A stretch of DNA of 64,000 nt, from contig NZ_JAHLQC010000007.1 in the NCBI RefSeq assembly GCF_018918265.1, positions 62,001 through 126,000 of the forward strand. Direction: 5' to 3'. The DNA is from Falcatimonas sp. MSJ-15 (GTDB lineage Bacteria; Bacillota; Clostridia; Lachnospirales; Lachnospiraceae). Below, piece by piece: positions 1 through 64,000 of the stretch. Positions within the stretch are counted from its first letter, which is position 1. Each line of letters opens with the position of its first letter. Made by a program: the position numbers and the translations under genes. The notes beneath the pieces are model-generated. The model saw only the letters and a list, made by a program, of their open reading frames with translations. It ran no database searches and was not told where the DNA came from.

Positions 1-211
1 ATCGATTGCCAATAACTTTATCATTAGTCATAATAGTTGTCTCCATTGAACCGGAGGGTATATTTGCATTCATGATAATATATTTATTAAAACAAAAAGC
101 AATGATGGCTGCAATCAGGATAATGACTATATAACTTATTATTTCTTTGAAGATTGTAGACTTTTTGGAGGATGAATTTATTCCACTATAAGCCTGTTCA
201 TTTTCTGCCAC
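1..211 (-). CDS. lepB: Signal peptidase I, N-terminal part (cut by window edge)
   Basis: The first 70 residues of a type I signal peptidase, which removes signal peptides from secreted proteins at the outer face of the membrane. The GTG start at 211 follows a GGAAAGGCGG ribosome binding site. About 25 polar residues are followed by one transmembrane segment (IIVIILIAAIIAFCF-like, about residues 26-44). Then comes the family box NANIPSGSMETTI, whose SGSM serine is the nucleophile. The lysine general-base region and the rest lie left of the window. The reading is clear although only the N terminus is present. Confidence 0.88.
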   Translation of the reverse strand, partial: MAENEQAYSGINSSSKKSTIFKEIISYIVIILIAAIIAFCFNKYIIMNANIPSGSMETTIMTNDKVIGNR

Positions 212-367
212 AATAATTCCGCCTTTCCTTTTTGTAACTTTGATATATTTATTATCTTACTATTGTACCTTATTCAGTAAAGAATAACAAGATATATGAA
301 AGAGTATTGTAAAATTTACCTCGGCATATTTACAAAAAATATTAACAGGTTGAAATGAAATAAATAG

Positions 368-403
368 AAAAACGCCAGATTTTTTGAAAAAACTGGCGTT
401 TTT
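368..403 (-). terminator. Intrinsic terminator of htpG
   Basis: Inverted repeat AAAAACGCCAG / CTGGCGTTTTT with a 14-nt loop, ending in a T run on the minus strand, about 50 bp after the htpG stop. The T runs on both strands could let it work in both directions. Confidence 0.85.
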
Positions 404-454
404 ATCTATATGAATAATAAGTTCAAAGCCTGAGATTATAAAGCACTAAATATT

Positions 455-2458
455 TTACATATTAGTAAGGAGAGTCATAATCTCATTGCTTCGTGCAATG
501 AATTTAGTCATTTCATCTGGTTTAAGCTGTGAATGACTTAATAAAGCAAGGTCATAAAGCTGTTCACAGAATAATGATATGTTATCAGCATCTTTATGAT
601 CTGCAACATATTTAACAAGACTATTGTTAGCATTAAGAACTAAAGTCTTTGATTCGCCAAACATTGAAGGATCCATTCCATACATATTATACATCTTCAT
701 CATATCCTGCATACGGCGATTTTGTTCATTAACAGTAATCATTGATGATATGTTTTCATTCTTTAATTTCTCAACTTTGATGTCGAGTTTGTCATTATTA
801 AGAGCTTTCTTGAAGACATCTGTAAGTGTAGTAGTAAGAGTTTCAAGAGCTTCTTTATCTTCTTCTTTAGTCTCTTCCTTGAATGTATCAGTAAGATCTG
901 AGTCTATACGAAGGAATTTGACATGTTCATTCTTCTGTTCAAGATGTGTTATGAATGGCTGATCAATGTTATGTTTAAGGATTATAGCATCAATGCCTTC
1001 TTCCTTGAACATATTGATATACTGGCTTTGTTCATTTTCATCAGTAACATAGAATACTGTATTCTCGTGTTTCTCTTTGTTCTCTTCAAGACATTCAGGA
1101 AGAGTAAGATATTTATTATCAAGATTTTTAAAGAGAATATAATCATTCATCTTTTCAGAGAATTTCTCATCTTTTAAGCATCCAAATTTGATGAATGGAT
1201 TGATATCATCCCAATATTTCTCATAATTTTCTTTATCTGTCTTGCACATTCCTGATAACTTGTCAGCAACTTTCTTAGTTATATAATCACTAATCTTTTT
1301 AACAAAGCCATCATTTTGAAGAGCTGAACGTGATACGTTAAGAGGAAGATCAGGGCAGTCAATTACACCTTTTAAGAGAAGAAGGAATTCTGGGATAACT
1401 TCTTTAATGTTATCTGCGATGAATACCTGATTATTATATAATTTGATAGTTCCTTCAACTGTATCATATTCTGTATTAAGTTTAGGGAAGTAGAGAATAC
1501 CTTTTAAGTTAAATGGATAATCCATGTTAAGGTGTATCCAGAATAAAGGTTCTTTATAATCTTTGAATACTTTCTGATAGAATTCTTTGTATTCTTCTTC
1601 TGTACAGTCATTAGGATGTTTTGTCCAAAGAGGAGAAGTCTCATTCATAAGAGTAGGTCTCTTTGCAATCTTAATGGAATCTTTAGCAGGTGATACTTCA
1701 ACAGTCTCTTTAGTTCCGTCTTCTTTATCAACTTCTTTTGTCTTGGCATCTTCGTGGATTCTCTCAATGATTGTATCAGAGTCTTTGAGTTCGCTTTCAT
1801 CTATTGTCTCATAAGCAGGTTCGCCACCTTCTCTTGAGAAGAAGATCTCAACAGGCATGAATGAACAATATTTCTCAATTACTTCTCTTGCTCTATATTC
1901 ATTAGCGAATTCATAGCTGTCTTCATTTAAGAATAATGTAATCTCAGTACCATGTGTAGTCTTAGTTCCATCTGACATATCGAATTCAGTACCGCCGTCA
2001 CAATCCCAATGAACGCTCTTAGAACCTTCTTTATAAGAGAGAGTATCGATAGTAACTCTGTCAGCAACCATGAATGCTGAGTAAAAACCAAGACCAAAGT
2101 GTCCAATTATCTGGTCTTCATTAGTCTTATCTTTGTATTTTTCAAGAAAATCAGCTGCACCTGAGAATGCGATCTGATTAATATATTCGTTAACTTCATC
2201 TTCTGTCATACCAATACCATTATCGATGAATTTGAGAGTCTTTTCATCTGGATTAGCGATAACAGAGATTTTGTAAACTGTATCATCTTTTGGTTCATAT
2301 TCACCCATAATCTCAAGTTTTTTCAGTTTTGTAATAGCATCACAGCCATTAGAGATTAATTCTCTGAAGAATATATCATGATCAGAGTATAACCATTTCT
2401 TTATAATAGGAAAAATATTGTCACTGTTAATTGATAGATTGCCATGTGTATTTGCCAT
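455..2458 (-). CDS. htpG: Hsp90-family chaperone HtpG
   Basis: ATP-dependent cytosolic chaperone of the Hsp90 family, 667 residues. The N-terminal GHKL ATPase fold is visible: RELISNGCDA (E and N of the N box), DNGIGM (ADP-binding loop) and GHFGLGFYS (glycine-rich lid). A middle domain and a C-terminal dimerisation domain follow. A GTG start four codons upstream lies inside the AAGGAGTG ribosome binding site, so the ATG at 2458, with the family-typical start MANTHGNLSINS, is preferred. A sigma-A promoter and a CIRCE operator lie directly upstream, so it probably belongs to the HrcA heat-shock regulon. It is transcribed alone and ends at a terminator. Confidence 0.96.
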   Translation of the reverse strand: MANTHGNLSINSDNIFPIIKKWLYSDHDIFFRELISNGCDAITKLKKLEIMGEYEPKDDTVYKISVIANPDEKTLKFIDNGIGMTEDEVNEYINQIAFSGAADFLEKYKDKTNEDQIIGHFGLGFYSAFMVADRVTIDTLSYKEGSKSVHWDCDGGTEFDMSDGTKTTHGTEITLFLNEDSYEFANEYRAREVIEKYCSFMPVEIFFSREGGEPAYETIDESELKDSDTIIERIHEDAKTKEVDKEDGTKETVEVSPAKDSIKIAKRPTLMNETSPLWTKHPNDCTEEEYKEFYQKVFKDYKEPLFWIHLNMDYPFNLKGILYFPKLNTEYDTVEGTIKLYNNQVFIADNIKEVIPEFLLLLKGVIDCPDLPLNVSRSALQNDGFVKKISDYITKKVADKLSGMCKTDKENYEKYWDDINPFIKFGCLKDEKFSEKMNDYILFKNLDNKYLTLPECLEENKEKHENTVFYVTDENEQSQYINMFKEEGIDAIILKHNIDQPFITHLEQKNEHVKFLRIDSDLTDTFKEETKEEDKEALETLTTTLTDVFKKALNNDKLDIKVEKLKNENISSMITVNEQNRRMQDMMKMYNMYGMDPSMFGESKTLVLNANNSLVKYVADHKDADNISLFCEQLYDLALLSHSQLKPDEMTKFIARSNEIMTLLTNM

Positions 2459-2510
2459 AATAAAAATCACTCCTTAATCGATTCTGTCAGTAATCTGACC
2501 TTTGTATCTT

Positions 2511-2539
2511 ATAATAATACTGCTTATTATGAATGTCAA
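2511..2539 (-). promoter_or_regulatory. Sigma-A promoter of htpG
   Basis: On the minus strand a perfect -35 TTGACA (2539-2534) and -10 TATTAT (2516-2511) are separated by 17 bp, about 50 bp before the htpG start. Confidence 0.8.
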
Positions 2540-2546
2540 GGAAAAA

Positions 2547-2573
2547 TTAGCACTCATTTTAAAAGAGTGCTAA
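2547..2573. promoter_or_regulatory. CIRCE operator (HrcA binding site)
   Basis: TTAGCACTC, nine bases, then GAGTGCTAA: an exact match to the CIRCE consensus bound by the heat-shock repressor HrcA. It lies 8 bp upstream of the htpG -35 box rather than over the transcript start. Confidence 0.93.
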
Positions 2574-2593
2574 CAATGAAAATGGCGAAATGT

Positions 2594-3091
2594 TTATACA
2601 TTGGTAAAAGGTATACCGCTTGCTTTTAGAAATTCGCTAAAAGTACTATCCCAGGCATGCTCTAGAGATTTATCCATAGTGAATATTTTAAGACTTGTTC
2701 CAGTTACAATAGATACAGTTTCATTTTCGTATTTTATAGTTATAAAAAGACCGGCTACATCTTCAGGATTAATATTCACACCACTATTATGTATTATTCT
2801 TGCAGCATTATCAGGTAACATTGATAGTACTATCTTGAATGAATGGGGAAGTTTGTTGCCTTTGATAAGTTCATACATTATAGGCTTTATCTTATCCCAT
2901 AGAGCATAGTCATTGTCACGAAGTGCCATAAGTTCATCTGAATCATAAAAATCACTGTTTAATTTGCCATCAATATTAAATGTTGCGAATGTTGTAAGTG
3001 AAACTTCATGAGTGCGAAATGCATTAAAAGTATCTTTAATAAGTAATTTAGACATAAAAGATTTTGTGTCTTCTATTTTTATTCCTAACAT
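2594..3091 (-). CDS. DUF5721-like protein of unknown function
   Basis: Protein of 165 residues beginning MLGIKIEDTKSFMSKLL. The start at 3091 is chosen because GGAGG lies at the right distance; the reading frame stays open 21 codons further without a better site. It resembles the DUF5721 family, which I associate with Lachnospiraceae; the function is unknown. No signal peptide or membrane segment is visible. It ends only 20 bp before the CIRCE element and faces the same way as htpG, but htpG has its own promoter, so co-transcription is possible rather than required. Confidence 0.7.
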   Translation of the reverse strand: MLGIKIEDTKSFMSKLLIKDTFNAFRTHEVSLTTFATFNIDGKLNSDFYDSDELMALRDNDYALWDKIKPIMYELIKGNKLPHSFKIVLSMLPDNAARIIHNSGVNINPEDVAGLFITIKYENETVSIVTGTSLKIFTMDKSLEHAWDSTFSEFLKASGIPFTNV

Positions 3092-3340
3092 ATATCCTCC
3101 AATAGTTATCCATTCCAGATAATTGCATAACTTCCATCTATATAGTAAACACAATGAGAGTTTAGAAACACAATTATCTATTGCATAATGATATTTTGAA
3201 TAATTATAACATAAATAATTATTGTGAGCAATGTAATGAGGTATGTAATAATCACATTGCAGTATCCGATAAATTGAGATATACTAAAAATAACTGTCAG
3301 TGGACAATTATAAAACTAAAAATTAAAAGGGAGAATTGAA

Positions 3341-4636
3341 ATGGATTTTAGAAAAACAGCAGAACGATTAATAGATACATGTAATGCATCTACATGTTCA
3401 TTTACTTCAGCTAGATATGCAATGAAGAGACTTTCAGAGGCAGGCTTTGAGAGCCTTGATTTGACTGGAGATTTTAATGTTCAATTTGGTGGCAGATACT
3501 ATGTTAATGTGTTTGACTCATCAGTTATAGCATTTACAATAGGTAAGAAGTTTGCAGATAATAACAATATAAGAATAGCAGCATCACATACGGATCACCC
3601 ATGTCTTGCGATTAAGCCTAATCCAGAGATGTTGGTTAAGGAATATGGAAGAATCAATGTAGAAGTATATGGTGGACCAATTCTTAATACATGGCTTGAC
3701 AGACCTCTCTCAGTAGCAGGAAGAGTGTCACTTAAGAGTGATAATGTATTTGCACCTGAGAAGAAGATTGTTGATTTTGACAGACCGGTATTTACAATTC
3801 CAAACCTCGCTATTCATATGAATCGTAAGATTAATGAAGGAATTGAACTTAACAGACAGACAGATATGATACCACTTGCTACAGTTATAGAAGATGAACT
3901 TAATAAGAATGATTTCTTTATGGAATATCTTGCAAAGGAATTATCAGTAGCAAAAGATGATATTCTTGATTTTGAATTATATGTATATAATTATGATAAA
4001 GGTCAGTTTGTAGGTCTTAATGAAGAATTTATATCATGTCCAAGACTTGATAATACAACATCTGTTGAGAGCTGTGTGCAGGGAATTATTAATGCAGGCA
4101 GAGAAGAAGGATTTAATATTGCAGCTATGTTTGATAATGAAGAAGTTGGTAATAGAACTAAACAGGGAGCAGCATCTTCAGTTCTTACAATAATAATGGA
4201 AAGAGTATATGCAAAACTTGGATTTGACAGAGATAGATATCTTAGAGATCTTACAGATGGTTTCCTTCTCTCAATTGATGTTGCACATGCATGTCATCCA
4301 AATAGAAGTGAGAAAGCAGATCCTACTAATGTTAATATACTGAATCAGGGCGTTATTATTAAGAGAGCAGCTTCACAGACTTATGCAACAGATTGTGAAT
4401 CAGTAGGAATAATAGAACAGTTATGTCATAAATATGATGTAAAATATCAGAAGTTTGCTAATAGATCTGATGGAACAACAGGAAGTACTCTTGGTTCACC
4501 GGCTTCAACACTTATGGCTATGAAAGCAGTTGATATTGGTATTCCAATGCTTGCTATGCATTCTGCAAGAGAGATGATGGGAGTAAAAGACCAGGTATAT
4601 CTTGAACAGCTTGTTAATGCATTTTTTACAGAATAA
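3341..4636 (+). CDS. M18 family aminopeptidase
   Basis: Cytosolic dinuclear-zinc aminopeptidase of family M18 (ApeB/DAP type), 431 residues, which removes N-terminal residues from peptides. Expected metal and catalytic motifs appear in order: ASHTDHPC (His-x-Asp ligand), FDNEEVGN (Glu general base and ligand), SIDVAHACHPN (Asp ligand) and AMHSARE near the C terminus (His ligand). The length is normal for the family. AAAAGGGAG lies 8 bp before the ATG. It stands alone, with no partner genes. Confidence 0.93.
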   Translation: MDFRKTAERLIDTCNASTCSFTSARYAMKRLSEAGFESLDLTGDFNVQFGGRYYVNVFDSSVIAFTIGKKFADNNNIRIAASHTDHPCLAIKPNPEMLVKEYGRINVEVYGGPILNTWLDRPLSVAGRVSLKSDNVFAPEKKIVDFDRPVFTIPNLAIHMNRKINEGIELNRQTDMIPLATVIEDELNKNDFFMEYLAKELSVAKDDILDFELYVYNYDKGQFVGLNEEFISCPRLDNTTSVESCVQGIINAGREEGFNIAAMFDNEEVGNRTKQGAASSVLTIIMERVYAKLGFDRDRYLRDLTDGFLLSIDVAHACHPNRSEKADPTNVNILNQGVIIKRAASQTYATDCESVGIIEQLCHKYDVKYQKFANRSDGTTGSTLGSPASTLMAMKAVDIGIPMLAMHSAREMMGVKDQVYLEQLVNAFFTE

Positions 4637-4857
4637 TTTTGGCAAAATGTGGCATATATAGAATGTCGAATTGTGAAATTTTAAAAATCATATTTAGAGA
4701 AATGTAAGATATTGAGATGAAGCTAAAAAATAAACTTTACAGAATATTGAGGCATAATGAATTGATTATACAAAAAAACTTCTTAATGTTATGGCATAGT
4801 TAGAATATAATGTTGAAAGATGTAGAAAAAAAGAACTGTTTGATGTAGAAATAGATA

Positions 4858-4886
4858 TTTTCAAAACTGATATTAGGTGTTATAAT
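4858..4886 (+). promoter_or_regulatory. Likely promoter of the DegV gene
   Basis: Extended -10 TGTTATAAT (hexamer 4881-4886) with a weak -35 17 bp upstream, about 40 bp before the gene. The rest of the 4637-4857 gap is AT-rich, with no gene, RNA or clear hairpin seen. Confidence 0.4.
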
Positions 4887-4927
4887 AAGTAGTAATGGAA
4901 ACCATATGAGATTGAGAGGGATAATAT

Positions 4928-5767
4928 ATGAACTACAGAATAGTTGTAGATAGTTGTTGTGATCTACCTGATGAATATAGAAAAAATGAACATTTCGTTT
5001 TTGTACCATTAACACTTGAAGTTGATGGTGAGAATATTGTTGATGATGAGAATTTTAATCAGATTGAATTCATTGAGAAGATGAAGAAGAGTGATAGTTG
5101 TCCAAAGTCAGCATGTCCATCACCGGATGCGTATGTTAAAGCTTATGAGTCAGATGAGATGACAGATGTCTATGTTGTAACATTATCATCTAAGTTAAGT
5201 GGCTCTTATAATAGTGCTGAACTTGGAAGGAATATATATATAGAAGAAGATGGCAAGAATAATGTCTATGTATGTGATTCAAAGTCTGCATCAGCAGGAG
5301 AAGGAGTTATTGCACTTAAGATATTAGAATTATGCGAGAGTGGAAAAAGTTTCGAAGAAGTAGTTGATGAGATTAGTAGATTTAGAGATGGAATGTGTAC
5401 ATATTTCATACTTGAGAGTCTTGATAATCTTAGAAAGAATGGACGACTTTCTAATGTTAAGGCATTCATTGCACAGGCACTTCATATTAAACCTATCATG
5501 GGAGCTGATGACGGAGATATTGTTCAGCTTGATCAGGTTCGTGGAATGAATAAAGCACTTAAGAGACTTGTAGAGATTGTTAATTCTGATGTGAAAGACT
5601 CTAAGAATAAAGTATTATCAATAGCTCATTGTAACTGCCCTGACAGAGCAGCAGTTCTTAAGGAGGCATTCTTAAAGTCTTGTGAGTACAAAGATATCAT
5701 TGTAGTTAATACAAGAGGTGTAAGTACATTATATGCTAATGATGGTGGAGTAGTTATAAGTGTATAA
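4928..5767 (+). CDS. DegV family fatty-acid-binding protein
   Basis: Protein of 279 residues in the DegV/EDD fold. These proteins bind a fatty acid; the FakB members present it to the fatty acid kinase FakA. The start MNYRIVVDSCCDLPDEY is the usual DegV opening. The loop SSKLSGSYNSA and the segment LDNLRKNGRLSNVKAF match the lipid-carboxylate and helix regions of the family. No fakA-like gene is near, so the role in this cell is inferred from family only. It is monocistronic and followed by a bidirectional terminator. Confidence 0.92.
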   Translation: MNYRIVVDSCCDLPDEYRKNEHFVFVPLTLEVDGENIVDDENFNQIEFIEKMKKSDSCPKSACPSPDAYVKAYESDEMTDVYVVTLSSKLSGSYNSAELGRNIYIEEDGKNNVYVCDSKSASAGEGVIALKILELCESGKSFEEVVDEISRFRDGMCTYFILESLDNLRKNGRLSNVKAFIAQALHIKPIMGADDGDIVQLDQVRGMNKALKRLVEIVNSDVKDSKNKVLSIAHCNCPDRAAVLKEAFLKSCEYKDIIVVNTRGVSTLYANDGGVVISV

Positions 5768-5882
5768 AAGTATAATATAGGTAGTCAGGTCCTTATATTT
5801 TATACAATATGAAGATATAATATTTTGTAAATACAATGTAAGTACAATGTATTTACATGAGTAAATAGTATGTTTAAAAATA

Positions 5883-5920
5883 ATAAAAAGACTGCAACTT
5901 GAAGTTACGGTCTTTTTATT
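5883..5920. terminator. Bidirectional terminator between degV and pdxT
   Basis: AAAAAGAC...AACTT / AAGTT...GTCTTTTT hairpin with A and T runs on both sides. It sits between convergent genes and can serve both. Confidence 0.75.
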
Positions 5921-5995
5921 ATTGAACAAGCCTATAATTGAAATTCGTAAAGGAGATTTTATTGTAAGTAAAATCTTAATATAAATATGTTTTAC

Positions 5996-6607
5996 TTAAA
6001 CACATTTTTCATAAGTCTGGCTTGATATAGCGAGATTGTGTTCATGGATCATATTAAGAAAATATTCATGAACAGATGTATCATCATCAAGTTCAGGATG
6101 AAAAGCTGTTATAAGCTGGTTGTTATATCTTGCGGCAGTTATATTGCCGTCAGTAACAGCGAGAATTTCAACATCATCTGATAAAACTTCACTTATATAT
6201 GGTGCTCTTATGTAAGTCATAGGTATAACTTTACCGGCAAAATTATCATCAGTATAAAAACTTCCAAGCTGTCTTCCGTAAGCATTTCTCTTAACACTTA
6301 CAGGAAAAGTTGCGAGATGAGTTCTGCTATCATTATCTATAGATTGAGCAAGAAGAATCATGCCTGCACATGTTCCATATACAGGAAGTCCATTGTCGAT
6401 AAGTTCTTTTAATGGTTCAAACATTCCGATAGTCTTAAGAAGTCTTCCAATAACAGTACTCTCACCACCTGGTATAATAATTCCATCCATAGGTCTGTGA
6501 ATATCTTTTAATTCTCGTATTTCAAATGAATCAACACCGAGACGGTCAAGCATCTGGCGGTGTTCTATAAAAGCACCCTGAAGTGCCAGTACACCAACAG
6601 TATACAT
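5996..6607 (-). CDS. pdxT: Pyridoxal 5'-phosphate synthase glutaminase subunit PdxT
   Basis: Class I glutamine amidotransferase subunit, 203 residues, that releases ammonia from glutamine and channels it to PdxS for de novo vitamin B6 synthesis. The triad is visible: Cys80 in YGTCAGM, His170 and Glu172 in AFHPELDDD. IIIPGGEST is the oxyanion-region motif. It lies 11 bp behind pdxS with its own GGAGGG site, so the two form a pdxST operon and the proteins are expected to build the usual 12+12 complex. Confidence 0.96.
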   Translation of the reverse strand: MYTVGVLALQGAFIEHRQMLDRLGVDSFEIRELKDIHRPMDGIIIPGGESTVIGRLLKTIGMFEPLKELIDNGLPVYGTCAGMILLAQSIDNDSRTHLATFPVSVKRNAYGRQLGSFYTDDNFAGKVIPMTYIRAPYISEVLSDDVEILAVTDGNITAARYNNQLITAFHPELDDDTSVHEYFLNMIHEHNLAISSQTYEKCV

Positions 6608-6618
6608 TACAATCCCTC

Positions 6619-7494
6619 CTATTTACCACGTTCAGCCATTAATAACTGAATCTCAGATTCGTTGATACCAACCATTGCTTCACCAAGATCTGTTGATAAT
6701 TCGGCAAGAATTGCAGGATTGTTATAATTAGTAACAGCCTGAACAATAGCTCTTGCACGTTTTGCAGGATCGCCTGATTTGAAGATACCAGATCCTACGA
6801 ATACACCTTCAGCACCAAGCTGCATCATAAGAGCTGCATCAGCAGGAGTAGCAACACCACCGGCAGCAAAGTTAACAACAGGAAGTTTTTTATTGTCATG
6901 AACATATTTTACAAGATCGTATGGTACCTGTAATTCTTTAGCTGCGTTGAAAAGTTCATGATCTTCAAGAGATGCAATTCTTCTGATCTCACTGTTCATC
7001 TTTCTCATATGGCGAACAGCCTGTACAATATCACCTGTTCCAGGTTCACCTTTTGTTCTGATCATTGAGGCACCTTCGTTAATTCTTCTGAGTGCTTCGC
7101 CAAGATCTTTTGCACCACATACAAAAGGTACTTTAAAAGCAGTTTTATCTATATGATATATGTCATCTGCAGGAGAGAGAACTTCACTCTCATCAATATA
7201 ATCTATCTCGATTGCTTCAAGAATCTGAGCTTCTGCGAAGTGACCAATTCTTACTTTGGCCATAACAGGAATTGATACAGCTTCCTGAATTCCACGGATC
7301 ATCTTAGGATCACTCATTCTTGATACACCACCGGCAGCTCTTATATCAGCCGGAATTCTCTCAAGTGCCATAACTGCACATGCACCTGCTTCTTCAGCAA
7401 TCTTAGCCTGTTCAGGAGTTGTAACGTCCATAATAACGCCGCCTTTTAACATCTGGGCAAGTTCTTTATTTAATGAATATCTGTTATCTTTCAT
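6619..7494 (-). CDS. pdxS: Pyridoxal 5'-phosphate synthase lyase subunit PdxS
   Basis: Builds PLP from ribose 5-phosphate, glyceraldehyde 3-phosphate and ammonia; TIM-barrel fold, 291 residues. Typical segments are [20 protein letters not shown], the lysine-containing [10 protein letters not shown] and the phosphate-binding [13 protein letters not shown]. Start ATG at 7494 is preferred because AAGGATG precedes it by nine bases; an in-frame ATG four codons upstream overlaps that site. It is the first gene of pdxST. Confidence 0.95.
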
Positions 7495-7617
7495 AATTGT
7501 AATCATCCTTATAATATAATATTATTCGCGAATTGAGTGAATTATAATACGCATATGGCTTGATAGGAATAGCCACTTTTGATTAATTTGACCATACCAG
7601 TTGCTTTTTCACTATAA

Positions 7618-7697
7618 AACAGCCTATTTGTACAGTAAAAAAATATTTTTAAAAGATAGATTTTGTAAGTACCGCAGTACAAGTATAATAGGCTGTT
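7618..7697. repeat. Interrupted inverted repeat in the pdxS / DHH gene gap
   Basis: The divergent gap 7495-7991 has no gene. It holds an 11-bp inverted repeat, AACAGCCTATT (7618-7628) and AATAGGCTGTT (7687-7697). A second nested arm, TTGTAC (7628-7633) / GTACAA (7677-7682), adds to it. The transcript could fold into a long two-part stem. No T run follows, so it is not a simple terminator. It may be an operator or leader structure for pdxS; no known riboswitch pattern was recognised. Confidence 0.5.
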
Positions 7698-7991
7698 AGT
7701 ACATGCAATTAGGAAAATATTACCATAGAAGATAAAGTGAGAAGAGTATATAATGTGTTGAGTGTTAGCGTCAATAGTAGATAATAGAGCATAATAATAA
7801 AATAATATTAATAATATATGGTATGATAAGAATATACCAATAACATATGAAGAATATATATATGCACATTCATTAGATTTATGGATTGTAAGACCGATAC
7901 TATATGAGAATAGAAGAGTGTTAATGCATTGTGCCAGAGCCTTAATTCAAAAAAAGGGAGAGTTGAATTGAGACAGAGGAAGGAGTAAATA

Positions 7992-8966
7992 ATGGCCGAT
8001 TTTAAAGATATATTAAAGAATATAAGTGGGAACAAGATATATATACAGACACATAATTTTCCAGATCCGGATGCGATATCAAGTGCATTTGGTCTTCAAA
8101 GATTATTACAATATGAGAACATAGAAGCAAAGATAATCTATACAGGGGAGATAGACAGGTTATCTACTATTAGTATGATTAAGAAACTTAATATAGATAT
8201 ACATCGTATAGATTCGCTTCCGGAGATATTAAAGGATGATGAGATTATTCTTGTTGATGCACAAAGAGGTAATTCTAATATTACTGATACATGTTCAGAC
8301 AGAGTATTATGTATAGATCATCATAGAATATTTGGGCAGTCACAGTATGGATATTCAGATATACGTCCTGATGTTGGAGCTTGTGCATCTATTATTGCTG
8401 AATACTATAAAGAAGCTGGAATTGCACCAGATCCTGATGTATGTACAGCACTTTTATATGGAATTAAGATAGATACAGCTAATCTTACAAGAAGTGTGTC
8501 AAAACTTGATTTGGATATGTTTTATGATTTATATTATAAAGCTGATTTGGAACTTATAAGTAAGCTTGAGACAAGTACATTACAACTATCTGATTTGCAT
8601 GCTTATGCTAATGCGATTAACAGTATTAAAGTTATAGATACAACAAGTTTTGCTAATACAGGGCATAATTGTCCGGAAGCATTAATAGCAACAATTTCAG
8701 ATTTTATGCTCGATATATCCGAAGTATCAATATCAATAGTATATTCATACAAAAAAGAAGGTATAAGATTATCAGTACGTTGTGATAGAGGTATATATGA
8801 TGCAGGACTTATAACCAATGAAGCTTTAAAAGGAATTGGAAAAGGTGGCGGTCATGCAGTAATGGCAGGTGGACTTATACCATTTCGTGAAGGAATGTCA
8901 GAGATAAAGTCGGAAGACGTTGAGAGATATTTTCTTAATGCAATACGAAGATTATATCCGGTATAA
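7992..8966 (+). CDS. DHH/DHHA1 phosphoesterase (NrnA-like)
   Basis: Protein of 324 residues in the DHH superfamily, whose members degrade nano-RNA, pAp or cyclic dinucleotide products with a two-manganese site. Motifs are THNFPDPDA (motif I), VDAQRG, and IDHHR, the name-giving DHH signature. The C-terminal DHHA1 part ends with the substrate-binding GIGKGGGHAVMAGG. AGGAAGGAG is the ribosome site. Whether the substrate is nano-RNA or something else cannot be told from sequence alone. Confidence 0.88.
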   Translation: MADFKDILKNISGNKIYIQTHNFPDPDAISSAFGLQRLLQYENIEAKIIYTGEIDRLSTISMIKKLNIDIHRIDSLPEILKDDEIILVDAQRGNSNITDTCSDRVLCIDHHRIFGQSQYGYSDIRPDVGACASIIAEYYKEAGIAPDPDVCTALLYGIKIDTANLTRSVSKLDLDMFYDLYYKADLELISKLETSTLQLSDLHAYANAINSIKVIDTTSFANTGHNCPEALIATISDFMLDISEVSISIVYSYKKEGIRLSVRCDRGIYDAGLITNEALKGIGKGGGHAVMAGGLIPFREGMSEIKSEDVERYFLNAIRRLYPV

Positions 8967-9022
8967 AGCAGATTATATTGATAATATAGCAATATTATAA
9001 TAAACAATTTGATAGAATATAT

Positions 9023-9058
9023 AATAACAGCCGAGAATGTATATTTTCGGCTGTTATT
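9023..9058. terminator. Hairpin after the DHH gene
   Basis: Perfect 12-bp inverted repeat AATAACAGCCGA / TCGGCTGTTATT about 55 bp after the stop. It lacks a clear T run, so it is a probable terminator or transcript-stabilising hairpin. Confidence 0.55.
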
Positions 9059-9118
9059 GCATAATGAGTATTTGTTAATGATAGATTTATTAATGTTTTT
9101 AAGATTAACAATATTTTT

Positions 9119-9246
9119 AAGTATTAACAAAGTTTTTAAGTATTAGCAAAGTTTTTAAGTATTAGCAAAGTTTTTAAGTATTAGCAAAGTTTTTAAGTAT
9201 TAACAAAGTTTTTTAAGTATTAACAAAGTTTTTAAGTATTAACAAT
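9119..9246. repeat. 19-bp tandem repeat (6.5 copies) over a gene end
   Basis: Six units of AAGTATTARCAAAGTTTTT, where the fifth has one extra T, plus a partial seventh unit at 9234-9246. Units differ only at one A/G position. The last unit contains the stop codon of the membrane-protein gene ending at 9239. The array lies in the 3' untranslated region of the ABC operon and looks like a variable-number locus. Confidence 0.95.
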
Positions 9247-9703
9247 TTTTTCCAAGATTAATATAGATATCAATAAGTCCGAATAGCATAAATGCTAAGA
9301 ATGACACAGATGTAAAAGCAATTCTTGGCAGAATATGTATAGCAATACCATCTGCATATGCTATTGCAATGCTTAATATAAATCCTGGAATTGTATATAA
9401 AAGTGAAGCTATAAGAAGCTGTTTAATAGTTTTTTGTCTATATGCTGTAAAATCAGCTGGCATATAGGCGAATTTCTTAGCGAAAGATATCTTCCTTGAA
9501 TTATAAGTAATGACTGTTCTGTAAGCTGTAATCTGATCAATTCCAAGAAGCGATAGTCCAAAATATGAGAAGATTATAGCTTTCTCACCATAAGCAACTG
9601 CAGATACCATTATACTTGCCGCAGAGAGCATGATAATTACAAATCTTTTCATAAGATAATCATATTTTTTTTGTGATTTTATTAATTCAAATACCTGTTC
9701 CAT
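9239..9703 (-). CDS. Small integral membrane protein of the ABC operon
   Basis: Protein of 154 residues, not assigned to a family. A polar N terminus (to about residue 20) is followed by four likely membrane segments: about 22-38, 43-58, 98-116 and 124-147. It overlaps the upstream ATPase gene by one base, so the two are translationally coupled. By position it is probably the last subunit of the ABC system. Its last residues and stop lie in a 19-bp tandem repeat, so the C terminus could vary between strains. Confidence 0.75.
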   Translation of the reverse strand: MEQVFELIKSQKKYDYLMKRFVIIMLSAASIMVSAVAYGEKAIIFSYFGLSLLGIDQITAYRTVITYNSRKISFAKKFAYMPADFTAYRQKTIKQLLIASLLYTIPGFILSIAIAYADGIAIHILPRIAFTSVSFLAFMLFGLIDIYINLGKNC

Positions 9704-10401
9704 TATAGGACCTCCATATTATAAGTATTGTCTGCATTTACAATGATTCCATTATTAAAAGTGATTATATAATCAGCCCGTTCTCTTAATTCTGATATAT
9801 TCTCTGCAACAAAAATAGCAGCAATATTATCAGTGTCAATAAGTGATGATACAATTTTAAGAAGCTCTTTTCTAAATACAATATCAAGTCCTGCTAAAGC
9901 TTCATCAAAAAGTAATATTTCTGAGTTGTGTGCGATAGCAATAGCAAGTTGAAATTTAATGAATTCACCTCTTGACAATGCACTTATTAATGTATTCTGA
10001 TTAATAGCAAATGTTCGCATCCAACTGTTAAAAAGTTCAGTGTTAAAATCAGAATATATCATTGAACATATCTGCATATTCATATCAACTGACATATCAT
10101 CAAAGAATATATTTTTCTCAGAGATATAACCAAGTCTGTTAAGCCACATAGAAGAGTTGTCTGTAATATCACAACCATTGTAGCATATATTGCCATTATA
10201 GATTGATTTTTTTGATACTAATGCAGTGCAGATTGAAGCAATGTCAGTTGAGGTATCACCTGTTATAAGCGTTATATAACCTCTTTGAATAGAGTAGTTC
10301 ATATTGGTTATATGATAAGACTTGCCATTAGGAATATGACCTTTATCGGTTTGGTTGGTAAGTGTTACATTATTAAATTCTAATGTTGCTAGAGTATTCA
10401 T
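9703..10401 (-). CDS. ABC transporter ATPase with degenerate Walker A
   Basis: ABC-type nucleotide-binding protein of 232 residues. Kept: a signature-like ALSRGE, a Walker B ILLFDE and the D-loop region GLD. Lost: the P-loop reads GDTSTDIAS (residues 48-56) with no GK[ST], and the H-loop histidine is replaced (VAENIS). Alone it should bind or hydrolyse ATP poorly. The second ATPase of the operon (11552-12430) has the opposite defects, suggesting a heterodimer. It follows the GntR gene and is coupled to the membrane gene after it. Confidence 0.85.
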   Translation of the reverse strand: MNTLATLEFNNVTLTNQTDKGHIPNGKSYHITNMNYSIQRGYITLITGDTSTDIASICTALVSKKSIYNGNICYNGCDITDNSSMWLNRLGYISEKNIFFDDMSVDMNMQICSMIYSDFNTELFNSWMRTFAINQNTLISALSRGEFIKFQLAIAIAHNSEILLFDEALAGLDIVFRKELLKIVSSLIDTDNIAAIFVAENISELRERADYIITFNNGIIVNADNTYNMEVL

Positions 10402-10471
10402 ATATTTAGTCTCCTTTTACAATAATTAAATAGTTTAGGCAATTAGATAATTGCAAAACGAACAATGAAAG

Positions 10472-10840
10472 TTAGTCATAGAGTTCGCTAATCATATCAA
10501 TGAGTTCACTTTTTGATACACCTGAATTCTTAGCTTCGGTTACAAGTTCTGTAGCAATCTTTTCAACGAATACAAGCTGTTTTTCTTTTAGATAGCCTTT
10601 ATTAATGTCATTGACGTAGAAACCTTTGCCTGCAACAGAACGAATTATTCCTTCTTTTTCAAGTTCTTCATAAGCTCTTTTAGTAGTGATTACACTTATC
10701 TCAAGTGACGATGCAAGACCTCTTATTGATGGCAGAGCTTCATCTGCTTTAATCTGTCCGGAAGCAATAGCGGACTTGATTTGTATTGCAATCTGTTCAT
10801 AGATAGAATAATTGCTCTTGGGATCTATTATTATTCTCAT
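10472..10840 (-). CDS. GntR-family regulator, YtrA type
   Basis: Transcription factor of 122 residues. The N-terminal winged helix-turn-helix carries typical GntR signatures: SIYEQIAIQIKSAI, LPSIRGLASSL, ITTKRAYEELEKEGII and GKGFYV. Only a short 40-residue C-terminal tail follows, as in YtrA-subfamily repressors that control ABC transporter operons. GGAGG precedes the ATG. It sits in the middle of the ABC operon and probably represses it; inverted repeats upstream of the first gene (12484-12702) are candidate operators. Confidence 0.9.
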   Translation of the reverse strand: MRIIIDPKSNYSIYEQIAIQIKSAIASGQIKADEALPSIRGLASSLEISVITTKRAYEELEKEGIIRSVAGKGFYVNDINKGYLKEKQLVFVEKIATELVTEAKNSGVSKSELIDMISELYD

Positions 10841-10887
10841 AAATTACCTCCATTAAGTTGATGTATAAGCTGTTTTAACACTATTGA

Positions 10888-11559
10888 TTATTCAGAAAGC
10901 AGACTAGTTATTGTTTCATAATCAGCTTGTACAAATACAGCGTTTCTAAAGTATTTTTTAAAATACACAATAGTCAATATGACAGACATTATACAGAATA
11001 TTGCAATAATAATGAACTCATAGAAGTCACTATTGTTATGTCTAAGATCATATAATGCACTTACTGCAGATGAAGCTATTATCATATTTAGATATGAGAT
11101 AATTAAACGATATATAATAAAACTCATAGCAGATATTTTCTTAAGTGCAGTCGAACTTACTGTTGACATTGGAGTATTAAATACACATATTGAAGCTGTA
11201 TATATTACTCCTTCAATAATAAGATATACCAGCAGACTGTTATCATAAATAGATAATATAATCGCACCAACTATATAGAATAACAGAGATATAATAATTC
11301 GTGTAGAGTAATTGTGTATTACAATCCGTTCTCTTCCTTTGTGGCTAAGTGGCAACAGATAGAACTGTTTTACAAACATGCCATTATACATAGATGTAAA
11401 GAAAATAGAGATTGTCATACTAATAAAAAACCATACAAAAGCATATTGTGATTTGACTGAATTAATAGCTGGATATAGGAATGATAAGACCATAACTAAT
11501 TCAGCCTGAGGATAGAGTTTACATTTTTGCATTTTGAGATTTTGCAGTTGATTAAGCAT
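10888..11559 (-). CDS. ABC transporter membrane subunit
   Basis: Hydrophobic protein of 223 residues with about five to six predicted membrane segments (about 20-38, 42-60, 88-106, 110-130, 143-165, 180-200). No family is recognised from sequence alone. It starts 8 bp inside the end of the complete-P-loop ATPase gene, so it is translationally coupled to it and is its likely permease partner. The role is inferred from context. Confidence 0.78.
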   Translation of the reverse strand: MLNQLQNLKMQKCKLYPQAELVMVLSFLYPAINSVKSQYAFVWFFISMTISIFFTSMYNGMFVKQFYLLPLSHKGRERIVIHNYSTRIIISLLFYIVGAIILSIYDNSLLVYLIIEGVIYTASICVFNTPMSTVSSTALKKISAMSFIIYRLIISYLNMIIASSAVSALYDLRHNNSDFYEFIIIAIFCIMSVILTIVYFKKYFRNAVFVQADYETITSLLSE

Positions 11560-12430
11560 GATTATAGCCTCCTTTTATCACATAAAACAGAATATCTTCG
11601 ATGGCAGGTCGGATTATTTTTACCGCACCATCTGCAAAGCTTTTAGAACATGTTCTGGTACGTTCGTTGTTTTTTATGAACACAGTTGTGCCATATTCAT
11701 TAGATTCACAGAAGATGATATCCTGCTTGTCATATTTGTGTCGTATTATGCGGTCACCTTTTATAATAAAATAATTATCAAGAAGTGTTTCGATATCTTT
11801 TGAAAAAACAATATTTCCATTGTTAATCATAGTGATGTAATCAGCAATATTGTCAAGTTCTTCTGTTATATGTGTAGCAATAATAGCACATGCCATATGT
11901 TCGTTAATATATTTGCGAAGAATATGTGCAAACTTACGATTGAGTTTGTCATCAAAGCTTCCATTAGGTTCATCGAGAATAAGAAGTCTGGCATTATGAG
12001 ACATTGCAAATGCAAACTCAAAGCGAATAAGCTCACTGTCAGAACAATCAAATACATCTTTGTTAATGTTAAGCTCAAGATCTTTTGCATATTGCAAAAA
12101 TGTCTGATGGTCATATTCATTATAGAATTTGCCAAAAAAATGTGCATTTTTATCAAGAGACATCTTATCAAAAAAGCCATGATCACGACCACTTGCAACA
12201 TAACCGATATTCTGCTTATAGGAATCTTCATTAAGCTCTGAATGAAGATTGTCAAAGGCTATGCTGCCAGAATCACTTTTTGTGAGTCCGCATAGCAGTC
12301 TGATAAGTGATGTTTTACCGGAACCATTAGCTCCGATAAGTCCCATTATATAACCATCTTCGAGTGTTAAATTGATATTATTTAATCTAAAATCGCCAAG
12401 TTGTTTATTAACATTAGTGACGTTTAGCAT
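11552..12430 (-). CDS. ABC transporter ATPase with degenerate signature motif
   Basis: ABC ATPase of 292 residues and first gene of the operon. The start at 12430 (MLNVTNVNKQ) is chosen for its AAAGGAGGG site; the frame is open 24 codons further. It has a perfect Walker A GANGSGKTS, Walker B LLILDEP, D-loop region FDD and H-loop IIATHI. The signature LSGGQ is replaced by CSDSE. About 90 C-terminal residues after the ATPase core resemble the extensions of drug/lantibiotic-type ABC ATPases. Together with the ATPase at 9703-10401 it could form one complete and one dead ATP site. Confidence 0.88.
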   Translation of the reverse strand: MLNVTNVNKQLGDFRLNNINLTLEDGYIMGLIGANGSGKTSLIRLLCGLTKSDSGSIAFDNLHSELNEDSYKQNIGYVASGRDHGFFDKMSLDKNAHFFGKFYNEYDHQTFLQYAKDLELNINKDVFDCSDSELIRFEFAFAMSHNARLLILDEPNGSFDDKLNRKFAHILRKYINEHMACAIIATHITEELDNIADYITMINNGNIVFSKDIETLLDNYFIIKGDRIIRHKYDKQDIIFCESNEYGTTVFIKNNERTRTCSKSFADGAVKIIRPAIEDILFYVIKGGYNHA

Positions 12431-12483
12431 ATAATCCCTCCTTTTAAGTTGTCTGCTTAAGTAATTGAAAAAACGGATTACTG

Positions 12484-12523
12484 GTAAGCATATAATATCC
12501 ATTAGTAATAGTAAGCGTATAAT
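12484..12523. promoter_or_regulatory. Direct repeats before the ABC operon
   Basis: GTAAGCATATAAT (12484-12496) and GTAAGCGTATAAT (12511-12523), 27 bp apart, lie just upstream of the first ABC gene. They may be regulator sites or contain minus-strand promoter elements; which is not clear. Confidence 0.4.
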
Positions 12524-12648
12524 GGTATGGTACTGCCATTAGCTATATTTTACATATTGCCATGTATTACTGTACATATCATTCATGCATATACTGTGCA
12601 TATCACTTGTGTATATACTGTACTGTCATTCGTGCATATATTGTACAT

Positions 12649-12702
12649 ATCGTTTGTGTATATACTGTATATATCAACATACACAGTATATACACAAACG
12701 AT
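12649..12702. repeat. Perfect 20-bp inverted repeat upstream of the ABC operon
   Basis: Arms ATCGTTTGTGTATATACTGT (12649-12668) and ACAGTATATACACAAACGAT (12683-12702) with a 14-bp loop. Imperfect copies of the arm (around 12585-12648) precede it, giving a run of TGTGTATATACTGTA-like units. The gap 12431-12818 holds no gene other than these repeats. It is a candidate operator region for the YtrA-like regulator, or a cruciform/RNA hairpin. Confidence 0.8.
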
Positions 12703-12818
12703 GTGCTATGTCAAGAGTAATTTGCAATATAAGAATAATTATTTTAAAAATAAAAAATTGTAGAATATTAAAAAAACATTGAAAATATATAAAATATATA
12801 GTAAAATGGATTCTGCAA

Positions 12819-12889
12819 GCCGGTATAGTTAAATGGTATAACGGTTCACTCGTAATGAATTATTGGGAGTTCGATTCTCCCTACCGGCT
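12819..12889 (+). tRNA. tRNA-Thr (anticodon CGT)
   Basis: Folds as a complete cloverleaf: acceptor GCCGGTA/TACCGGC, anticodon stem GTTCA/TGAAT with loop CTCGTAA (anticodon CGT at 12851-12853, reading ACG), a 4-nt variable loop and T arm GGGAG-TTCGATT-CTCCC. CCA is not encoded. Confidence 0.95.
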
Positions 12890-12896
12890 TATAAGC

Positions 12897-12948
12897 AGCA
12901 CATTGTAGTGTATTGAACAATCAAGACATTTCAGTGTGCTTTTTTTGT
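12897..12948 (+). terminator. Probable tRNA terminator
   Basis: AGCACA / TGTGCT arms around a long loop, ending in seven T residues just after tRNA-Thr. The short stem makes it only a fair call. Confidence 0.5.
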
Positions 12949-13045
12949 TGTATATAAAAAGAAAAGTTGATATAATAGACAAAAATATGACAAATGTAAA
13001 TAAGATAAATAAGCTGTATATATGCAGCTTGTGAGGAGGAAAATA

Positions 13046-13513
13046 ATGGGAAAGAAGAAATTTAAAAATCCTGAAATTGTATGGCAATGCAGAAGCAGGA
13101 ACAAATTCGGATTGCCATTTACCCGTACTAAGTATATTCTCTATGAGAATAAACTTGTTATAAGACGTGGAATAATCAATGTTGTAGAAGATGAAGTTGA
13201 ACTATATAAGATAAAAGATAAACAGGTTCATATTAATTTTCTTGGAAGAATATTCAATTATGGAACAATCTATATCAGTGCAAGTGCAGTATATAATCAG
13301 GAAAACTGTATAAAAAATGTTAAAAATGTCCGTGAAGTAATGAGCATATTTGAACATTATATTGATGCAGAAAGAGATAAATATCATGTAAGAGGCAGAG
13401 ATATGGTTGGAGAAGCTGAGAATCATAATCCTGACTTCGAAAGAGATTATGACGAGATGGAAGTTGATGTTGAAGATGTAGACAATGACTTCGATCATGA
13501 AGACGATAATTAA
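13046..13513 (+). CDS. PH-domain protein (YdbS/DUF304-like) with acidic tail
   Basis: Protein of 155 residues. The GGAGGAAAATA site fixes ATG 13046, eight codons inside the open frame. Residues about 10-95 look like a bacterial PH domain: beta strands TRTKYILYENKLVIRRGIIN, then VELYKIKDKQV and FNYGTIYISA. The last 35 residues are strongly acidic (DYDEMEVDVEDVDNDFDHED). There is no membrane segment, unlike many PF03703 proteins. The function is unknown. It stands alone between tRNA-Thr and asd. Confidence 0.72.
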   Translation: MGKKKFKNPEIVWQCRSRNKFGLPFTRTKYILYENKLVIRRGIINVVEDEVELYKIKDKQVHINFLGRIFNYGTIYISASAVYNQENCIKNVKNVREVMSIFEHYIDAERDKYHVRGRDMVGEAENHNPDFERDYDEMEVDVEDVDNDFDHEDDN

Positions 13514-13551
13514 TAAAATTAACTTTTTTTTGAAAAAATATTAAAAAAAGA

Positions 13552-13580
13552 TTGCATTTATCTCTGAGTTAGTATAATAT
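13552..13580 (+). promoter_or_regulatory. Probable asd promoter
   Basis: TTGCAT (13552-13557) and TAATAT (13575-13580) are spaced 17 bp, with TATAAT two bases earlier, about 100 bp before asd. No lysine riboswitch or T-box fits in the leader. Confidence 0.5.
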
Positions 13581-13681
13581 ACAATGTATAAAAGACAAAT
13601 GTACGCGAGGGAAAGACAATATTGACTGAATGTACACATTATCTAATTAGTCTTAAATATTATGTATGAGGTGAATGAAAA

Positions 13682-14767
13682 ATGAGTCAGAAATTGAGAG
13701 TTGGAATTTTAGGAGCTACAGGAATGGTAGGACAGCGTTTTATAGCATTGCTTGAGAACCATCCATGGTTTGAGGTTGTTGCTGTTGCAGCAAGCCCAAG
13801 ATCAGCAGGCAAAGCATATGAGGACGCAGTTGGTGGAAGATGGAAGATGGATACACCAATGCCAGAAGCAGTTAAGAAACTTGTAGTACTTGATGTTAAT
13901 GATGTTGAACATGTATCATCACAGGTGGATTTTGTATTTAGTGCAGTTGATATGACTAAGGACGAGATTAAAGCTATTGAAGAAGCATATGCTAAGACAG
14001 AGACACCAGTTGTATCTAACAATAGTGCACACAGATGGACACCAGATGTACCAATGGTAGTACCAGAACTTAATCCAGAGCATCTTGAAGTAATCAAATA
14101 TCAGAAAGAACGTCTTGGTACTAAAAAAGGATTTATCGTTGTAAAACCTAACTGTTCAATCCAGAGTTATACACCAGCGCTTCATGCGTTAAAAGAATTT
14201 GGACCAAAACTTGTTGTTGCTACAACATATCAGGCAATCTCAGGAGCTGGTAAGACATTCAAAGAATGGCCAGAGATGGTTGGAAATATTATTCCATACA
14301 TCGGTGGAGAAGAAGAGAAGAGTGAACAGGAACCATTAAGAATCTGGGGACATGTTGAAGACGGTAAGATTGTTAAAGCTGAAGGACCTGTAATAACAAC
14401 ACAGTGTATCAGAGTACCAGTACTTAATGGACATACAGCAGCAGTATTTGTAAACTTTGAGAAGAAACCTTCAAAAGAAGAGATTATAGAGAGATGGAGA
14501 GCATTCAAAGGCTTACCACAGGAACTTGAACTTCCAAGTGCTCCAAAGCATTTCATTCAGTATCTTGAAGAAGATAACCGTCCACAGGTAACACTTGATG
14601 TTAACTATGAGAATGGATTTGGTGTATCATTAGGACGTTTAAGAGAAGATACAGTATTTGATTACAAATTCGTTGGCTTGTCACATAATACAGTAAGAGG
14701 TGCAGCAGGCGGTGCAGTATTAATCGCAGAATTATTAAAAGCTCAGGGATATATAACAGCTAAATAA
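13682..14767 (+). CDS. asd: Aspartate-semialdehyde dehydrogenase
   Basis: Reduces aspartyl phosphate to aspartate semialdehyde with NADPH, the branch-point step to lysine/diaminopimelate, threonine and methionine. The protein has 361 residues. NADP-binding GILGATGMVGQRF is at residues 8-20 and the catalytic Cys158 is in KPNCSIQS. The sequence VVPELNPEHLEVI and the overall length fit the archaeal/fungal-type Asd subclass rather than the E. coli type. It is monocistronic with its own promoter and a strong terminator. Confidence 0.95.
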   Translation: MSQKLRVGILGATGMVGQRFIALLENHPWFEVVAVAASPRSAGKAYEDAVGGRWKMDTPMPEAVKKLVVLDVNDVEHVSSQVDFVFSAVDMTKDEIKAIEEAYAKTETPVVSNNSAHRWTPDVPMVVPELNPEHLEVIKYQKERLGTKKGFIVVKPNCSIQSYTPALHALKEFGPKLVVATTYQAISGAGKTFKEWPEMVGNIIPYIGGEEEKSEQEPLRIWGHVEDGKIVKAEGPVITTQCIRVPVLNGHTAAVFVNFEKKPSKEEIIERWRAFKGLPQELELPSAPKHFIQYLEEDNRPQVTLDVNYENGFGVSLGRLREDTVFDYKFVGLSHNTVRGAAGGAVLIAELLKAQGYITAK

Positions 14768-14811
14768 TTGACATAATAGTTGATTATGATATATTAATAT
14801 AAGAAGTAATT

Positions 14812-14844
14812 ATGACGGAGTAATTTCACTCCGTCATTTTTTTA
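14812..14844 (+). terminator. asd terminator
   Basis: ATGACGGAGT / ACTCCGTCAT stem with a 6-nt loop and a seven-T tail. Confidence 0.93.
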
Positions 14845-14938
14845 ACATAAAAAATAAAAATGATGTTTCTCAACCTACAACATTGTGATAGAATGTTATA
14901 ATGTAGATAGAAAATAATATATATAAGGAGAGAATGGT

Positions 14939-15994
14939 ATGTCTATCGTAAAAACAGAATTTGGGAAATCACAAAATGGGGAAAGTGTATATTTATACAC
15001 AGTAACTAATGAAAATGGAACAATAATGAAGATGACAAACTATGGAGCAATACTTCAGTCAGTAATTGTAAAGGACAAAAATGGTAATATGACAGATGTT
15101 GTACTTGGCTGTGATAATGTTGAAGAATATTATGATAATGGTCCTTCGCTTGGAGCTGTTGTTGGACGTAATGCTAATAGAATTGGTGGGGCTAAAGTTG
15201 TAATCAATGGTATAACATACGAACTTGCGAAGAATGATAATGGTAAGAACAATCTTCATAGTGGTCCGGATCTTTTTCAGAACAGAGTATGGGATGCTGA
15301 AGAATTTGCACAGGATGGACAGGGAGTTGAATTCACACTTGTAAGTCCGGAGATGGATCAGGGATATCCAGGTAACTTTAGTGTATCAGTAAAATATACA
15401 CTTACAGATGATGATGCAGTGATGATTACATATAATGCAACTTCAGATGCAGATACAATTGCTAATATGACTAATCATTCATATTTTAATCTTGAAGGAC
15501 ATGATGCAGGCAGTGTGCTTGATAATGAAGTATATATTAATTCAGATGCATTTACACTTACAGACAGTGAATTAATACCTACAGGAGAATTATGTGATGT
15601 AACAGGAACACCTATGGATTTTAGAGAGATGAAGAAGCTTGGCAGAGATATTGATGCTTCATACGAACCACTAATTCTTGCAGGCGGTTACGATCATAAT
15701 TATGTACTTAAGAATGAAGGCGATAATGAACTTGTAGCTAAGTTACATAGTGAAAAAACAGGTATAACAATGGAAGTATATACAGATCTTCCGGGAATTC
15801 AGCTATATACAGGTAATTTCCTTGGAGGAGATAAAAAAGGCAAAGGCGGACATTATTACAAAAAGAGAGATGGTGTATGCTTTGAATCACAGTATTTTCC
15901 AGATGCTAATAACCATGAGAACTTTGCTTCAACAATTCTTAAAGCAGGAGAAGTATATAATACAACAACTGTATATAAGTTTGTAACAGAGTAG
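14939..15994 (+). CDS. galM: Aldose 1-epimerase (mutarotase)
   Basis: Interconverts alpha and beta anomers of aldoses, mainly galactose and glucose. The 351-residue beta-sandwich protein has the family segments MTNYGAILQSV, GAVVGRNANRI, NLHSGP, MTNHSYFNLEGHD (catalytic His) and PGIQLYTGNFL, with the catalytic-Glu region in VCFESQYFPDA. A TAAGGAGAG site precedes the ATG. No Leloir or other sugar gene is adjacent, so the substrate is not indicated by context. Confidence 0.94.
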   Translation: MSIVKTEFGKSQNGESVYLYTVTNENGTIMKMTNYGAILQSVIVKDKNGNMTDVVLGCDNVEEYYDNGPSLGAVVGRNANRIGGAKVVINGITYELAKNDNGKNNLHSGPDLFQNRVWDAEEFAQDGQGVEFTLVSPEMDQGYPGNFSVSVKYTLTDDDAVMITYNATSDADTIANMTNHSYFNLEGHDAGSVLDNEVYINSDAFTLTDSELIPTGELCDVTGTPMDFREMKKLGRDIDASYEPLILAGGYDHNYVLKNEGDNELVAKLHSEKTGITMEVYTDLPGIQLYTGNFLGGDKKGKGGHYYKKRDGVCFESQYFPDANNHENFASTILKAGEVYNTTTVYKFVTE

Positions 15995-16037
15995 ATTAAT
16001 ATATGCAAAAGTAATGATTTGGTAAGGAATTGACATT

Positions 16038-16712
16038 ATGCAAAAAATTGAAAGTTTAGATAAAAAAGAAGCATTAAGATATCTTGGATATGGTAATAAT
16101 GAGCCGGATGAACAGGTAAAAAAGATACTTGATGAATGTGAAAAACAGATAACAGATATAGCAAAACCCGCATTTGCCTATAAGATATTTGATATCGAAT
16201 GGAAAGATGACGGAATATATATACCCGGTACAACACTTGTGTTTACGGGGGAGTCAATTAGAGAGCATCTTGAAGGCTGCGAAAAAGTAATTCTTATGTG
16301 TGCGACATCCGGACAGGAAGTTGACAGACTTATAAGGACGACGCAGATTCGAGGAATGGCAAAAGCAGTTATTATGGATGCACTTGCAAGTGTATCTGTA
16401 GAGTATGTCTGTAATGAAGCAGAGAGGCTTATAAGAGATAATGTAAAAGATTACTATTTTACATGGAGATTCAGTCCTGGATATGGAGATCTTCCAATTG
16501 AGATACAGGGCAGTTTCCTTAATGTGCTTGATGCACCAAAAACAATGGGCGTATCAGTAACAGCAGGTGATATGTTAACACCTACCAAATCAGTAACAGC
16601 GATAATCGGTTTGTCAAAAGAACCACTTAAAGCCAAAACAAGAGGTTGTATAAGCTGTAGTATGAACGAAAGATGCAAATTCAGGGCAGGAGGAACACAT
16701 TGTGGATTTTAA
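16038..16712 (+). CDS. Stand-alone methionine synthase reactivation domain
   Basis: Protein of 224 residues homologous to the C-terminal AdoMet-binding activation domain of MetH, which re-methylates oxidised cob(II)alamin. The diagnostic motif RFSPGYGDLPIEIQ is at about residues 148-161 and TPTKSVTAIIG follows. The C terminus has a cysteine cluster (CISCSMNERC...HC) not found in E. coli MetH, perhaps a metal or redox site. The metH gene overlaps its end by 11 bp and lacks this domain, so the two products almost certainly work together. Confidence 0.9.
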   Translation: MQKIESLDKKEALRYLGYGNNEPDEQVKKILDECEKQITDIAKPAFAYKIFDIEWKDDGIYIPGTTLVFTGESIREHLEGCEKVILMCATSGQEVDRLIRTTQIRGMAKAVIMDALASVSVEYVCNEAERLIRDNVKDYYFTWRFSPGYGDLPIEIQGSFLNVLDAPKTMGVSVTAGDMLTPTKSVTAIIGLSKEPLKAKTRGCISCSMNERCKFRAGGTHCGF

Positions 16713-19071
16713 AAAATTATTAGAAAAAGAATGCGTCATATTAGATGGCGGAATGGGAACAATGCTTCAGGCAGCAGGAATGCAGCTTGGAGAGATACCA
16801 GAAGTATTAGGATTTACCAGTCCTGAGATATTATATGATATACACAGAGCTTATGCCTTAAGTGGTTCTGATATAATATATGCCAATACATTCGGTGCAA
16901 ACAGGCATAAATTAAAAGATTCAGAATATACAGTAAGTGAAGTTATAAAAAAAGGACTTGCTAATGCAAAAGAGGCAGTAAAAGATCTTGGTACATACGT
17001 TGCACTTGATGTAGGACCGATAGGACAGCTACTTGAACCTACAGGAACACTTACATTTGAAGAAGCCTATGATATATTTAAGGAGATTGTTGTAGCAGGA
17101 AGAGATGATGCAGATGTTATAGTATTTGAGACAATGACAGATCTGTATGAATTAAAAGCAGCAGTGCTTGCAGCTAAAGAAAATTCAGATCTTCCAATTA
17201 TGTGTACAATGACATTTGAAGAGAATTACAGAACATTCACAGGATGTAGTGTATCAGCTATGGCACTTACTATGGAAGGACTTGGAGTTGATGCAATAGG
17301 AATGAACTGCTCACTTGGTCCAAAAGAGATGTATCCAATAGTTGAAGAACTTGCAAGATGGACAACACTGCCTATGATAGTTAAGCCTAACGCAGGGCTT
17401 CCGGATCCTGAGACTAATCTTTATAATGTAACAGCTAAGGAATTTGCTGAATATATGGCAAGGCTTGCTGATATAGGAGTTAAGATATATGGAGGATGCT
17501 GTGGTACAACACCTGAATTTATAAAAGAGTTGAAAAATGCACTTGAAGGAGTAAAACCTGCAATCAATAAAGTTGTAGCAAAAAGTGCAATATGTACACC
17601 ATGTAATACAGTTGTTATAGACAGACCAAGAATTATTGGTGAACGAATTAATCCTACAGGAAAAAAACTTTTTAAAGAAGCACTTAAGAATAATGATATA
17701 GATTATATATTAGGAAAAGCTTTAGAACAGATAGACGCAGGTGCTGATATTCTGGATGTTAATGTTGGACTTCCGGAGATTAATGAAAAAGATATGATGG
17801 TTCGTGTAGTCAAAGCAATTCAGGCAATAACAGATGTTCCATTACAGCTTGATTCGACAATGCCAGAAGTACTTGAAGCAGGACTTCGAGTATATAATGG
17901 TAAGCCAATAGTCAATTCAGTTAATGGTGAAGAACAGATAATGGAGAATATACTTCCATTAGTCAAAAAATATGGTGCATCAGTAGTCGGACTTACGCTT
18001 GATAATGGCGGTATACCTAAGAAGGCAGAAAAACGTTTTGAGATTGCAAAGAAGATACAAAAACATGCAAAAGAATATGGAATATCAAAGGAAAATGTAT
18101 TCATTGACTGTCTTACATTAACAGCATCTGCAGAACAGGATGGTGTAATGGAGACACTTAATGCACTTAAGATGGTAAAAGATGAATTAGGATTAAGAAC
18201 AGTTCTTGGTGTATCTAATATATCATTCGGACTTCCAAACAGAGAACTGATTAATCACAATTTCCTTACAATGGCACTTACTTATGGACTTGATCTTCCT
18301 ATTATTAATCCTAATGTAGAATCTATGACAGGAGCTGTAAGATCATATAATCTGTTAACAGGCATAGATAAGAATTCGGTTGAATATATTGAAGCATACA
18401 ACCAGGCAAATGGTGATATTAGGAAAAATGTATCAGGCGAGACAAAGCAGATGGATATAAAACAGGCGATACTAAGTGGACTAAAAGGTGAGACAAAGAG
18501 ACTTACTGAGAAGATGCTAAATGAAGGAGCAGAAGCACTTAAGATAGTTGATGATATGTTAATACCGGCACTTGATGTAACAGGAGCAGAATTTGAAAAA
18601 GGCAAAATCTTTCTTCCACAGCTAATAATGTCAGCAGAAGCTGCACAGGCTGCATTTGAAGCAATAAAAGAAGATATGGTTAAGAAAAATAATGCACCGG
18701 TAAGCAAAGGCAAGATAATAATTGCTACTGTAAAAGGTGATATACATGATATTGGCAAGAATATAGTAAAAGTACTTCTTGAGAATTATGGATATAATGT
18801 AATAGACCTTGGCAGAGATGTTCCTTATGAGACAGTAGTTGAGACTGCAATAAAGGAAGATGTAAAACTTGTAGGGCTTAGCGCACTTATGACAACCACA
18901 CTTGTAAGTATGGAGAAGACAATAGAGTTGCTTAGAAAAAGTGGACACGAATGTAAAGTAATGGTCGGCGGAGCAGTTCTTACTCCGGACTATGCACTTA
19001 AGATTGGTGCAGATTATTATGCAAAAGATGCAAAAGAGTCTGTAGATATTGCAAAAAAAGTATTAGGATAG
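16702..19071 (+). CDS. metH: Cobalamin-dependent methionine synthase, short form
   Basis: Transfers methyl from 5-methyltetrahydrofolate to homocysteine through cobalamin; 789 residues. Domain order: homocysteine methyltransferase (1-290, zinc cysteines in NCSLG and GGCCGTTPEFI), pterin-binding barrel (about 310-560, IIGERINPTGKK), cap (about 590-670) and B12-binding domain (about 675-789, lower-ligand motif GDIHDIGKNIV). The AdoMet reactivation domain is missing; the upstream overlapping gene supplies it. The GTG start at 16702 follows AGGAGG. Confidence 0.95.
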   Translation: MDFKKLLEKECVILDGGMGTMLQAAGMQLGEIPEVLGFTSPEILYDIHRAYALSGSDIIYANTFGANRHKLKDSEYTVSEVIKKGLANAKEAVKDLGTYVALDVGPIGQLLEPTGTLTFEEAYDIFKEIVVAGRDDADVIVFETMTDLYELKAAVLAAKENSDLPIMCTMTFEENYRTFTGCSVSAMALTMEGLGVDAIGMNCSLGPKEMYPIVEELARWTTLPMIVKPNAGLPDPETNLYNVTAKEFAEYMARLADIGVKIYGGCCGTTPEFIKELKNALEGVKPAINKVVAKSAICTPCNTVVIDRPRIIGERINPTGKKLFKEALKNNDIDYILGKALEQIDAGADILDVNVGLPEINEKDMMVRVVKAIQAITDVPLQLDSTMPEVLEAGLRVYNGKPIVNSVNGEEQIMENILPLVKKYGASVVGLTLDNGGIPKKAEKRFEIAKKIQKHAKEYGISKENVFIDCLTLTASAEQDGVMETLNALKMVKDELGLRTVLGVSNISFGLPNRELINHNFLTMALTYGLDLPIINPNVESMTGAVRSYNLLTGIDKNSVEYIEAYNQANGDIRKNVSGETKQMDIKQAILSGLKGETKRLTEKMLNEGAEALKIVDDMLIPALDVTGAEFEKGKIFLPQLIMSAEAAQAAFEAIKEDMVKKNNAPVSKGKIIIATVKGDIHDIGKNIVKVLLENYGYNVIDLGRDVPYETVVETAIKEDVKLVGLSALMTTTLVSMEKTIELLRKSGHECKVMVGGAVLTPDYALKIGADYYAKDAKESVDIAKKVLG

Positions 19072-19119
19072 TGACAAAAATGCAATACATTGGCAAGTAT
19101 TTTAAGAATTATGTTTTGG

Positions 19120-19148
19120 TGGAAATACTAGAATAAGTGTGCTATAAT
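19120..19148 (+). promoter_or_regulatory. Probable promoter of the AAA ATPase gene
   Basis: Extended -10 TGCTATAAT (hexamer 19143-19148) with TGGAAA 17 bp upstream, about 30 bp before the start. Confidence 0.45.
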
Positions 19149-19179
19149 CTAAAAGAAATTTGAGAGCAGGAGGCATGTT

Positions 19180-20544
19180 ATGTTACTTGGAAGAAATACA
19201 GAGTTACAATCATTAGAAGACAGATATAACAGTAAAGAGAATACAATTACAGTCCTATATGGCAGAAAATATATAGGAAAAACGCATCTGTTAAAAGAGT
19301 TTGTAAGTAATAAGTCATGTCTCTATTATCATGCAAGACCAGCTTCTAAGATTGAGCAGATTAATCAGCTTAAGAGAGAAGTCAATGAATTGTTAGAGAG
19401 CAATATAGAAGATAATACATATGAAGATATATTTATAGAGACGGCTAAGATACCATCACCAGTGAAGCTTATTATAATAGAAGAATTTCAGAATATAGCC
19501 AAATATGATGATGAATTCATGGAAGCTGTTATAGCACTTAAGAATAACAGATTATATGAGGGACATATAATGATAATCTTAACAAGTTCGTCAATAGGAT
19601 GGGTTGAGAATAATATGATCTCTCATATAGGTGTTAATGCACTTGAGATTAATGCATTTACTAAGCTTAAGTCACTTGAATTCATAGAAGTTGTACGTAT
19701 GTTCCCTAAATATACAGTAGAACAGACTGTTGAAGTATATGCGATAACAGGAGGAATACCAGGTTATCTTGCACAGTGGGATAAAGACAGAACAGTTATA
19801 GACAATATAGCTGAGAATTATCTTGCAGACAGTTCTATGATGAAATATGAAGGACATTCATTTGTAAAAGAAGAACTTAGAGAGACTTCTGTATACAGTA
19901 CTATATTAGGTGCAATTGCCCAGGGAATGTACAAGCTTAATGAATTGCATAACTATACAGGATTTGGAAGAGATAAGATAAGTGTATATATTAAGAATCT
20001 TATAGAACTTGAGATTGTTGAAAAAGTATTCTCTTATGACAGTGAAGGAAAAGAACATACGAAAAAAGGAATATATAGAATTAAAGATAACTATGTATAT
20101 TTCTGGTATAGATATATATATCCTAATATGTCAAGACTTGAGATGCTTACAGGAAAAGAGTTTTATGATAGATATATATCTTCAACAATAGATGCATTTG
20201 TTGAAGAGACATTCGTAAATGTAGCACTTGAATATTTAGAACTTATGAACCGTATTAACAAATTGCCAGTTAAGATAAAAAGAAAAGGCAGCTGGTGGGG
20301 AAAAAGTGGCAATATAGACATAGTAATAGAAGGTGAGGATGGCAAACATATAGTTGCTATATGTAACTGGAAAGAAGAAGTTATGACATCTGCTATGTAT
20401 GAAGAATTTCTTGATACAGTGGCACTCTCTGAGATATCACCTGATTATATATATGTCTTTTCAAAAGGTGCATTTGATGCACAGATTAAGAGGATAGAAC
20501 AAGACAATGATAATGTTGTACTTGTAAGTATTAATGAATTATAG
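19180..20544 (+). CDS. AAA-type ATPase of the ATPase_2/DUF234 family
   Basis: Protein of 454 residues. N-terminal P-loop ATPase of the archaeal-ATPase group: GRKYIGKTHL (Walker A, about residues 28-37) and LIIIEEFQNIAK (Walker B). A winged-helix segment follows (about 245-290). The C-terminal DUF234-like domain (about 320-454) carries GNIDIVIEG...IVAICNWKEE, reminiscent of PD-(D/E)xK nuclease-like folds. Members are abundant in Clostridia and Bacteroidetes; their role is unsettled. AGGAGG marks the start. It is probably co-transcribed with topB after it (64-bp gap). Confidence 0.85.
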   Translation: MLLGRNTELQSLEDRYNSKENTITVLYGRKYIGKTHLLKEFVSNKSCLYYHARPASKIEQINQLKREVNELLESNIEDNTYEDIFIETAKIPSPVKLIIIEEFQNIAKYDDEFMEAVIALKNNRLYEGHIMIILTSSSIGWVENNMISHIGVNALEINAFTKLKSLEFIEVVRMFPKYTVEQTVEVYAITGGIPGYLAQWDKDRTVIDNIAENYLADSSMMKYEGHSFVKEELRETSVYSTILGAIAQGMYKLNELHNYTGFGRDKISVYIKNLIELEIVEKVFSYDSEGKEHTKKGIYRIKDNYVYFWYRYIYPNMSRLEMLTGKEFYDRYISSTIDAFVEETFVNVALEYLELMNRINKLPVKIKRKGSWWGKSGNIDIVIEGEDGKHIVAICNWKEEVMTSAMYEEFLDTVALSEISPDYIYVFSKGAFDAQIKRIEQDNDNVVLVSINEL

Positions 20545-20608
20545 ACAATATAGGGAGAAATAAGGTTTATATATGAATAAGCCAGATGAAAAGGAAAGTT
20601 GGAAATAA

Positions 20609-22597
20609 ATGGGAAAATCTCTGTTTATAGCTGAAAAACCAAGTGTGGCACAGGAATTTGCCAAAGCACTTAAAGTAACAGGACCAAAGAAAGATGGTTA
20701 TATAGAATCGCAGGATACGATAGTTACATGGTGTGTCGGTCATCTTGTCACAATGAGTTATCCGGAAGTATATGACATGAAGTACAAAAAGTGGTCATAT
20801 GATACACTTCCATTCTTACCGAAGGAATTCTTATATGAAGTTATTCCGGCAGTAAGCAAACAATTTAATATAGTAAAAGGTCTCCTTACAAGAGAAGACG
20901 TTGATACAATATATGTATGTACTGACTCAGGACGAGAAGGAGAATATATATATCGCCTTGTCGAACAACTTGCAGGAGTTAAAGATAAACAAAGAAAAAG
21001 AGTCTGGATAGATTCACAGACAGAAGAAGAGATATTAAGAGGTGTAAAAGAAGCGAAAGATTTGTCTGAATACGATAATCTTTCAGATGCAGCTTATCTT
21101 AGAGCTAAGGAAGATTATCTTATGGGGATTAATTTTTCAAGACTTCTTACACTCAAATACGGGAATGCAATCTCAAGATATCTAAAGACTGATTATACAG
21201 TTATATCTGTAGGAAGAGTTATGACTTGTGTACTTGGGATGATAGTTCGAAGAGAGCGTGAGATTCGTTCATTTGTAAAGACACCATTCTACAGAGTGCT
21301 TGGTAAATTCGCACTTGATACAAGAGAGATAGAAGCAGAATGGAGAGCTGTTGAAGGCTCAATATTCTATGCTTCACCACATCTGTATAAAGAGAATGGT
21401 TTTAAGAAAAAAGAAGTAGCAGAAAAGTTCATCAAATGGTTTAATGAAGAACCAGGTAATGCAACTGTTATGAGTATTGAAAAGAAAAAAGAGAATAAGA
21501 ATCCACCATTATTATACAATCTGGCAGAACTTCAGAATGAATGTTCAAGAATGTTCAAGATAAGTCCTGATCAGACACTTAATATTGTTCAGGAGTTATA
21601 CGAGAAAAAGCTTGTAACATATCCAAGAACAGATGCCAGAGTATTATCAACTGCAGTTGCAAAAGAGATATCAAGAAATATAAAAGGACTTCTTGGTTAT
21701 GGAATTGCAAAAGAATATGCAGGTGACATACTTAATGGTACTTCTTATAAAAATATAGCAAAGACAAGATATGTTAATGATAAGCAGATAACAGATCATT
21801 ATGCAATAATACCTACAGGGCAGGGACTTAGAGAACTTAATAATCTCTCAGTTGCATCACAGAATGTGTATGAGACGATAGTAAGACGATTCTTAAGTAT
21901 ATTCTATCCACCTGCAGTATATCAGAAGATAAGTCTTAAGATAAAACTTAGGGATGAGCTGTTTTTTGCAAGTTTTAAAGTACTTGTAAGTGAAGGATAT
22001 CTTAAAGTTACTGGTAATTCTTTTGATAAAAAGAAGAATGATACAGATCAGACAGAAGATGTAAAATGTGATAATGAGTTTCTTCAGGCACTTTCGACAC
22101 TTAAAAAAGGAACTGAATTGCCTATTAATACATTATTCATAAAAGAGGGTGAGACATCACCTCCTAAAAGGTATAATTCAGGTAATCTTATTCTCGCAAT
22201 GGAGAATGCAGGTCAGCTTATAGAAGATGAAGAACTTAGAGCACAGATAAAAGGAAGTGGCATTGGAACAAGTGCAACAAGAGCTGAGATTCTTAAAAAA
22301 CTTGTTAATATAAAATATATTAATCTTAACAAAAAGACTCAGATAATTACACCCTCACAATTAGGTGAGATGATATATGATGTTGTAGCTAATTCAATAA
22401 AACATCTTCTTAATCCTGAACTTACAGCAAGTTGGGAAAAAGGACTTACAATGGTGGCAGAAGGAACAATAACATCAGATGAATATATGGCAAAACTTGA
22501 AGGGTTTGTCTCAAGACGAACGTCATATGTGATGAGTCTTAACAATCAATATGGTCTGAAGATATTTTTTGATCAGACAGCAGATAATTATAAATAG
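20609..22597 (+). CDS. topB: DNA topoisomerase III
   Basis: Type IA topoisomerase that relaxes and decatenates DNA through a transient 5'-phosphotyrosine; 662 residues. The TOPRIM domain is at the N terminus (FIAEKPSVAQ, CTDSGREGEYIYR). The catalytic Tyr338 is in KLVTYPRTDAR and the C-terminal core motif GIGTSATRAEIL is present. No zinc-finger tail is seen, as expected for a short TopB. It lies 18 bp before glmS, so the two are likely one transcript. Confidence 0.93.
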   Translation: MGKSLFIAEKPSVAQEFAKALKVTGPKKDGYIESQDTIVTWCVGHLVTMSYPEVYDMKYKKWSYDTLPFLPKEFLYEVIPAVSKQFNIVKGLLTREDVDTIYVCTDSGREGEYIYRLVEQLAGVKDKQRKRVWIDSQTEEEILRGVKEAKDLSEYDNLSDAAYLRAKEDYLMGINFSRLLTLKYGNAISRYLKTDYTVISVGRVMTCVLGMIVRREREIRSFVKTPFYRVLGKFALDTREIEAEWRAVEGSIFYASPHLYKENGFKKKEVAEKFIKWFNEEPGNATVMSIEKKKENKNPPLLYNLAELQNECSRMFKISPDQTLNIVQELYEKKLVTYPRTDARVLSTAVAKEISRNIKGLLGYGIAKEYAGDILNGTSYKNIAKTRYVNDKQITDHYAIIPTGQGLRELNNLSVASQNVYETIVRRFLSIFYPPAVYQKISLKIKLRDELFFASFKVLVSEGYLKVTGNSFDKKKNDTDQTEDVKCDNEFLQALSTLKKGTELPINTLFIKEGETSPPKRYNSGNLILAMENAGQLIEDEELRAQIKGSGIGTSATRAEILKKLVNIKYINLNKKTQIITPSQLGEMIYDVVANSIKHLLNPELTASWEKGLTMVAEGTITSDEYMAKLEGFVSRRTSYVMSLNNQYGLKIFFDQTADNYK

Positions 22598-22615
22598 ACA
22601 GATGGAGGTAAAAAT

Positions 22616-24442
22616 ATGTGCGGAATAGTTGGATATATAGGTAATCAGGAGGCAGCACCAATTCTGCTTGACGGATTAACAAAACTTGAATATAGAGGAT
22701 ATGATTCAGCAGGACTTGCTGTTTTTGACGGTGAGAATATTAATATAGTAAAAGCAAAAGGAAGACTTCAGGTACTTCGTGAACTTACAGGAGATGGAAA
22801 AGCATTAAAAGGATGCATAGGAATCGGACATACAAGATGGGCTACTCATGGAGCACCATCTGTTACTAATTCTCATCCACATCATAATGCTAAAGAGACA
22901 ATAGCTGTTGTTCATAATGGTATTATTGAGAATTATATGAAGTTAAAAGAGAAGCTTATTAAAAAAGGCTATACATTCATATCTGAGACAGATACAGAGG
23001 TTGTAGCTCATTTACTTGACTATTATTATAATGGCAACCCGGTTGAGACAATAGCAAAAGTTATGCATAGAGTTGAAGGTTCATATGCATTAGGTATAAT
23101 CTTTAAAGATCATCCAGACAAATTATATGCAGTAAGAAAAGATAGTCCGCTTATTGTAGGTGTAGGTGAGCATGAGAACTTTATTGCATCAGATGTACCG
23201 GCAATATTGAAATATACACGTAATGTATATTTTATTGAGAATGAAGAGATTGTTGAGCTTAGCAAAAAAGATGTACATTTCTACAATTCAGATGTTGAAG
23301 AGATTGAAAAAGAGATGTCAGAAGTAAAATGGGATATATCAGCAGCAGAAAAATCAGGATATGAACATTTTATGTTAAAAGAGATATATGAACAGCCAAA
23401 AGCATTAAGAGATACAATCAGTCCTAGAGTAAAAAATGGAGAGATAGTAATTGATGAACTTACAATGACAGAAGAAGATATTAAGAATATCAAAAAAATA
23501 TTCATCGTTGCATGTGGTTCTGCTTATCATGCAGGTGTTAATGGCAAATATGTAATAGAAGGTGCTGCAAGAATTCCAGTAGAAGTAGATCTTGCATCTG
23601 AATTCAGATATCGTAACCCTATTCTTGAAGAAGGAACACTTGTAATTATAATAAGCCAGTCAGGTGAAACTGCAGATTCAATCGCAGCATTACGAGAAGC
23701 TAAATCAAGAGGAATAAAAGTGTTAGGTATTGTTAATGTAGTAGGAAGTACAATAGCAAGAGAATCAGATAATGTTATGTATACATGGGCAGGACCTGAG
23801 ATAGCTGTAGCTACTACTAAGGCATATTCAACACAGTTATCAGCATTATATCTTCTTGCAATGTATTTTGGAAAAGTTAAAGGAACACTTGCAAAAGAGG
23901 AATATTCCGATATGTTAAAAGAACTTATGTTATTACCTGATAAAGTTCAGACAATACTTGGAGATAAAGAGAACATACAGTTCTTCGCTAACAGATATGT
24001 GGGAGCAAAAGATGTATTCTTCATCGGAAGAGGTCAGGATTATGCAGTATCACTTGAAGGCTCATTGAAGTTAAAAGAGATATCATATATTCATTCAGAA
24101 GCCTATGCTGCAGGTGAATTAAAACATGGAACAATATCACTTATAGAAGAAGGAACACTTGTAACAGCAGTATTAACTAATGAAGAACTTTACAAGAAGA
24201 CAATAAGCAATATAGTAGAAGTTCGTACAAGAGGAGCATTTGTTCTTGCTGTAACTAATGAAGATAATATTCTTGATAAAGAGACAGCAGATTATGTAAT
24301 ATACATACCAAAGACTCATAAATATTTTACATCATCACTTGCAGTAGTTCCACTTCAGTTATTTGGATATTATGTATCAGTAGGCAGAGGATGTGATGTT
24401 GATAAACCTCGTAACCTTGCAAAATCAGTAACTGTTGAGTAA
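22616..24442 (+). CDS. glmS: Glutamine-fructose-6-phosphate aminotransferase
   Basis: Makes glucosamine 6-phosphate from fructose 6-phosphate and glutamine, the entry to cell-wall amino sugars; 608 residues. The N-terminal nucleophile domain starts MCGIVGYIG (Cys2 becomes Cys1) with YRGYDSAG and THGAPS. Two SIS sugar-isomerase domains follow (VACGSAYHAG, SQSGETADS). The C terminus DKPRNLAKSVTVE is typical. The 18-bp gap to topB leaves no room for a glmS ribozyme directly upstream. Confidence 0.97.
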   Translation: MCGIVGYIGNQEAAPILLDGLTKLEYRGYDSAGLAVFDGENINIVKAKGRLQVLRELTGDGKALKGCIGIGHTRWATHGAPSVTNSHPHHNAKETIAVVHNGIIENYMKLKEKLIKKGYTFISETDTEVVAHLLDYYYNGNPVETIAKVMHRVEGSYALGIIFKDHPDKLYAVRKDSPLIVGVGEHENFIASDVPAILKYTRNVYFIENEEIVELSKKDVHFYNSDVEEIEKEMSEVKWDISAAEKSGYEHFMLKEIYEQPKALRDTISPRVKNGEIVIDELTMTEEDIKNIKKIFIVACGSAYHAGVNGKYVIEGAARIPVEVDLASEFRYRNPILEEGTLVIIISQSGETADSIAALREAKSRGIKVLGIVNVVGSTIARESDNVMYTWAGPEIAVATTKAYSTQLSALYLLAMYFGKVKGTLAKEEYSDMLKELMLLPDKVQTILGDKENIQFFANRYVGAKDVFFIGRGQDYAVSLEGSLKLKEISYIHSEAYAAGELKHGTISLIEEGTLVTAVLTNEELYKKTISNIVEVRTRGAFVLAVTNEDNILDKETADYVIYIPKTHKYFTSSLAVVPLQLFGYYVSVGRGCDVDKPRNLAKSVTVE

Positions 24443-24524
24443 TAAGTATAGATAGTTATAAGATAATAAAATTGTAAGAACATATAAGCAGGATGACAAT
24501 CCCGCGATATGCGAATACTCAGTG

Positions 24525-24589
24525 GAATTGTGGGAGTGCGTAGCACGGAGCAATTCGTAGGCATCAAAGTTGGGGCTTTTGACCCCAAC
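24525..24589. repeat. Structured intergenic element with two hairpins
   Basis: In the glmS downstream gap, GAATTG (24525-24530) / CAATTC (24551-24556) enclose an inner GTGC/GCAC hairpin. A second perfect stem, GTTGGGG/CCCCAAC (24569-24575, 24583-24589), follows. The segment GGGAGTGCGTAGCACGGAG resembles intergenic motifs I recall from other Lachnospiraceae. It is locally richer in G and C than the flanks. It could be a dispersed repeat, a small RNA or a Rho-independent-like stop lacking a T run. Confidence 0.6.
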
Positions 24590-24646
24590 ATCATATACAT
24601 TAGTCTGGTAGCTGATAAGAGAATATAGAAAGAGGTATAGATAGGA

Positions 24647-25315
24647 ATGGAAGAGTTAAAGATTAAGAATCTGTATAACCTTGATGAGACAATAGCAAAA
24701 GATATATTTGCAGGAAAAGAATATCCATGGGAAGTGTTGCCATATATAGGTGAGTATATTAAGGAGCTTGGAAGTACACTTCCTACAGATGAATATGACA
24801 AAGTCGGAGAAGATATATGGATTGCAAAAAGTGCAAAAGTAGCAAAGACAGCATATATTAATGGACCATGTATTATAGGTAAGAATACAGAAGTACGTCA
24901 TTGTGCTTTTATAAGAGGTAATGCACTTGTTGGTGAAGGCTGTGTAGTTGGTAATTCAACAGAACTTAAGAACGTAATAATATTTAACTGTGTGCAGGTA
25001 CCACATTATAATTATGTAGGCGACTCAGTACTCGGATACAAATCACACATGGGTGCAGGCTCTATAACATCTAATGTAAAACAGGATAAGACACTAGTAA
25101 CAGTTAATATTAATGGAATAAAAGTTGATACAGGACTTAAGAAATTTGGTGCTATGTTAGGTGATAATGTTGAAGTCGGATGTAATTCCGTACTTAATCC
25201 GGGAACAGTTGTTGGCCGTCACAGTAACATATATCCATTATCAATGGTAAGAGGATACATAGCAGCAGATAGTATATACAAGAAGTCAGGGGAAATTGTA
25301 GCAAAAAACTGTTAG
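24647..25315 (+). CDS. Left-handed beta-helix acyltransferase-like protein
   Basis: Protein of 222 residues. Residues about 55-215 show hexapeptide-repeat coils ([LIV]Gxxxx, e.g. CIIGKNTEVRHCAFIRGNALVGEGCVVGNS). It contains PHYNYVGDSVLG and GAGSITSNVK, as in the acetyltransferase half of GlmU. There is no N-terminal nucleotidyltransferase; similar Firmicute proteins are labelled UDP-N-acetylglucosamine pyrophosphorylase-like. The closeness to glmS supports an amino-sugar role, but the substrate is not proven. Confidence 0.8.
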   Translation: MEELKIKNLYNLDETIAKDIFAGKEYPWEVLPYIGEYIKELGSTLPTDEYDKVGEDIWIAKSAKVAKTAYINGPCIIGKNTEVRHCAFIRGNALVGEGCVVGNSTELKNVIIFNCVQVPHYNYVGDSVLGYKSHMGAGSITSNVKQDKTLVTVNINGIKVDTGLKKFGAMLGDNVEVGCNSVLNPGTVVGRHSNIYPLSMVRGYIAADSIYKKSGEIVAKNC

Positions 25316-25381
25316 AATAGAATCTTTTGTAGTTACAATGTTAATAAGTAATACCAGTACATAAGAGATGAGGTGACATAA

Positions 25382-26074
25382 TTGGGAAAAACGATAGTAG
25401 TAGTAGATGATGAAAAAGAGATAGCAGATTTTATAGAGATGTATCTTGTTAATGAGGATTTTGAAGTTAAGAAGTTCTACGATGGAACTTCAGCACTTGA
25501 ATATATTGAAAAATACAATGTAGATCTTGCACTTCTTGATGTAATGCTTCCTGATACTGATGGATTTAAGATGCTAAAGGAGATTAGAGAAAAATTCAAT
25601 TTTCCAGTAATTATGTTAACTGCGAAGACTGATTACATGGATAAGATTACAGGGCTTACACTTGGAGCAGATGATTATATTCCAAAGCCTTTCAATCCAT
25701 TAGAACTTGTGGCAAGAGTTAAAGCTCAGATTAGACGTTATACAAGTTATAATGAAGCATACAAAGGCGATACAGAATATATAGAATATAGAGGACTTGA
25801 ACTATGTAAAGACACGCATAGAGCAGTATATAATGGAGAAGAACTAGTACTTACACCGATAGAATTCTCCATTCTTTGGATTTTGTGTGATAACAGAGGT
25901 AAGGTAATAAGCTCAGAACAGTTGTTTGAGACTATCTGGGGCGAAAAATATTTTAAAAATAGTAACAATACAGTGATGGTTCATATAAGACATATCAGAG
26001 AGAAGATGCACGAACCCGCCGGAAAAGCAGAGTTTGTTAAGACGATATGGGGTGTAGGATACAAAGTTGAGTAA
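25382..26074 (+). CDS. OmpR/VanR-type response regulator
   Basis: Protein of 230 residues with a TTG start behind GAGGTGACA. The receiver domain (1-120) has the acidic pair DDE, phospho-acceptor Asp53 in LLDVMLPD, and the conserved Lys in IPKPFNP. The winged-helix DNA-binding domain (about 130-230) has LTPIEFSILWIL and VMVHIRHIREK. The kinase gene overlaps its end by 8 bp, giving a two-component pair. The pair resembles VanRS; no vancomycin-resistance genes are nearby, so the target genes are unknown. Confidence 0.93.
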   Translation: MGKTIVVVDDEKEIADFIEMYLVNEDFEVKKFYDGTSALEYIEKYNVDLALLDVMLPDTDGFKMLKEIREKFNFPVIMLTAKTDYMDKITGLTLGADDYIPKPFNPLELVARVKAQIRRYTSYNEAYKGDTEYIEYRGLELCKDTHRAVYNGEELVLTPIEFSILWILCDNRGKVISSEQLFETIWGEKYFKNSNNTVMVHIRHIREKMHEPAGKAEFVKTIWGVGYKVE

Positions 26075-27197
26075 GCAGACAAAATATAATGAATTAAAGA
26101 TTAAAATATTCAGAAATACACTTTTAATGACAGTGCTTGCAGGGATTACAATATTTTTTATATTTAATCTTCTTATTGATGGAATATTACAAGATCCATT
26201 TGCAGAATTTTTTATAAGAACATTAAGACATATGTTTGGAATGACAAGAGATGAAGCGATAGAATGGTACAAAGTTATATTTAGAAGAAATAAGACATTA
26301 TATGTGCTATTTGGCTTTATATCTATGTTTGCCGTATATTTCTATATAGGAATGTCCAAGTTTAGTAAGTACTTTGATGAAGTTGGTAATGGAATTGACA
26401 GCATAATAGATCCGGCTTCAGGAAGAATTGTGCTGTCGCATGAACTTGAACCAATAGAGAAGAAACTTAATAGAATTCAGGATACAATAGAACTTAAAGA
26501 AAAACAGGCGAAGCTTAGTGAAGAGAGAAAGAACGATCTTGTACTCTATCTGGCACATGATCTTAAGACACCGCTCACTTCGATAATAGCATATCTTACA
26601 ATGCTTAGAGATAACCCTGATATGGATACAGAGAAACGTGCAAAATGTGTTAATATATCACTTGAAAAAGCAAACAGACTTAACGAACTTATAAAAGAAT
26701 TTTTTGAGATAACATGTTATAATGTGGCTGACATGAAGATAGAGAAACAGGAGATTAATCTATCTATGATGTTAAGTCAGATTACAGATGAATTCTATCC
26801 TCTTTTGTATCCTAAGAATATGACATTCGAGACAGATATAGAAGATGATATAATTATAAATGCAGATCCGGACAGGCTTGCAAGAGTATTCGACAACCTG
26901 TTGAGAAATGCAATAGCATACAGTTATGAGAACACAGCCATTATAGTCAAGGCGGTTCATATAGGCGGTCGAGTAATGATAACTTTCTCTAATAAAGGTG
27001 ATGATATTAAAAAAGAACAGTTAGATTCGCTTTTTGATAAGTTCTTCAGACTCGATTCATCAAGATCATCAGCAACAGGTGGCTCTGGTCTTGGACTTGC
27101 AATCGCTAAAGAGATAGTTAACCGACACGATGGGACAATAACAGCATCGTGTGTCGATGGTCAGACTACATTTTTAGTGGTTATTCCTGTAGCTTAG
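26067..27197 (+). CDS. Sensor histidine kinase (VanS-like)
   Basis: Membrane kinase of 376 residues partnered with the preceding response regulator. Two transmembrane segments (about 13-34 and 76-96) frame a short 40-residue extracytoplasmic loop. The dimerisation/phospho-acceptor box LAHDLKTPLTSI carries His164. The ATPase domain shows N box NLLRNAIAYS, FRLDSSRSSATGGSGLGLAI (F and G2 boxes). The sensed signal cannot be read from the sequence. The start is TTG inside the end of the regulator gene. Confidence 0.93.
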   Translation: MSKQTKYNELKIKIFRNTLLMTVLAGITIFFIFNLLIDGILQDPFAEFFIRTLRHMFGMTRDEAIEWYKVIFRRNKTLYVLFGFISMFAVYFYIGMSKFSKYFDEVGNGIDSIIDPASGRIVLSHELEPIEKKLNRIQDTIELKEKQAKLSEERKNDLVLYLAHDLKTPLTSIIAYLTMLRDNPDMDTEKRAKCVNISLEKANRLNELIKEFFEITCYNVADMKIEKQEINLSMMLSQITDEFYPLLYPKNMTFETDIEDDIIINADPDRLARVFDNLLRNAIAYSYENTAIIVKAVHIGGRVMITFSNKGDDIKKEQLDSLFDKFFRLDSSRSSATGGSGLGLAIAKEIVNRHDGTITASCVDGQTTFLVVIPVA

Positions 27198-27375
27198 ACC
27201 AATTTTTTCATAAAAAATGAATAAATTTGAAAAAAACTATGGACTAATTTAAAAGGATGTGAGAGAATAACTTCGGATGTGGTTAAAGTTTTATCAATCA
27301 TATAGACCACATATTACACAAGTCAGTAAGTACGTCTTTTAATCTGCAAAGAAGAAGTATTTATTATGTGCCTAC

Positions 27376-27392
27376 AATTTGAAATTCAAATT
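27376..27392. promoter_or_regulatory. Perfect palindrome before the NifU-like gene
   Basis: AATTTGAAATTCAAATT, a 17-bp perfect palindrome, ends a few bases before the AAAGGAG ribosome site of the next gene. It is a possible operator or translational hairpin. Confidence 0.45.
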
Positions 27393-27409
27393 TTGAAAGG
27401 AGAAATACA

Positions 27410-28102
27410 ATGATTTATTCACATGAAGTAGAAAAAATGTGTACAGTAGCACAGGGTGTTAAACATGGTGCTGCTCCAATCCCAGAAGAAGCAAAATGGG
27501 TAAAAGCAAAAGAAATTAAAGACATTTCAGGTCTTACACACGGTATTGGCTGGTGTGCTCCACAGCAGGGTGCCTGCAAACTTACTCTTAACGTTAAAGA
27601 GGGCATTATCCAGGAAGCATTAGTTGAAACTATTGGATGTTCAGGTATGACTCATTCAGCAGCTATGGCATCAGAAATCTTACCAGGAAGAACAATTCTT
27701 GAAGCATTAAATACAGACTTAGTATGTGATGCTATCAATACAGCTATGAGAGAATTATTCTTACAGATCGTATACGGAAGAACACAGTCAGCTTTCTCAG
27801 AAGAAGGACTTCCAATTGGTGCTGGTCTTGAAGATTTAGGTAAAGGATTAAGAAGCCAGGTTGGTACTATGTATGGTACACTTAAGAAAGGTCCTCGTTA
27901 CCTTGAGATGGCAGAAGGTTATGTAACAGGAATCGCTCTTGACGAAGAAGATCAGATTATCGGATACCAGTTCGTATCACTTGGTAAGATGACAGACTTC
28001 ATCAAAAAAGGTGACGATCCTAACACAGCTTGGGAAAAAGCTAAAGGTCAGTATGGTAGAGTAGCAGATGCTGTTAAGATTATTGACCCAAGAAACGAAT
28101 AA
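27410..28102 (+). CDS. NifU-like iron-sulfur scaffold-family protein
   Basis: Protein of 230 residues in the NifU_N/IscU superfamily, whose members assemble Fe-S clusters. Cysteines are at 11, 49, 56 and 77 (GWCAPQQGAC, TIGCSGM) and 106; the middle ones match the scaffold pattern. It is longer than IscU. The following gene (17-bp gap) encodes a GGGtGRT protein, a pairing common in anaerobic Firmicutes. Codon choice is richer in C-ending codons (ATC, TTC, AAC) than the neighbours, a sign of high expression. The substrate of the pair is unknown. Confidence 0.82.
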   Translation: MIYSHEVEKMCTVAQGVKHGAAPIPEEAKWVKAKEIKDISGLTHGIGWCAPQQGACKLTLNVKEGIIQEALVETIGCSGMTHSAAMASEILPGRTILEALNTDLVCDAINTAMRELFLQIVYGRTQSAFSEEGLPIGAGLEDLGKGLRSQVGTMYGTLKKGPRYLEMAEGYVTGIALDEEDQIIGYQFVSLGKMTDFIKKGDDPNTAWEKAKGQYGRVADAVKIIDPRNE

Positions 28103-28119
28103 TCAAGGAGGTAACGAAA

Positions 28120-29130
28120 ATGTCTTTATTTGAATCATATGAAAGAAGAATAGATAAAATCAATGCTGTATTAAACAGCTATGGTATTTCTTCAATTGAA
28201 GAAGCAGAAAAAATTACAAAAGATGCTGGATTAGATGTTTACAGCCAGGTAAAAGGTATTCAGCCAATTTGTTTTGAAAATGCATGTTGGGCTTACACAG
28301 TAGGTGCAGCTATCGCAATCAAAAAAGGATGCAGAAGAGCAGCTGATGCAGCAGCAGCAATCGGTGAAGGTCTTCAGGCATTCTGTATTCCAGGTTCAGT
28401 TGCTGACCAGAGAAAAGTTGGTTTAGGACATGGTAACCTTGGTAAGATGTTACTTGAAGAAGATACAGATTGTTTCTGTTTCTTAGCTGGTCATGAATCA
28501 TTCGCAGCAGCTGAAGGTGCAATCGGTATTGCAGAAAAAGCTAACAAAGTTCGTCAGAAACCTTTAAGAGTTATCTTAAATGGTCTTGGCAAAGATGCAG
28601 CTCAAGTTATCTCAAGAATTAATGGTTTCACATACGTTGAAACAGAGATGAACTACTATACAGGCGAAGTTAAAGAAGTATTCAGAAAATCATATTCAAC
28701 AGGTCTTCGTGCAAAAGTTAATTGCTACGGTGCTAATGATGTAACAGAAGGTGTTGCAATCATGCATAAAGAAGGTGTTGACGTATCTATCACAGGTAAC
28801 TCAACAAACCCAACACGTTTCCAGCATCCAGTAGCAGGTACATATAAGAAAGAATGTATCGAACAGGGTAAGAAATACTTCTCAGTTGCTTCAGGTGGTG
28901 GTACAGGACGTACACTTCACCCAGATAACATGGCAGCAGGTCCTGCTTCATATGGTATGACAGATACTATGGGACGTATGCATTCAGATGCTCAGTTCGC
29001 AGGTTCATCATCAGTTCCAGCTCATGTTGAGATGATGGGTCTTATCGGAATGGGTAACAACCCAATGGTTGGTGCTACAGTTGCAGTTGCTGTTTCTATC
29101 GAGGAAGCCGCTAAAGCTGGTAAATTCTAA
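28120..29130 (+). CDS. GGGtGRT protein
   Basis: Protein of 336 residues named for its motif, seen here as SGGGTGRTLHP near residue 260. Other conserved segments are GIQPICFENACWAYTVGAAIAIKKGC and FLAGHESFAAAEGAIGIAEKAN. No catalytic family is assigned; an iron-sulfur role is suspected only from its steady pairing with the NifU-like gene. AAGGAGG precedes the ATG. Codon usage suggests strong expression. It is the last host gene before the prophage. Confidence 0.88.
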   Translation: MSLFESYERRIDKINAVLNSYGISSIEEAEKITKDAGLDVYSQVKGIQPICFENACWAYTVGAAIAIKKGCRRAADAAAAIGEGLQAFCIPGSVADQRKVGLGHGNLGKMLLEEDTDCFCFLAGHESFAAAEGAIGIAEKANKVRQKPLRVILNGLGKDAAQVISRINGFTYVETEMNYYTGEVKEVFRKSYSTGLRAKVNCYGANDVTEGVAIMHKEGVDVSITGNSTNPTRFQHPVAGTYKKECIEQGKKYFSVASGGGTGRTLHPDNMAAGPASYGMTDTMGRMHSDAQFAGSSSVPAHVEMMGLIGMGNNPMVGATVAVAVSIEEAAKAGKF

Positions 29131-29143
29131 TTAAAAAACACGG

Positions 29144-29179
29144 AAAGCCTTGAAATATCAATGTTTCAAGGCTTTTTTT
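29144..29179 (+). terminator. Strong terminator at the host/prophage junction
   Basis: AAAGCCTTGAAA / TTTCAAGGCTTT, 12-bp stem, 8-nt loop, seven-T tail. It ends the NifU-like/GGGtGRT operon. Confidence 0.95.
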
Positions 29180-29197
29180 GTGTCCCGAAAATCAAGT

Positions 29198-29225
29198 AAA
29201 AATCGTGTAAAATAGGTCGATTTTT
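29198..29225. other. Candidate left attachment-site core region
   Basis: Between the host terminator and the arm-like repeats lies the inverted repeat AAAAATCG (29198-29205) / CGATTTTT (29218-29225) around 12 bp. Its position fits core-type integrase sites of attL. The right end is outside the window, so the duplicated core cannot be confirmed. Confidence 0.35.
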
Positions 29226-29230
29226 AAGAG

Positions 29231-29287
29231 GTATGACACACGTATGACACACGTATGACACACGCACATGACACAAGTATGACACAC
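29231..29287. repeat. GTATGACACAC direct repeats, probable integrase arm sites
   Basis: Three perfect tandem 11-mers GTATGACACAC (29231-29263), one variant (around 29268) and a fifth perfect copy (29277-29287). They lie between the prophage edge and the integrase gene. Short repeats in this place are typical binding sites for the N-terminal arm-binding domain of tyrosine integrases. Confidence 0.75.
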
Positions 29288-29300
29288 AAGAAAGTTAGTA

Positions 29301-29330
29301 AAAAAGCCACTTTCCAATGGAAAATGGCTG
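29301..29330 (-). terminator. Integrase gene terminator
   Basis: Read on the minus strand: AGCCATTTTCC / GGAAAGTGGCT followed by a T run, 26 bp after the integrase stop. Confidence 0.88.
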
Positions 29331-29355
29331 ATGGTTGGTGCGCTTTTTAATTATA

Positions 29356-30462
29356 TTATTGGATCTTTTCTATCTCTGCTCTCATATCGTCAATAGTTCT
29401 GTGAGTATATACCGATTCGGTAACGTCTTGTATCGCATGGCCAGCGATTAATTTGAGGACGTATTCATTTACTTCATATCTCTTAGCGAGAGTTATAAAA
29501 GTATGCCTGGTATCGTGTGGACGATGCTCCATGTTAAATCTCTTCATTACTTTTGTAAAACGTCCACGATATTTATCGTATGTCAGATTAGTTCCTTGTT
29601 GTCCATTCTCATCGTTAAATAAAGTGTCAGCCCCCATATCCAAAGCTTTCTTATAATTGTCTTTAACGATACCTTTAATCTTTGAATGAACTGGGACTAT
29701 TCTGTTACGTCCTGCATCTGTTTTAAGACCCCCTTTTATTATCCAGTCGTTAATATCAACATCTGTAATTTTAAGGATTGCAAGCTCCTGTGGTCTGAAT
29801 CCGGTATAGATACCTATAAGAATCATATCAACAAATGGAAAGTCGATATTATCCCATAATGTCTGTATCTCATCATCTGAAAATGGAACTCTTACAATCT
29901 GCGCTTTAGGTTTTTTGATACTGTCACACAGAGCTGCATAATCTGTATTAGTGATTTCATGCTTAATCGCCCATCTATACATTAAATTGAAAAGTGACTT
30001 CATTCTACCCTTGGTATTATCACCAACTTTGGCATTTTTAATTGTCTGCTCCAGGTGATAAGTTCTGATGTCTTTAAAACGCATACCATAAAGTGGAGTA
30101 CAGTAACTGTATGCTGATTTCCACGTTCTTACTGCCGATGGTACAATATTATTAAAATGCTCATCGGACCATTTATCATAAACATCTGCAAATGTGAGAT
30201 TGGAACGTTCCAAATCATAAGGATCATCATTATATTCTGCAAGAACCTTTATCGCTTCGGTCCTGGTAGCATAACATCCTAAAGTCGAATATACCTGTTT
30301 TTGCTTAACTTCTCCAGATATAAGCTGCTCTTGGGTGGGATTAGTTATCTGCTCCCCCGATTCATTGACATATACCCATCCTTTTGTTATACGAACTCGC
30401 CAAGGCTTACGTCTGTTACCACTCAATTTGCTTATGTTACCATAACTGTTTGGATTTTTCAT
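29356..30462 (-). CDS. int: Prophage tyrosine-recombinase integrase
   Basis: Site-specific recombinase of 368 residues that integrates and excises the prophage. The N-terminal arm-binding domain (1-80, PWRVRITKGW...TRTEAIKVLAEY) and SAM-like core-binding domain (about 95-190) precede the catalytic domain. Its active-site residues are visible: Arg in TGFRPQE, the HDTRHTF pair, GHAIQD His and the nucleophile Tyr in SVYTHR. AGGAGGTTATTTTT precedes the ATG. It points towards the left prophage end, next to the arm-site repeats. Confidence 0.96.
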   Translation of the reverse strand: MKNPNSYGNISKLSGNRRKPWRVRITKGWVYVNESGEQITNPTQEQLISGEVKQKQVYSTLGCYATRTEAIKVLAEYNDDPYDLERSNLTFADVYDKWSDEHFNNIVPSAVRTWKSAYSYCTPLYGMRFKDIRTYHLEQTIKNAKVGDNTKGRMKSLFNLMYRWAIKHEITNTDYAALCDSIKKPKAQIVRVPFSDDEIQTLWDNIDFPFVDMILIGIYTGFRPQELAILKITDVDINDWIIKGGLKTDAGRNRIVPVHSKIKGIVKDNYKKALDMGADTLFNDENGQQGTNLTYDKYRGRFTKVMKRFNMEHRPHDTRHTFITLAKRYEVNEYVLKLIAGHAIQDVTESVYTHRTIDDMRAEIEKIQ

Positions 30463-30594
30463 AAAAATAACCTCCTAATGTTACCATTACCACCGTAGTG
30501 GTGTATTATAAAAGTGCCATTGATGTATACCGAACCCCCGATGTGTGTATAACAATTGGTATTGAATTTTTCATTAGTAATAATTATCCTTTCT

Positions 30595-30638
30595 AAGAAA
30601 GAGTACTCAACCCCCTTCGCTTATGAGTACTCTTTCTT
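30595..30638. terminator. 14-bp perfect stem, bidirectional terminator
   Basis: AAGAAAGAGTACTC (30595-30608) / GAGTACTCTTTCTT (30625-30638) with a 16-nt loop, in the gene-free gap 30463-31027. It separates the lysogeny genes from int and could stop transcription from either side. Confidence 0.7.
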
Positions 30639-30669
30639 TGTGTCTATAATACAGAACATATATTTGAAA

Positions 30670-30985
30670 ATTACACTTTTTACACTTCAATTACACTTTG
30701 ATTACACTTTCAAAACAAAAGTGTAATCGCTGTAGCCCTTGCCACAAGCGGGATTGCGAGATTTGATTACACTTATTACAAAAAAATGCCCCTATATATA
30801 ATTATTTTTTATTATAATATATAATATATATACTATATAAATATAATTAAAATATATAAGAAATAGATAAAAAGTGTAATAAGTGTAATTTTTTATCAAG
30901 AATGTAGTAATTAAGCTACTTACAGAGATTACACTTATACTCAAAAAAGTGTAATAAAGTGTAATTCTTAATAAAAAAGTGTAAT
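30670..30985. repeat. GTGTAAT array A
   Basis: At least 11 copies of GTGTAAT or its complement ATTACAC in about 320 bp, in both directions, many as AAGTGTAAT with 9-10 bp spacing (e.g. 30874 and 30883). One is the longer GTGTAATCGCTGTAG (30721-30735). The rest of the gap is A/T-rich (about 30785-30870 almost only A and T). No gene was found. The same motif forms array B 14 kb away. Confidence 0.9.
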
Positions 30986-31027
30986 CTTGGGGCTAAAAAA
31001 ATAACTCAATGTTGAGTTCTAATTGAG

Positions 31028-31486
31028 TTATTTCAGTCTGATAACCCCCAAGCAAGGACAAAAGTAAATGATGTAATGATTGAACATGGTATAAGTACCA
31101 TATTTTTTAGTATAACAATCAATGGCATCTTGTAGATATTCATCTGTCACATCAAGATATTCAGCAACTTCACTGGAAGTTTTACAACCATGTTCAAATG
31201 CTTTCACAAGTCCCATAAGTCCGATTTTCATATTATAACCATACAATCTTGCTCTGTATTCCTGTTTTCTATTCGCCACGTCTTCCTGATTAAGAATATC
31301 ACCAGAAGTAGTGTGGTAGTGTCCTAACTCTTCAGCAAGAACACAAGACTTTTCAACTTGTGTTTCAATGTCTTTACGAATAGCGATTCTATTACCATTT
31401 ACACGTCCGTCACTCGCTTGAAGTGGCTTTTCTTTTATAATCAGATTGTATTTATCTGATTCAATCAACATCTCTTCATAGAGCAT
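31028..31486 (-). CDS. ImmA/IrrE-like metallopeptidase
   Basis: Protein of 152 residues from ATG 31486 (a GTG three codons earlier is possible). It carries LAEELGHYHTTSGD, the phage form of the ImmA zinc motif in which the first histidine of HExxH is replaced. ImmA-type peptidases cleave the partner phage repressor and so trigger induction. The C-terminal half (residues about 85-130) has a helix-turn-helix-like SSEVAEYLDVTDEYLQDAI. It lies directly behind the repressor gene on the same strand, the usual ImmR-ImmA arrangement. Confidence 0.85.
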   Translation of the reverse strand: MLYEEMLIESDKYNLIIKEKPLQASDGRVNGNRIAIRKDIETQVEKSCVLAEELGHYHTTSGDILNQEDVANRKQEYRARLYGYNMKIGLMGLVKAFEHGCKTSSEVAEYLDVTDEYLQDAIDCYTKKYGTYTMFNHYIIYFCPCLGVIRLK

Positions 31487-31503
31487 ATATAACACCTGCC
31501 TAA

Positions 31504-31962
31504 TTAGAAATTATCATCATCCATGATATCATCATCATGCTTAATCATGTCTGCTGTTACTTCTATGTCGGTTCGCTCATGAGCTGCAACAGCTTGTAGA
31601 TAGTTGTCGTTGTAAAGCGGGTTGCATGCCATTTCACGAGCAGTATCAATTAATTTAATCTTTCCATTATCATTTAAATTCTGAATTTCAGAGATTAACT
31701 TATTCTCATAACTGCTTTTCTGAATTGTTACTGTGTCTTTATTAGTATGTTCTTCTACGAGGTCGGCTTTGGTTATGCCGAAGTAGTTCGCCATTAATTC
31801 AATCTTATCAATACGAGGATAAGTTTTCGCATGAATCCAATCAGAAAAAGTTGGCATCTTAATACCTAAAGTATTACATAATTCTGTTTGAGATACATTT
31901 GATAATGACATATAGTATTTAATGTTTTTAGCCATTATTTCTTTATTGCCTAAAGCACTCAT
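31504..31962 (-). CDS. CI-like prophage repressor (HTH_3)
   Basis: Protein of 152 residues. Cro/C1-type helix-turn-helix at about residues 12-65 (VSQTELCNTLGIKMPTFSDWIHAKTYP). The C-terminal part is acidic (KHDDDIMDDDNF) with no LexA-type peptidase domain, so it probably depends on the adjacent ImmA-like enzyme for inactivation. GGAGGT precedes the ATG. Its promoter holds an operator in the spacer, pointing to self-control. Confidence 0.92.
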   Translation of the reverse strand: MSALGNKEIMAKNIKYYMSLSNVSQTELCNTLGIKMPTFSDWIHAKTYPRIDKIELMANYFGITKADLVEEHTNKDTVTIQKSSYENKLISEIQNLNDNGKIKLIDTAREMACNPLYNDNYLQAVAAHERTDIEVTADMIKHDDDIMDDDNF

Positions 31963-31982
31963 TAGACCACCTCCATGTCTTT

Positions 31983-32011
31983 ATTATATGGTAAAACCGT
32001 AAAAAAATCAA
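31983..32011 (-). promoter_or_regulatory. Repressor promoter with internal operator
   Basis: Minus strand: -35 TTGATT (32011-32006), 17-bp spacer, -10 TATAAT (31988-31983). The spacer contains the operator-like ATGGTAAAACCGT (31989-32000 region). Confidence 0.82.
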
Positions 32012-32040
32012 TATTTTAAGAAAAAAATTAGAAAAAACCG

Positions 32041-32069
32041 TTGACATTTCGGTAAAACCGAAGTATAAT
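32041..32069 (+). promoter_or_regulatory. Early lytic promoter with internal operator
   Basis: Textbook sigma-A promoter TTGACA (32041-32046), 17-bp spacer, TATAAT (32064-32069). The spacer is the palindrome TTCGGTAAAACCGAA, a repressor operator. It reads rightwards into the cro-like and early genes. Confidence 0.93.
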
Positions 32070-32115
32070 AAGAGAGTAGCAAGGAAACAGTCATAAGAGA
32101 AAGGAGGAAGAAACG

Positions 32116-32238
32116 GTGGATGAAATGATAAGGAAAATAAAAAAAGCCAGAAAAGTGGTAACAGCACTCATCTGGCTCGCCTTGGAAATAGGCACTCTAC
32201 TCTCAGTCATAAAAATGATAGTAGAGTCATTATTTTAG
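32116..32238 (+). CDS. Small membrane protein, first early gene
   Basis: Forty residues from GTG 32116, placed eight bases after AAGGAGG. A basic N terminus (KIKKARK) is followed by one hydrophobic helix (about 14-37). It is the first gene after the early promoter. The function is unknown; single-helix early phage proteins can act at the membrane or in superinfection exclusion, but nothing here proves it. Confidence 0.55.
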   Translation: MDEMIRKIKKARKVVTALIWLALEIGTLLSVIKMIVESLF

Positions 32239-32243
32239 AGGGA

Positions 32244-32257
32244 GGGGCGAAAGCCCC
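32244..32257 (+). other. GAAA-tetraloop hairpin
   Basis: GGGGC-GAAA-GCCCC directly after the small early gene; no T run follows. It is a stable RNA hairpin, possibly a processing or attenuation site. Confidence 0.5.
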
Positions 32258-32298
32258 AACCCGCTTTTACCTTATCATGGATTCACTGATAAATCAAT

Positions 32299-32391
32299 AT
32301 GAAAAAGTTAATTTATGAATTGATTAAGTTAATTTTGGCGATTGTAATTCTTATTTGTACAGTAGTAGGCCTTTACTTGTTGCTGTTCTGA
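32299..32391 (+). CDS. Possible 30-residue hydrophobic peptide
   Basis: ATG 32299 to TGA 32391 gives MKKLIYELIKLILAIVILIC and ten more residues, almost entirely one membrane helix. There is no clear ribosome binding site, so translation is uncertain. It is reported because its composition looks selected and it fills the gap before the cro-like gene. Confidence 0.3.
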   Translation: MKKLIYELIKLILAIVILICTVVGLYLLLF

Positions 32392-32437
32392 TAAGAAAGA
32401 GCTGTCCTATCGGCGATACGGGGAGAAAGGTTGATAC

Positions 32438-32689
32438 ATGAGAACGATTAATAAGATACCTGAAACAATGAGAACTACATTAAAACAAGCAAGAGAATTG
32501 TGCGGATATACACAAATTGAAGCTGCTAAATATCTGGGGATTAGTGTAGATACTTTAAGCAATTATGAAAGAGGAAAAAGCTATCCGGATATACCAATTT
32601 TAAAGAAGATAGAACACTTATATGGTGTGCCTTATAACAGGCTTATTTTTTTACCTTTAGACTTCGGTTTAACCGAAATAGAAAGCTGA
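32438..32689 (+). CDS. Cro-like HTH regulator
   Basis: Protein of 83 residues, mostly one Cro/C1 helix-turn-helix domain (residues 12-66: LKQARELCGYTQIEAAKYLGI). It faces away from the CI-like repressor across shared operators and is the likely Cro. A GGGGAGAAAGG site precedes it. Its last codons contain a further copy of the operator palindrome, so the gene end may itself be bound. Confidence 0.88.
   Translation: MRTINKIPETMRTTLKQARELCGYTQIEAAKYLGISVDTLSNYERGKSYPDIPILKKIEHLYGVPYNRLIFLPLDFGLTEIES
32663..32677. promoter_or_regulatory. Third operator palindrome inside the cro-like gene
   Basis: TTCGGTTTAACCGAA, with the same TTCGGT/ACCGAA arms as the early-promoter operator. A different palindrome, GTTCC-AAAAT-GGAAC, follows at 32701-32715. 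Confidence 0.65.
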
Positions 32690-32722
32690 ATAGTTAGGTT
32701 GTTCCAAAATGGAACGCCCTAT

Positions 32723-32875
32723 TTAAATGGTTGATGAAATTATTTAAGGTTTTCTCTCATAATAGTATCGTAAGTAGATTAATGTTGAATATTAGGAGGA
32801 TTTAATTAAGAATTTTAACTGCTATACGGAGACAAGTTTTTTAAATTTTTTCTACCATAATATATGTGAAACAAG
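32723..32875. repeat. Leader repeat, copy A (about 150 bp)
   Basis: First copy of a roughly 150-bp direct repeat, about 85-90% identical by eye to 33565-33716. It contains two CCATAATA-type motifs (near 32757 and 32855) and a former leader-peptide frame. There the ATG has become AAG and an extra T removes the stop, so this copy no longer encodes the peptide. It ends 71 bp before the Bro-like gene. Confidence 0.88.
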
Positions 32876-32909
32876 AAAATCCATACGGAGAGAAAATATT
32901 TTACTCAAA

Positions 32910-32926
32910 ACTCCCATAATAGGAGT
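32910..32926 (+). promoter_or_regulatory. 5' leader hairpin before the Bro-like gene
   Basis: ACTCC-CATAATA-GGAGT, a small hairpin that shows the CATAATA motif in its loop, about 20 bp before the start of the next gene. Confidence 0.5.
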
Positions 32927-32946
32927 ATGAAAGGAGAAAATGAAAT

Positions 32947-33576
32947 ATGAACAATTTACAGATTTTTAAGAGTACAGAATTTGGAACAATAAGAACAGTA
33001 ATGACAAATAACGAGCCTTGGTTCGTGGGAAAAGATGTGGCAACAGTATTGGGATATGAGAGAGCAACGAAAGCCATTAGAGACCATGTAGATGAGGATG
33101 ATGTAGATGAAATCCCAATTCAGGACTCCATAGGTAGAATGCAGAATACACCTATCATTAACGAGTCAGGCTTATACAGTCTAATCCTAGGAAGTAAACT
33201 TCCATCAGCCAAAAGATTTAAGCACTGGGTAACAAGCGAAGTTCTTCCAAGCATCAGAAAAACAGGACACTATGAGATGTCAGGATATACACCAAAAGCG
33301 ACAAGCCTTGGTGAGGTGGTTAATCTCATTAAAGTAACAAGAGAAACAATGAAAGCACAAAAGGCATCACCGACAGAGATTGCAACAGCAGTCAAGAAGA
33401 TATGTGAGCAGTTCGGTGTTGAACTTCCAGAATGTTTTATTAAACCAGAGCGAATGACAATGGCTGATGCAATGGATATGGTAGATTTTATCTACTCACA
33501 ACCAAAAGGTAAAAAGCAACCAACGTATGAAGATTACATCATATATAGGGCAAATAAGAAGAGATTAAATGGTTGA
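32947..33576 (+). CDS. Bro-N antirepressor-like protein
   Basis: Protein of 209 residues. The N-terminal Bro-N DNA-binding domain (1-110) is clear: NNEPWFVGKDVATVLGY, VDEDDVDEIPI, ESGLYSLILGSKLPSAKRFKHWVTSEVLPSIRKTGHY. The C-terminal half is not one of the common KilA/ANT domains. Such proteins often counter the phage repressor or control early genes. AAAGGAG lies before the ATG. The stop codon lies inside leader repeat copy B. Confidence 0.9.
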   Translation: MNNLQIFKSTEFGTIRTVMTNNEPWFVGKDVATVLGYERATKAIRDHVDEDDVDEIPIQDSIGRMQNTPIINESGLYSLILGSKLPSAKRFKHWVTSEVLPSIRKTGHYEMSGYTPKATSLGEVVNLIKVTRETMKAQKASPTEIATAVKKICEQFGVELPECFIKPERMTMADAMDMVDFIYSQPKGKKQPTYEDYIIYRANKKRLNG

Positions 33577-33716
33577 TGAAATTATTTGAGGTTTTCTACC
33601 ATAATAGTATCGTAAGAAATTAATGTTGAATAGTAGGAGGAATTAATTATGAATTTTACCAGTTATATGGAGACAAGTTTTTAAAATTTTTTCTCCCATA
33701 ATATAAGAGAAACAAG
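33565..33716. repeat. Leader repeat, copy B (about 150 bp)
   Basis: Second copy of the repeat at 32723-32875. It begins inside the last codons of the Bro-like gene. It holds CCATAATA motifs (near 33599 and 33697), the second inside a TTCTC (33691-33695) / GAGAA (33707-33711) hairpin. This copy keeps an intact leader-peptide frame (33649-33684). Confidence 0.88.
33649..33684 (+). CDS. Possible 11-residue leader peptide
   Basis: ATG-to-TAA frame encoding MNFTSYMETSF, with AGGAGG eight bases upstream and the CCATAATA hairpin directly after the stop. This layout could couple peptide translation to the downstream hairpin. The equivalent frame in copy A is broken, so conservation is not shown. Confidence 0.35.
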   Translation: MNFTSYMETSF

Positions 33717-33741
33717 TACAGGAACAATAGGAGGTAATGGA

Positions 33742-34644
33742 ATGAAAGGATTCAAAGTATTCAATCCAGACTGGACTTGCAGAGGGTTTCAGTTTGAAGT
33801 GGGAAAAACATTCACAGAAGATGTCACACCAAAATGTTGTGACAGGGGATTTCATTTCTGCACAAAAGTAGCAGATTGTTTCAATTATTATTCGTTTAAT
33901 CCTGATAACAAGGTTGCAGAAGTGGAAGCACTTGGTGACATTGACACCAACAATGATAACAGCAAGTGCAGCACCAACAAAATTCATATTATCAGGGAAA
34001 TCACCTGGCAGGAAGTGCTTGACCTGGTGAACCTTGGAAAAGCCTGCACTGGTCTTTGCAACAGTGGACATTACAACAGTGGAAATTGGAACAGTGGAAA
34101 TTGGAACAGTGGAAATTGGAACAGTGGAAATTGGAACAGTGGACATTACAACAGTGGCGATTGGAGCAGTGGAAATTACAACAGTGGAAATTGCAACAGT
34201 GGACATTACAACAGTGGAAATTACAACAGTGGACATTACAACAGTGGAAATTACAACAGTGGAAATTGGAACAGTGGCGATTGGAACAAGACTTGCTGTT
34301 CAAATGGTTGTTTCAACACAGAATCACCAAAGATTTTCCTGTTTAATAAACCTTCTGATTGGACATATCAGGATTGGTTGAAGTCGGACGCAAGAGATAT
34401 TCTAACAAAATGTCCTTTAAATGTGTTTACTTGGATAAATAAAGAGGTTATGACAGATGAAGAGAAGAGACTTCATCCAGAATATTCAACAACAGGTGGA
34501 TTCTTGAAGTACATTAAAAAAGAATCAAAAAGACAAGAGTGGTGGAATAATTTATCCTCATCTGATAAAGATGCTGTAATGAGTCTTCCAAACTTTGATA
34601 AAGAGATTTTTAGAGAAATTACAGGAATTGATGTTGAGATATAA
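33742..34644 (+). CDS. DUF7666-like protein with pentapeptide-type repeats
   Basis: Protein of 300 residues in three parts. Residues 1-70 (MKGFKVFNPDWTCRGFQFEVGKT, RGFHFCTK) resemble the DUF7666 domain of phage proteins. Residues 107-181 are 15 tandem five-residue units NSG[HND][YWC]. Residues about 190-300 form a charged, tryptophan-rich C-terminal domain. The units differ from classic A(D/N)LXX pentapeptide repeats, so a DNA-mimic helix is not assured. It sits between regulatory genes in the early region. Function unknown. Confidence 0.8.
   Translation: MKGFKVFNPDWTCRGFQFEVGKTFTEDVTPKCCDRGFHFCTKVADCFNYYSFNPDNKVAEVEALGDIDTNNDNSKCSTNKIHIIREITWQEVLDLVNLGKACTGLCNSGHYNSGNWNSGNWNSGNWNSGNWNSGHYNSGDWSSGNYNSGNCNSGHYNSGNYNSGHYNSGNYNSGNWNSGDWNKTCCSNGCFNTESPKIFLFNKPSDWTYQDWLKSDARDILTKCPLNVFTWINKEVMTDEEKRLHPEYSTTGGFLKYIKKESKRQEWWNNLSSSDKDAVMSLPNFDKEIFREITGIDVEI
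34060..34284. repeat. 15-bp tandem repeat in the pentapeptide gene
   Basis: Fifteen head-to-tail units of the type AACAGTGGAAATTGG encode the NSGxx pentapeptides. Because the unit has no stop in any frame, long false reading frames appear in other frames and on the opposite strand. Copy number is likely to vary. Confidence 0.97.
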
Positions 34645-34668
34645 AAACAACCGAAACTTTTAAATTTT

Positions 34669-34689
34669 TTCTCCCATAATATAAGAGAA
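34669..34689 (+). promoter_or_regulatory. 5' leader hairpin before the excisionase-like gene
   Basis: TTCTC (34669-34673) / GAGAA (34685-34689) with CCATAATA in the loop, matching the hairpin of leader repeat copy B. It lies 20 bp before the next gene. Confidence 0.55.
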
Positions 34690-34708
34690 GATGAAAGGAT
34701 GATGACTA

Positions 34709-34903
34709 ATGAGTAAGAACAGATTAACAGTCAAAGAAGCAGCTGAACTTATGAACTGTACACAGCAATTCATCAGAGTAGGGTTACAGAGAAACATCTT
34801 CACATTTGGATACGCAATTAAGACATCAACGAGATGGAGTTATTACATAAGTCGTCAGAAGTTTGAAGAAGTGACAGGAATAAAGATTGAAGAGGAGAAA
34901 TGA
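34709..34903 (+). CDS. Excisionase-like small DNA-binding protein
   Basis: Protein of 64 residues with a MerR/excisionase-type winged helix: LTVKEAAELMNCTQQFIRVGLQ, then a hydrophobic wing (TRWSYYISRQKFEEVTGI). Such proteins direct prophage excision or regulate early genes. It lies far from int (over 4 kb) and on the other strand, so the excisionase role is only likely. The start follows AAAGGATGATGACT. Confidence 0.72.
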   Translation: MSKNRLTVKEAAELMNCTQQFIRVGLQRNIFTFGYAIKTSTRWSYYISRQKFEEVTGIKIEEEK

Positions 34904-34905
34904 CA

Positions 34906-35079
34906 ATGACAAGAGCAGAAGAAGAAGAATTATTGAAATTACTGATTGAGTACAGAAATGATAACAAGAGAATTGCAAACACGATAGATGATGAAGTATT
35001 AAGTAGTATCATACTATCTCATAATCTGACTGTTGAGAGTGTCATATTAATGATATCAACAGGGTTAAATATTGATTAG
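34906..35079 (+). CDS. Small phage protein, unknown
   Basis: Protein of 57 residues, MTRAEEEELLKLLIEYRNDN to GLNID. GAGGAGAAATGAC gives a good ribosome site and the gene starts 2 bp after the previous stop. It is mostly helical and acidic at the N terminus. No family recognised. Confidence 0.6.
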   Translation: MTRAEEEELLKLLIEYRNDNKRIANTIDDEVLSSIILSHNLTVESVILMISTGLNID

Positions 35080-35114
35080 ACAAGACTGCAGGTTTAAAAG
35101 GTAGGTGATTAAAA

Positions 35115-35375
35115 ATGACAAGTTGCGAATTTGAGAAAGTTGCAAAAAATGCAGTAATTCAGACATTAAGTGAGAATATCAGTGTTGACCAGTTGGATCT
35201 TGTGTGGTTTGCGCATGAGTTAGGTTATAAGAAGTGTACTATTTGGGGGCAACCAATGGGTAATAAGTATGCAGAAGTTACTTATAACAGAGATAAAGAT
35301 GAAGTGTATGTAGATATTTATCAGAAGATTATCAACAATAAGATTTCATCTGATGAGTTTAATTTTGAAATGTAA
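35115..35375 (+). CDS. DUF6275-like phage protein
   Basis: Protein of 86 residues. The layout (helical KVAKNAVIQTL start, VWFAHELGYKK, then AEVTYNRDKDEVYVDIY) resembles small phage proteins filed as DUF6275. No function known. It is followed closely by another small gene in the early operon. A GTAGGTGATTAAA site lies before the ATG. Confidence 0.6.
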   Translation: MTSCEFEKVAKNAVIQTLSENISVDQLDLVWFAHELGYKKCTIWGQPMGNKYAEVTYNRDKDEVYVDIYQKIINNKISSDEFNFEM

Positions 35376-35388
35376 AGGAGAACAAATT

Positions 35389-35670
35389 ATGGAATTATTT
35401 AAAACAGTAGACAAAAAATTAGCAGATATTGGATTTGTTAAAATCAAAGAAGATAAGTATGGTGTAAGATACGAGAGAAAAAATAGTAAATATAATTTTA
35501 CTCAATCTGTAGATATTTTACATAAAGCTTCTGGCAAACATATTTTACAGTCTTATGATAGTGAGTTAATGGACAAAAAGAAGATTGGTAATACTTGTGT
35601 TGGTCTTACAGGATACGAGATGAAGTTATTTCTTAAAAAAATGAAACAAATTGATTTGTACAGTAAATAA
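35389..35670 (+). CDS. Small phage protein, unknown
   Basis: Protein of 93 residues from ATG 35389 behind AAAGGAG; the frame is open 12 codons further, into the previous gene. It is basic, with alternating strands (YGVRYERKNSKYNF, DILHKASGKHILQSYDSE). The C-terminal YEMKLFLKKMKQIDLYSK is a helix. No family recognised. Confidence 0.6.
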   Translation: MELFKTVDKKLADIGFVKIKEDKYGVRYERKNSKYNFTQSVDILHKASGKHILQSYDSELMDKKKIGNTCVGLTGYEMKLFLKKMKQIDLYSK

Positions 35671-35707
35671 ATTACTGTTTCTTGTGGATTTTAAGGAGGT
35701 GATTGAA

Positions 35708-37015
35708 ATGTTAAAGTTATATCCACATCAGATAAAAGCATTAGACAAGACTGCAGGTTTAAATAGATGTGCATATTATCTTGATATGGGTCTTGGAAAA
35801 ACTTTTGTTGGTGCTGAAAAAATGATACAGCTTGGTAACAAAATAAATCTCGTGATATGTCAGAAATCAAAAATTGACGATTGGGTAGAGCATTTTAGGA
35901 CAGTACCAAACACGGATGGATTTTTAATTGATGATGTTTTTGACTTAACAGATAAAAAACAATTTGAACTGTTTATTAAAATGACTTCTATGAAAGTTTT
36001 TCCACCAAGATATATGTTTGTTGGTGTCATCAATTATGAACTTGCATGGAGACGCAAGGAACTGTTAACTCTTAAGGACTTCACATTAATGCTTGATGAG
36101 AGCTCACTCATTCAGAATGAGAAAGCCAAACAGAGCAAGTTTATTCTGAAATTAACACCGGAAAATGTGATTCTGCTATCAGGTACTCCGGTCGCAGGCA
36201 AGTATGAGAATATGTGGTCGCAGTGCCAATTACTTGGATGGAACATTAAGCGTGAGATATATGACAGGCAGTATATAAATTGGACAACTATTGATGTCGC
36301 TGGAGTACCACACAAGATTGTTGATAAGTCAGATCCTTATAAGAATGTTGACAGATTGAAACGTAAGCTCCGGGAACATGGTGCAGTATTTATGAAGACA
36401 GAGGAATGTTTTGAACTTCCAGAACAGACATTCATTAAGAACTATGTATCAATACCAAAAGAATATAAGAGATTTAAACAAACAGGTTATGTATGCGTTG
36501 ATGATGTTGAATTGATTGCTGATACATCGCTGACCAAGAGATTATATATGCGTCAGTTATGTAGTACATACAGCAGAGAGAAGTTAAAAGCATTTGAGGA
36601 TTTATTGGAATCTACCAATGACAGACTTATAGTTTTCTACAATTTCACATGTGAATTAGAAGAATTATTAGCTATTGTATGTGAGCGTGAAATACCACAC
36701 AGCATAGTGAATGGTATAGATAAGGATTTATATTCTTATGGGAGATATGACAATTCCGTCACGTTTATTCAATACCAAGCTGGCGCCATGGGACTTAATT
36801 TACAGAAAGCCAATAAAATTATTTATTACAGTCTTCCGGAAAGGTCAGATTTATTTGAACAGAGCAAGAAAAGGATCCATCGAATTGGACAGACACAGTC
36901 GTGTTTCTACTATGTGATGTTATGCAGAAACAGTATAGAAGAGGACATATACAAGGCACTAGAAGAAAAGAGGGATTATACAGATGAGTTATTCAGAAAA
37001 GGATTCACTAATTAG
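35708..37015 (+). CDS. SNF2-type DEAD/DEAH helicase
   Basis: Superfamily 2 ATPase of 435 residues in the phage replication module. Motifs in order: YPHQIKAL (Q region), DMGLGKTF (Walker A), LDESS (DEAH variant), LLSGTPVAGK (motif III), and RIHRIGQTQ (motif VI). The SNF2-like motif VI suggests translocation on double-stranded DNA rather than strand separation. Start at ATG 35708 behind AAGGAGGTGATTGAA; an upstream extension of 19 codons lacks a ribosome site. The next small gene overlaps its end by 32 bp. Confidence 0.92.
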   Translation: MLKLYPHQIKALDKTAGLNRCAYYLDMGLGKTFVGAEKMIQLGNKINLVICQKSKIDDWVEHFRTVPNTDGFLIDDVFDLTDKKQFELFIKMTSMKVFPPRYMFVGVINYELAWRRKELLTLKDFTLMLDESSLIQNEKAKQSKFILKLTPENVILLSGTPVAGKYENMWSQCQLLGWNIKREIYDRQYINWTTIDVAGVPHKIVDKSDPYKNVDRLKRKLREHGAVFMKTEECFELPEQTFIKNYVSIPKEYKRFKQTGYVCVDDVELIADTSLTKRLYMRQLCSTYSREKLKAFEDLLESTNDRLIVFYNFTCELEELLAIVCEREIPHSIVNGIDKDLYSYGRYDNSVTFIQYQAGAMGLNLQKANKIIYYSLPERSDLFEQSKKRIHRIGQTQSCFYYVMLCRNSIEEDIYKALEEKRDYTDELFRKGFTN

Positions 37016-37169
37016 GATAATTCATAATAGAAGTAACAGCACAGGTGATAAATTGATTGAATTTATGAATATGTATGAACTCGACCGCCTGAAAGATGCG
37101 ACAGTTAAACAGTTACGAGAATATGTTGATATGAGAGGATATGGAGATGGCAGGAGAAAAGCTATTTGA
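36984..37169 (+). CDS. Small phage protein between helicase and nuclease
   Basis: Protein of 61 residues, helical, with LIEFMNMYELDRLKDATVKQLREYVDMRG resembling a SAP- or SPAM-like DNA-binding helix pair, but not firmly. It overlaps both neighbours (32 bp with the helicase, about 23 bp with the VRR-NUC gene), typical of tightly packed phage operons. No clear independent ribosome site. Confidence 0.5.
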   Translation: MSYSEKDSLIRIIHNRSNSTGDKLIEFMNMYELDRLKDATVKQLREYVDMRGYGDGRRKAI

Positions 37170-37524
37170 AAACAAGATTAAAGACTATCTGAAATACAGT
37201 GGAGCATGGGAGATTAAATACTGGGGCGGTGGACAGTTCACCAAAGCAGGTATTCCGGATCTGCTTATATGTCACATGGGTATGTTTATTGCAGTTGAGA
37301 TTAAAGCTGATGAAGGTAGACCATCGGCAGTGCAACTTGTGACATTAAGAGAGATAGATAAGTCCGGTGGATATGCGATACTGCTGTATCCGGATATGTT
37401 TGAAACATTTAAATTGTTTATTGACTCCATTACACATGGAGATTTGATAAAGGCTAATGAATATTACGCAATAATGCAAAGGAGAAGATTAACATGGAAC
37501 AAAAAATTGAAAATCAGACAGTAG
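37147..37524 (+). CDS. VRR-NUC domain nuclease
   Basis: Small nuclease of about 125 residues, the virus-type replication-repair nuclease fold of the PD-(D/E)xK group. The active site is visible: Glu in FENKIKDYL, GIPDLLICHMG (Asp), AVEIKAD (Glu-x-Lys) and GRPSAVQLVTL. In phages it sits next to SNF2 helicases and is thought to cut recombination or replication structures. Start 37147 has GAGAGG eight bases before it; ATG 37141 is the alternative. Confidence 0.9.
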   Translation: MAGEKLFENKIKDYLKYSGAWEIKYWGGGQFTKAGIPDLLICHMGMFIAVEIKADEGRPSAVQLVTLREIDKSGGYAILLYPDMFETFKLFIDSITHGDLIKANEYYAIMQRRRLTWNKKLKIRQ

Positions 37525-38177
37525 TGTCTGAAAACACAACTAAAAGCAAAAAAGAAGAGATGGAAACAACAGTGATAGTTAATGAGGTATCAGATTCAGT
37601 TGAGAAAACTAAAAGACACATAATCAGTGAGTTATTGAGAACTGGACGAGATGGAATGGAGAGTCTTGTTGATTACATGGATGAGATAGGGTTCTTTACA
37701 GCTCCGGCAAGTGGAGGTAATCACATGGCACAGCCGGGAGGACTCGCTGAACATAGTTTGAATGTATATACAACAGCGATGTCAATAGCAGGTATATTGA
37801 AATTTGACACTGACATGGCAAACAGTGTAATTATTGCATCATTACTCCATGATCTTGGTAAATGTGGAGATTATGGTAAGCAGATGTATGTACCAAATGT
37901 ACTGAAGAGTGGAAAACTTTCAGCAGCCAAACCATATAAACGCAATCCGGATCTTTTACCAATAGACCACGCTACAAGAAGTATCAAGTTAGCAAGTCTG
38001 TTTATTGATTTAACTGAAGAAGAGGAATTTGCAATCAGATACCACGATGGGTTATATGAGACAGCTAACTACGGTGTTAAAGGTAACGAGACACCACTGT
38101 ATATGATATTACACTTTGCTGATTTATGGTCAAGCAGAGTTATAGAACACGCAACAATAGAAAGTGAGGAAGAATAA
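37494..38177 (+). CDS. HD-domain phosphohydrolase-like protein
   Basis: Protein of 227 residues. After a 45-residue acidic/lysine tail comes an HD-type fold: GGLAEHSLNV (His), IIASLLHDLGKCG (His-Asp doublet), IDHATRS (His), and ILHFADLWSS (Asp). HD proteins hydrolyse phosphate esters of nucleotides or RNA with divalent metals; the substrate here is unknown. It starts 31 bp inside the nuclease gene behind AAAGGAGAAG. It is part of the replication/recombination operon. Confidence 0.85.
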   Translation: MEQKIENQTVVSENTTKSKKEEMETTVIVNEVSDSVEKTKRHIISELLRTGRDGMESLVDYMDEIGFFTAPASGGNHMAQPGGLAEHSLNVYTTAMSIAGILKFDTDMANSVIIASLLHDLGKCGDYGKQMYVPNVLKSGKLSAAKPYKRNPDLLPIDHATRSIKLASLFIDLTEEEEFAIRYHDGLYETANYGVKGNETPLYMILHFADLWSSRVIEHATIESEEE

Positions 38178-38179
38178 TA

Positions 38180-39250
38180 ATGGCACAGATGGTTTTAATT
38201 ATGGGTGAATCAGGTACAGGAAAGAGTACAAGTATAAGAAATTGTGATCCAAAGACAACAGCAATAATAAATCCGGTTGGTAAACCATTACCATTCAAGG
38301 GTAAGTTCACAATGCTTAATAGTGAAACTGAAGCAGGTAAAATTTGTAAGTTTATGAGAGAAGAGGTTAATGCAGGTAAGAAGTTATTAGTAGTTGATGA
38401 CTTCCAGTACATTCTTTCAGTTCCATATATGAACCGTATTAAGGAAGCAGGCTGGGATAAATGGAATGATTTCGGTTCGAATTATTTTGAGATTATTGAG
38501 ATATGCAAAGAACTTCCTGATGATGTTGTAGTCGCTTATATGACTCATACAGAGACACTTGAAAATGGTATAACCACAATCAAATTAATTGGAAAATTAC
38601 TTCGTGAGAAGATTACAATTGAAGGACTTTTTACTATCGTTTTAAGAACTGGTGTGAATGAAGGTAAATATTACTTCTACACACAGAACAGTGGTAAAGA
38701 TACAGTAAAGTCACCTATGGGGATGTTCCCAACTTATGCAGTTGATAATGATTTGAATTATGTTGTTGATAAGATCCGTAATTTCTATGAAATTGGTGAT
38801 TATAAGAGTGACACAGCAATGGAGCGGGCAGATGAACAGGTTGCATCTGACATTGAAAAACCGGATGCAAATGGCAGACGCACAAGAAAACGTGCATCAC
38901 AGTCTGAGGAAGAGACAGCAGAAAAACCAAAGCGTACAAGAGGAAGAGCAAAAGCAGAAGAAGAGTTAAAAGATACTCTTGAAGCTGTTGATAAGATTGC
39001 AGAAGAGGAAAATACAGAAGCTGTTGACTTCGACAGAATCGGTGAAGAGTCTGCAGATATAAAGGAAGAACAGCAGACAGTAACAGCAGAGACAGCATGG
39101 TTCAGAACAGCAGATAATAATTACATAGTTAAACATAAAGGTGACATCATAGAGTCTGACTGGGTGGAAGTAACACAGGAAGAATTTACAAAAGGTGCAA
39201 CTGAGATTGCAACAACCCGCCGTGGAAGAACACGCAAGGTGAGAGCATAG
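38180..39250 (+). CDS. Phage AAA/RecA-like nucleotide-binding protein
   Basis: Protein of 356 residues. The P-loop GESGTGKST (residues 9-17) and Walker B LLVVDDFQY mark the phage NTP-binding family (Sak4-like), which act as single-strand recombinases with an annealing or single-strand-binding partner. The C-terminal third (about 225-356) is a charged linker rich in KR and E, then a small domain (TAWFRTADNNYIVKHKGD). The partner may be the DUF669 protein after it. Confidence 0.82.
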   Translation: MAQMVLIMGESGTGKSTSIRNCDPKTTAIINPVGKPLPFKGKFTMLNSETEAGKICKFMREEVNAGKKLLVVDDFQYILSVPYMNRIKEAGWDKWNDFGSNYFEIIEICKELPDDVVVAYMTHTETLENGITTIKLIGKLLREKITIEGLFTIVLRTGVNEGKYYFYTQNSGKDTVKSPMGMFPTYAVDNDLNYVVDKIRNFYEIGDYKSDTAMERADEQVASDIEKPDANGRRTRKRASQSEEETAEKPKRTRGRAKAEEELKDTLEAVDKIAEEENTEAVDFDRIGEESADIKEEQQTVTAETAWFRTADNNYIVKHKGDIIESDWVEVTQEEFTKGATEIATTRRGRTRKVRA

Positions 39251-39286
39251 ATAAAATAACAATCATAGAATAGGAGAAAATAAGAC

Positions 39287-39727
39287 ATGAACAGAGAACA
39301 GTTAATGGAAGAATGGAACAAAAAGATTGGAACAGAAGATTTTGAGAAAGAACCTGAACATGGTAACAGAGAACCTTTACCAGATGGTAAATATGTATGT
39401 GAAGTTAATAATATTGAATTGAAAGCAACTAAGTCAAATAAGTTAATGACATCAATATGGTTCAAGGTTATAGAGGGTCAGTATAAGAATAAGATGATAT
39501 TCAGTAACCAGGTAGTAGAACATAAATGGCAGATTAACATTGTATTAGAGATGTTAAGACAGTTATCTGTTGAAACAGATGTTGAATTTGAAGATTACAA
39601 CCAATTTGCAGATATGCTACAGGATGTACTCGAAGAAGTAGGTGGGAATGTTGCTTGTGAAGTTGAATATTCAACCAATGATAAAGGATACAGTAAAATT
39701 GAAATAGGTGACGTATGGGATAAATAA
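39287..39727 (+). CDS. DUF669 phage protein
   Basis: Protein of 146 residues of the DUF669 family, often linked to single-strand DNA binding in phage replication modules. Family features: DGKYVCEVNNIELKATKSNK, SIWFKVIEGQYKNKMIFSNQVV, and a compact beta pattern. It lies just behind the RecA/Sak4-like gene with a TAGGAGAAAATAAG site. Role inferred from neighbours and family. Confidence 0.82.
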   Translation: MNREQLMEEWNKKIGTEDFEKEPEHGNREPLPDGKYVCEVNNIELKATKSNKLMTSIWFKVIEGQYKNKMIFSNQVVEHKWQINIVLEMLRQLSVETDVEFEDYNQFADMLQDVLEEVGGNVACEVEYSTNDKGYSKIEIGDVWDK

Positions 39728-39742
39728 TTAATAACTAGAAAT

Positions 39743-39780
39743 CACATCCTGCAGCATAGTTATTATTCCTGCAGGATGTG
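39743..39780 (+). promoter_or_regulatory. 12-bp hairpin before the polymerase gene
   Basis: Perfect inverted repeat CACATCCTGCAG (39743-39754) / CTGCAGGATGTG (39769-39780). The 3' arm ends about 2 bp before the ribosome site of the polymerase. No T run follows, so control of polymerase translation or an operator is more likely than termination. Confidence 0.65.
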
Positions 39781-39794
39781 TGAGAGGTGACATG

Positions 39795-41666
39795 ATGATT
39801 ATTTATGATTATGAAGTTTTTAAATATGACTGGCTTGTAGTTGCGGTTGATATGAATACAGGTGAAGAATACCATATACACAATGATACGGAAAGACTTA
39901 AAAAGCTGCATGACAGTAATGCTAATGGTGTATGGGTAGGATTTAATAACAGACATTATGATATGTATATCCACAAAGCAATACTGTTGGGACTTAATCC
40001 AAAGAAAGTGAACGACTGGATAATAAAAGAAGGTCGTGAGGGATGGCAGTACACAACGGCATTTAATCAGATACAGATGATTAATTATGATGTGATGACT
40101 GCAACAGGAAGAATAGGATTAAAGACTGTAGAAGCTTTTTTATATGATGATATAACAGAGACAGAAGTACCATTTGATATTGACAGACCACTTACAGATG
40201 AAGAGATTCAGATGACATTCAAATACTGTCACATGGATGTCATGCAGACAATAAGAATTATGTTATTAACAAGTGATGTGTGGGATGCAACAATAGGGAT
40301 TATTAAAGCATTCCCAGACATGGTATCAATAAAAGATGTCGGAGATACTGAATCAAGACTTACAGCGAAAGTCCTTGGATGTATAAGACGTGAGTACAAA
40401 GATGAGTTTGATTTTGCCATATTACCATGTATACAGCTTAAGAAATACAAATTTGTTGCAGATTGGTTTGTGCAGATTATGTCAGAAGCCAAAGCACTTA
40501 ACTTTGAAAATGAAAATGAAAAAAGAGCATGGTATAAATCAAAATCACTCACAGTTGAGATTGCAGGTATACCACATACATTCGGTTTCGGTGGTCTGCA
40601 TGGAGCAGAGAATAAACCTGTACACATGTCACATAAAGATGGTGCAGGATATCATGTCGATGTTAACAACTATTATCCATCGATGTTACTCGCATGGGAA
40701 CTTGTTACAAGAGCAGCAACTAATGATAATTACAAGATTGTATACGACACACGTAAGGAACTTAAGAAAAAACAGAAAGCCGCAAAGGATAAAGAAGAAG
40801 TAAAGAAGTGGAAAAAAGCACAGTTGCCATATAAAAAAATGCTTAATGCACTATCAGGAGCAATGAAAGATATAACAAACCCTGCATATGATCCTCGTAA
40901 CAATAATCTGATGTGCATCAATGGACAGTTAATGTTACTTGATTTAATTGAACATCTTGAAGTGATACCAGGGTTCAGATTAATTCAATCAAATACTGAT
41001 GGTTTGATTATATGGTTGCCTGATACAGATGAAGCATTCGAATTACTGGATGATATATGTTATGAGTGGGAGCAGAGATGTAGTACAGATAATTGTGATA
41101 TACGACTTGCTCTTGACTGCATAGATGAGATTTATCAGAGAGATGTTAATAATTATCTGTGGATTGATGTAAACAGCGAGGTTGAGCGAATAGGCGCAGT
41201 AAAACCACTGTCACCGATAGATAACGATTTACCAATAGTGAATAAAGCTGTTGTTGATTATATGGTACATAAGACACCTGTTAAGGATACTGTATATAAC
41301 TGTAATGAATTTGGAATGTTCCAGAAGATAGTGAAACTTTCATCACTTTATAATCATGTTGAACATGAACATTGTGAACCAAGAGTAGTGACAACAGGTG
41401 TAAGAGTTAAGAAAACAAATTATGTATATGACAGTACAGATAAATATGTTAATAAATCATACAGAGTGTTTGCAAGTACTGATATGTCAGATGGAAGAAT
41501 ACTAAAAATCAGAGATGGAGAACGTAGTAAGTTTGCCAATACACCTGACCACTGTTTTATACATAATGAATCAGTTGAGGGTATGACGGTGCCGCAGAAA
41601 CTTGACAGACAATATTACATAGATAAAGCGAATAAGATATTAGCTGGATTTGGAGAGAGGAGATAG
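39795..41666 (+). CDS. Phage family B-like DNA polymerase
   Basis: Replicative polymerase of about 623 residues. The N-terminal 3'-5' exonuclease region starts IIYDYEVF (ExoI Asp-x-Glu) with VGFNNRHYD (ExoII). The polymerase core has motif A VDVNNYYPSML (Asp about residue 289), motif B KKMLNALSGAMKD and motif C SNTDGLII (Asp about 401), where the usual DTDS reads NTDG. ATG 39795 is placed five bases after AGAGGTG; ATG 39792 is possible. It is flanked by a possible clamp-like gene and the primase-helicase. Confidence 0.82.
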   Translation: MIIYDYEVFKYDWLVVAVDMNTGEEYHIHNDTERLKKLHDSNANGVWVGFNNRHYDMYIHKAILLGLNPKKVNDWIIKEGREGWQYTTAFNQIQMINYDVMTATGRIGLKTVEAFLYDDITETEVPFDIDRPLTDEEIQMTFKYCHMDVMQTIRIMLLTSDVWDATIGIIKAFPDMVSIKDVGDTESRLTAKVLGCIRREYKDEFDFAILPCIQLKKYKFVADWFVQIMSEAKALNFENENEKRAWYKSKSLTVEIAGIPHTFGFGGLHGAENKPVHMSHKDGAGYHVDVNNYYPSMLLAWELVTRAATNDNYKIVYDTRKELKKKQKAAKDKEEVKKWKKAQLPYKKMLNALSGAMKDITNPAYDPRNNNLMCINGQLMLLDLIEHLEVIPGFRLIQSNTDGLIIWLPDTDEAFELLDDICYEWEQRCSTDNCDIRLALDCIDEIYQRDVNNYLWIDVNSEVERIGAVKPLSPIDNDLPIVNKAVVDYMVHKTPVKDTVYNCNEFGMFQKIVKLSSLYNHVEHEHCEPRVVTTGVRVKKTNYVYDSTDKYVNKSYRVFASTDMSDGRILKIRDGERSKFANTPDHCFIHNESVEGMTVPQKLDRQYYIDKANKILAGFGERR

Positions 41667-41672
41667 GTAAAT

Positions 41673-42122
41673 ATGAATTACATAAAAATACAGCAGGAAG
41701 TGCTTAAGACGAATATAAAGGCGATAGAGAATAAGACATTTGGTAGAAAGTGGAAATATGGATGCATGGATAATGAAATCGGACTTATAGACCCACTCGG
41801 ATACTACATGATCCTTATACCGGTCGATAAATTTTATCTTGACCTTAAGATATTCGATATGACTCCAGTGAAAATAAAGCCTATGTTTGACGTAGACACA
41901 ACACCAGCGACAAAAACAAATGTATTCAGAATGAGTAACGATGGCAAGACAACATTAGTGGAATTTAAAATCAGCGATGATGCAATGGTGTATGTTGATG
42001 CAAAATTATTAAAACAGTTCGACAGCTGCAATACATTCAGAGGGCGCGATGGTCATTCACCTATATTCTGTTATGAAGATGATAAGTTATGCGGTATGAT
42101 ACTTCCATTTTATTTAAAATAA
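41673..42122 (+). CDS. Unknown phage protein, possibly clamp-like
   Basis: Protein of 149 residues between the polymerase and primase genes. No family is firmly recognised. The beta-rich pattern and the ending DGHSPIFCYEDDKLCGMILPFYLK recall the C-terminal strand of DNA sliding clamps (P-x-FF...MPMRL), and the place next to a replicative polymerase would suit a processivity factor. It is too short for a full DnaN, so a single-domain clamp or truncated homologue would be needed. Speculative. Confidence 0.4.
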   Translation: MNYIKIQQEVLKTNIKAIENKTFGRKWKYGCMDNEIGLIDPLGYYMILIPVDKFYLDLKIFDMTPVKIKPMFDVDTTPATKTNVFRMSNDGKTTLVEFKISDDAMVYVDAKLLKQFDSCNTFRGRDGHSPIFCYEDDKLCGMILPFYLK

Positions 42123-42145
42123 ATTAGACAGGACGGTGATTGAAA

Positions 42146-44044
42146 ATGCAGTATTTCAGAGGATATGTTCTCACAAATGGTAAAAAGTGTATAGAGAAGT
42201 TTAAGGACCGTACAGATTTAAAGACATATGATGATGTTAAAAATGCTGAGAGTTTTGCCGGAGTACTTGCTGATAATACTGTACTCATTGATATTGATGA
42301 TACTGTGCAGGCAGATATACTGTACAGAATCGTCACAGACAGACATATCAACTGTCGTATATATCAGACAACAAGAGGTAAACACTTTCTATTTAAAGAT
42401 GATGGTAAGATAAAACAGTGTGCAACCAATGTACCCTTGGCATGTGGATTGAGAGCAGATATAAAAGTTGGTAAAAAGAACAGTTACTCAATACTTAAGA
42501 TACATGGTACTGAACGTCAGATGATACAGGATTCAGAAGAACCGGACAAAGTACCATATTTCTTAAGACCTGTAGCATCAGCAAAAGAGATGGTTAATCT
42601 GAAGGAACATGATGCACGAAACAGTGCGCTGTTTGGTTATATATTGTCACTTCAGACAGCTGGAATGTCAACAGAAGATGCAAGAGACACAATAAAGATA
42701 ATTAACAGTTATGTATTTGCTGAACCCCTTGCAGATGAAGAACTTGAAGTAATATTAAGGGATGAAGCATTTCAGACAACACTATTTTTTGATGAAGATA
42801 ACAAGTTCCAATTTGATGTATTTGCAGAGTTTATTAAGAATAAAGAGCATGTAATCAGGTTAAATGGACAGTTACACACATATAAAGATGGTATATATGT
42901 AACAGGTACAGATGTAATAGAAGCCGCAATGATTAAATATCTTCCAAAATTATCAAGGTCAAGAAGGCAGGAAGTACTTGAATACATAAAACTGATTGTA
43001 CCTGATGATGTACAGCCTGCACCACCTAATATCATAGGATTTAGAAACGGTCTTTATGACGTGCTGACGGACGAATTTAGCAGTTTTACACCGGAAGTCG
43101 TAATAACTAACCTTATACCATGGAACTACTCTGAAAACGCACACAGCGATGCGATAGACACAATGCTTAATAATGTGTCATGTAACGACATTGGAGTGAG
43201 AGCGGTACTTGAAGAAGTCGCTGGTTCATGTATGTACAGATCCAATACACTTGCAGGTGGTAAGGCTGTAATGCTTACAGGAAGTGGTGCAAATGGAAAG
43301 AGTACATATTTAAAAACAGTATCAAACATGCTGTCGGAAAAAAATACATCAGCTCTTGATTTAAAGAGATTGGATGACAGATTTTCAACAGTTATGATGT
43401 ATAACAAACTTGCCAATATCGGTGATGATATATCAGGTGAATTTATAGTTGATACGGCAACATTCAAGAAGATTGTCACAGGTGAGACGATTGACGCAGA
43501 GCAGAAAGGACAGCCGAAGTTCAATTTTAAACCGTTCTGTAAGCTGTTATTTTCAGCAAACGCAATCCCAAGGCTTGGTAAAGGTGCAGATGCTCAGGCA
43601 ATCTTAAGAAGATTAATAATCGTACCTTTTAAAGCTAATTTTAAAACATCTGATGTAGCATTTAATCCAAACATTGAATATGAACTTAAGACGGATGAGA
43701 GTATGGAGTATATGATCCAGCTTGCATTAAAAGGATTAAAACGCTTGCTTAAAGTAAACAATTATACAACCTGTGCTGCAGTTGAAACAGAACTTGATGA
43801 ATACAGTGTAATTAATAATCCGGTCCTTGGATTTTTAAGACATTGTGAAGAAGAAAACATTAACATAAATGGGGAACTGACACGCAGAGTGTATGAAAAA
43901 TATGAAGGATTCTGTGTATCGGAAAACCTTAAACCATTAAGCCTTGCAGCATTTACCAGACAGTTAAAAGGCTATGATTATGAAGTTAAAGTCGCAAATA
44001 TTAATAAAAAATCAGTAAGAATATATATAAGAAGTGGAGAATAG
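42146..44044 (+). CDS. Primase-helicase (D5/P4 type)
   Basis: Protein of 632 residues that both primes and unwinds DNA. The N-terminal archaeo-eukaryotic primase-like region (1-150) has TVLIDIDDT and QTTRGKHFLFKDD. The D5_N region (about 245-370) precedes the superfamily 3 helicase with Walker A GSGANGKST, Walker B-like YNKLANIGDDI and sensor LFSANAIPRLG. The C-terminal winged helix (about 560-632) follows. Start at ATG 42146 (a TTG two codons earlier is possible). End of the replication module. Confidence 0.92.
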   Translation: MQYFRGYVLTNGKKCIEKFKDRTDLKTYDDVKNAESFAGVLADNTVLIDIDDTVQADILYRIVTDRHINCRIYQTTRGKHFLFKDDGKIKQCATNVPLACGLRADIKVGKKNSYSILKIHGTERQMIQDSEEPDKVPYFLRPVASAKEMVNLKEHDARNSALFGYILSLQTAGMSTEDARDTIKIINSYVFAEPLADEELEVILRDEAFQTTLFFDEDNKFQFDVFAEFIKNKEHVIRLNGQLHTYKDGIYVTGTDVIEAAMIKYLPKLSRSRRQEVLEYIKLIVPDDVQPAPPNIIGFRNGLYDVLTDEFSSFTPEVVITNLIPWNYSENAHSDAIDTMLNNVSCNDIGVRAVLEEVAGSCMYRSNTLAGGKAVMLTGSGANGKSTYLKTVSNMLSEKNTSALDLKRLDDRFSTVMMYNKLANIGDDISGEFIVDTATFKKIVTGETIDAEQKGQPKFNFKPFCKLLFSANAIPRLGKGADAQAILRRLIIVPFKANFKTSDVAFNPNIEYELKTDESMEYMIQLALKGLKRLLKVNNYTTCAAVETELDEYSVINNPVLGFLRHCEEENININGELTRRVYEKYEGFCVSENLKPLSLAAFTRQLKGYDYEVKVANINKKSVRIYIRSGE

Positions 44045-44048
44045 ATGT

Positions 44049-44489
44049 ATGAGCAAGGAAAAAGAAATGATTAACCACCCAGAGCACTATAATGTGCCTG
44101 GGAGAAAAGAATGTATTGTAGAGATGGAAGAACTTTTTTCACCACAGATTGTATTTGGTTTCTGTATTGGCAACGAGTATAAATATACCTATCGTGCAGG
44201 ACATAAAGGTGATATAGAGCAAGATGCAAAAAAAGCAGTATGGTATCAGCAAAAAGCAAAAGAATTATCAGAAAAATATTATTATCCGGCCATTAAAAAA
44301 GCCACAGATACTAAGACACCTGAGAGTGTGATAGCCATGCTTTATGATTATTATGGTGCGTATACTTTAGCAGACATTTTGGGAGATATTTTTAATGATA
44401 AAGATGCAGAGATTGAAGAACTTAAAGCAGAGCTTGATGATTTCAAAGAGCAGATATGTGACTTAATGGAAGAATTGGAGGGAGATTGA
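44049..44489 (+). CDS. DUF3310 protein
   Basis: Protein of 146 residues. The N terminus has the DUF3310 signature MINHPEHYNVPGRKECIVEME, FGFCIGNEYKYTYRAGHKG and DAKKAVWY. These phage proteins (T7 gp1.1-like in places) are suspected nucleotide-metabolism factors. The C terminus (about 120-146) is an acidic coiled coil (IEELKAELDDFKEQICDLMEELEGD). A GTGGAG lies at the end of the preceding gene, nine bases before the start. Confidence 0.85.
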   Translation: MSKEKEMINHPEHYNVPGRKECIVEMEELFSPQIVFGFCIGNEYKYTYRAGHKGDIEQDAKKAVWYQQKAKELSEKYYYPAIKKATDTKTPESVIAMLYDYYGAYTLADILGDIFNDKDAEIEELKAELDDFKEQICDLMEELEGD

Positions 44490-44491
44490 TA

Positions 44492-44680
44492 ATGAGCAAA
44501 AGAGCATCTAAGCAACACAACAGTTACAAGAATCTAAAAAAATCAGCATGGAAGGCAATAACAAGGGGGATAAGAAATGGGCAAGAGAGCAAAGAGATAC
44601 TACACAGTGTATTTATGCAAGACAGACGAGGTGATAGCACAGGGAACAGCAGAAGAGTGTGCAAAACAGATGGGATTTAG
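44492..44680 (+). CDS. Doubtful small basic protein
   Basis: 62 residues, MSKRASKQHNSYKNLKKSAW onward, with a GGAGGGAGATTGATA site. Its last 100 bp overlap the better supported gene at 44577 in another frame. The N-terminal third looks natural (lysine-rich, helix), the rest does not. It could be a remnant or a real overlapping gene. Confidence 0.35.
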   Translation: MSKRASKQHNSYKNLKKSAWKAITRGIRNGQESKEILHSVFMQDRRGDSTGNSRRVCKTDGI

Positions 44681-44966
44681 TCAGGCTAATTCGTTTTTCT
44701 CATCTTTGGTTAAGCATAAAAATGGCAAAGCACATAAATATATATTTGTGTCTGATGCAGATGAACTTGAAGAAGTACCAGGACGTGTAGAACTTAAACG
44801 ACAGATTTATAAGGATTTCTTAAAAGGTGTCACATGGGAAGAAATGTCGCATAAATATGGATACAGTACATCCATGTTAAAAAAATGCGTCAGCAGCATG
44901 CGTCCAACTGCAGCACAGGTATTAAAAGAGTGGGATATGATACATGAAAAATATGGACGGAGGTAG
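44577..44966 (+). CDS. Phage HTH-containing protein, unknown
   Basis: Protein of 129 residues behind AAGGGGGATAAGAA. The N-terminal half (YYTVYLCKTDEVIAQGTAEECAKQMGF) resembles small phage proteins that recognise a codon-like or promoter-like helix. The C-terminal half contains a likely helix-turn-helix (YKDFLKGVTWEEMSHKYGYSTSMLKKCV). It probably binds DNA as a middle-gene regulator, though the target is unknown. Confidence 0.6.
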   Translation: MGKRAKRYYTVYLCKTDEVIAQGTAEECAKQMGFSQANSFFSSLVKHKNGKAHKYIFVSDADELEEVPGRVELKRQIYKDFLKGVTWEEMSHKYGYSTSMLKKCVSSMRPTAAQVLKEWDMIHEKYGRR

Positions 44967-44968
44967 AA

Positions 44969-45055
44969 ATGAACATATTAAAATTTTATATTTTCTGTGG
45001 ACTTATGTTTGTCTTATGTGTCAAGCTGGAGCAGAAAATCAGTAGAAAAAAGTAA
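44969..45055 (+). CDS. 28-residue membrane peptide
   Basis: MNILKFYIFCGLMFVLCVKL plus eight polar residues, with GGAGGT six bases upstream and starting two bases after the previous stop. One hydrophobic helix and a basic tail. Probably translated; function unknown. Confidence 0.5.
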   Translation: MNILKFYIFCGLMFVLCVKLEQKISRKK

Positions 45056-45157
45056 TAACTATAAAAGTACATAATTAAAAATGAGTTTTGAAGAAAAAGT
45101 CGCTGAAACGTAGTAACAGTGCGGTGTTTACAGTTTTTGGTGCTTGACTGAAAAAAA

Positions 45158-45591
45158 GTGTAATTTTGGCTGTGGATAAAATGTGGATAACTCGTGTAAT
45201 GTAGTAATACCAATGGCTACAGCGATTACACTTTTTGAGGGGCAAAAGTGTAATTAAGTGTAATAAAAGTGTAATTTTTATGGTCATAAAATAAAATTTT
45301 ACAGTACTAAAGAAAATGTCAGAAAACAAAAGTGTAACCTTAACGCAATAAAGTGTAATCGCTACAGACAGCACCAATGCTTAATTACAACAGTTTTGGT
45401 ATAAAAAACTGATTACACTTTATTACACTTTTAAAATAAAAAGTGTAATCGCTACAAGTCGCATAGATACTAGGTTTCTAAGAAAAAATTACACTTATTA
45501 CACTTTTTTCTCTATTTTTATATATTTTAAAGAGAAATCGCAGATTTAGACTAATAAATAAAATATATATAATATAATAAAAAAGTGTAAT
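45158..45591. repeat. GTGTAAT array B
   Basis: At least 13 copies of GTGTAAT/ATTACAC in about 430 bp, in both directions, plus variants such as GTGTAAC (45332). Longer forms GTGTAATCGCTACA occur at 45353 and 45443. CTACAGCGATTACAC at 45217-45231 is the exact complement of the 15-mer in array A. The 45056-45656 gap holds no gene. It is placed between the replication module and the late activator gene. Confidence 0.9.
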
Positions 45592-45656
45592 CTATAAAAG
45601 GAGTTAACACACTGACAATATAGAAATACATTGACGATATAGCAGAGGGAGGACAG

Positions 45657-46094
45657 ATGAGGATGAACGCAAAAACTTATCTATCACAGGTGAGGTTACT
45701 TGAGATAAAAATTAGACAGAAGAAACAGGAATGTGAAAGTCTTAAAGAACTTGCAATGTCATCAGGCGGACTTGATTATTCCAAAGACAGAGTACAGACA
45801 GGTTTTGTGTCAAACGAAAGTCTGAGTAAGAGTGTTATTAAATATACAGAGCTGGAACATGAGATAGAACTTGATATTAATGCACTGATAGAACTGAAGC
45901 ATACAAGAATAAATGAGATACATAAACTTGATGATGTCAGAGACATTGAGATTCTGTATAAACGATACATTGAGTATAAGAGCCTGGAACTGATAGCTGT
46001 TGAAATGTCATTTAGTTATGAACATGTAAGGCATCTGCATGGAAGAGCATTACAGCATTTCGCATCAAGAATGACACAACTTAACACACAATAA
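45657..46094 (+). CDS. RinA/sigma-70 region 4-like late activator
   Basis: Protein of 145 residues. A coiled-coil N-terminal half (RLLEIKIRQKKQECESLKEL, ELEHEIELDINALIELKHTRINEI) is followed by a sigma region 4-type helix-turn-helix (about 95-137: VRDIEILYKRYIEYKSLELIAVEMSFSYEHVRHLHGRAL). This is the DUF1492/RinA-like layout of phage activators that switch on the terminase and morphogenesis operon. A partial copy of the late-promoter box (TTAACACAC, 45604) lies upstream, so it may also regulate itself. Confidence 0.82.
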   Translation: MRMNAKTYLSQVRLLEIKIRQKKQECESLKELAMSSGGLDYSKDRVQTGFVSNESLSKSVIKYTELEHEIELDINALIELKHTRINEIHKLDDVRDIEILYKRYIEYKSLELIAVEMSFSYEHVRHLHGRALQHFASRMTQLNTQ

Positions 46095-46170
46095 CACATT
46101 CAGATATGGTATACTGATATTGTGAAAAATTAAAGTTAACACACAATAACACATTTTGATGTGCTATAAT
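46081..46170 (+). promoter_or_regulatory. Tandem late promoters with activator boxes
   Basis: The 20-mer TTAACACACAATAACACATT occurs twice (46081-46100, 46136-46155), exactly 55 bp apart. Each is followed by an extended -10: TGGTATACT (hexamer near 46119) and TGCTATAAT (hexamer 46165-46170). No -35 hexamer is present; the box, itself a double TAACACA repeat 10 bp apart, is the likely activator site. The first copy overlaps the end of the activator gene. Confidence 0.8.
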
Positions 46171-46179
46171 AGTATTATC

Positions 46180-46210
46180 AAAGAGCATCCAAAAGAGGAC
46201 GCTCTTTTTT
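46180..46210 (+). terminator. Leader terminator before terS
   Basis: AAAGAGC...GCTCTTT hairpin with a near-perfect inner stem (TCC/GGA) and a T run. It lies about 10 bp after the second late -10, so transcripts from that promoter meet it at once. Confidence 0.8.
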
Positions 46211-46239
46211 ATGTTTAAGAGAAAGGCAGGTGACAGGTA

Positions 46240-46674
46240 ATGACAGACAAACAAAGAAAGTTTTGTGATGAATATTTAATTGATTGCAATGGAACCAGAG
46301 CATATAAGGCTGCATATCCAAATGTGAAAAAAGATAGTTCTGCTGCAGTATGTGCTAATAAATTGCTAAAAATTACTAAGATTCAGGAGTATATCAATAA
46401 ACAGCTCAATAAAATCAGTTCTGAAAAGACTGCTGATGCAAAAGAAGTCATGGAATACCTGACATCTGTTTTGCGCGGTGAATCCCAGGCAGAAATAGTG
46501 GTCATTGAGGGGACAGGTGACGGCTGTTCAGATGCAAGAAAAATGAAAAAAGCACCTGATGAAAAAGAAAGACTAAGAGCAGCTGAATTACTTGGTAAAC
46601 GTTATGGTTTATTTAAAGAATCAGTGAGTATGGAAGTCGAACCGGTTGTTATCGTAAATGACCTAAAAGAGTAG
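46240..46674 (+). CDS. terS: Terminase small subunit
   Basis: Protein of 144 residues of the XtmA/Terminase_2 type. The N-terminal DNA-recognition helix-turn-helix reads LTDKQRKFCDEYLIDCNGTRAYKAAYP, the usual terS opening. The C-terminal LRAAELLGKRYGLFKESV is the conserved oligomer/TerL-contact part. It selects phage DNA for packaging. First gene of the late operon behind the leader terminator. Confidence 0.92.
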   Translation: MTDKQRKFCDEYLIDCNGTRAYKAAYPNVKKDSSAAVCANKLLKITKIQEYINKQLNKISSEKTADAKEVMEYLTSVLRGESQAEIVVIEGTGDGCSDARKMKKAPDEKERLRAAELLGKRYGLFKESVSMEVEPVVIVNDLKE

Positions 46675-46684
46675 GTGAGCCGGT

Positions 46685-47905
46685 ATGAAATTATCATTAC
46701 AGGAAGTAGTCGGTAAAGGTTATTCAGAATATTGGAATACCAAAAAACGATATAGGGTCTGTAAAGGTTCACGAGCAAGTAAAAAATCAAAAACAACAGC
46801 TCTTTGGTACATCGTGAATATGATGAAGTATCCACAGGCGAACACTCTTGTTGTCAGGAAGACATACAGAACACTTAAAGACTCATGTTTTACAGAACTT
46901 AAGTGGGCAATTCACCGACTTGGTGCTGATGTTTACTGGGATGTAAAACAGTCACCACTTGAAATGACATACATACCAACAGGACAGAAGATATATTTCA
47001 GAGGCTTGGATGATCCTTTGAAAGTCACATCTATTACAGTTGATAATGGATGCCTATGTTGGATGTGGGTAGAGGAGTCATATGAGCTGATGAATGAATC
47101 AGATTTTGATGTACTTGATGAATCAATCCGAGGTGAAGTACCAGGTGAACTTTTCAAACAAGTTACATTAACGTTCAATCCATGGAATGAGCATCACTGG
47201 ATAAAAAAACGATTCTTTGATAATCCGGATGATGATACACTTGCAATTACAACAAATTATAAGTGTAATGAGTGGCTTGATAAAGCCGATTTAAGAGTAT
47301 TTGAACGAATGAAGGTGAATAATCCGAGACGTTATCAGGTCGCAGGTCTCGGAAATTGGGGTATTGTAGATGGTTTGGTGTATGAGAACTGGAAAGAACA
47401 GTCATTTACACTTGAAGAAATAAAACATTGTAAAACTGTAGCAGGTTTGGACTTTGGTTATACGAATGATCCGACTGCTTTTTTTATTGGATTCATTGAT
47501 ACAGATAATGAAAAATTATATGTGTGGGATGAAGTTTATCAGAAAGGTATGTCAAACAAGATGATTTATAACAGTATTGCTGACGCTGGTTATAGCAAAG
47601 AGAGAATAACGGCTGATTCAGCAGAACCAAAATCGATAGATGAGTTAAAAGGTTATGGACTCAGAATAAAAGGTGCAGAAAAAGGTAAAGACAGCATTAA
47701 TAACGGTATTCAGTTTATACAGAATTTTGAAATTATCATACATCCAAGATGTGTAAACTTTCTGACAGAGATAAGCAATTACACATGGGATAAGGATAAA
47801 TTTGGTCAGATGATGAACAGACCTATTGATGATTTTAACCATCTTATGGATGCGATGAGGTATGCAGTTGAAGCATATACAAAAAACAGAAAGTGGGTGA
47901 TGTAG
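46685..47905 (+). CDS. terL: Terminase large subunit
   Basis: Packaging motor and nuclease of 406 residues, PBSX family. The ATPase domain shows the family P-loop SRASKKSKTTAL, followed by WVEESYEL (Walker B/catalytic Glu) and TFNPWN (coupling motif). The RNase H-like nuclease begins at AGLDFGYTNDPT with later Asp in ITADSAEP and DAMRYAVE. Length is normal. Starts 10 bp after terS. Confidence 0.95.
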   Translation: MKLSLQEVVGKGYSEYWNTKKRYRVCKGSRASKKSKTTALWYIVNMMKYPQANTLVVRKTYRTLKDSCFTELKWAIHRLGADVYWDVKQSPLEMTYIPTGQKIYFRGLDDPLKVTSITVDNGCLCWMWVEESYELMNESDFDVLDESIRGEVPGELFKQVTLTFNPWNEHHWIKKRFFDNPDDDTLAITTNYKCNEWLDKADLRVFERMKVNNPRRYQVAGLGNWGIVDGLVYENWKEQSFTLEEIKHCKTVAGLDFGYTNDPTAFFIGFIDTDNEKLYVWDEVYQKGMSNKMIYNSIADAGYSKERITADSAEPKSIDELKGYGLRIKGAEKGKDSINNGIQFIQNFEIIIHPRCVNFLTEISNYTWDKDKFGQMMNRPIDDFNHLMDAMRYAVEAYTKNRKWVM

Positions 47906-47906
47906 A

Positions 47907-49352
47907 GTGTTAACGGTTAATGAGATACAACAGTTTATTGGAGATGATATTGCATCGCAGTTAAAACATGATGCCAGAGAGGGAGAAAGATATTACGATG
48001 GACTGAATGATATACTGCAGTACAGAATGTTTTATTACAATGCAGATGGTGAGATAGTAGAGGATAAGACAAGAAGTAACATGAAAATACCACATCTGTT
48101 TTATCGTGAACTTGTAGACCAGGGTACACAGTACATGTTATCTGATACAGACATGATTAAGTCTGATATACCTGAGCTGCAGGATATACTTGATGAGTAT
48201 TTTAATAATAATCAGGATTTTATAGCAGAGCTGACAGAAGCAGTTACAGGATGTCAGAGAAGTGGTTACAGTTATATGTATGCGTACCGTAACGCAGATA
48301 ATAAAATATCATTCCAGTGTGCTGACTCAATCGGTGTAGTAGAAGTCAGAGCAAACGATACAGACAGTGATGCCGACCACGTCATCTACTGGTATAATGA
48401 CAGACTTGCAAAGTCAAATAAAATAATAAAACGAATACAAGTATGGGACGCTCAGAACGTCTATTTTTATGTTCAGGATAACGAGGGTGTAATTGTTCCC
48501 GATGATAGCGAAAAACTCAATCCTAGACCCCACACGCTGTATAAAAGGGATAAGAAAGTTTTATATAAAGGTTTTGGATTCATTCCTTTCTTTAGATTGG
48601 ATAACAACAAAAAGAAATTATCAAACTTAAAGCCTATAAAAGCCCTGATTGATGATTATGATTTAATGGCATCAAGCTTATCCAATAATCTCGTAGATTT
48701 TGATACACCACTGCATGTAGTCAAGGGTTTTGAGGGTGATAACTTCGATGAATTGCAGACAAACCTTAAGACAAAGAAGATTATTGGAGTCGGTGATGAA
48801 GGTGATGTTGATGTAAAAACAGTAAATGTACCTTATGAGGCGAGAGTTGCGAAACTTGAACTTGATGAGAAGAATATATACAGATTTGGTATGGGACTTA
48901 ATACAGCAGGACTTAAAGACACATCAGCGACAACGAACATAGCAATCAAAGCAGCATATTCATTACTTGATTTAAGATGTTCACAGCTTGAAATCAGATT
49001 AAAACAGTTCCTGAATAAACTTGTAAAGGTTGTGCTTGATGATGTCAATCAAACAGAAGTAAAAGATTACCAGCTGAAAGATGTGTATTACAGTTTTACA
49101 CATAACATAATGAGTAACGCAGTGGAAAATGCACAGATTGAATTAACCAATGCACAGAAACAGCAGACTGCAATTACAACACTGCTTAATATTGCACAGC
49201 GACTTGATAATGAGACACTGATGCAGTTAATCTGTGAACAGCTTGACATATCGTATGAAGATATCAAAGATAAATTACCTGATATAAACGAAGCAGACAA
49301 CAGTATCAACAGTGCAATGCAGACATTAAAGGATGTGAACATAGATGAATAA
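47907..49352 (+). CDS. Portal protein (SPP1 gp6 type)
   Basis: Dodecameric portal at the head vertex, 481 residues. Segments such as FYNADGEIVEDKTRSNMKIPHLFYRELVDQGTQYMLS and PLHVVKGFEGDNFDELQTNL are typical of the SPP1 gp6-like group, as is the helical C terminus (AQIELTNAQKQQTAITTLLNIAQR). GTG start at 47907 one base after the terL stop; GTGGGTGATGTAGA is the ribosome site. The next gene overlaps its end by 8 bp. Confidence 0.92.
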   Translation: MLTVNEIQQFIGDDIASQLKHDAREGERYYDGLNDILQYRMFYYNADGEIVEDKTRSNMKIPHLFYRELVDQGTQYMLSDTDMIKSDIPELQDILDEYFNNNQDFIAELTEAVTGCQRSGYSYMYAYRNADNKISFQCADSIGVVEVRANDTDSDADHVIYWYNDRLAKSNKIIKRIQVWDAQNVYFYVQDNEGVIVPDDSEKLNPRPHTLYKRDKKVLYKGFGFIPFFRLDNNKKKLSNLKPIKALIDDYDLMASSLSNNLVDFDTPLHVVKGFEGDNFDELQTNLKTKKIIGVGDEGDVDVKTVNVPYEARVAKLELDEKNIYRFGMGLNTAGLKDTSATTNIAIKAAYSLLDLRCSQLEIRLKQFLNKLVKVVLDDVNQTEVKDYQLKDVYYSFTHNIMSNAVENAQIELTNAQKQQTAITTLLNIAQRLDNETLMQLICEQLDISYEDIKDKLPDINEADNSINSAMQTLKDVNIDE

Positions 49353-50781
49353 GAGGGAAAAAGAAGTACTTGAAGAGACACTGAAAAATGAGAAAAAAGT
49401 ACTAAAAGAACTTGATAAAGTCTATGCAGAAGCACTTACAGAGATAGATGATAAAATATCACAATTGTTAGCAAGAGACGATGGTAATATGCAAAATGTC
49501 ATCTATCAGGTGGAATATCAGAAAGCATTAAAACAGCAGATTGAGAGTGCGATTGATACACTTCACTCAAAAGAGTTTACCTCAGTCAGCGAATATCTGA
49601 CAGACTGTTATAATACAGGATTCATAGGTACCATGTATAATCTGCATGGTCAGAATATACCACTTATGATACCAATTGACCAGGAGCAGGTGGTACAGGC
49701 AATAACCAAAGATACGAAACTATCCGAATCGCTGTATAACAGACTTGGTAAAGATATTAAAACTCTTAAAAAGCAGATAGCATCCGAATTATCAGTTGGA
49801 ATAGCAACAGCACAGTCATATGCAGATATACATCGTAACATAGCAACAGTCGCAGGAATAAGCAAAAACAAAGCAATGCGAATTGCAAGAACGGAAGGAC
49901 ACAGGATACAGCAGACAGCATCTTATGATGCACAGAAAAAAGCCAAGGAGAAAGGTGCTGACATAGTAAAACAATGGTCTGCTGCTTTGGATGGAAGAAC
50001 TAGAGAAAGTCACAGACGAGTAGACGGTGAGATAAGGGAACTTGATGAACCATTCAGTAATGGACTTATGATACCAGGTGACCATGAAGCACCAGCGAGT
50101 GAAGTTGTCAATTGTCGGTGTGCATTGTTGCAAAGGGCAAGATGGGCATTGGATGAATCAGAACTTGAAACACTTCGTAAAAGAGCATCTTTTCATGGAT
50201 TGCTTGTTGATGATTCGAAGAAATTTGGACATGAGAAGGCAATTGACTTTTCAGATTTCAAAGCAAAGTATTTGAAGGCTTCTCATGAAGAAAACGCAAA
50301 GGAAGCATTCAAGAAGAAATATGGTATAACTGAAAAGGATGAAAAAGCAATATATGATTATGTGTCTTTTAAGTCATATGTAGTTAATGATAAATTAAGA
50401 CGAAAACAACCCTTGACACATGATGAAGAACGGTTCACAATGGAACTGAACAATGCACTTGACAAAATGCCAACTTATAGTGGAAATCTTCAAAGGTCAT
50501 TATTACTCAGAGATGAAAAAGCTGTACAAGACTTCTTGAAAGAATATAAAATTGGTAAAACTATCGCATATAAAGAATTTCTTTCTACAACAAAAGGTGA
50601 TACATACAACCCTGATGGTCAAATACAGATATTTATTCAAGATGCAAAGAATGGTAAAGATATTTCTGTATTTAATGAACAAGAACAAGAAGTGTTATAT
50701 AAAAATGATTTAGAATTTAATGTTATTTATATGACAGAAAATGAAGGAAAATACTATATTTTATTGGAGGAAAGTAAATGA
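49345..50781 (+). CDS. Head morphogenesis protein fused to an ADP-ribosyltransferase domain
   Basis: Protein of 478 residues. Residues 1-270 are an SPP1 gp7-like minor head protein: a coiled-coil start, RIARTEGHRIQQTASYDA, WSAALDGRTRESHRRVDGE and the closing VVNCRCALL. Residues about 310-478 look like an R-S-E mono-ADP-ribosyltransferase: YVVNDKLRRKQPLTHDEE, Arg384 in NLQRS, STT at 414-416 and the ExE pair Glu447/Glu449 in EQEQEVLY. Such domains transfer ADP-ribose from NAD. The enzyme could enter with the DNA and modify host proteins. Confidence 0.87.
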   Translation: MNKREKEVLEETLKNEKKVLKELDKVYAEALTEIDDKISQLLARDDGNMQNVIYQVEYQKALKQQIESAIDTLHSKEFTSVSEYLTDCYNTGFIGTMYNLHGQNIPLMIPIDQEQVVQAITKDTKLSESLYNRLGKDIKTLKKQIASELSVGIATAQSYADIHRNIATVAGISKNKAMRIARTEGHRIQQTASYDAQKKAKEKGADIVKQWSAALDGRTRESHRRVDGEIRELDEPFSNGLMIPGDHEAPASEVVNCRCALLQRARWALDESELETLRKRASFHGLLVDDSKKFGHEKAIDFSDFKAKYLKASHEENAKEAFKKKYGITEKDEKAIYDYVSFKSYVVNDKLRRKQPLTHDEERFTMELNNALDKMPTYSGNLQRSLLLRDEKAVQDFLKEYKIGKTIAYKEFLSTTKGDTYNPDGQIQIFIQDAKNGKDISVFNEQEQEVLYKNDLEFNVIYMTENEGKYYILLEESK

Positions 50782-51028
50782 GTGAAGAATTAAGACGTGG
50801 TATACCAAAAGCAATTCCGACAGGTAAAGAAGTTATCTTTACAGAAGAAGAAAAAAGAAAGCATGAAGAAGATTTTGAAAAAATCCTTAAGCAATTTGGA
50901 GTATTGAAGGAAAATGAATCAATAAAAGATTGGAAAAAAAGGACTTAACTGCATTTCATAAAAAACAAGGTTATGATATAAAAACCTTGAATGAATTTTT
51001 TAGTCAATTCGTTGAAAGCAGACTATGA
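50778..51028 (+). CDS. Small frameshifted gene after the ART domain
   Basis: ATG overlaps the previous TGA by 4 bp. The starting frame gives 56 residues and stops at 50948. At the A7 run 50934-50940 a -1 shift continues for 29 more residues (KDLTAFHKKQGYDIKTLNEF...VESRL) to TGA 51028, giving about 83 residues. The join reads naturally, so the product is probably longer than the plain frame. Either programmed or transcriptional slippage or a damaged gene. Possible partner of the ART domain. No family recognised. Confidence 0.6.
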
Positions 51029-51070
51029 AACAGGATTGAGGGAAGATGGATTGATGTAATTTATTGATTG

Positions 51071-51100
51071 AAAGCACTGTCAAATGACGGTGCTTTTTTC
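51071..51100 (+). terminator. Intrinsic terminator inside the late operon
   Basis: AAGCACTGTC / GACGGTGCTT stem (one G-T pair), AAAT loop, six T residues. Confidence 0.9.
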
Positions 51101-51181
51101 GTACCCTAACAAAGTCATCAATGAATTGATTTTCATTGCTATATGACGATTATATGAGGTCAGAAAGGAAGTGTAAACACT

Positions 51182-51481
51182 ATGAAGAAGTTATTTATTA
51201 GTCAGCCAATGAAAGATAAGACTAACGAACAGATTCTTGCAGAAAGAGAAAAGGCAATTCGGGTAGCAAAGGAACGTGTTGCCGATGATGTGGAAGTCAT
51301 TGATTCATTTTTCAAGGATGCACCACATGATGCAAGACCACTTTGGTTTCTTGGCAAGTCACTTGAACTTTTATCAACCGCAGATGTCGCATACTTTGCA
51401 GAAGGTTGGGATAAGTACAGGGGTTGCAAGATAGAACACACTTGTGCAGTGGAATATGGTATTGACTGCATAGAAGCATAG
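51182..51481 (+). CDS. Nucleoside 2-deoxyribosyltransferase-like protein
   Basis: Protein of 99 residues. Segments LFISQPMKDKT, SLELLSTADVAYFAEGW and GCKIEHTCAVEYGI (with the usual catalytic Glu) match the Rossmann-like NDT fold (DUF4406-like phage proteins). Members swap or hydrolyse bases of nucleosides; here the substrate is unknown. It stands between two terminators with its own AGAAAGGAAG site, as a separate gene cassette in the late operon. Confidence 0.75.
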   Translation: MKKLFISQPMKDKTNEQILAEREKAIRVAKERVADDVEVIDSFFKDAPHDARPLWFLGKSLELLSTADVAYFAEGWDKYRGCKIEHTCAVEYGIDCIEA

Positions 51482-51503
51482 AAAGACGGTGGTCTTTTTT
51501 TTT
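51481..51503 (+). terminator. Intrinsic terminator inside the late operon
   Basis: AAAGAC / GTCTTT stem with a 4-nt loop and a nine-T tail at the end of the NDT-like gene. Confidence 0.8.
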
Positions 51504-51522
51504 ATACCAGGAGTTGATAAAC

Positions 51523-51765
51523 TTGGGATTGTACATCAGAAAGTCACAACAAAAAGATGAGTGGATTCTTTATAATCCTGATTCTTTTGAAACTTGTCAT
51601 ACTCATTGCAGACACAAACGTGTTGCAGTCAAAATTAAATATCTTGTAGAACATCATATAGTGCCACAGAGCCACGATATACGATTTGTCGACAGTTGTA
51701 TAAGGGTGACTAAAAATAAACGCTATTTGAGTGAATTACGAGCATACAGAGACACTTTGATTTAA
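51523..51765 (+). CDS. Small phage protein, unknown
   Basis: Protein of 80 residues. The TTG start at 51523 lies nine bases after AGGAG; the frame opens at 51514. It has a Cys/His group (CHTHCRHKRV) and basic ends, suggesting a small metal- or nucleic-acid-binding protein. Similar short proteins occur in other Clostridia phages, as I recall. The 3' end of the gene overlaps a terminator. Confidence 0.65.
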   Translation: MGLYIRKSQQKDEWILYNPDSFETCHTHCRHKRVAVKIKYLVEHHIVPQSHDIRFVDSCIRVTKNKRYLSELRAYRDTLI

Positions 51766-51779
51766 TAAGTGTCTTTTTT
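51750..51779 (+). terminator. Intrinsic terminator inside the late operon
   Basis: AGACACTT / AAGTGTCT stem, 9-nt loop, six T residues; the 5' arm lies in the end of the preceding gene. Confidence 0.85.
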
Positions 51780-51871
51780 ATTGTCCGATGGCATGTGATG
51801 ACGATTAAAAGCATCTGTCAGAAATTAAAGTCGGTGAGACATTTAAAATCACAATAAGGGAGAGATTATAT

Positions 51872-52540
51872 ATGGATTTTTTAAAAGAATTACTTGGTGA
51901 TGAGCTATTTGCAACAGTTCAGAAAAAGATTGAGGAACATAATGCAGATGAGAAAAATAAAGACAATCAGATAAAGATTGGAAATCTCGGACGTGGTGAT
52001 TATGTAGCGCGTGGTAAGTTTTTAACAGAAACAGAAAAACTTAATAACATGATTGCAAATAAAGACCTTGAAATTGGTGAAGCAAATAAACTGATTACCA
52101 CGTTAAAATCAGCAACTAAGGACAATGAGAGTTTACAGGGTAAAATCAGTGACTATGAGAAACAAGTCAGCGATTTACAGACTCAGCTTGAAGATGTCAA
52201 ATTGAAAGCTGCATTAAAGGTTGCACTTATGGCTGAAAAAGCGGTTGATGTTGATTATCTCACATACAAGCTGAAAGAAAAAGGTGAACCACTTAAACTC
52301 GATGAAAATGGACATATTGAGAACTGGAGTGATAAAGCACAGGCATTAAAAATACAGTTTCCAAGTATGTTTGAAAGTATGTCATCGGACGGACTGCAGG
52401 TCCTTGGTGATAATCGACTTCCTGATGCAAACACCAAAAAATCATTAACAAGACAGGAACTATTAAACAAACCATACGCAGAACGCATGAAGATATTCAG
52501 TGAAACACCTGATGTTTACAATGCGGCGATGCATAATTAG
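51872..52540 (+). CDS. Capsid scaffold protein (GP20 type)
   Basis: Protein of 222 residues. Central coiled coil (about 50-120: LTETEKLNNMIANKDLEIGE, DNESLQGKISDYEKQVSDLQTQLEDVKLKAALKVALM) and a C-terminal capsid-interacting helix (KSLTRQELLNKPYAERMKIF). This is the pattern of phage minor structural GP20/scaffold proteins, which guide head assembly and then leave. Located just before the major capsid gene. Start behind AGGGAGAG. Confidence 0.85.
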   Translation: MDFLKELLGDELFATVQKKIEEHNADEKNKDNQIKIGNLGRGDYVARGKFLTETEKLNNMIANKDLEIGEANKLITTLKSATKDNESLQGKISDYEKQVSDLQTQLEDVKLKAALKVALMAEKAVDVDYLTYKLKEKGEPLKLDENGHIENWSDKAQALKIQFPSMFESMSSDGLQVLGDNRLPDANTKKSLTRQELLNKPYAERMKIFSETPDVYNAAMHN

Positions 52541-52552
52541 GAGGTAAAAGTT

Positions 52553-53569
52553 ATGGGATTTACAAAAATATCAGATGTTATTAATCCAGAAGTTATGGGA
52601 GATATGATTGAAGCAAAAATTAATGCTTTAGCAAAACTCACACCATACGCAAAAGTAGATACAACACTTGTCGGTGTAGCTGGCGATACAAAGACAGTAC
52701 CATCATGGAATTACATTGGTGATGCAGAAGATTTTGACCCTGAATCAGGTGAAGAAGTCGCAACAGCAAAACTTACAGCAACATCAGCAACATTTAAAAT
52801 TAAATGTGCGATAAAGTCAGTCGGCATCTCACAGACAGCAATTAACAGCGGCCTTGGTAATCCGGTAGGACAGGCAGAGACACAGCTTGCAAAATCAATC
52901 ATAGGTAAAGTGGATAATGATTTATTAGATGCAGCATATACAGCAAAAAATGTATATGTAGGTGATTCGCTTGCAAAAATCGGTTACGATGGAATTGTTG
53001 ATGCATGTGCAAAATTTGAAGATGAAGAAGATGGAATTGAAAAAGTGATGTTTATCAATCCATTACAGGAATCATCATTACTTAAAGAGGATAATTTTAA
53101 GTCAGCAGATAAGTTTGACAAATCTGTAATAGTTAAAGGCTCAATCGGTAAGATTGGTTCATGCTGGGTTAAGAAGTCAAAGAAAGTCAAATTAATTCAA
53201 TATGAAGCAAACGCAGGCGGTTCAATTACAATTGTTGAAGATGGTACAGATGAAACAGCAACAGCAAGGCATTTATCAACAGTACAGTCATATTGTCAGG
53301 CAGTATTAAAAGTCGGTGATAAGGTTAATAGTGTGACTGCTGCTAATCAGTATTATTTAAATCCAATTATTAAGATTGAACCTGATTCAGCTGAGACAGA
53401 TTATACAGAGGATGAACTTCCAGCATTAACAATTTACTTAAAGAAAGATGTACAGGTTGATCACGAGTGGTTCCCTAAGAAACAGCGTCACGATGTGACA
53501 GCATCAAAATATTATGGTACTGCATTAACCAATGCCGCAAAAGTTGTACTTGCAAAATTTAAAAAATAA
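52553..53569 (+). CDS. Major capsid protein
   Basis: Protein of 338 residues that builds the head shell, probably of the HK97 fold (N4 gp56-like group). Features: MGFTKISDVINPEVMGDMIEAKINALAKLTPYA, TLVGVAGDTKTVPSWNYIGDA, and late VHEWFPKKQRHDV-like segments. Located right after scaffold and before connector genes. AGGAGGTAAAAGTT gives very strong initiation, as expected for the most abundant late protein. Confidence 0.9.
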   Translation: MGFTKISDVINPEVMGDMIEAKINALAKLTPYAKVDTTLVGVAGDTKTVPSWNYIGDAEDFDPESGEEVATAKLTATSATFKIKCAIKSVGISQTAINSGLGNPVGQAETQLAKSIIGKVDNDLLDAAYTAKNVYVGDSLAKIGYDGIVDACAKFEDEEDGIEKVMFINPLQESSLLKEDNFKSADKFDKSVIVKGSIGKIGSCWVKKSKKVKLIQYEANAGGSITIVEDGTDETATARHLSTVQSYCQAVLKVGDKVNSVTAANQYYLNPIIKIEPDSAETDYTEDELPALTIYLKKDVQVDHEWFPKKQRHDVTASKYYGTALTNAAKVVLAKFKK

Positions 53570-53589
53570 TTGAAAGGGTGTGAACTGTT

Positions 53590-54120
53590 ATGATAATGTC
53601 AGTTGCTGAACTTAAACAGTTCATCACTACAGATAAAACAGATTCAGAATTAGAGGGTCTTTTACAGGCCCTCGAGCTGATGATAAGAAGTTATACAAAT
53701 AATAACTTCCAACAGCGAACATATAGAATTGTATGTAATATACGCAATGGAGTTATTGATGGTATAACTCAGTTGTTTAAGACAGGAGATACCGTTGAAG
53801 TCTCAAATAGCGCATATAATAATGGTATCTATACAATTAACCATATAGATACAGAAAACGTCTGTATGAGCCTAAATGACCCCTTAATCGATGAGTTACA
53901 GATAACATTAACCAAAATTAAATATCCCGCTGATGTGAAAATGGGAGTTGTAAATCTAATCAAATGGGATATAGATAAACGTTCAAAGGTTGGGGTGCAG
54001 TCTGAGACATTAAGCAGACATTCAGTAACATATTTCAATATGGACGGTGATAATTCTGTTATGGGTTATCCAAAGTCATTACTTGGCTTTTTAAAGCCTT
54101 ATATCAAAGCAAGGTTTTAA
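53590..54120 (+). CDS. Head-tail connector protein (gp15-like)
   Basis: Protein of 176 residues. The N-terminal helical core resembles phage connector proteins: SVAELKQFITTDKTDSELEGLLQALELMIRSYTNNNF. The C-terminal half ends with KSLLGFLKPYIKARF. Extra 60 residues in the middle (about 45-110) form a beta insertion that is uncommon. The start may be ATG 53590 or ATG 53596 behind AAAGGGTG. Confidence 0.82.
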   Translation: MIMSVAELKQFITTDKTDSELEGLLQALELMIRSYTNNNFQQRTYRIVCNIRNGVIDGITQLFKTGDTVEVSNSAYNNGIYTINHIDTENVCMSLNDPLIDELQITLTKIKYPADVKMGVVNLIKWDIDKRSKVGVQSETLSRHSVTYFNMDGDNSVMGYPKSLLGFLKPYIKARF

Positions 54121-54142
54121 TATGAGAGGTGGAAGATGGAAG

Positions 54143-54487
54143 ATGATTGATGGTAATACAATAGCACAGATACAGAGGAAGAAAGTCACAACAGGTATTA
54201 TAGGTGAACAGATTACTGAATGGGAGAATGTTGATACAATAAGTGGTTATCTTGACTTGGCAACAGGTAACAGTAAATATACAGAGCAGAATGTCAAAAC
54301 ACAGGAGTCAACACATATATTCATTGCAGAGTATAAACACATAAACATTACAGCACAGGACGGAAGACTTGTTATAAACAATCAGCCGTATGACATAATG
54401 TATATTGATGACGTTATGGGACTGCATCAGCATTATGAGATATATCTTAAATATGTGGATGGTGATAAGAATGTCAGTGATGTTTAA
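54143..54487 (+). CDS. Head closure protein (gp16-like)
   Basis: Protein of 114 residues from ATG 54143, ten bases after GAGGTGG; ATG 54122 is the alternative. Beta-barrel pattern (TIAQIQRKKVTTGIIGEQITEWENVD... GYLDLATGNSKYTEQNVKTQESTHIFI, NQPYDIMYIDDVMG) matches head-closure/head-tail adaptor proteins that plug the portal channel. Its end overlaps the next gene by 17 bp. Confidence 0.8.
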   Translation: MIDGNTIAQIQRKKVTTGIIGEQITEWENVDTISGYLDLATGNSKYTEQNVKTQESTHIFIAEYKHINITAQDGRLVINNQPYDIMYIDDVMGLHQHYEIYLKYVDGDKNVSDV

Positions 54488-54884
54488 AAATAATACCATG
54501 AATGTTAAAAATGCACTCAATGAGAAAGCTATAGCATATCTGTATGAAGCATCAGGAGAACTGCTACATGAAGTACAGGCAAATACAAGAGTTGACACAG
54601 GACAGTTAAAAGGATCATGGAGATATAAAGTCAATGAAGGTGACCTTGAATCAGTAATAGGTTCCCCACTTGAAAATGCAATCTGGGAGGAATTTGGTAC
54701 AGGTGAGTATGCTGTAGGCGGTAATGGCCGTAAAGGCGGTTGGTTCTATGTGGATGCTAAAGGTAAAGGACATTTTACAAGAGGTAAAAAGCCACAGCAT
54801 GGATTTAAAAATGCTTTTGACAGTATAAAAGATGTACTTATCAGACGTGCTGAGAGTATCCTTGGGGAGATGGGAGAGGAATGA
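54471..54884 (+). CDS. HK97 gp10-like tail completion protein
   Basis: Protein of 137 residues. The start at 54471 follows GATGGTGATAAGA and overlaps the previous gene. Family features: EVQANTRVDTGQLKGSWRYKV, ENAIWEEFGTGEYA and HGFKNAFDSIKDVL. gp10-type proteins join tail and head. Confidence 0.87.
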   Translation: MSVMFKNNTMNVKNALNEKAIAYLYEASGELLHEVQANTRVDTGQLKGSWRYKVNEGDLESVIGSPLENAIWEEFGTGEYAVGGNGRKGGWFYVDAKGKGHFTRGKKPQHGFKNAFDSIKDVLIRRAESILGEMGEE

Positions 54885-55249
54885 CAACAGAGGTATTAAG
54901 CTATATTGATAGCAGATTAAAACAACTTAATATAAATTATGCGTTTATGCGTCATGAAAATCATCCGGGTTATCCATACTGTGTAGGTGAATACAGAGAA
55001 GTTGATAATAATTGTGAAGATAAATCAAGCGAGAGTGTATTTACTCTTGCTTTTTTTACGCGTAATACGTGGATTGAATTATTAACAATGAATGAACTCA
55101 TAAAAAGCAGATTTGATAATAAAATTGTTAGACTGTCAGATGGACATACAGCGGCTTTTTATTATGAGGGTCATAATCTTATTGATGATGAAGATCCAAA
55201 CCTTAAACGCATGGAATTAACAATCAGAATAAAAGAATGGAGTGAATAG
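54881..55249 (+). CDS. Minor head-tail/tail terminator-like protein
   Basis: Protein of 122 residues, coupled to the previous gene by a 4-bp ATGA overlap. The pattern (EVLSYIDSRLKQL, HPGYPYCVGEYRE, FTLAFFTRNTWIELLTMNELIKSR, LTIRIKEWSE) fits siphovirus tail-terminator proteins placed between gp10 and the tail tube. The family is likely rather than certain. Confidence 0.72.
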   Translation: MTTEVLSYIDSRLKQLNINYAFMRHENHPGYPYCVGEYREVDNNCEDKSSESVFTLAFFTRNTWIELLTMNELIKSRFDNKIVRLSDGHTAAFYYEGHNLIDDEDPNLKRMELTIRIKEWSE

Positions 55250-55250
55250 C

Positions 55251-55988
55251 ATGAGAAAATCAGGCATTAATAGTAATACACCAAATGATTTTTTACTTGG
55301 TGCAGGTGTAGTATTTAAGAATTTTAAATATGTATACTCAAAAGTGGAAGATGAGACAGCAGGAGCATTACAGATAGTTGCAGATGGTACTGTTGAAACA
55401 GATAAAACTATTCAGTTGTCAAAAGTAAAATCAGATAAATCATTTATCGGATTAGCACAGACTTACGCAAGTCCTGCCGTTGGCGACTACGTTATCGGAG
55501 CATGGACAGATGATGAAGAACATGTACTTGGAACCACGAATGGCGGTAATAAGTTGTCAATTGTGCCAGAGATTACATCTATTGAAGTCGATGGTGCAAC
55601 TGTTGAGATTAAAGGACTTAGCCAGAAAACAGGTGAGAGTGGTACACTTGAAGTCAACCTCGCTCAGCATACAGTTGAGTCACTCAAAAGAGCAATCGTT
55701 GGTAAAGAGGTTGACACACTTATCAAAGGTTATACACAGATCCAAACAAAGTCATTAATTGAATTAAGTGATTATCTTGATAATCTTGCATTTGTTGGTA
55801 CGAAAACAGATGGTACAGAGATTATTATAATCATGGAGAATGTCATCTGTTCAAGTGGTCTTGAACTTGATAACAAGAATAAAGAGACATCAGTAACAAC
55901 GGCAACATTTAAAGCTACTGCTGATTTTGCAAGTGGTGTTTATGATACTTTACCAATTTACATTTTTTATCCTAAAAAATCAGCATAA
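55251..55988 (+). CDS. Major tail tube protein
   Basis: Protein of 245 residues from ATG 55251, behind GGAGTGAATAGC. N-terminal MRKSGINSNTPNDFLLGAGVVFKNF is typical for tail tubes of this phage group. A beta-sandwich of about 100-245 includes TIQLSKVKSDKSFIGLAQ and SVTTATFKATADF near the end. Position before the chaperones and tape measure supports the call. Confidence 0.85.
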   Translation: MRKSGINSNTPNDFLLGAGVVFKNFKYVYSKVEDETAGALQIVADGTVETDKTIQLSKVKSDKSFIGLAQTYASPAVGDYVIGAWTDDEEHVLGTTNGGNKLSIVPEITSIEVDGATVEIKGLSQKTGESGTLEVNLAQHTVESLKRAIVGKEVDTLIKGYTQIQTKSLIELSDYLDNLAFVGTKTDGTEIIIIMENVICSSGLELDNKNKETSVTTATFKATADFASGVYDTLPIYIFYPKKSA

Positions 55989-56003
55989 TAAGGAGAGATG
56001 ACC

Positions 56004-56366
56004 ATGAAAGACAACGTAAAACGCGCGTATACGTTAAGAAATTTGAAAGACAGTGATTTATTCCCATTATTAAAAATAATGCGTAAAATCGGCATTAAGG
56101 ACTTAGAACAGGTATTTACTATTGACCGTACAGATAAAACAGACGAGGATGCAGGTAAACTTGTAGTCCTTGGAATAGCTGATATTGTAATTGGTAATCT
56201 GGACAGAGCAGAAACAGAGATATATGAATTTTGGTCAAATCTTAGTGGAATGACAGTTGACGAACTTAAAGACAGTGAATTTGGTACACTTCCACTTATG
56301 ATTTTTGATACATTTTCAGGAGTAAAGAATACTGATTTTTTCAAGGTGCTTTCCAAATTGCTGTAA
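56004..56366 (+). CDS. Tail assembly chaperone (gpG-like)
   Basis: Protein of 120 residues, ATG 56004 behind AAGGAG (ATG 55998 is too close to it). Helical, with LRNLKDSDLFPLLKIMRKIGIKDL at the start. It binds the tape measure protein and guides the tube during tail assembly. Near its end is a slippery heptamer that allows a longer -1 fusion with the following frame, as in lambda G/GT. Confidence 0.87.
   Translation: MKDNVKRAYTLRNLKDSDLFPLLKIMRKIGIKDLEQVFTIDRTDKTDEDAGKLVVLGIADIVIGNLDRAETEIYEFWSNLSGMTVDELKDSEFGTLPLMIFDTFSGVKNTDFFKVLSKLL
56336..56342 (+). other. -1 frameshift slippery site T TTT TTC
   Basis: In the frame GAT TTT TTC AAG the heptamer T-TTT-TTC lets the two tRNAs re-pair one base back. 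The -1 frame then reads CAA GGT GCT ... without a stop through the 56384 frame to 56686, joining the two chaperone parts into about 227 residues. Confidence 0.9.
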
Positions 56367-56383
56367 TTGGTGATTTTGAGTTC

Positions 56384-56686
56384 ATGGATTTGCTGTACAG
56401 CCGTTACAGCAATCCAATGGAACTTATGCAGATGTACATTAATGATGGACGGTTTGGAGAGTTTATTATAAAAACAATGCAGAAATGTGATGATGCAAAA
56501 ATGTGGCAGTTATATTTACATAGTCAATCTGACAAGTCATTTAATGAATGGCGTGAACTTGTAACAAATACAGTCAGTGAGAATAATACAGACAGACTTG
56601 CAATGAATGATAAACAGGTCACAAAGCAGATTGATGTCGCACATGACATATTAAAGAGATTTAATCCGGGAAGAGGTGAGACATAG
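56384..56686 (+). CDS. Tail assembly chaperone, T extension
   Basis: Open frame after the slippery site. It is made mainly as the C-terminal part of a -1 fusion entered at 56342 (residues QGAFQIAVIGDFEFMDLLYS and on), not from the internal ATG 56384, which lacks a ribosome site. The part has YSRYSNPMELMQMYINDGRFGEFI. The final bases TAG overlap the GTG of the tape measure gene. Confidence 0.87.
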   Translation: MDLLYSRYSNPMELMQMYINDGRFGEFIIKTMQKCDDAKMWQLYLHSQSDKSFNEWRELVTNTVSENNTDRLAMNDKQVTKQIDVAHDILKRFNPGRGET

Positions 56687-59187
56687 TGGAACTGTTTAAA
56701 CTATTAGGACGTATAGTTGTGGATAACGAAGATGCAAACAAAGCATTGAAGCAGACATCAGATACAGCAGAGGAGACACACAGTAAGTTTTCAGGTGCAA
56801 TGAGTAAGATTGGTTCGACTGCTAAAATAGCAGGTGCTACAGTGATAGCAGGAATCGGTTCAGCAGTTACAGCAGTAGCAGGCCTTGGTAAAGCAGCAAT
56901 CAGTAGTTATGCAGATTATGAACAGTTGTGTGGTGGTGTTGAGACGTTATTCGGTGCAGGTGGTCAGTCTATTGAAGAATATGCAGAATCAGTCGGTAGG
57001 TCAGTTGATGAAGCAAGAGATGATTATAACAGACTCATGTCTGCACAGGATAAAGTATTTGGATATGCAAAAACAGCATACAAAGACGCTGGAATGTCAG
57101 CGAATGAGTATATGGAGACTGTAACAGGCTTTGCAGCATCTCTTGTTGCATCATTAGGTGGAGATACTGAAGCTGCAGCAGAAAAAGCGAATATGGCACT
57201 CGTAGATATGTCTGATAATGCCAATAAGATGGGTTCAGACATGGAATCAATTAAAAATGCTTATGGTGGTTTTGCAAAACAAAACTACACCATGTTAGAT
57301 AATTTGAAACTCGGTTATGGCGGTACAAAAGAAGAAATGGAACGATTACTCGCTGATGCTGAGAAGTTATCAGGAATTAAATATGATGTATCATCTTATG
57401 CTGATATAGTTGATGCAATTCACGTGGTACAGACTGAAATGGGTATAACAGGCACAACTGCAAAGGAAGCAGCATCAACAATCAGTGGTTCAATTGGTAT
57501 GATGAAATCATCATGGCAGAACTTACTTACAGGTTTTGCAGACGGCAATCAGGACATGACGGAATTAATTGCTGAATTATGGAATAGTATACAGGCTGTA
57601 GCTGATAATGTATTACCAAGGATACAGGAGACAATGGCAGGTATCAGTAGATTTATAGTCAGAGCTGTACCAATGTTATTAAAAAAGATTCCACCTATGT
57701 TAGGACAGATATTACCACAGATGTTAAGTGCGTCAATGACTCTATTACAGACGGTTATTAAGACTCTTATTGAAGCATTACCATCGTTGTTATCAGAGTT
57801 AAGTGGTGCGATAACATCGGTTATAAATAATGCAGTATCAAATGTAAGTGGTGCGCTCGGTGGTGTATTTAGTAGCAGTTTTACATCATATCTATCATAT
57901 TTTCAGATGGCTTTTGGTAATCTGTCAGAGATGCTTATGCAGTCTGTAATACCGATGTTTACAGCTCAGTTTGAAGGACTCAAGACAATATTTGCTGATG
58001 TTTATAATGCAATGCTACCGGTCATAGAGATGATTGGTATGCTTACAGGTGACATTGTATTAAATGCGATAGAATTTACATCAAGTGTAGTAATACCAGT
58101 GATAACAGATGTTGTTACTGCATTTACACAGATAGCTAATACAATAATAACTGCAGTCACACCAGCGATAACACAGATATGCGATGCATTTAATACTTTG
58201 CAAAGTATAATCAATGAAGCAATATCAGATTACATTATTCCAACTCTGCAGATGTTCATTGATATGATTGAGCAATTATGGGTTGAAAATCAAGATAAAA
58301 TTACAGCTGTAGGTGAATTATTCAAGACAGTATTTAATGACATTGCAATAGTGGTACAGTGGTTTGTAGGAGTTGTTGAGCAATATATTTATCCATTATT
58401 TATAAACCTTGTTAACTGGACTCAGGAGAACATGAGTCAGATAAAAACCGTATTTCAATCTGTATTTGATATAATCGGTGGAATAGTGAATACATTTACA
58501 GCAATGTTTAAAGGCGACTGGAGTGGAATGTGGGAAGGTATTAAACAGATTATGAGTGGAGCTGTCGGAGTAATTAAAAATCTGTTTATATTATTAAATG
58601 ATTTCTTCCAAAGCATATGGAATAGAATAATTTCAATGATGAGCAGTGCAGTTAACAGAGTTAAGGATACCCTTGTTAATACATTTACAACAATCAAGAA
58701 TAAAGTAACAGAAATATTCAAAGGAATGTGGGATGGAATCAAGAGTGTGCTTAATTCAATTATTGGTGGTGTTGAGGGTATGGTCAATGGAGTTATCAGA
58801 GGTATTAATAAACTAATTGACGGACTTAATACAGTAGTTGAGGGTACAGGCGATTTACTTGGTCTTGACTGGTCTGTTAAGACACTGGATACTGTTTCGT
58901 TACCACGTCTCGAAAAGGGTGGTATACTCGAAAAAGGACAGGTTGGTTTACTTGAAGGTAACGGTGCTGAGGCAGTTGTACCACTTGAAAATAATAAAAA
59001 GTGGATTAAAGCAGTTGCAGACAGTATGAGAGAAGAAAATAGTACTTTATCAGATAAGATGGCTGAAAAAATGATTGATTTATTACAGCAGCTTGTTGAC
59101 AGTAATTCAGAACTATATGACAATATAGCATCGTTAAAATTTGAAGTTGGACACAGAGAATTTGCAAGGTTGGTGAGAAGTGTATGA
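56686..59187 (+). CDS. Tail tape measure protein
   Basis: Protein of 833 residues that sets tail length (roughly 125 nm at 0.15 nm per residue) and marks a long-tailed siphovirus. N-terminal helices (LGRIVVDNEDANKALKQT), a glycine/alanine hydrophobic stretch (AGATVIAGIGSAVTAVAG), several membrane-like helices (about 320-560) and C-terminal VPLENNKKW.. near the end. GTG start within the chaperone stop (TAGTG). Confidence 0.95.
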   Translation: MELFKLLGRIVVDNEDANKALKQTSDTAEETHSKFSGAMSKIGSTAKIAGATVIAGIGSAVTAVAGLGKAAISSYADYEQLCGGVETLFGAGGQSIEEYAESVGRSVDEARDDYNRLMSAQDKVFGYAKTAYKDAGMSANEYMETVTGFAASLVASLGGDTEAAAEKANMALVDMSDNANKMGSDMESIKNAYGGFAKQNYTMLDNLKLGYGGTKEEMERLLADAEKLSGIKYDVSSYADIVDAIHVVQTEMGITGTTAKEAASTISGSIGMMKSSWQNLLTGFADGNQDMTELIAELWNSIQAVADNVLPRIQETMAGISRFIVRAVPMLLKKIPPMLGQILPQMLSASMTLLQTVIKTLIEALPSLLSELSGAITSVINNAVSNVSGALGGVFSSSFTSYLSYFQMAFGNLSEMLMQSVIPMFTAQFEGLKTIFADVYNAMLPVIEMIGMLTGDIVLNAIEFTSSVVIPVITDVVTAFTQIANTIITAVTPAITQICDAFNTLQSIINEAISDYIIPTLQMFIDMIEQLWVENQDKITAVGELFKTVFNDIAIVVQWFVGVVEQYIYPLFINLVNWTQENMSQIKTVFQSVFDIIGGIVNTFTAMFKGDWSGMWEGIKQIMSGAVGVIKNLFILLNDFFQSIWNRIISMMSSAVNRVKDTLVNTFTTIKNKVTEIFKGMWDGIKSVLNSIIGGVEGMVNGVIRGINKLIDGLNTVVEGTGDLLGLDWSVKTLDTVSLPRLEKGGILEKGQVGLLEGNGAEAVVPLENNKKWIKAVADSMREENSTLSDKMAEKMIDLLQQLVDSNSELYDNIASLKFEVGHREFARLVRSV

Positions 59188-60008
59188 TAGAGCAGATAGA
59201 ATATATTAATCACTTAGGTGAAAAACTGAATTTTGGTAAAAATGGACTATATGCTCAGTCGAATGATTTACATGATTTTGCATATGAGCTTGTCAGCTAT
59301 AATAATAAAATTAGTCGTTTCAAAAAAGGTATCGTGAGTAAGTCATTACCTGTGATTGTGTTTGCCGACTCTGATAATGAAGCTACAATGATAAAAAATA
59401 AACTGTATGAAGTGGCAGAAAAAGATATTCTGTCATTACAGGCAGGTAAATTATACATTAATGGATATTATTTAAAATGTTATATTACTGCAAGTAAGAA
59501 AACAGAATATCTTAAGGATAAGAAATATCTGACAGCTACACTCACAATACAGACAGATGAGCCAAATTGGATAAAAGAAACAACATATACATATGTTGAC
59601 GAGTCACACAGAGTTAATGAACCAGGGTATAATTTAGATTTCAATAATGATTTTCCATATGACTATACTTGTATTAACAGTGCAGTAACAAATTACAATT
59701 TTTCTGAATGTGATTTTAGGTTAAAAATCTTCGGACCTGTGACAGATCCGGAGATTAAAATTGCAGGTCATAGGTATAAAGTCACATGTACACTCAGAGC
59801 AACGGAACATCTGATTATAGACAGTCTCAATAAAACAATAATTAAATATGACAGACAAGGTAACACCACTAATCTGTTTAATAACAGAGATAAAGAAAGT
59901 TATATATTTGAAAAAATAATGTCAGGCGGTAATGCTATTACCTGGTCTGAAGCTTTTAAATTTGAATTAACGCTTTTAGAAAAGCGAGGTGAACCACTGT
60001 GGATCTGA
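59184..60008 (+). CDS. Distal tail protein (Dit)
   Basis: Protein of 274 residues, starting by a 4-bp ATGA overlap with the tape measure gene. The N-terminal beta ring domain (IEYINHLGEKLNFGKNGLYAQSNDLHDFAYELVSY) and the later galectin-like half (about 150-274) are characteristic. Dit forms the hub between tail tube and baseplate. Confidence 0.87.
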   Translation: MIEQIEYINHLGEKLNFGKNGLYAQSNDLHDFAYELVSYNNKISRFKKGIVSKSLPVIVFADSDNEATMIKNKLYEVAEKDILSLQAGKLYINGYYLKCYITASKKTEYLKDKKYLTATLTIQTDEPNWIKETTYTYVDESHRVNEPGYNLDFNNDFPYDYTCINSAVTNYNFSECDFRLKIFGPVTDPEIKIAGHRYKVTCTLRATEHLIIDSLNKTIIKYDRQGNTTNLFNNRDKESYIFEKIMSGGNAITWSEAFKFELTLLEKRGEPLWI

Positions 60009-60973
60009 TATATATGACAGATACGAAAGAAGATATCGGAGTATTAAGTGATTATACACTAGACCTTGCTTATGGTGCAGATGAGAACGATTTTGAGTTA
60101 ACTACTTCAATTAATTCAAAGCTTATGCATCCCGGTTATATAATTTATATTGAGGGTACAGAGTACGGTGGAATTATTGATAGTATTGAAGTGGATACCA
60201 AAAATGAGTTACTTATATATCGTGGTCGTACATGGCACGGTATTCTTAATGCTAAGGTTATATCACCACCTGATGGACAAGATTATCTGATAGTAAATGG
60301 AGAACTTAACAGTATTATAGGGTTATTAATATCTGAAATGTCACTCAACACATTATTTACTGCTGCTACAGCGGATAGTGGTATTACAGTAACCAATTAT
60401 AAAATCCCAAGGTATATCAAAGGGTACACAGCATTAAAAAAGTTAGTTAAGTTGAAAAATTGTAAGTTATTAATCACATTCAAAAATGGTATGGTTATGT
60501 TATCAGCTGATAAAATTACAGATTATAGTAAAATAGGGCAAATAGATAATGACATGGTTAATTTTGATATTACAAAATATTATAAACCAATTAATCATGT
60601 AATATGCCTGGGAGCTGGTCAGTTAAAAGATAGAAAAGTATTACATGTATACAGCGATGCAGATGGTAATTACAGTGAAACAGAGCAGACATTCACAGGT
60701 CTTGATGAAGTTATGGATGTGTATGAAGACACCAATGCAGAAGATGATAGTGATTTAATTGATGGTGGAAAACAGATAATACAGGATAGCAGAACACAAA
60801 ATGCAATGGATGTCACATTTGACGCAATTAATGGACAGTATGATATTGGTGATATTGTTGAAGCAAAAGAGAATGTAACAGGTCTTACGGTTAAAGAGTA
60901 TATAACCAAGAAGATAGTTAAAATTGAAGATGACACAGTAAAAATAACATACGAGGTAGGTGGTACAGAATGA
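59999..60973 (+). CDS. Tail-associated hub protein (gp37/XkdQ-like)
   Basis: Protein of 324 residues from a GTG start, overlapping Dit by 10 bp. N-terminal part (DLIYMTDTKEDIGVLSDYTLDLAYG...) and GGIIDSIEVDTKNELLIYRGRTWHGIL match ReqiPepy6 Gp37-like hub proteins. The C terminus (GQYDIGDIVEAKENVTGLTVKEYI) is the conserved beta-barrel. No peptidase tail is attached, unlike longer Tal proteins. Confidence 0.82.
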   Translation: MDLIYMTDTKEDIGVLSDYTLDLAYGADENDFELTTSINSKLMHPGYIIYIEGTEYGGIIDSIEVDTKNELLIYRGRTWHGILNAKVISPPDGQDYLIVNGELNSIIGLLISEMSLNTLFTAATADSGITVTNYKIPRYIKGYTALKKLVKLKNCKLLITFKNGMVMLSADKITDYSKIGQIDNDMVNFDITKYYKPINHVICLGAGQLKDRKVLHVYSDADGNYSETEQTFTGLDEVMDVYEDTNAEDDSDLIDGGKQIIQDSRTQNAMDVTFDAINGQYDIGDIVEAKENVTGLTVKEYITKKIVKIEDDTVKITYEVGGTE

Positions 60974-61857
60974 TTACACTTGTAACAGGATATGCAGGAG
61001 CACAGCATATAACATCAGATGATGCAGGTAGTTTTAACGCTGCTATGATGGGCAATGGTGAATTTGTGATGGACAGAGGTAATAAATTCACTGCTACAAT
61101 TGAGGATAACAATATTATAAAAATCGCAGATGGGGATATTCTGATGCAGGGACGTCACATCAGAATAAAACCGGATGACTATGAGGAACTTGATATTGAA
61201 GAGGGTATAACAGGTTGTAAACGTCAGGATTTAATTGTTGTTACATATGAGAAGAATGAAGTAACATCAGTAGAAACGGCTAAGCTTGAAGTATTAACCG
61301 GTATACCTGTAGCAGATGGTAGTGAGATGGATCCTGAATATGAAACAGGTGATTTATTAGCAGGAGCAATTAAAAATCAGATGCCACTTTATAGAGTGAA
61401 TATTGACGGACTTACAATCAAATCAATTGACGCACTATTTAAGACTACATCGAATTTTAAGAATATATCTGACAGTCTTAATAAGCAAGTTGCAGATGAA
61501 AAAGCGAAGTGGAACCTGCAGGTAAATACAGCAATCACAAATTATGAAAAACAATTTAATGATGCTTATGAAGAGATTACAGATAAGAACATACTTGTTT
61601 CATTAGACAACAGGGAAGTATCAATACATAACATAGTTATTGCTACTTCCGATTGGAACAGTGGTTCATATACAATAACATCATCATACATTAAGCAGAA
61701 TAGTATAATAGATGTTTATTATGCATCTGGTACTGAGATTACACCAGCTTATACCCAAGCAGATGGAAAATTAACAATAACAGTCGAAACAGTACCTGCA
61801 GTAGATATCACAATAGATGCTATATTAATAGTTAACTCAAAGGTGGTGAGTGAATAA
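60970..61857 (+). CDS. Baseplate upper/receptor-complex protein
   Basis: Protein of 295 residues, 4-bp overlap with the hub gene. N-terminal TGYAGAQHITSDDAGSFNAAMMGNGEFV is a frequent opening of Clostridia siphovirus baseplate proteins; a middle beta domain and helix (VADEKAKWNLQVNTAITNYEKQFNDAYEEI) lead into a C-terminal beta domain (about 205-295). Probably links the hub to the receptor-binding protein. Family name not certain. Confidence 0.75.
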   Translation: MITLVTGYAGAQHITSDDAGSFNAAMMGNGEFVMDRGNKFTATIEDNNIIKIADGDILMQGRHIRIKPDDYEELDIEEGITGCKRQDLIVVTYEKNEVTSVETAKLEVLTGIPVADGSEMDPEYETGDLLAGAIKNQMPLYRVNIDGLTIKSIDALFKTTSNFKNISDSLNKQVADEKAKWNLQVNTAITNYEKQFNDAYEEITDKNILVSLDNREVSIHNIVIATSDWNSGSYTITSSYIKQNSIIDVYYASGTEITPAYTQADGKLTITVETVPAVDITIDAILIVNSKVVSE

Positions 61858-63215
61858 TGGCAGTTAGGGATAACTTAGGTGGTGGATTGAATATTGAAAA
61901 TCCGACACGAATAACAACATGGAGTGCAAAAACAGATATGAAGAAGAACACTATAGTTGAAGCAGTGTCAGATGGTACAAGTTTCGGTAATTCACTCACA
62001 TCACAAACATTAACAGGGTACTTGTATACACCTGTTAGAAATGTAAGTGCATATCATCCATATATGTACAGACATTATAGGGATACTACTGACTTAACCA
62101 AATTAATTATAGAGTATGGTTATTTAGATAGTGATTGCGTTTTTCATGTAACTGCTTCATCAGTGATTGAAAACGCACATGCGTCATCGTCAGGCGGTTA
62201 TATTACACCTAAACTGTATAAACTTTATGGTAATTATTATGTTTACACATATTCAAAAACAACAGCTGTGTTTGAAGTTATGATATTACAGGAAAATACA
62301 TCAACACATACATTTACAGCAGTATCGACATTAACTGAACTATCACGATACAACTATGAATCATACGGAAGTTCCACGTTACTGAGTGCAAGTTATGTAA
62401 GTTATACATCTAATGTGTTAACATTTGTATTACAAGTCTTATGTACAACAAGTTCATCATTTTTATATTATTATCAATACACATTCACTTACAATACATC
62501 AACCAAAGTACTTGCATGGTCTTCAGTAGCAACAGATACTAAAGATACCAGTAGTAGTACATATGTCTCATCGTATACTGATTTTGACGGTACATTATAT
62601 AATGTCGTATGGAATGCAAGTAACTGTTCATTACATGTTATGAAGGGGTCTGGTGGTACGCATCATAATAATTTAATAACACTTACATCCTCAGGTAGTA
62701 ATGCACCTAGTTTAAGTATGAAATCAAGATTTATGAATGGCTTTTTATATGCATATACGACTTCATCGAGAAGTTATTTTTCGGCCGGTGGATTTTCATA
62801 TACCGCAGGTGGTTCAGCACCGGTTATGTATCCATATAGCACGGATGCTGCAATAAACACATCGACGGCAGGTACCAATAATCGTTATGAAGCGAGAATG
62901 TCAAGTAGTTCTACAGTTCTAACTAATTTTAAATCACCACCTTATAATTCAATACAACCCGGTTATGATTATACTGTTAAAACTGCTCCAACGAGTATGA
63001 TTGGTAAAAATATTATATTGGCGATTGCAAATGATCCGTCATGCTCTAAATACAGAATAATAGCATTTGATAATAACACTAATGTTATTTATAAGAGTGG
63101 ATTAAATACTGGTGTTCAGGTATCGCAAGTTGGACACACTACTGCAGGTGGTTCTGTCGGTATATTAAAGAGTGCTGCGAGTGCTAATAGTAATGCAAAA
63201 GTAGATTTTATATAG
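61857..63215 (+). CDS. Putative receptor-binding tail protein
   Basis: Protein of 452 residues, 1-bp overlap with the preceding gene. Very rich in Ser, Thr and Tyr with beta-strand alternation (FTYNTSTKVLAWSSVATDTK). This composition fits a beta-propeller or beta-helix host-recognition fibre. No catalytic motif was seen. The exact fold and receptor are unknown. It is the likely host-range determinant. Confidence 0.7.
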   Translation: MAVRDNLGGGLNIENPTRITTWSAKTDMKKNTIVEAVSDGTSFGNSLTSQTLTGYLYTPVRNVSAYHPYMYRHYRDTTDLTKLIIEYGYLDSDCVFHVTASSVIENAHASSSGGYITPKLYKLYGNYYVYTYSKTTAVFEVMILQENTSTHTFTAVSTLTELSRYNYESYGSSTLLSASYVSYTSNVLTFVLQVLCTTSSSFLYYYQYTFTYNTSTKVLAWSSVATDTKDTSSSTYVSSYTDFDGTLYNVVWNASNCSLHVMKGSGGTHHNNLITLTSSGSNAPSLSMKSRFMNGFLYAYTTSSRSYFSAGGFSYTAGGSAPVMYPYSTDAAINTSTAGTNNRYEARMSSSSTVLTNFKSPPYNSIQPGYDYTVKTAPTSMIGKNIILAIANDPSCSKYRIIAFDNNTNVIYKSGLNTGVQVSQVGHTTAGGSVGILKSAASANSNAKVDFI

Positions 63216-63230
63216 AGGAGTGATGTAAAA

Positions 63231-63569
63231 ATGTTTTTAATAACAAATGGAAATGATGTGATTTATTATATTACATCAAGTTGTAACAAGGAATCAGATG
63301 GCAGTTATATAATTGATAATGGTATATTAAGAGTATTAGTACCGGAGAGTTTTATAGTGCATGAAGTGGATTCGCTGAAGGATGACATTGAGCCATACAA
63401 GCACTGTTACAGTGAGTCTAAAGGATTCTATGCAAATTCAGATTATGTAGAGCCTGTACCAGAGCCTACTATGGCAGATTTACAGGAACAGATAGCAGAG
63501 CTATCGGCAAACTTAGACTATATGTCAATGGTTGCTAGTGTAGATTTACCAAACAGTGAGGAGGAATAG
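63231..63569 (+). CDS. Small tail protein with C-terminal coiled coil
   Basis: Protein of 112 residues. Beta-rich N-terminal half (TNGNDVIYYITSSCNKESDGSY) and a short coiled coil (TMADLQEQIAELSANLDYMSMVA). Such proteins often precede XkdX in siphovirus operons. Strong AGAGGAGTGATG site. Function unknown, perhaps a fibre chaperone or tip. Confidence 0.7.
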   Translation: MFLITNGNDVIYYITSSCNKESDGSYIIDNGILRVLVPESFIVHEVDSLKDDIEPYKHCYSESKGFYANSDYVEPVPEPTMADLQEQIAELSANLDYMSMVASVDLPNSEEE

Positions 63570-63571
63570 AC

Positions 63572-63712
63572 ATGAGTAAAAAGTACAATAAAGTGAAAAA
63601 TTACTATGACAAAGGTTATTGGAATAAAAAGATGGTGTATAACGCAGTGGGTCGCTGGATTACAGCTGACGAATACAAAGAGATTACAGGTGAAGAATAC
63701 ACAAGTAAATAA
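63572..63712 (+). CDS. XkdX family protein
   Basis: Protein of 46 residues with the XkdX pattern: KVKNYYDKGYWNKKMVYNAVGRW and ITADEYKEITGEEY. It lies between tail genes and the lysis module as in PBSX-like phages. Role unknown. GGAGGAATAGAC precedes the ATG. Confidence 0.85.
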   Translation: MSKKYNKVKNYYDKGYWNKKMVYNAVGRWITADEYKEITGEEYTSK

Positions 63713-63714
63713 TG

Positions 63715-63749
63715 TAAAAAAGGGTGGCATAAACATGTCACCTTTTTTA
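63715..63749 (+). terminator. Terminator between tail and lysis genes
   Basis: GGTGGCAT / ATGTCACC stem flanked by A and T runs, just after XkdX. Confidence 0.88.
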
Positions 63750-63772
63750 ATAAAATTAAGGGAGATGTGAGG

Positions 63773-64000
63773 ATGGAAACTATCATATCATCAGCAATAA
63801 CAGGTGGACTTGCGTTAGTTGGTATTATATTAACCAATTTATCAAGTAACAAAAAAATTGAGCAACAACTCGACAAAGCACAGGCAGTAACTGATTGTAA
63901 AATTGACACATTAACAAGAGAAGTTCGTGAACATAACAATTTTGCGAAACGAATGCCTGTTGTTGAGGAGCAGATTAAAGTAATTAATCACAGAATATCA
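63773..64000 (+). CDS. XhlA-like lysis-module membrane protein (cut by window edge)
   Basis: First 76 residues. N-terminal membrane helix (IISSAITGGLALVGIILT), then a charged coiled-coil segment (NKKIEQQLDKAQAVTDCKIDTLTREVREHNNFAKRMPVVEEQIKVI) ending at the window edge. This matches holin-associated XhlA-like proteins seen next to phage endolysins. The holin and endolysin should follow outside the window. Confidence 0.75.
   Translation, partial: METIISSAITGGLALVGIILTNLSSNKKIEQQLDKAQAVTDCKIDTLTREVREHNNFAKRMPVVEEQIKVINHRIS

What the first reader, a model, noticed from the sequence alone, without database searches (positions are those of the whole stretch)
30670..45591. Two distant arrays of the GTGTAAT heptamer flank the prophage early/replication region
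At least 11 copies lie in 30670-30985 and 13 in 45158-45591, in both orientations and often at 9-11 bp spacing. A 15-mer, GTGTAATCGCTGTAG, is shared in opposite orientation (30721 and 45217), and GTGTAATCGCTACA recurs twice in array B. Nothing annotated explains them. They could be replication-origin iterons, parS- or silencer-like sites for a phage protein, a looping system, or recombination hot spots for module exchange.
Basis: partly seen in the sequence, partly recalled or inferred. Interest (0 to 1): 0.72.

Follow-up and report, generated by a model that had tools for sequence, protein, structure and literature searches.

The report
Twin replication origins bracketing phage module
Two clusters of a nine-letter DNA word bracket the replication genes of a virus that sits in a bacterial genome; they are likely twin start sites for copying the virus's DNA, predicted to be read by the virus's own primase-helicase, and most of the related viruses examined carry a similar pair of clusters, often spelled with a different word.

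Summary
In detail: 11 + 13 exact GTGTAAT, 24 of the window's 39. The word is AAGTGTAAT; 23 of its 140 copies in the genome lie in the two arrays. Array A is two inverted units around a 97-bp A+T-rich core; array B has one clear half unit, further sites, an A+T-rich stretch and two perfect DnaA boxes. Apart from missing or degenerate sites, unit spacing and orientation match the annotated type-1 repeats of satellite phage P4 within 1-2 bp. The module encodes a SaPI5/P4-type primase-helicase. Of 14 records of relatives examined, 11 carry two arrays of one iteron (9 strong), bracketing the same module. Iterons differ between phages (ATCTTGAACC, AAGTGTAACA, ATCTTGACTT), but the two arrays of a phage share the core, geometry is kept, and iteron class tracks two residues in the C-terminal wing of the primase-helicase. 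Best reading: a P4-type ori/crr pair, or twin SaPI-type origins, bound by that protein. Binding and use of both arrays are inferred. The kind is known; the twin layout in full-size temperate phages is a new variant.

The parts
30670..30774 (.). Array A, left half unit (order: < < < > <)
   Evidence: 11 exact AAGTGTAAT in the whole of array A
30775..30871 (.). A+T-rich core of array A (97 bp), candidate unwinding element
   Evidence: A+T 0.91 against 0.66 for the window
30872..30985 (.). Array A, right half unit, mirror image of the left (> 9 > 46 < 20 > 10 > 20 >)
45156..45275 (.). Array B, first group of sites; contains the two DnaA boxes
45171..45190 (-). Two perfect DnaA boxes (TTATCCACA) 11 bp apart
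   Evidence: 3 perfect boxes in the window, 2 of them here
45330..45505 (.). Array B, second group with a half unit (< 10 < 20 > 46 < 9 <); includes one site with one mismatch at 45330
45506..45591 (.). A+T-rich stretch of array B and a lone forward site at 45583
   Evidence: A+T 0.87 in the gap
42140..44044 (+). Primase-helicase, 634 aa, predicted to bind the iterons (prim-pol-like N-terminus, D5/SF3 helicase, C-terminal winged helix)
   Evidence: Pfam DUF5906, D5_N, Pox_D5; phrog_864; SaPI5 primase-helicase 7ola by sequence and fold
43805..44041 (+). Codons for residues 556-634: winged-helix region; residues 618 and 625 lie in the two strands of the predicted wing
   Evidence: model strands 614-621 and 624-631; columns most associated with iteron class
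39780..41666 (+). Phage DNA polymerase of the same module (phrog_1252)
35651..37015 (+). SNF2-type helicase of the same module
29356..30462 (-). Tyrosine integrase, outer neighbour of array A
31028..31962 (-). ImmA-like protease and CI-like repressor genes, inner neighbours of array A
45657..47905 (+). ArpU/sigma-region-4-like regulator and two genes that read as terminase subunits, outer neighbours of array B
   Evidence: regulator; terminase subunits named by eye from the ORFs, not scanned against a family library; related genes hold the same place in relatives

Best explanation
The two arrays are likely a P4-type pair of origin elements (ori plus crr, or two origins) on which the prophage's own primase-helicase (window 42140-44044) would assemble to start replication of the excised phage. 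Predicted course: the C-terminal winged helix of the protein reads AAGTGTAAT, its beta wing contributing to specificity; in array A the inverted half units would seat two hexamers facing each other across the A+T-rich core, which is melted and unwound by the D5/SF3 helicase domain and primed by the N-terminal prim-pol-like domain, after which the phage polymerase and the host machinery extend. Array B carries one clear half unit beside an A+T-rich stretch, as P4 ori does, plus two DnaA boxes, so it may be the ori proper, with array A (on the integrase side, as crr is in P4) as its partner; which is which is inferred. Shown: site numbers, geometry, synteny, the shared iteron core of both arrays of a phage, and association of iteron class with two wing residues. 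Inferred: binding, melting, use of both arrays.
Against: No binding or replication data exist for this phage. Two of 14 records (G061, G064) have the primase-helicase but no array by our scans, and G054 has one (its contig ends about 10 kb upstream). 26 of 80 loci showed no cluster; 12 of these hold under 3 kb downstream of the gene, 14 hold more. With the 7-mers used on relatives the scan misses P4 ori and the Sfi21 origin. The hhalign match to P4 alpha stops before the winged helix, and the C-terminal 96 residues alone find no relevant solved structure by sequence. The phylogenetic control rests on 5 independent changes of iteron class (p 0.0625, the least possible). The comparison with other proteins has fewer rows (14-30 against 32), two further proteins gave no result, and ArpU (14 rows) has columns with higher raw information (0.99) though lower z; the repressor was not tested. 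Outside this family, DUF5906 was not more frequent in records picked for AGTGTAAT arrays (5 of 21) than in 24 others (7). Sfi21, LincolnB, GBSVK-D and the second prophage of this genome show one array at most in the DNA held. Array B is less regular than array A.
Confidence: 0.82

Rival explanations
1. One array is the only origin and the other is a replication-fork barrier or copy-number (handcuffing) site bound by the same protein, likely used to switch from circle-to-circle to concatemer replication, as proposed for SPP1 oriR.
For: SPP1 has two origins about 13 kb apart bound by one protein, and the fork is proposed to stall at oriR (passages of PMC6316719 and PMC3485210); here the arrays are about 14 kb apart. 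Array B alone has DnaA boxes, and the two arrays of the window differ in layout.
Against: In four of the six pairs of relatives laid out (L087, L097, L114, L117 with their partners) both arrays have inward pairs of 47-56 bp on both sides of the core, which a barrier would not need.
Confidence: 0.3
2. The arrays are operators of a transcription regulator: array A would control integrase and repressor, array B the switch to late genes.
For: Both arrays sit in stretches without a credible gene, beside regulatory genes; iteron arrays often also repress nearby promoters (recalled).
Against: The iteron class tracks the primase-helicase's wing more closely (by z) than any column of pol, snf2, terL, vrrnuc, hd, arpU or terS (the repressor was not tested); inverted units around an A+T-rich core are origin features; repeats of like geometry in P4 and Sfi21 are annotated as replication elements.
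Confidence: 0.08
3. Arm-type integrase binding sites around the attachment site.
For: Array A lies next to integrase, as does one array in 8 of 12 records and in L060.
Against: Array B lies about 15 kb from the integrase gene, beside the terminase genes; the P4 record has separately annotated attP arm repeats, apart from its type 1 repeats.
Confidence: 0.03
4. Recombination substrate that lets phages exchange the whole replication module between two like arrays.
For: The arrays bracket the module that holds the presumed cognate initiator, and both arrays of a phage share the iteron core in 11 of 11 pairs.
Against: Not tested here; matching iterons are already expected if one protein must bind both.
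Confidence: 0.07

Closest known systems
Satellite phage P4 ori and crr with alpha protein (NC_001609)
   Same: Two distant regions with one iteron; unit < 10 < 11 < 20 > 45 < 10 < within 1-2 bp of the half units of array A, missing or degenerate sites apart; one region on the int/attP side, the other by sid, with the initiator and repressor genes between them; initiator with a related helicase domain.
   Different: Iteron ACTGTTCACC instead of AAGTGTAAT; the primase part here is prim-pol-like, that of P4 alpha TOPRIM type (PMC4234260 passage); a full-size temperate phage, not a satellite; array A has two inverted units.
SaPI replication origin with Rep / SaPI5 primase-helicase (PDB 7ola)
   Same: Closest solved relative of the protein; origins described as repeats in opposite orientations that seat two head-to-head hexamers (PMC9894130 passage), just downstream of rep (PMC7581432 passage).
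   Different: The passages seen describe one origin; here there are two arrays about 14 kb apart. SaPI iteron letters were not compared.
SCCmec Cch2 and its iterons
   Same: D5-type helicase whose C-terminal domain binds a putative origin with iteron AAGTG, the first five letters of AAGTGTAAT (PMC7581432).
   Different: Three iterons downstream of the gene; no paired array described there.
Streptococcus thermophilus phage Sfi21 origin (302-bp non-coding region)
   Same: Origin annotated at the 3' end of the primase gene; AGTAAC sites there with a 45-bp inward pair and an 83-bp gap.
   Different: Only one array found; other iteron.
SPP1 oriL and oriR
   Same: Two origins about 13 kb apart with repeats, an A+T-rich region and one binding protein (PMC6316719 passage).
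   Different: gp38 works with a separate loader gp39 and helicase gp40 (same passage).

Membership tests
Iteron origin of a self-loading D5/SF3 primase-helicase (P4 alpha, SaPI Rep, Cch2) | Replicon encodes a D5/SF3 helicase with a C-terminal winged helix | tested here: met
Iteron origin of a self-loading D5/SF3 primase-helicase (P4 alpha, SaPI Rep, Cch2) | Clustered short repeats in opposite orientations beside an A+T-rich element | tested here: met
Iteron origin of a self-loading D5/SF3 primase-helicase (P4 alpha, SaPI Rep, Cch2) | The initiator binds and unwinds the repeats | not testable with these tools
   only co-variation of wing residues with iteron class
P4-type ori/crr pair | Two separate regions with the same iteron in one replicon | tested here: met
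   window and 11 of 14 relatives
P4-type ori/crr pair | Spacing and orientation of type 1 repeats | tested here: met
   within 1-2 bp for the half units of array A and one of array B, apart from missing or degenerate sites
P4-type ori/crr pair | Both regions required in cis | not testable with these tools
   needs deletion experiments
P4-type ori/crr pair | Iteron sequence of P4 itself (TGTTCACC) | tested here: not met
   the window iteron is AAGTGTAAT; so it is not filed as P4's own replicon, only as working like it
SPP1 oriL/oriR system | gp38-type origin binder with separate gp39 loader and gp40 DnaB-type helicase | tested here: inconclusive
   20 prophage ORFs scanned with Pfam and 10 with PHROGs show none, not every ORF
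DnaA-dependent iteron plasmid origin | DnaA boxes beside iterons | tested here: inconclusive
   two perfect boxes in B, none within 150 bp of A or of the 38 other arrays
parS/ParB partition site | ParB-like protein in the element | tested here: inconclusive
   none among 20 prophage ORFs scanned

The most novel reading that the evidence does not exclude
A large lineage of temperate phages carries its replication module as a cassette closed at both ends by complete, inverted SF3-type origins; both origins and the wing of the initiator between them change their recognition word together, so each phage owns a private replication code, and the second origin serves as a programmed partner (looping, or a fork barrier that triggers concatemer synthesis) rather than a spare.
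Probability: 0.3. Interest if true: 0.78.

Novelty: new variant of a known kind. Interest (0 to 1): 0.62.

Why it matters
It turns an unexplained repeat pair into a testable replication system: origins could be predicted from geometry even when the iteron letters change, and the pairing of iteron class with two wing residues offers a natural series for learning how these helicases read DNA. It extends a P4-like ori/crr arrangement from a satellite to full-size temperate phages, and makes the question of why a phage keeps two distant copies directly testable by deletion and marker-frequency sequencing.

Tried and rejected
DNA-level search of annotated phages with either array, 'distant' mode: no match. 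Rfam on 29000-47000: two sub-threshold matches, neither in an array. Scan with the single window primase-helicase: 0 of 10 candidates in genome contigs, 2 loci in viral contigs; the alignment query gave 508 relatives, of which the tool keeps 80. Presence of DUF5906 as a test of association with AGTGTAAT arrays: not discriminating. It was found in 5 of 21 records picked for arrays (a 22nd in that call, L052, was there as a primase-helicase relative) and in 7 of 24 others. Of those 7, two (G031, G043) turned out to have an array near the gene and five had none of this word in the about 10 kb fetched round it. Where both occur, six of seven pairs lie within 2.6 kb and the seventh 26.7 kb apart. 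ACAGCGGT-type clusters in relatives run in one orientation; set aside by eye as coding repeats of the DUF7666 gene. DnaA boxes as a general feature: rejected. GC skew was not computed. A sequence search with the last 96 residues found no origin-binding domain; no P4 origin-binding domain was among the rows shown, which does not exclude it. Paper searches: none held 4 of the 5 terms AAGTGTAAT, ATTACACTT, iteron, phage, replication origin; the listings showed no paper whose title or abstract start is on paired arrays in such prophages. Most subscription papers are not held; one SaPI origin paper tried is not held; older P4 papers were not looked up.

Rows dropped: for the wing test, 38 labelled rows became 32 after removing those at least 95% identical to one kept, and 7 rows with other iterons were left out. 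Class labels were set by eye from the consensus words (L113). The 14 records were chosen from 23 of at least 35 kb for having flanks. The 40 arrays come from hand-listed loci, are not independent, and sites were chained at gaps of at most 130 bp. In one search two of ten proteins (aaa, o44577) failed.
Full report
What is there. The window holds 39 exact GTGTAAT, 11 in 30670-30985 and 13 in 45158-45591. The sites extend to AAGTGTAAT in 23 of these 24, and those 23 are about a sixth of the 140 copies in the 3.67-Mb genome. The two arrays resemble each other as DNA (76% over 161-173 bp). Array A lies between the integrase gene and the ImmA/CI genes; array B lies between the replication genes and an ArpU/sigma-like gene, which is followed by genes that read as terminase subunits (terminase named by eye).

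Anatomy. In arrow notation (> is AAGTGTAAT on the + strand, numbers are start-to-start distances) array A is < 20 < 11 < 19 > 46 < 107 > 9 > 46 < 20 > 10 > 20 > and array B is > 36 > 32 < 22 > 10 > 11 > 84 > 60 < 10 < 20 > 46 < 9 < 87 >. The widest gap is 91% A+T in A; the 87-bp gap near the end of B is 87% A+T; the window is 66%. So array A is two inverted half units around an A+T-rich core. Array B keeps one clear half unit next to an A+T-rich stretch, has more scattered sites, and includes two perfect DnaA boxes 11 bp apart (2 of the 3 perfect boxes in the window; 7 of 100 shuffles hold 3 or more boxes).

Comparison with P4. The P4 record annotates type 1 repeats in the origin and in crr, 'cis required region for replication'. 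In a common 10-bp frame P4 ori reads < 10 < 11 < 20 > 45 < 10 <. The half units of array A agree to within 1-2 bp, except that one site on the left has a mismatch and the right half has a gap of 20 where P4 has two of about 10. P4's order is integrase, attP, crr, alpha, repressor, ori, sid; ours is integrase, array A, repressor, primase-helicase, array B, ArpU and terminase. P4 alpha and our profile align by hhalign over the helicase (probability 96), not over the C-terminus.

Relatives. An alignment query found 508 encoding stretches in viral contigs, 80 kept. A blind search for mixed-orientation 7-mer clusters found one in 54 of 80 loci; in 42 the best one lies downstream of the primase-helicase gene, in 12 elsewhere, three of which (L091, L092, L149) are upstream arrays of the same kind. 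Of 23 records of at least 35 kb, 14 were examined, 13 of them with extra stretches fetched before the scan and the fourteenth (G054). Two arrays of one iteron core are present in 11: strongly in 9 (G049, G050, G052, G055, G057, G058, G059, G060, G069), with a weak partner in G053 and G056; G054 shows one and G061 and G064 none. In nine records the blind scan found both arrays independently with the same or an overlapping word (G049, G052, G053, G055, G057-G060, G069). In G055 the second array is far off in contig coordinates but beside integrase, which would fit a permuted circle. In five records scanned essentially whole (G049, G050, G052, G057, G069) the iteron with up to one mismatch forms exactly two clusters of four or more. 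Of the 12 records with an array, array B is followed by ArpU or terminase in 12, and integrase was found flanking the other array in 8.

The word changes, the grammar stays. Iteron consensus words include ACCTTGAACC, ATCTTGAACC, AAGTGTAACA, ATCTTGACTT and our AAGTGTAAT. In the 11 pairs the core was the search word; the majority letters outside it are the same in 7 pairs and differ at one or two places in 4 (G053, G055, G058, G059). Over 40 arrays, an inward pair at 45-50 bp, an outward pair at 19-22 bp and a gap of 84-125 bp occur in 34, 25 and 40, against random means of 4.5, 6.9 and 11.7. Similar geometry with AGTGTAAT occurs in L028 and L037, in whose held DNA no protein of this family was found, and in L058 and L059, whose records showed no DUF5906.

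Link to the protein. With phages grouped by iteron (TTGAAC type, 24 rows; GTGTAA or CCGTAA type, 8 rows), the two most associated of 504 columns are residues 625 and 618: K and D in 23 of 24 rows of the first group and 0 of 8 of the second. Both lie in the two strands of the predicted wing (614-621, 624-631). The best columns of seven other proteins have lower z (4.0 to 9.9 against 13.0), with 14 to 30 rows against 32; ArpU, 14 rows, has columns with higher raw information but lower z; two more proteins gave no result and the repressor was not tested. On a tree built without the C-terminus the class changes 5 times, and both residues follow in 4.9 of 5 independent pairs on average (sign test 0.0625, the least possible with 5).

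Controls and limits. The blind scan recovers P4 crr with 7-mers; P4 ori and the annotated origin of phage Sfi21, whose sites show a 45-bp inward pair and an 83-bp gap, appear only with 6-mers, so some arrays will have been missed in relatives. Sfi21, Paenibacillus phage LincolnB, Streptococcus phage GBSVK-D (33 of 45 kb held) and the second prophage of this genome (42% identical protein, iteron TGGCACT) show one array at most, so the pair is not universal among these helicases. DUF5906 was no more frequent among records picked for arrays than among others, although where both occur the array is usually adjacent.

Literature seen. Passages and one section of PMC7581432: SaPI Rep helicases recognise downstream iterons with their C-terminal domain, and Cch2 needs the iteron AAGTG. 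Passages of PMC9894130: SaPI origins have repeats in opposite orientations that recruit two hexamers. Passages of PMC6316719 and PMC3485210: SPP1 has two origins about 12-13 kb apart bound by one protein, the second perhaps a fork barrier. Passages of PMC4234260: P4 alpha binds origin repeats with a winged helix. Passages of PMC6356513: the Sfi21 non-coding element is described as an origin that confers phage resistance. Passages of PMC7145576 concern a RepA_N satellite origin and were not used further. In the listings we saw no paper on paired arrays in this lineage; most subscription papers are not held.

Verdict. The arrays are real, and most likely a P4-type pair of origin elements for the phage's own primase-helicase. 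The kind is known; the twin layout kept across most full-size temperate relatives examined, with a co-varying iteron, is a new variant. Why two arrays are kept is open and testable.

Noticed in passing
45171-45190: Two perfect DnaA boxes 11 bp apart inside array B; no perfect box within 150 bp of array A or of the 38 other arrays looked at.
   Followed up: partly
own genome G000:C11:14893-16662 (L055, L173): A second prophage-like locus in the same genome has a 42% identical primase-helicase with a different iteron, TGGCACT, in one array just downstream; it would not be expected to share sites with the window prophage.
   Followed up: partly
33742-34644: DUF7666 gene with pentapeptide repeats; relatives show one-orientation ACAGCGGT clusters about where this gene would be.
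   Followed up: no
L060 3444-3550 and L064 1125-1231: A Kordia metagenome assembly has two AGTGTAAT arrays, one beside an integrase gene and one about 2.6 kb from a DUF5906 open frame on another contig.
   Followed up: partly
L058 6707-9310: The large terminase gene reads as if split by an intein-like insert (by eye from the translation).
   Followed up: no
L061 5325-5364: The composite pattern also hit a Parcubacteria assembly as three sites in a short region; possibly chance.
   Followed up: no
30728-30765, 45210-45224, 45360-45411, 45450-45487: Stretches next to inner sites share short words (CGCTGTAG or CGCTACA beside the site); in L051 and L059 the matching stretches look partly palindromic by eye.
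   Followed up: no
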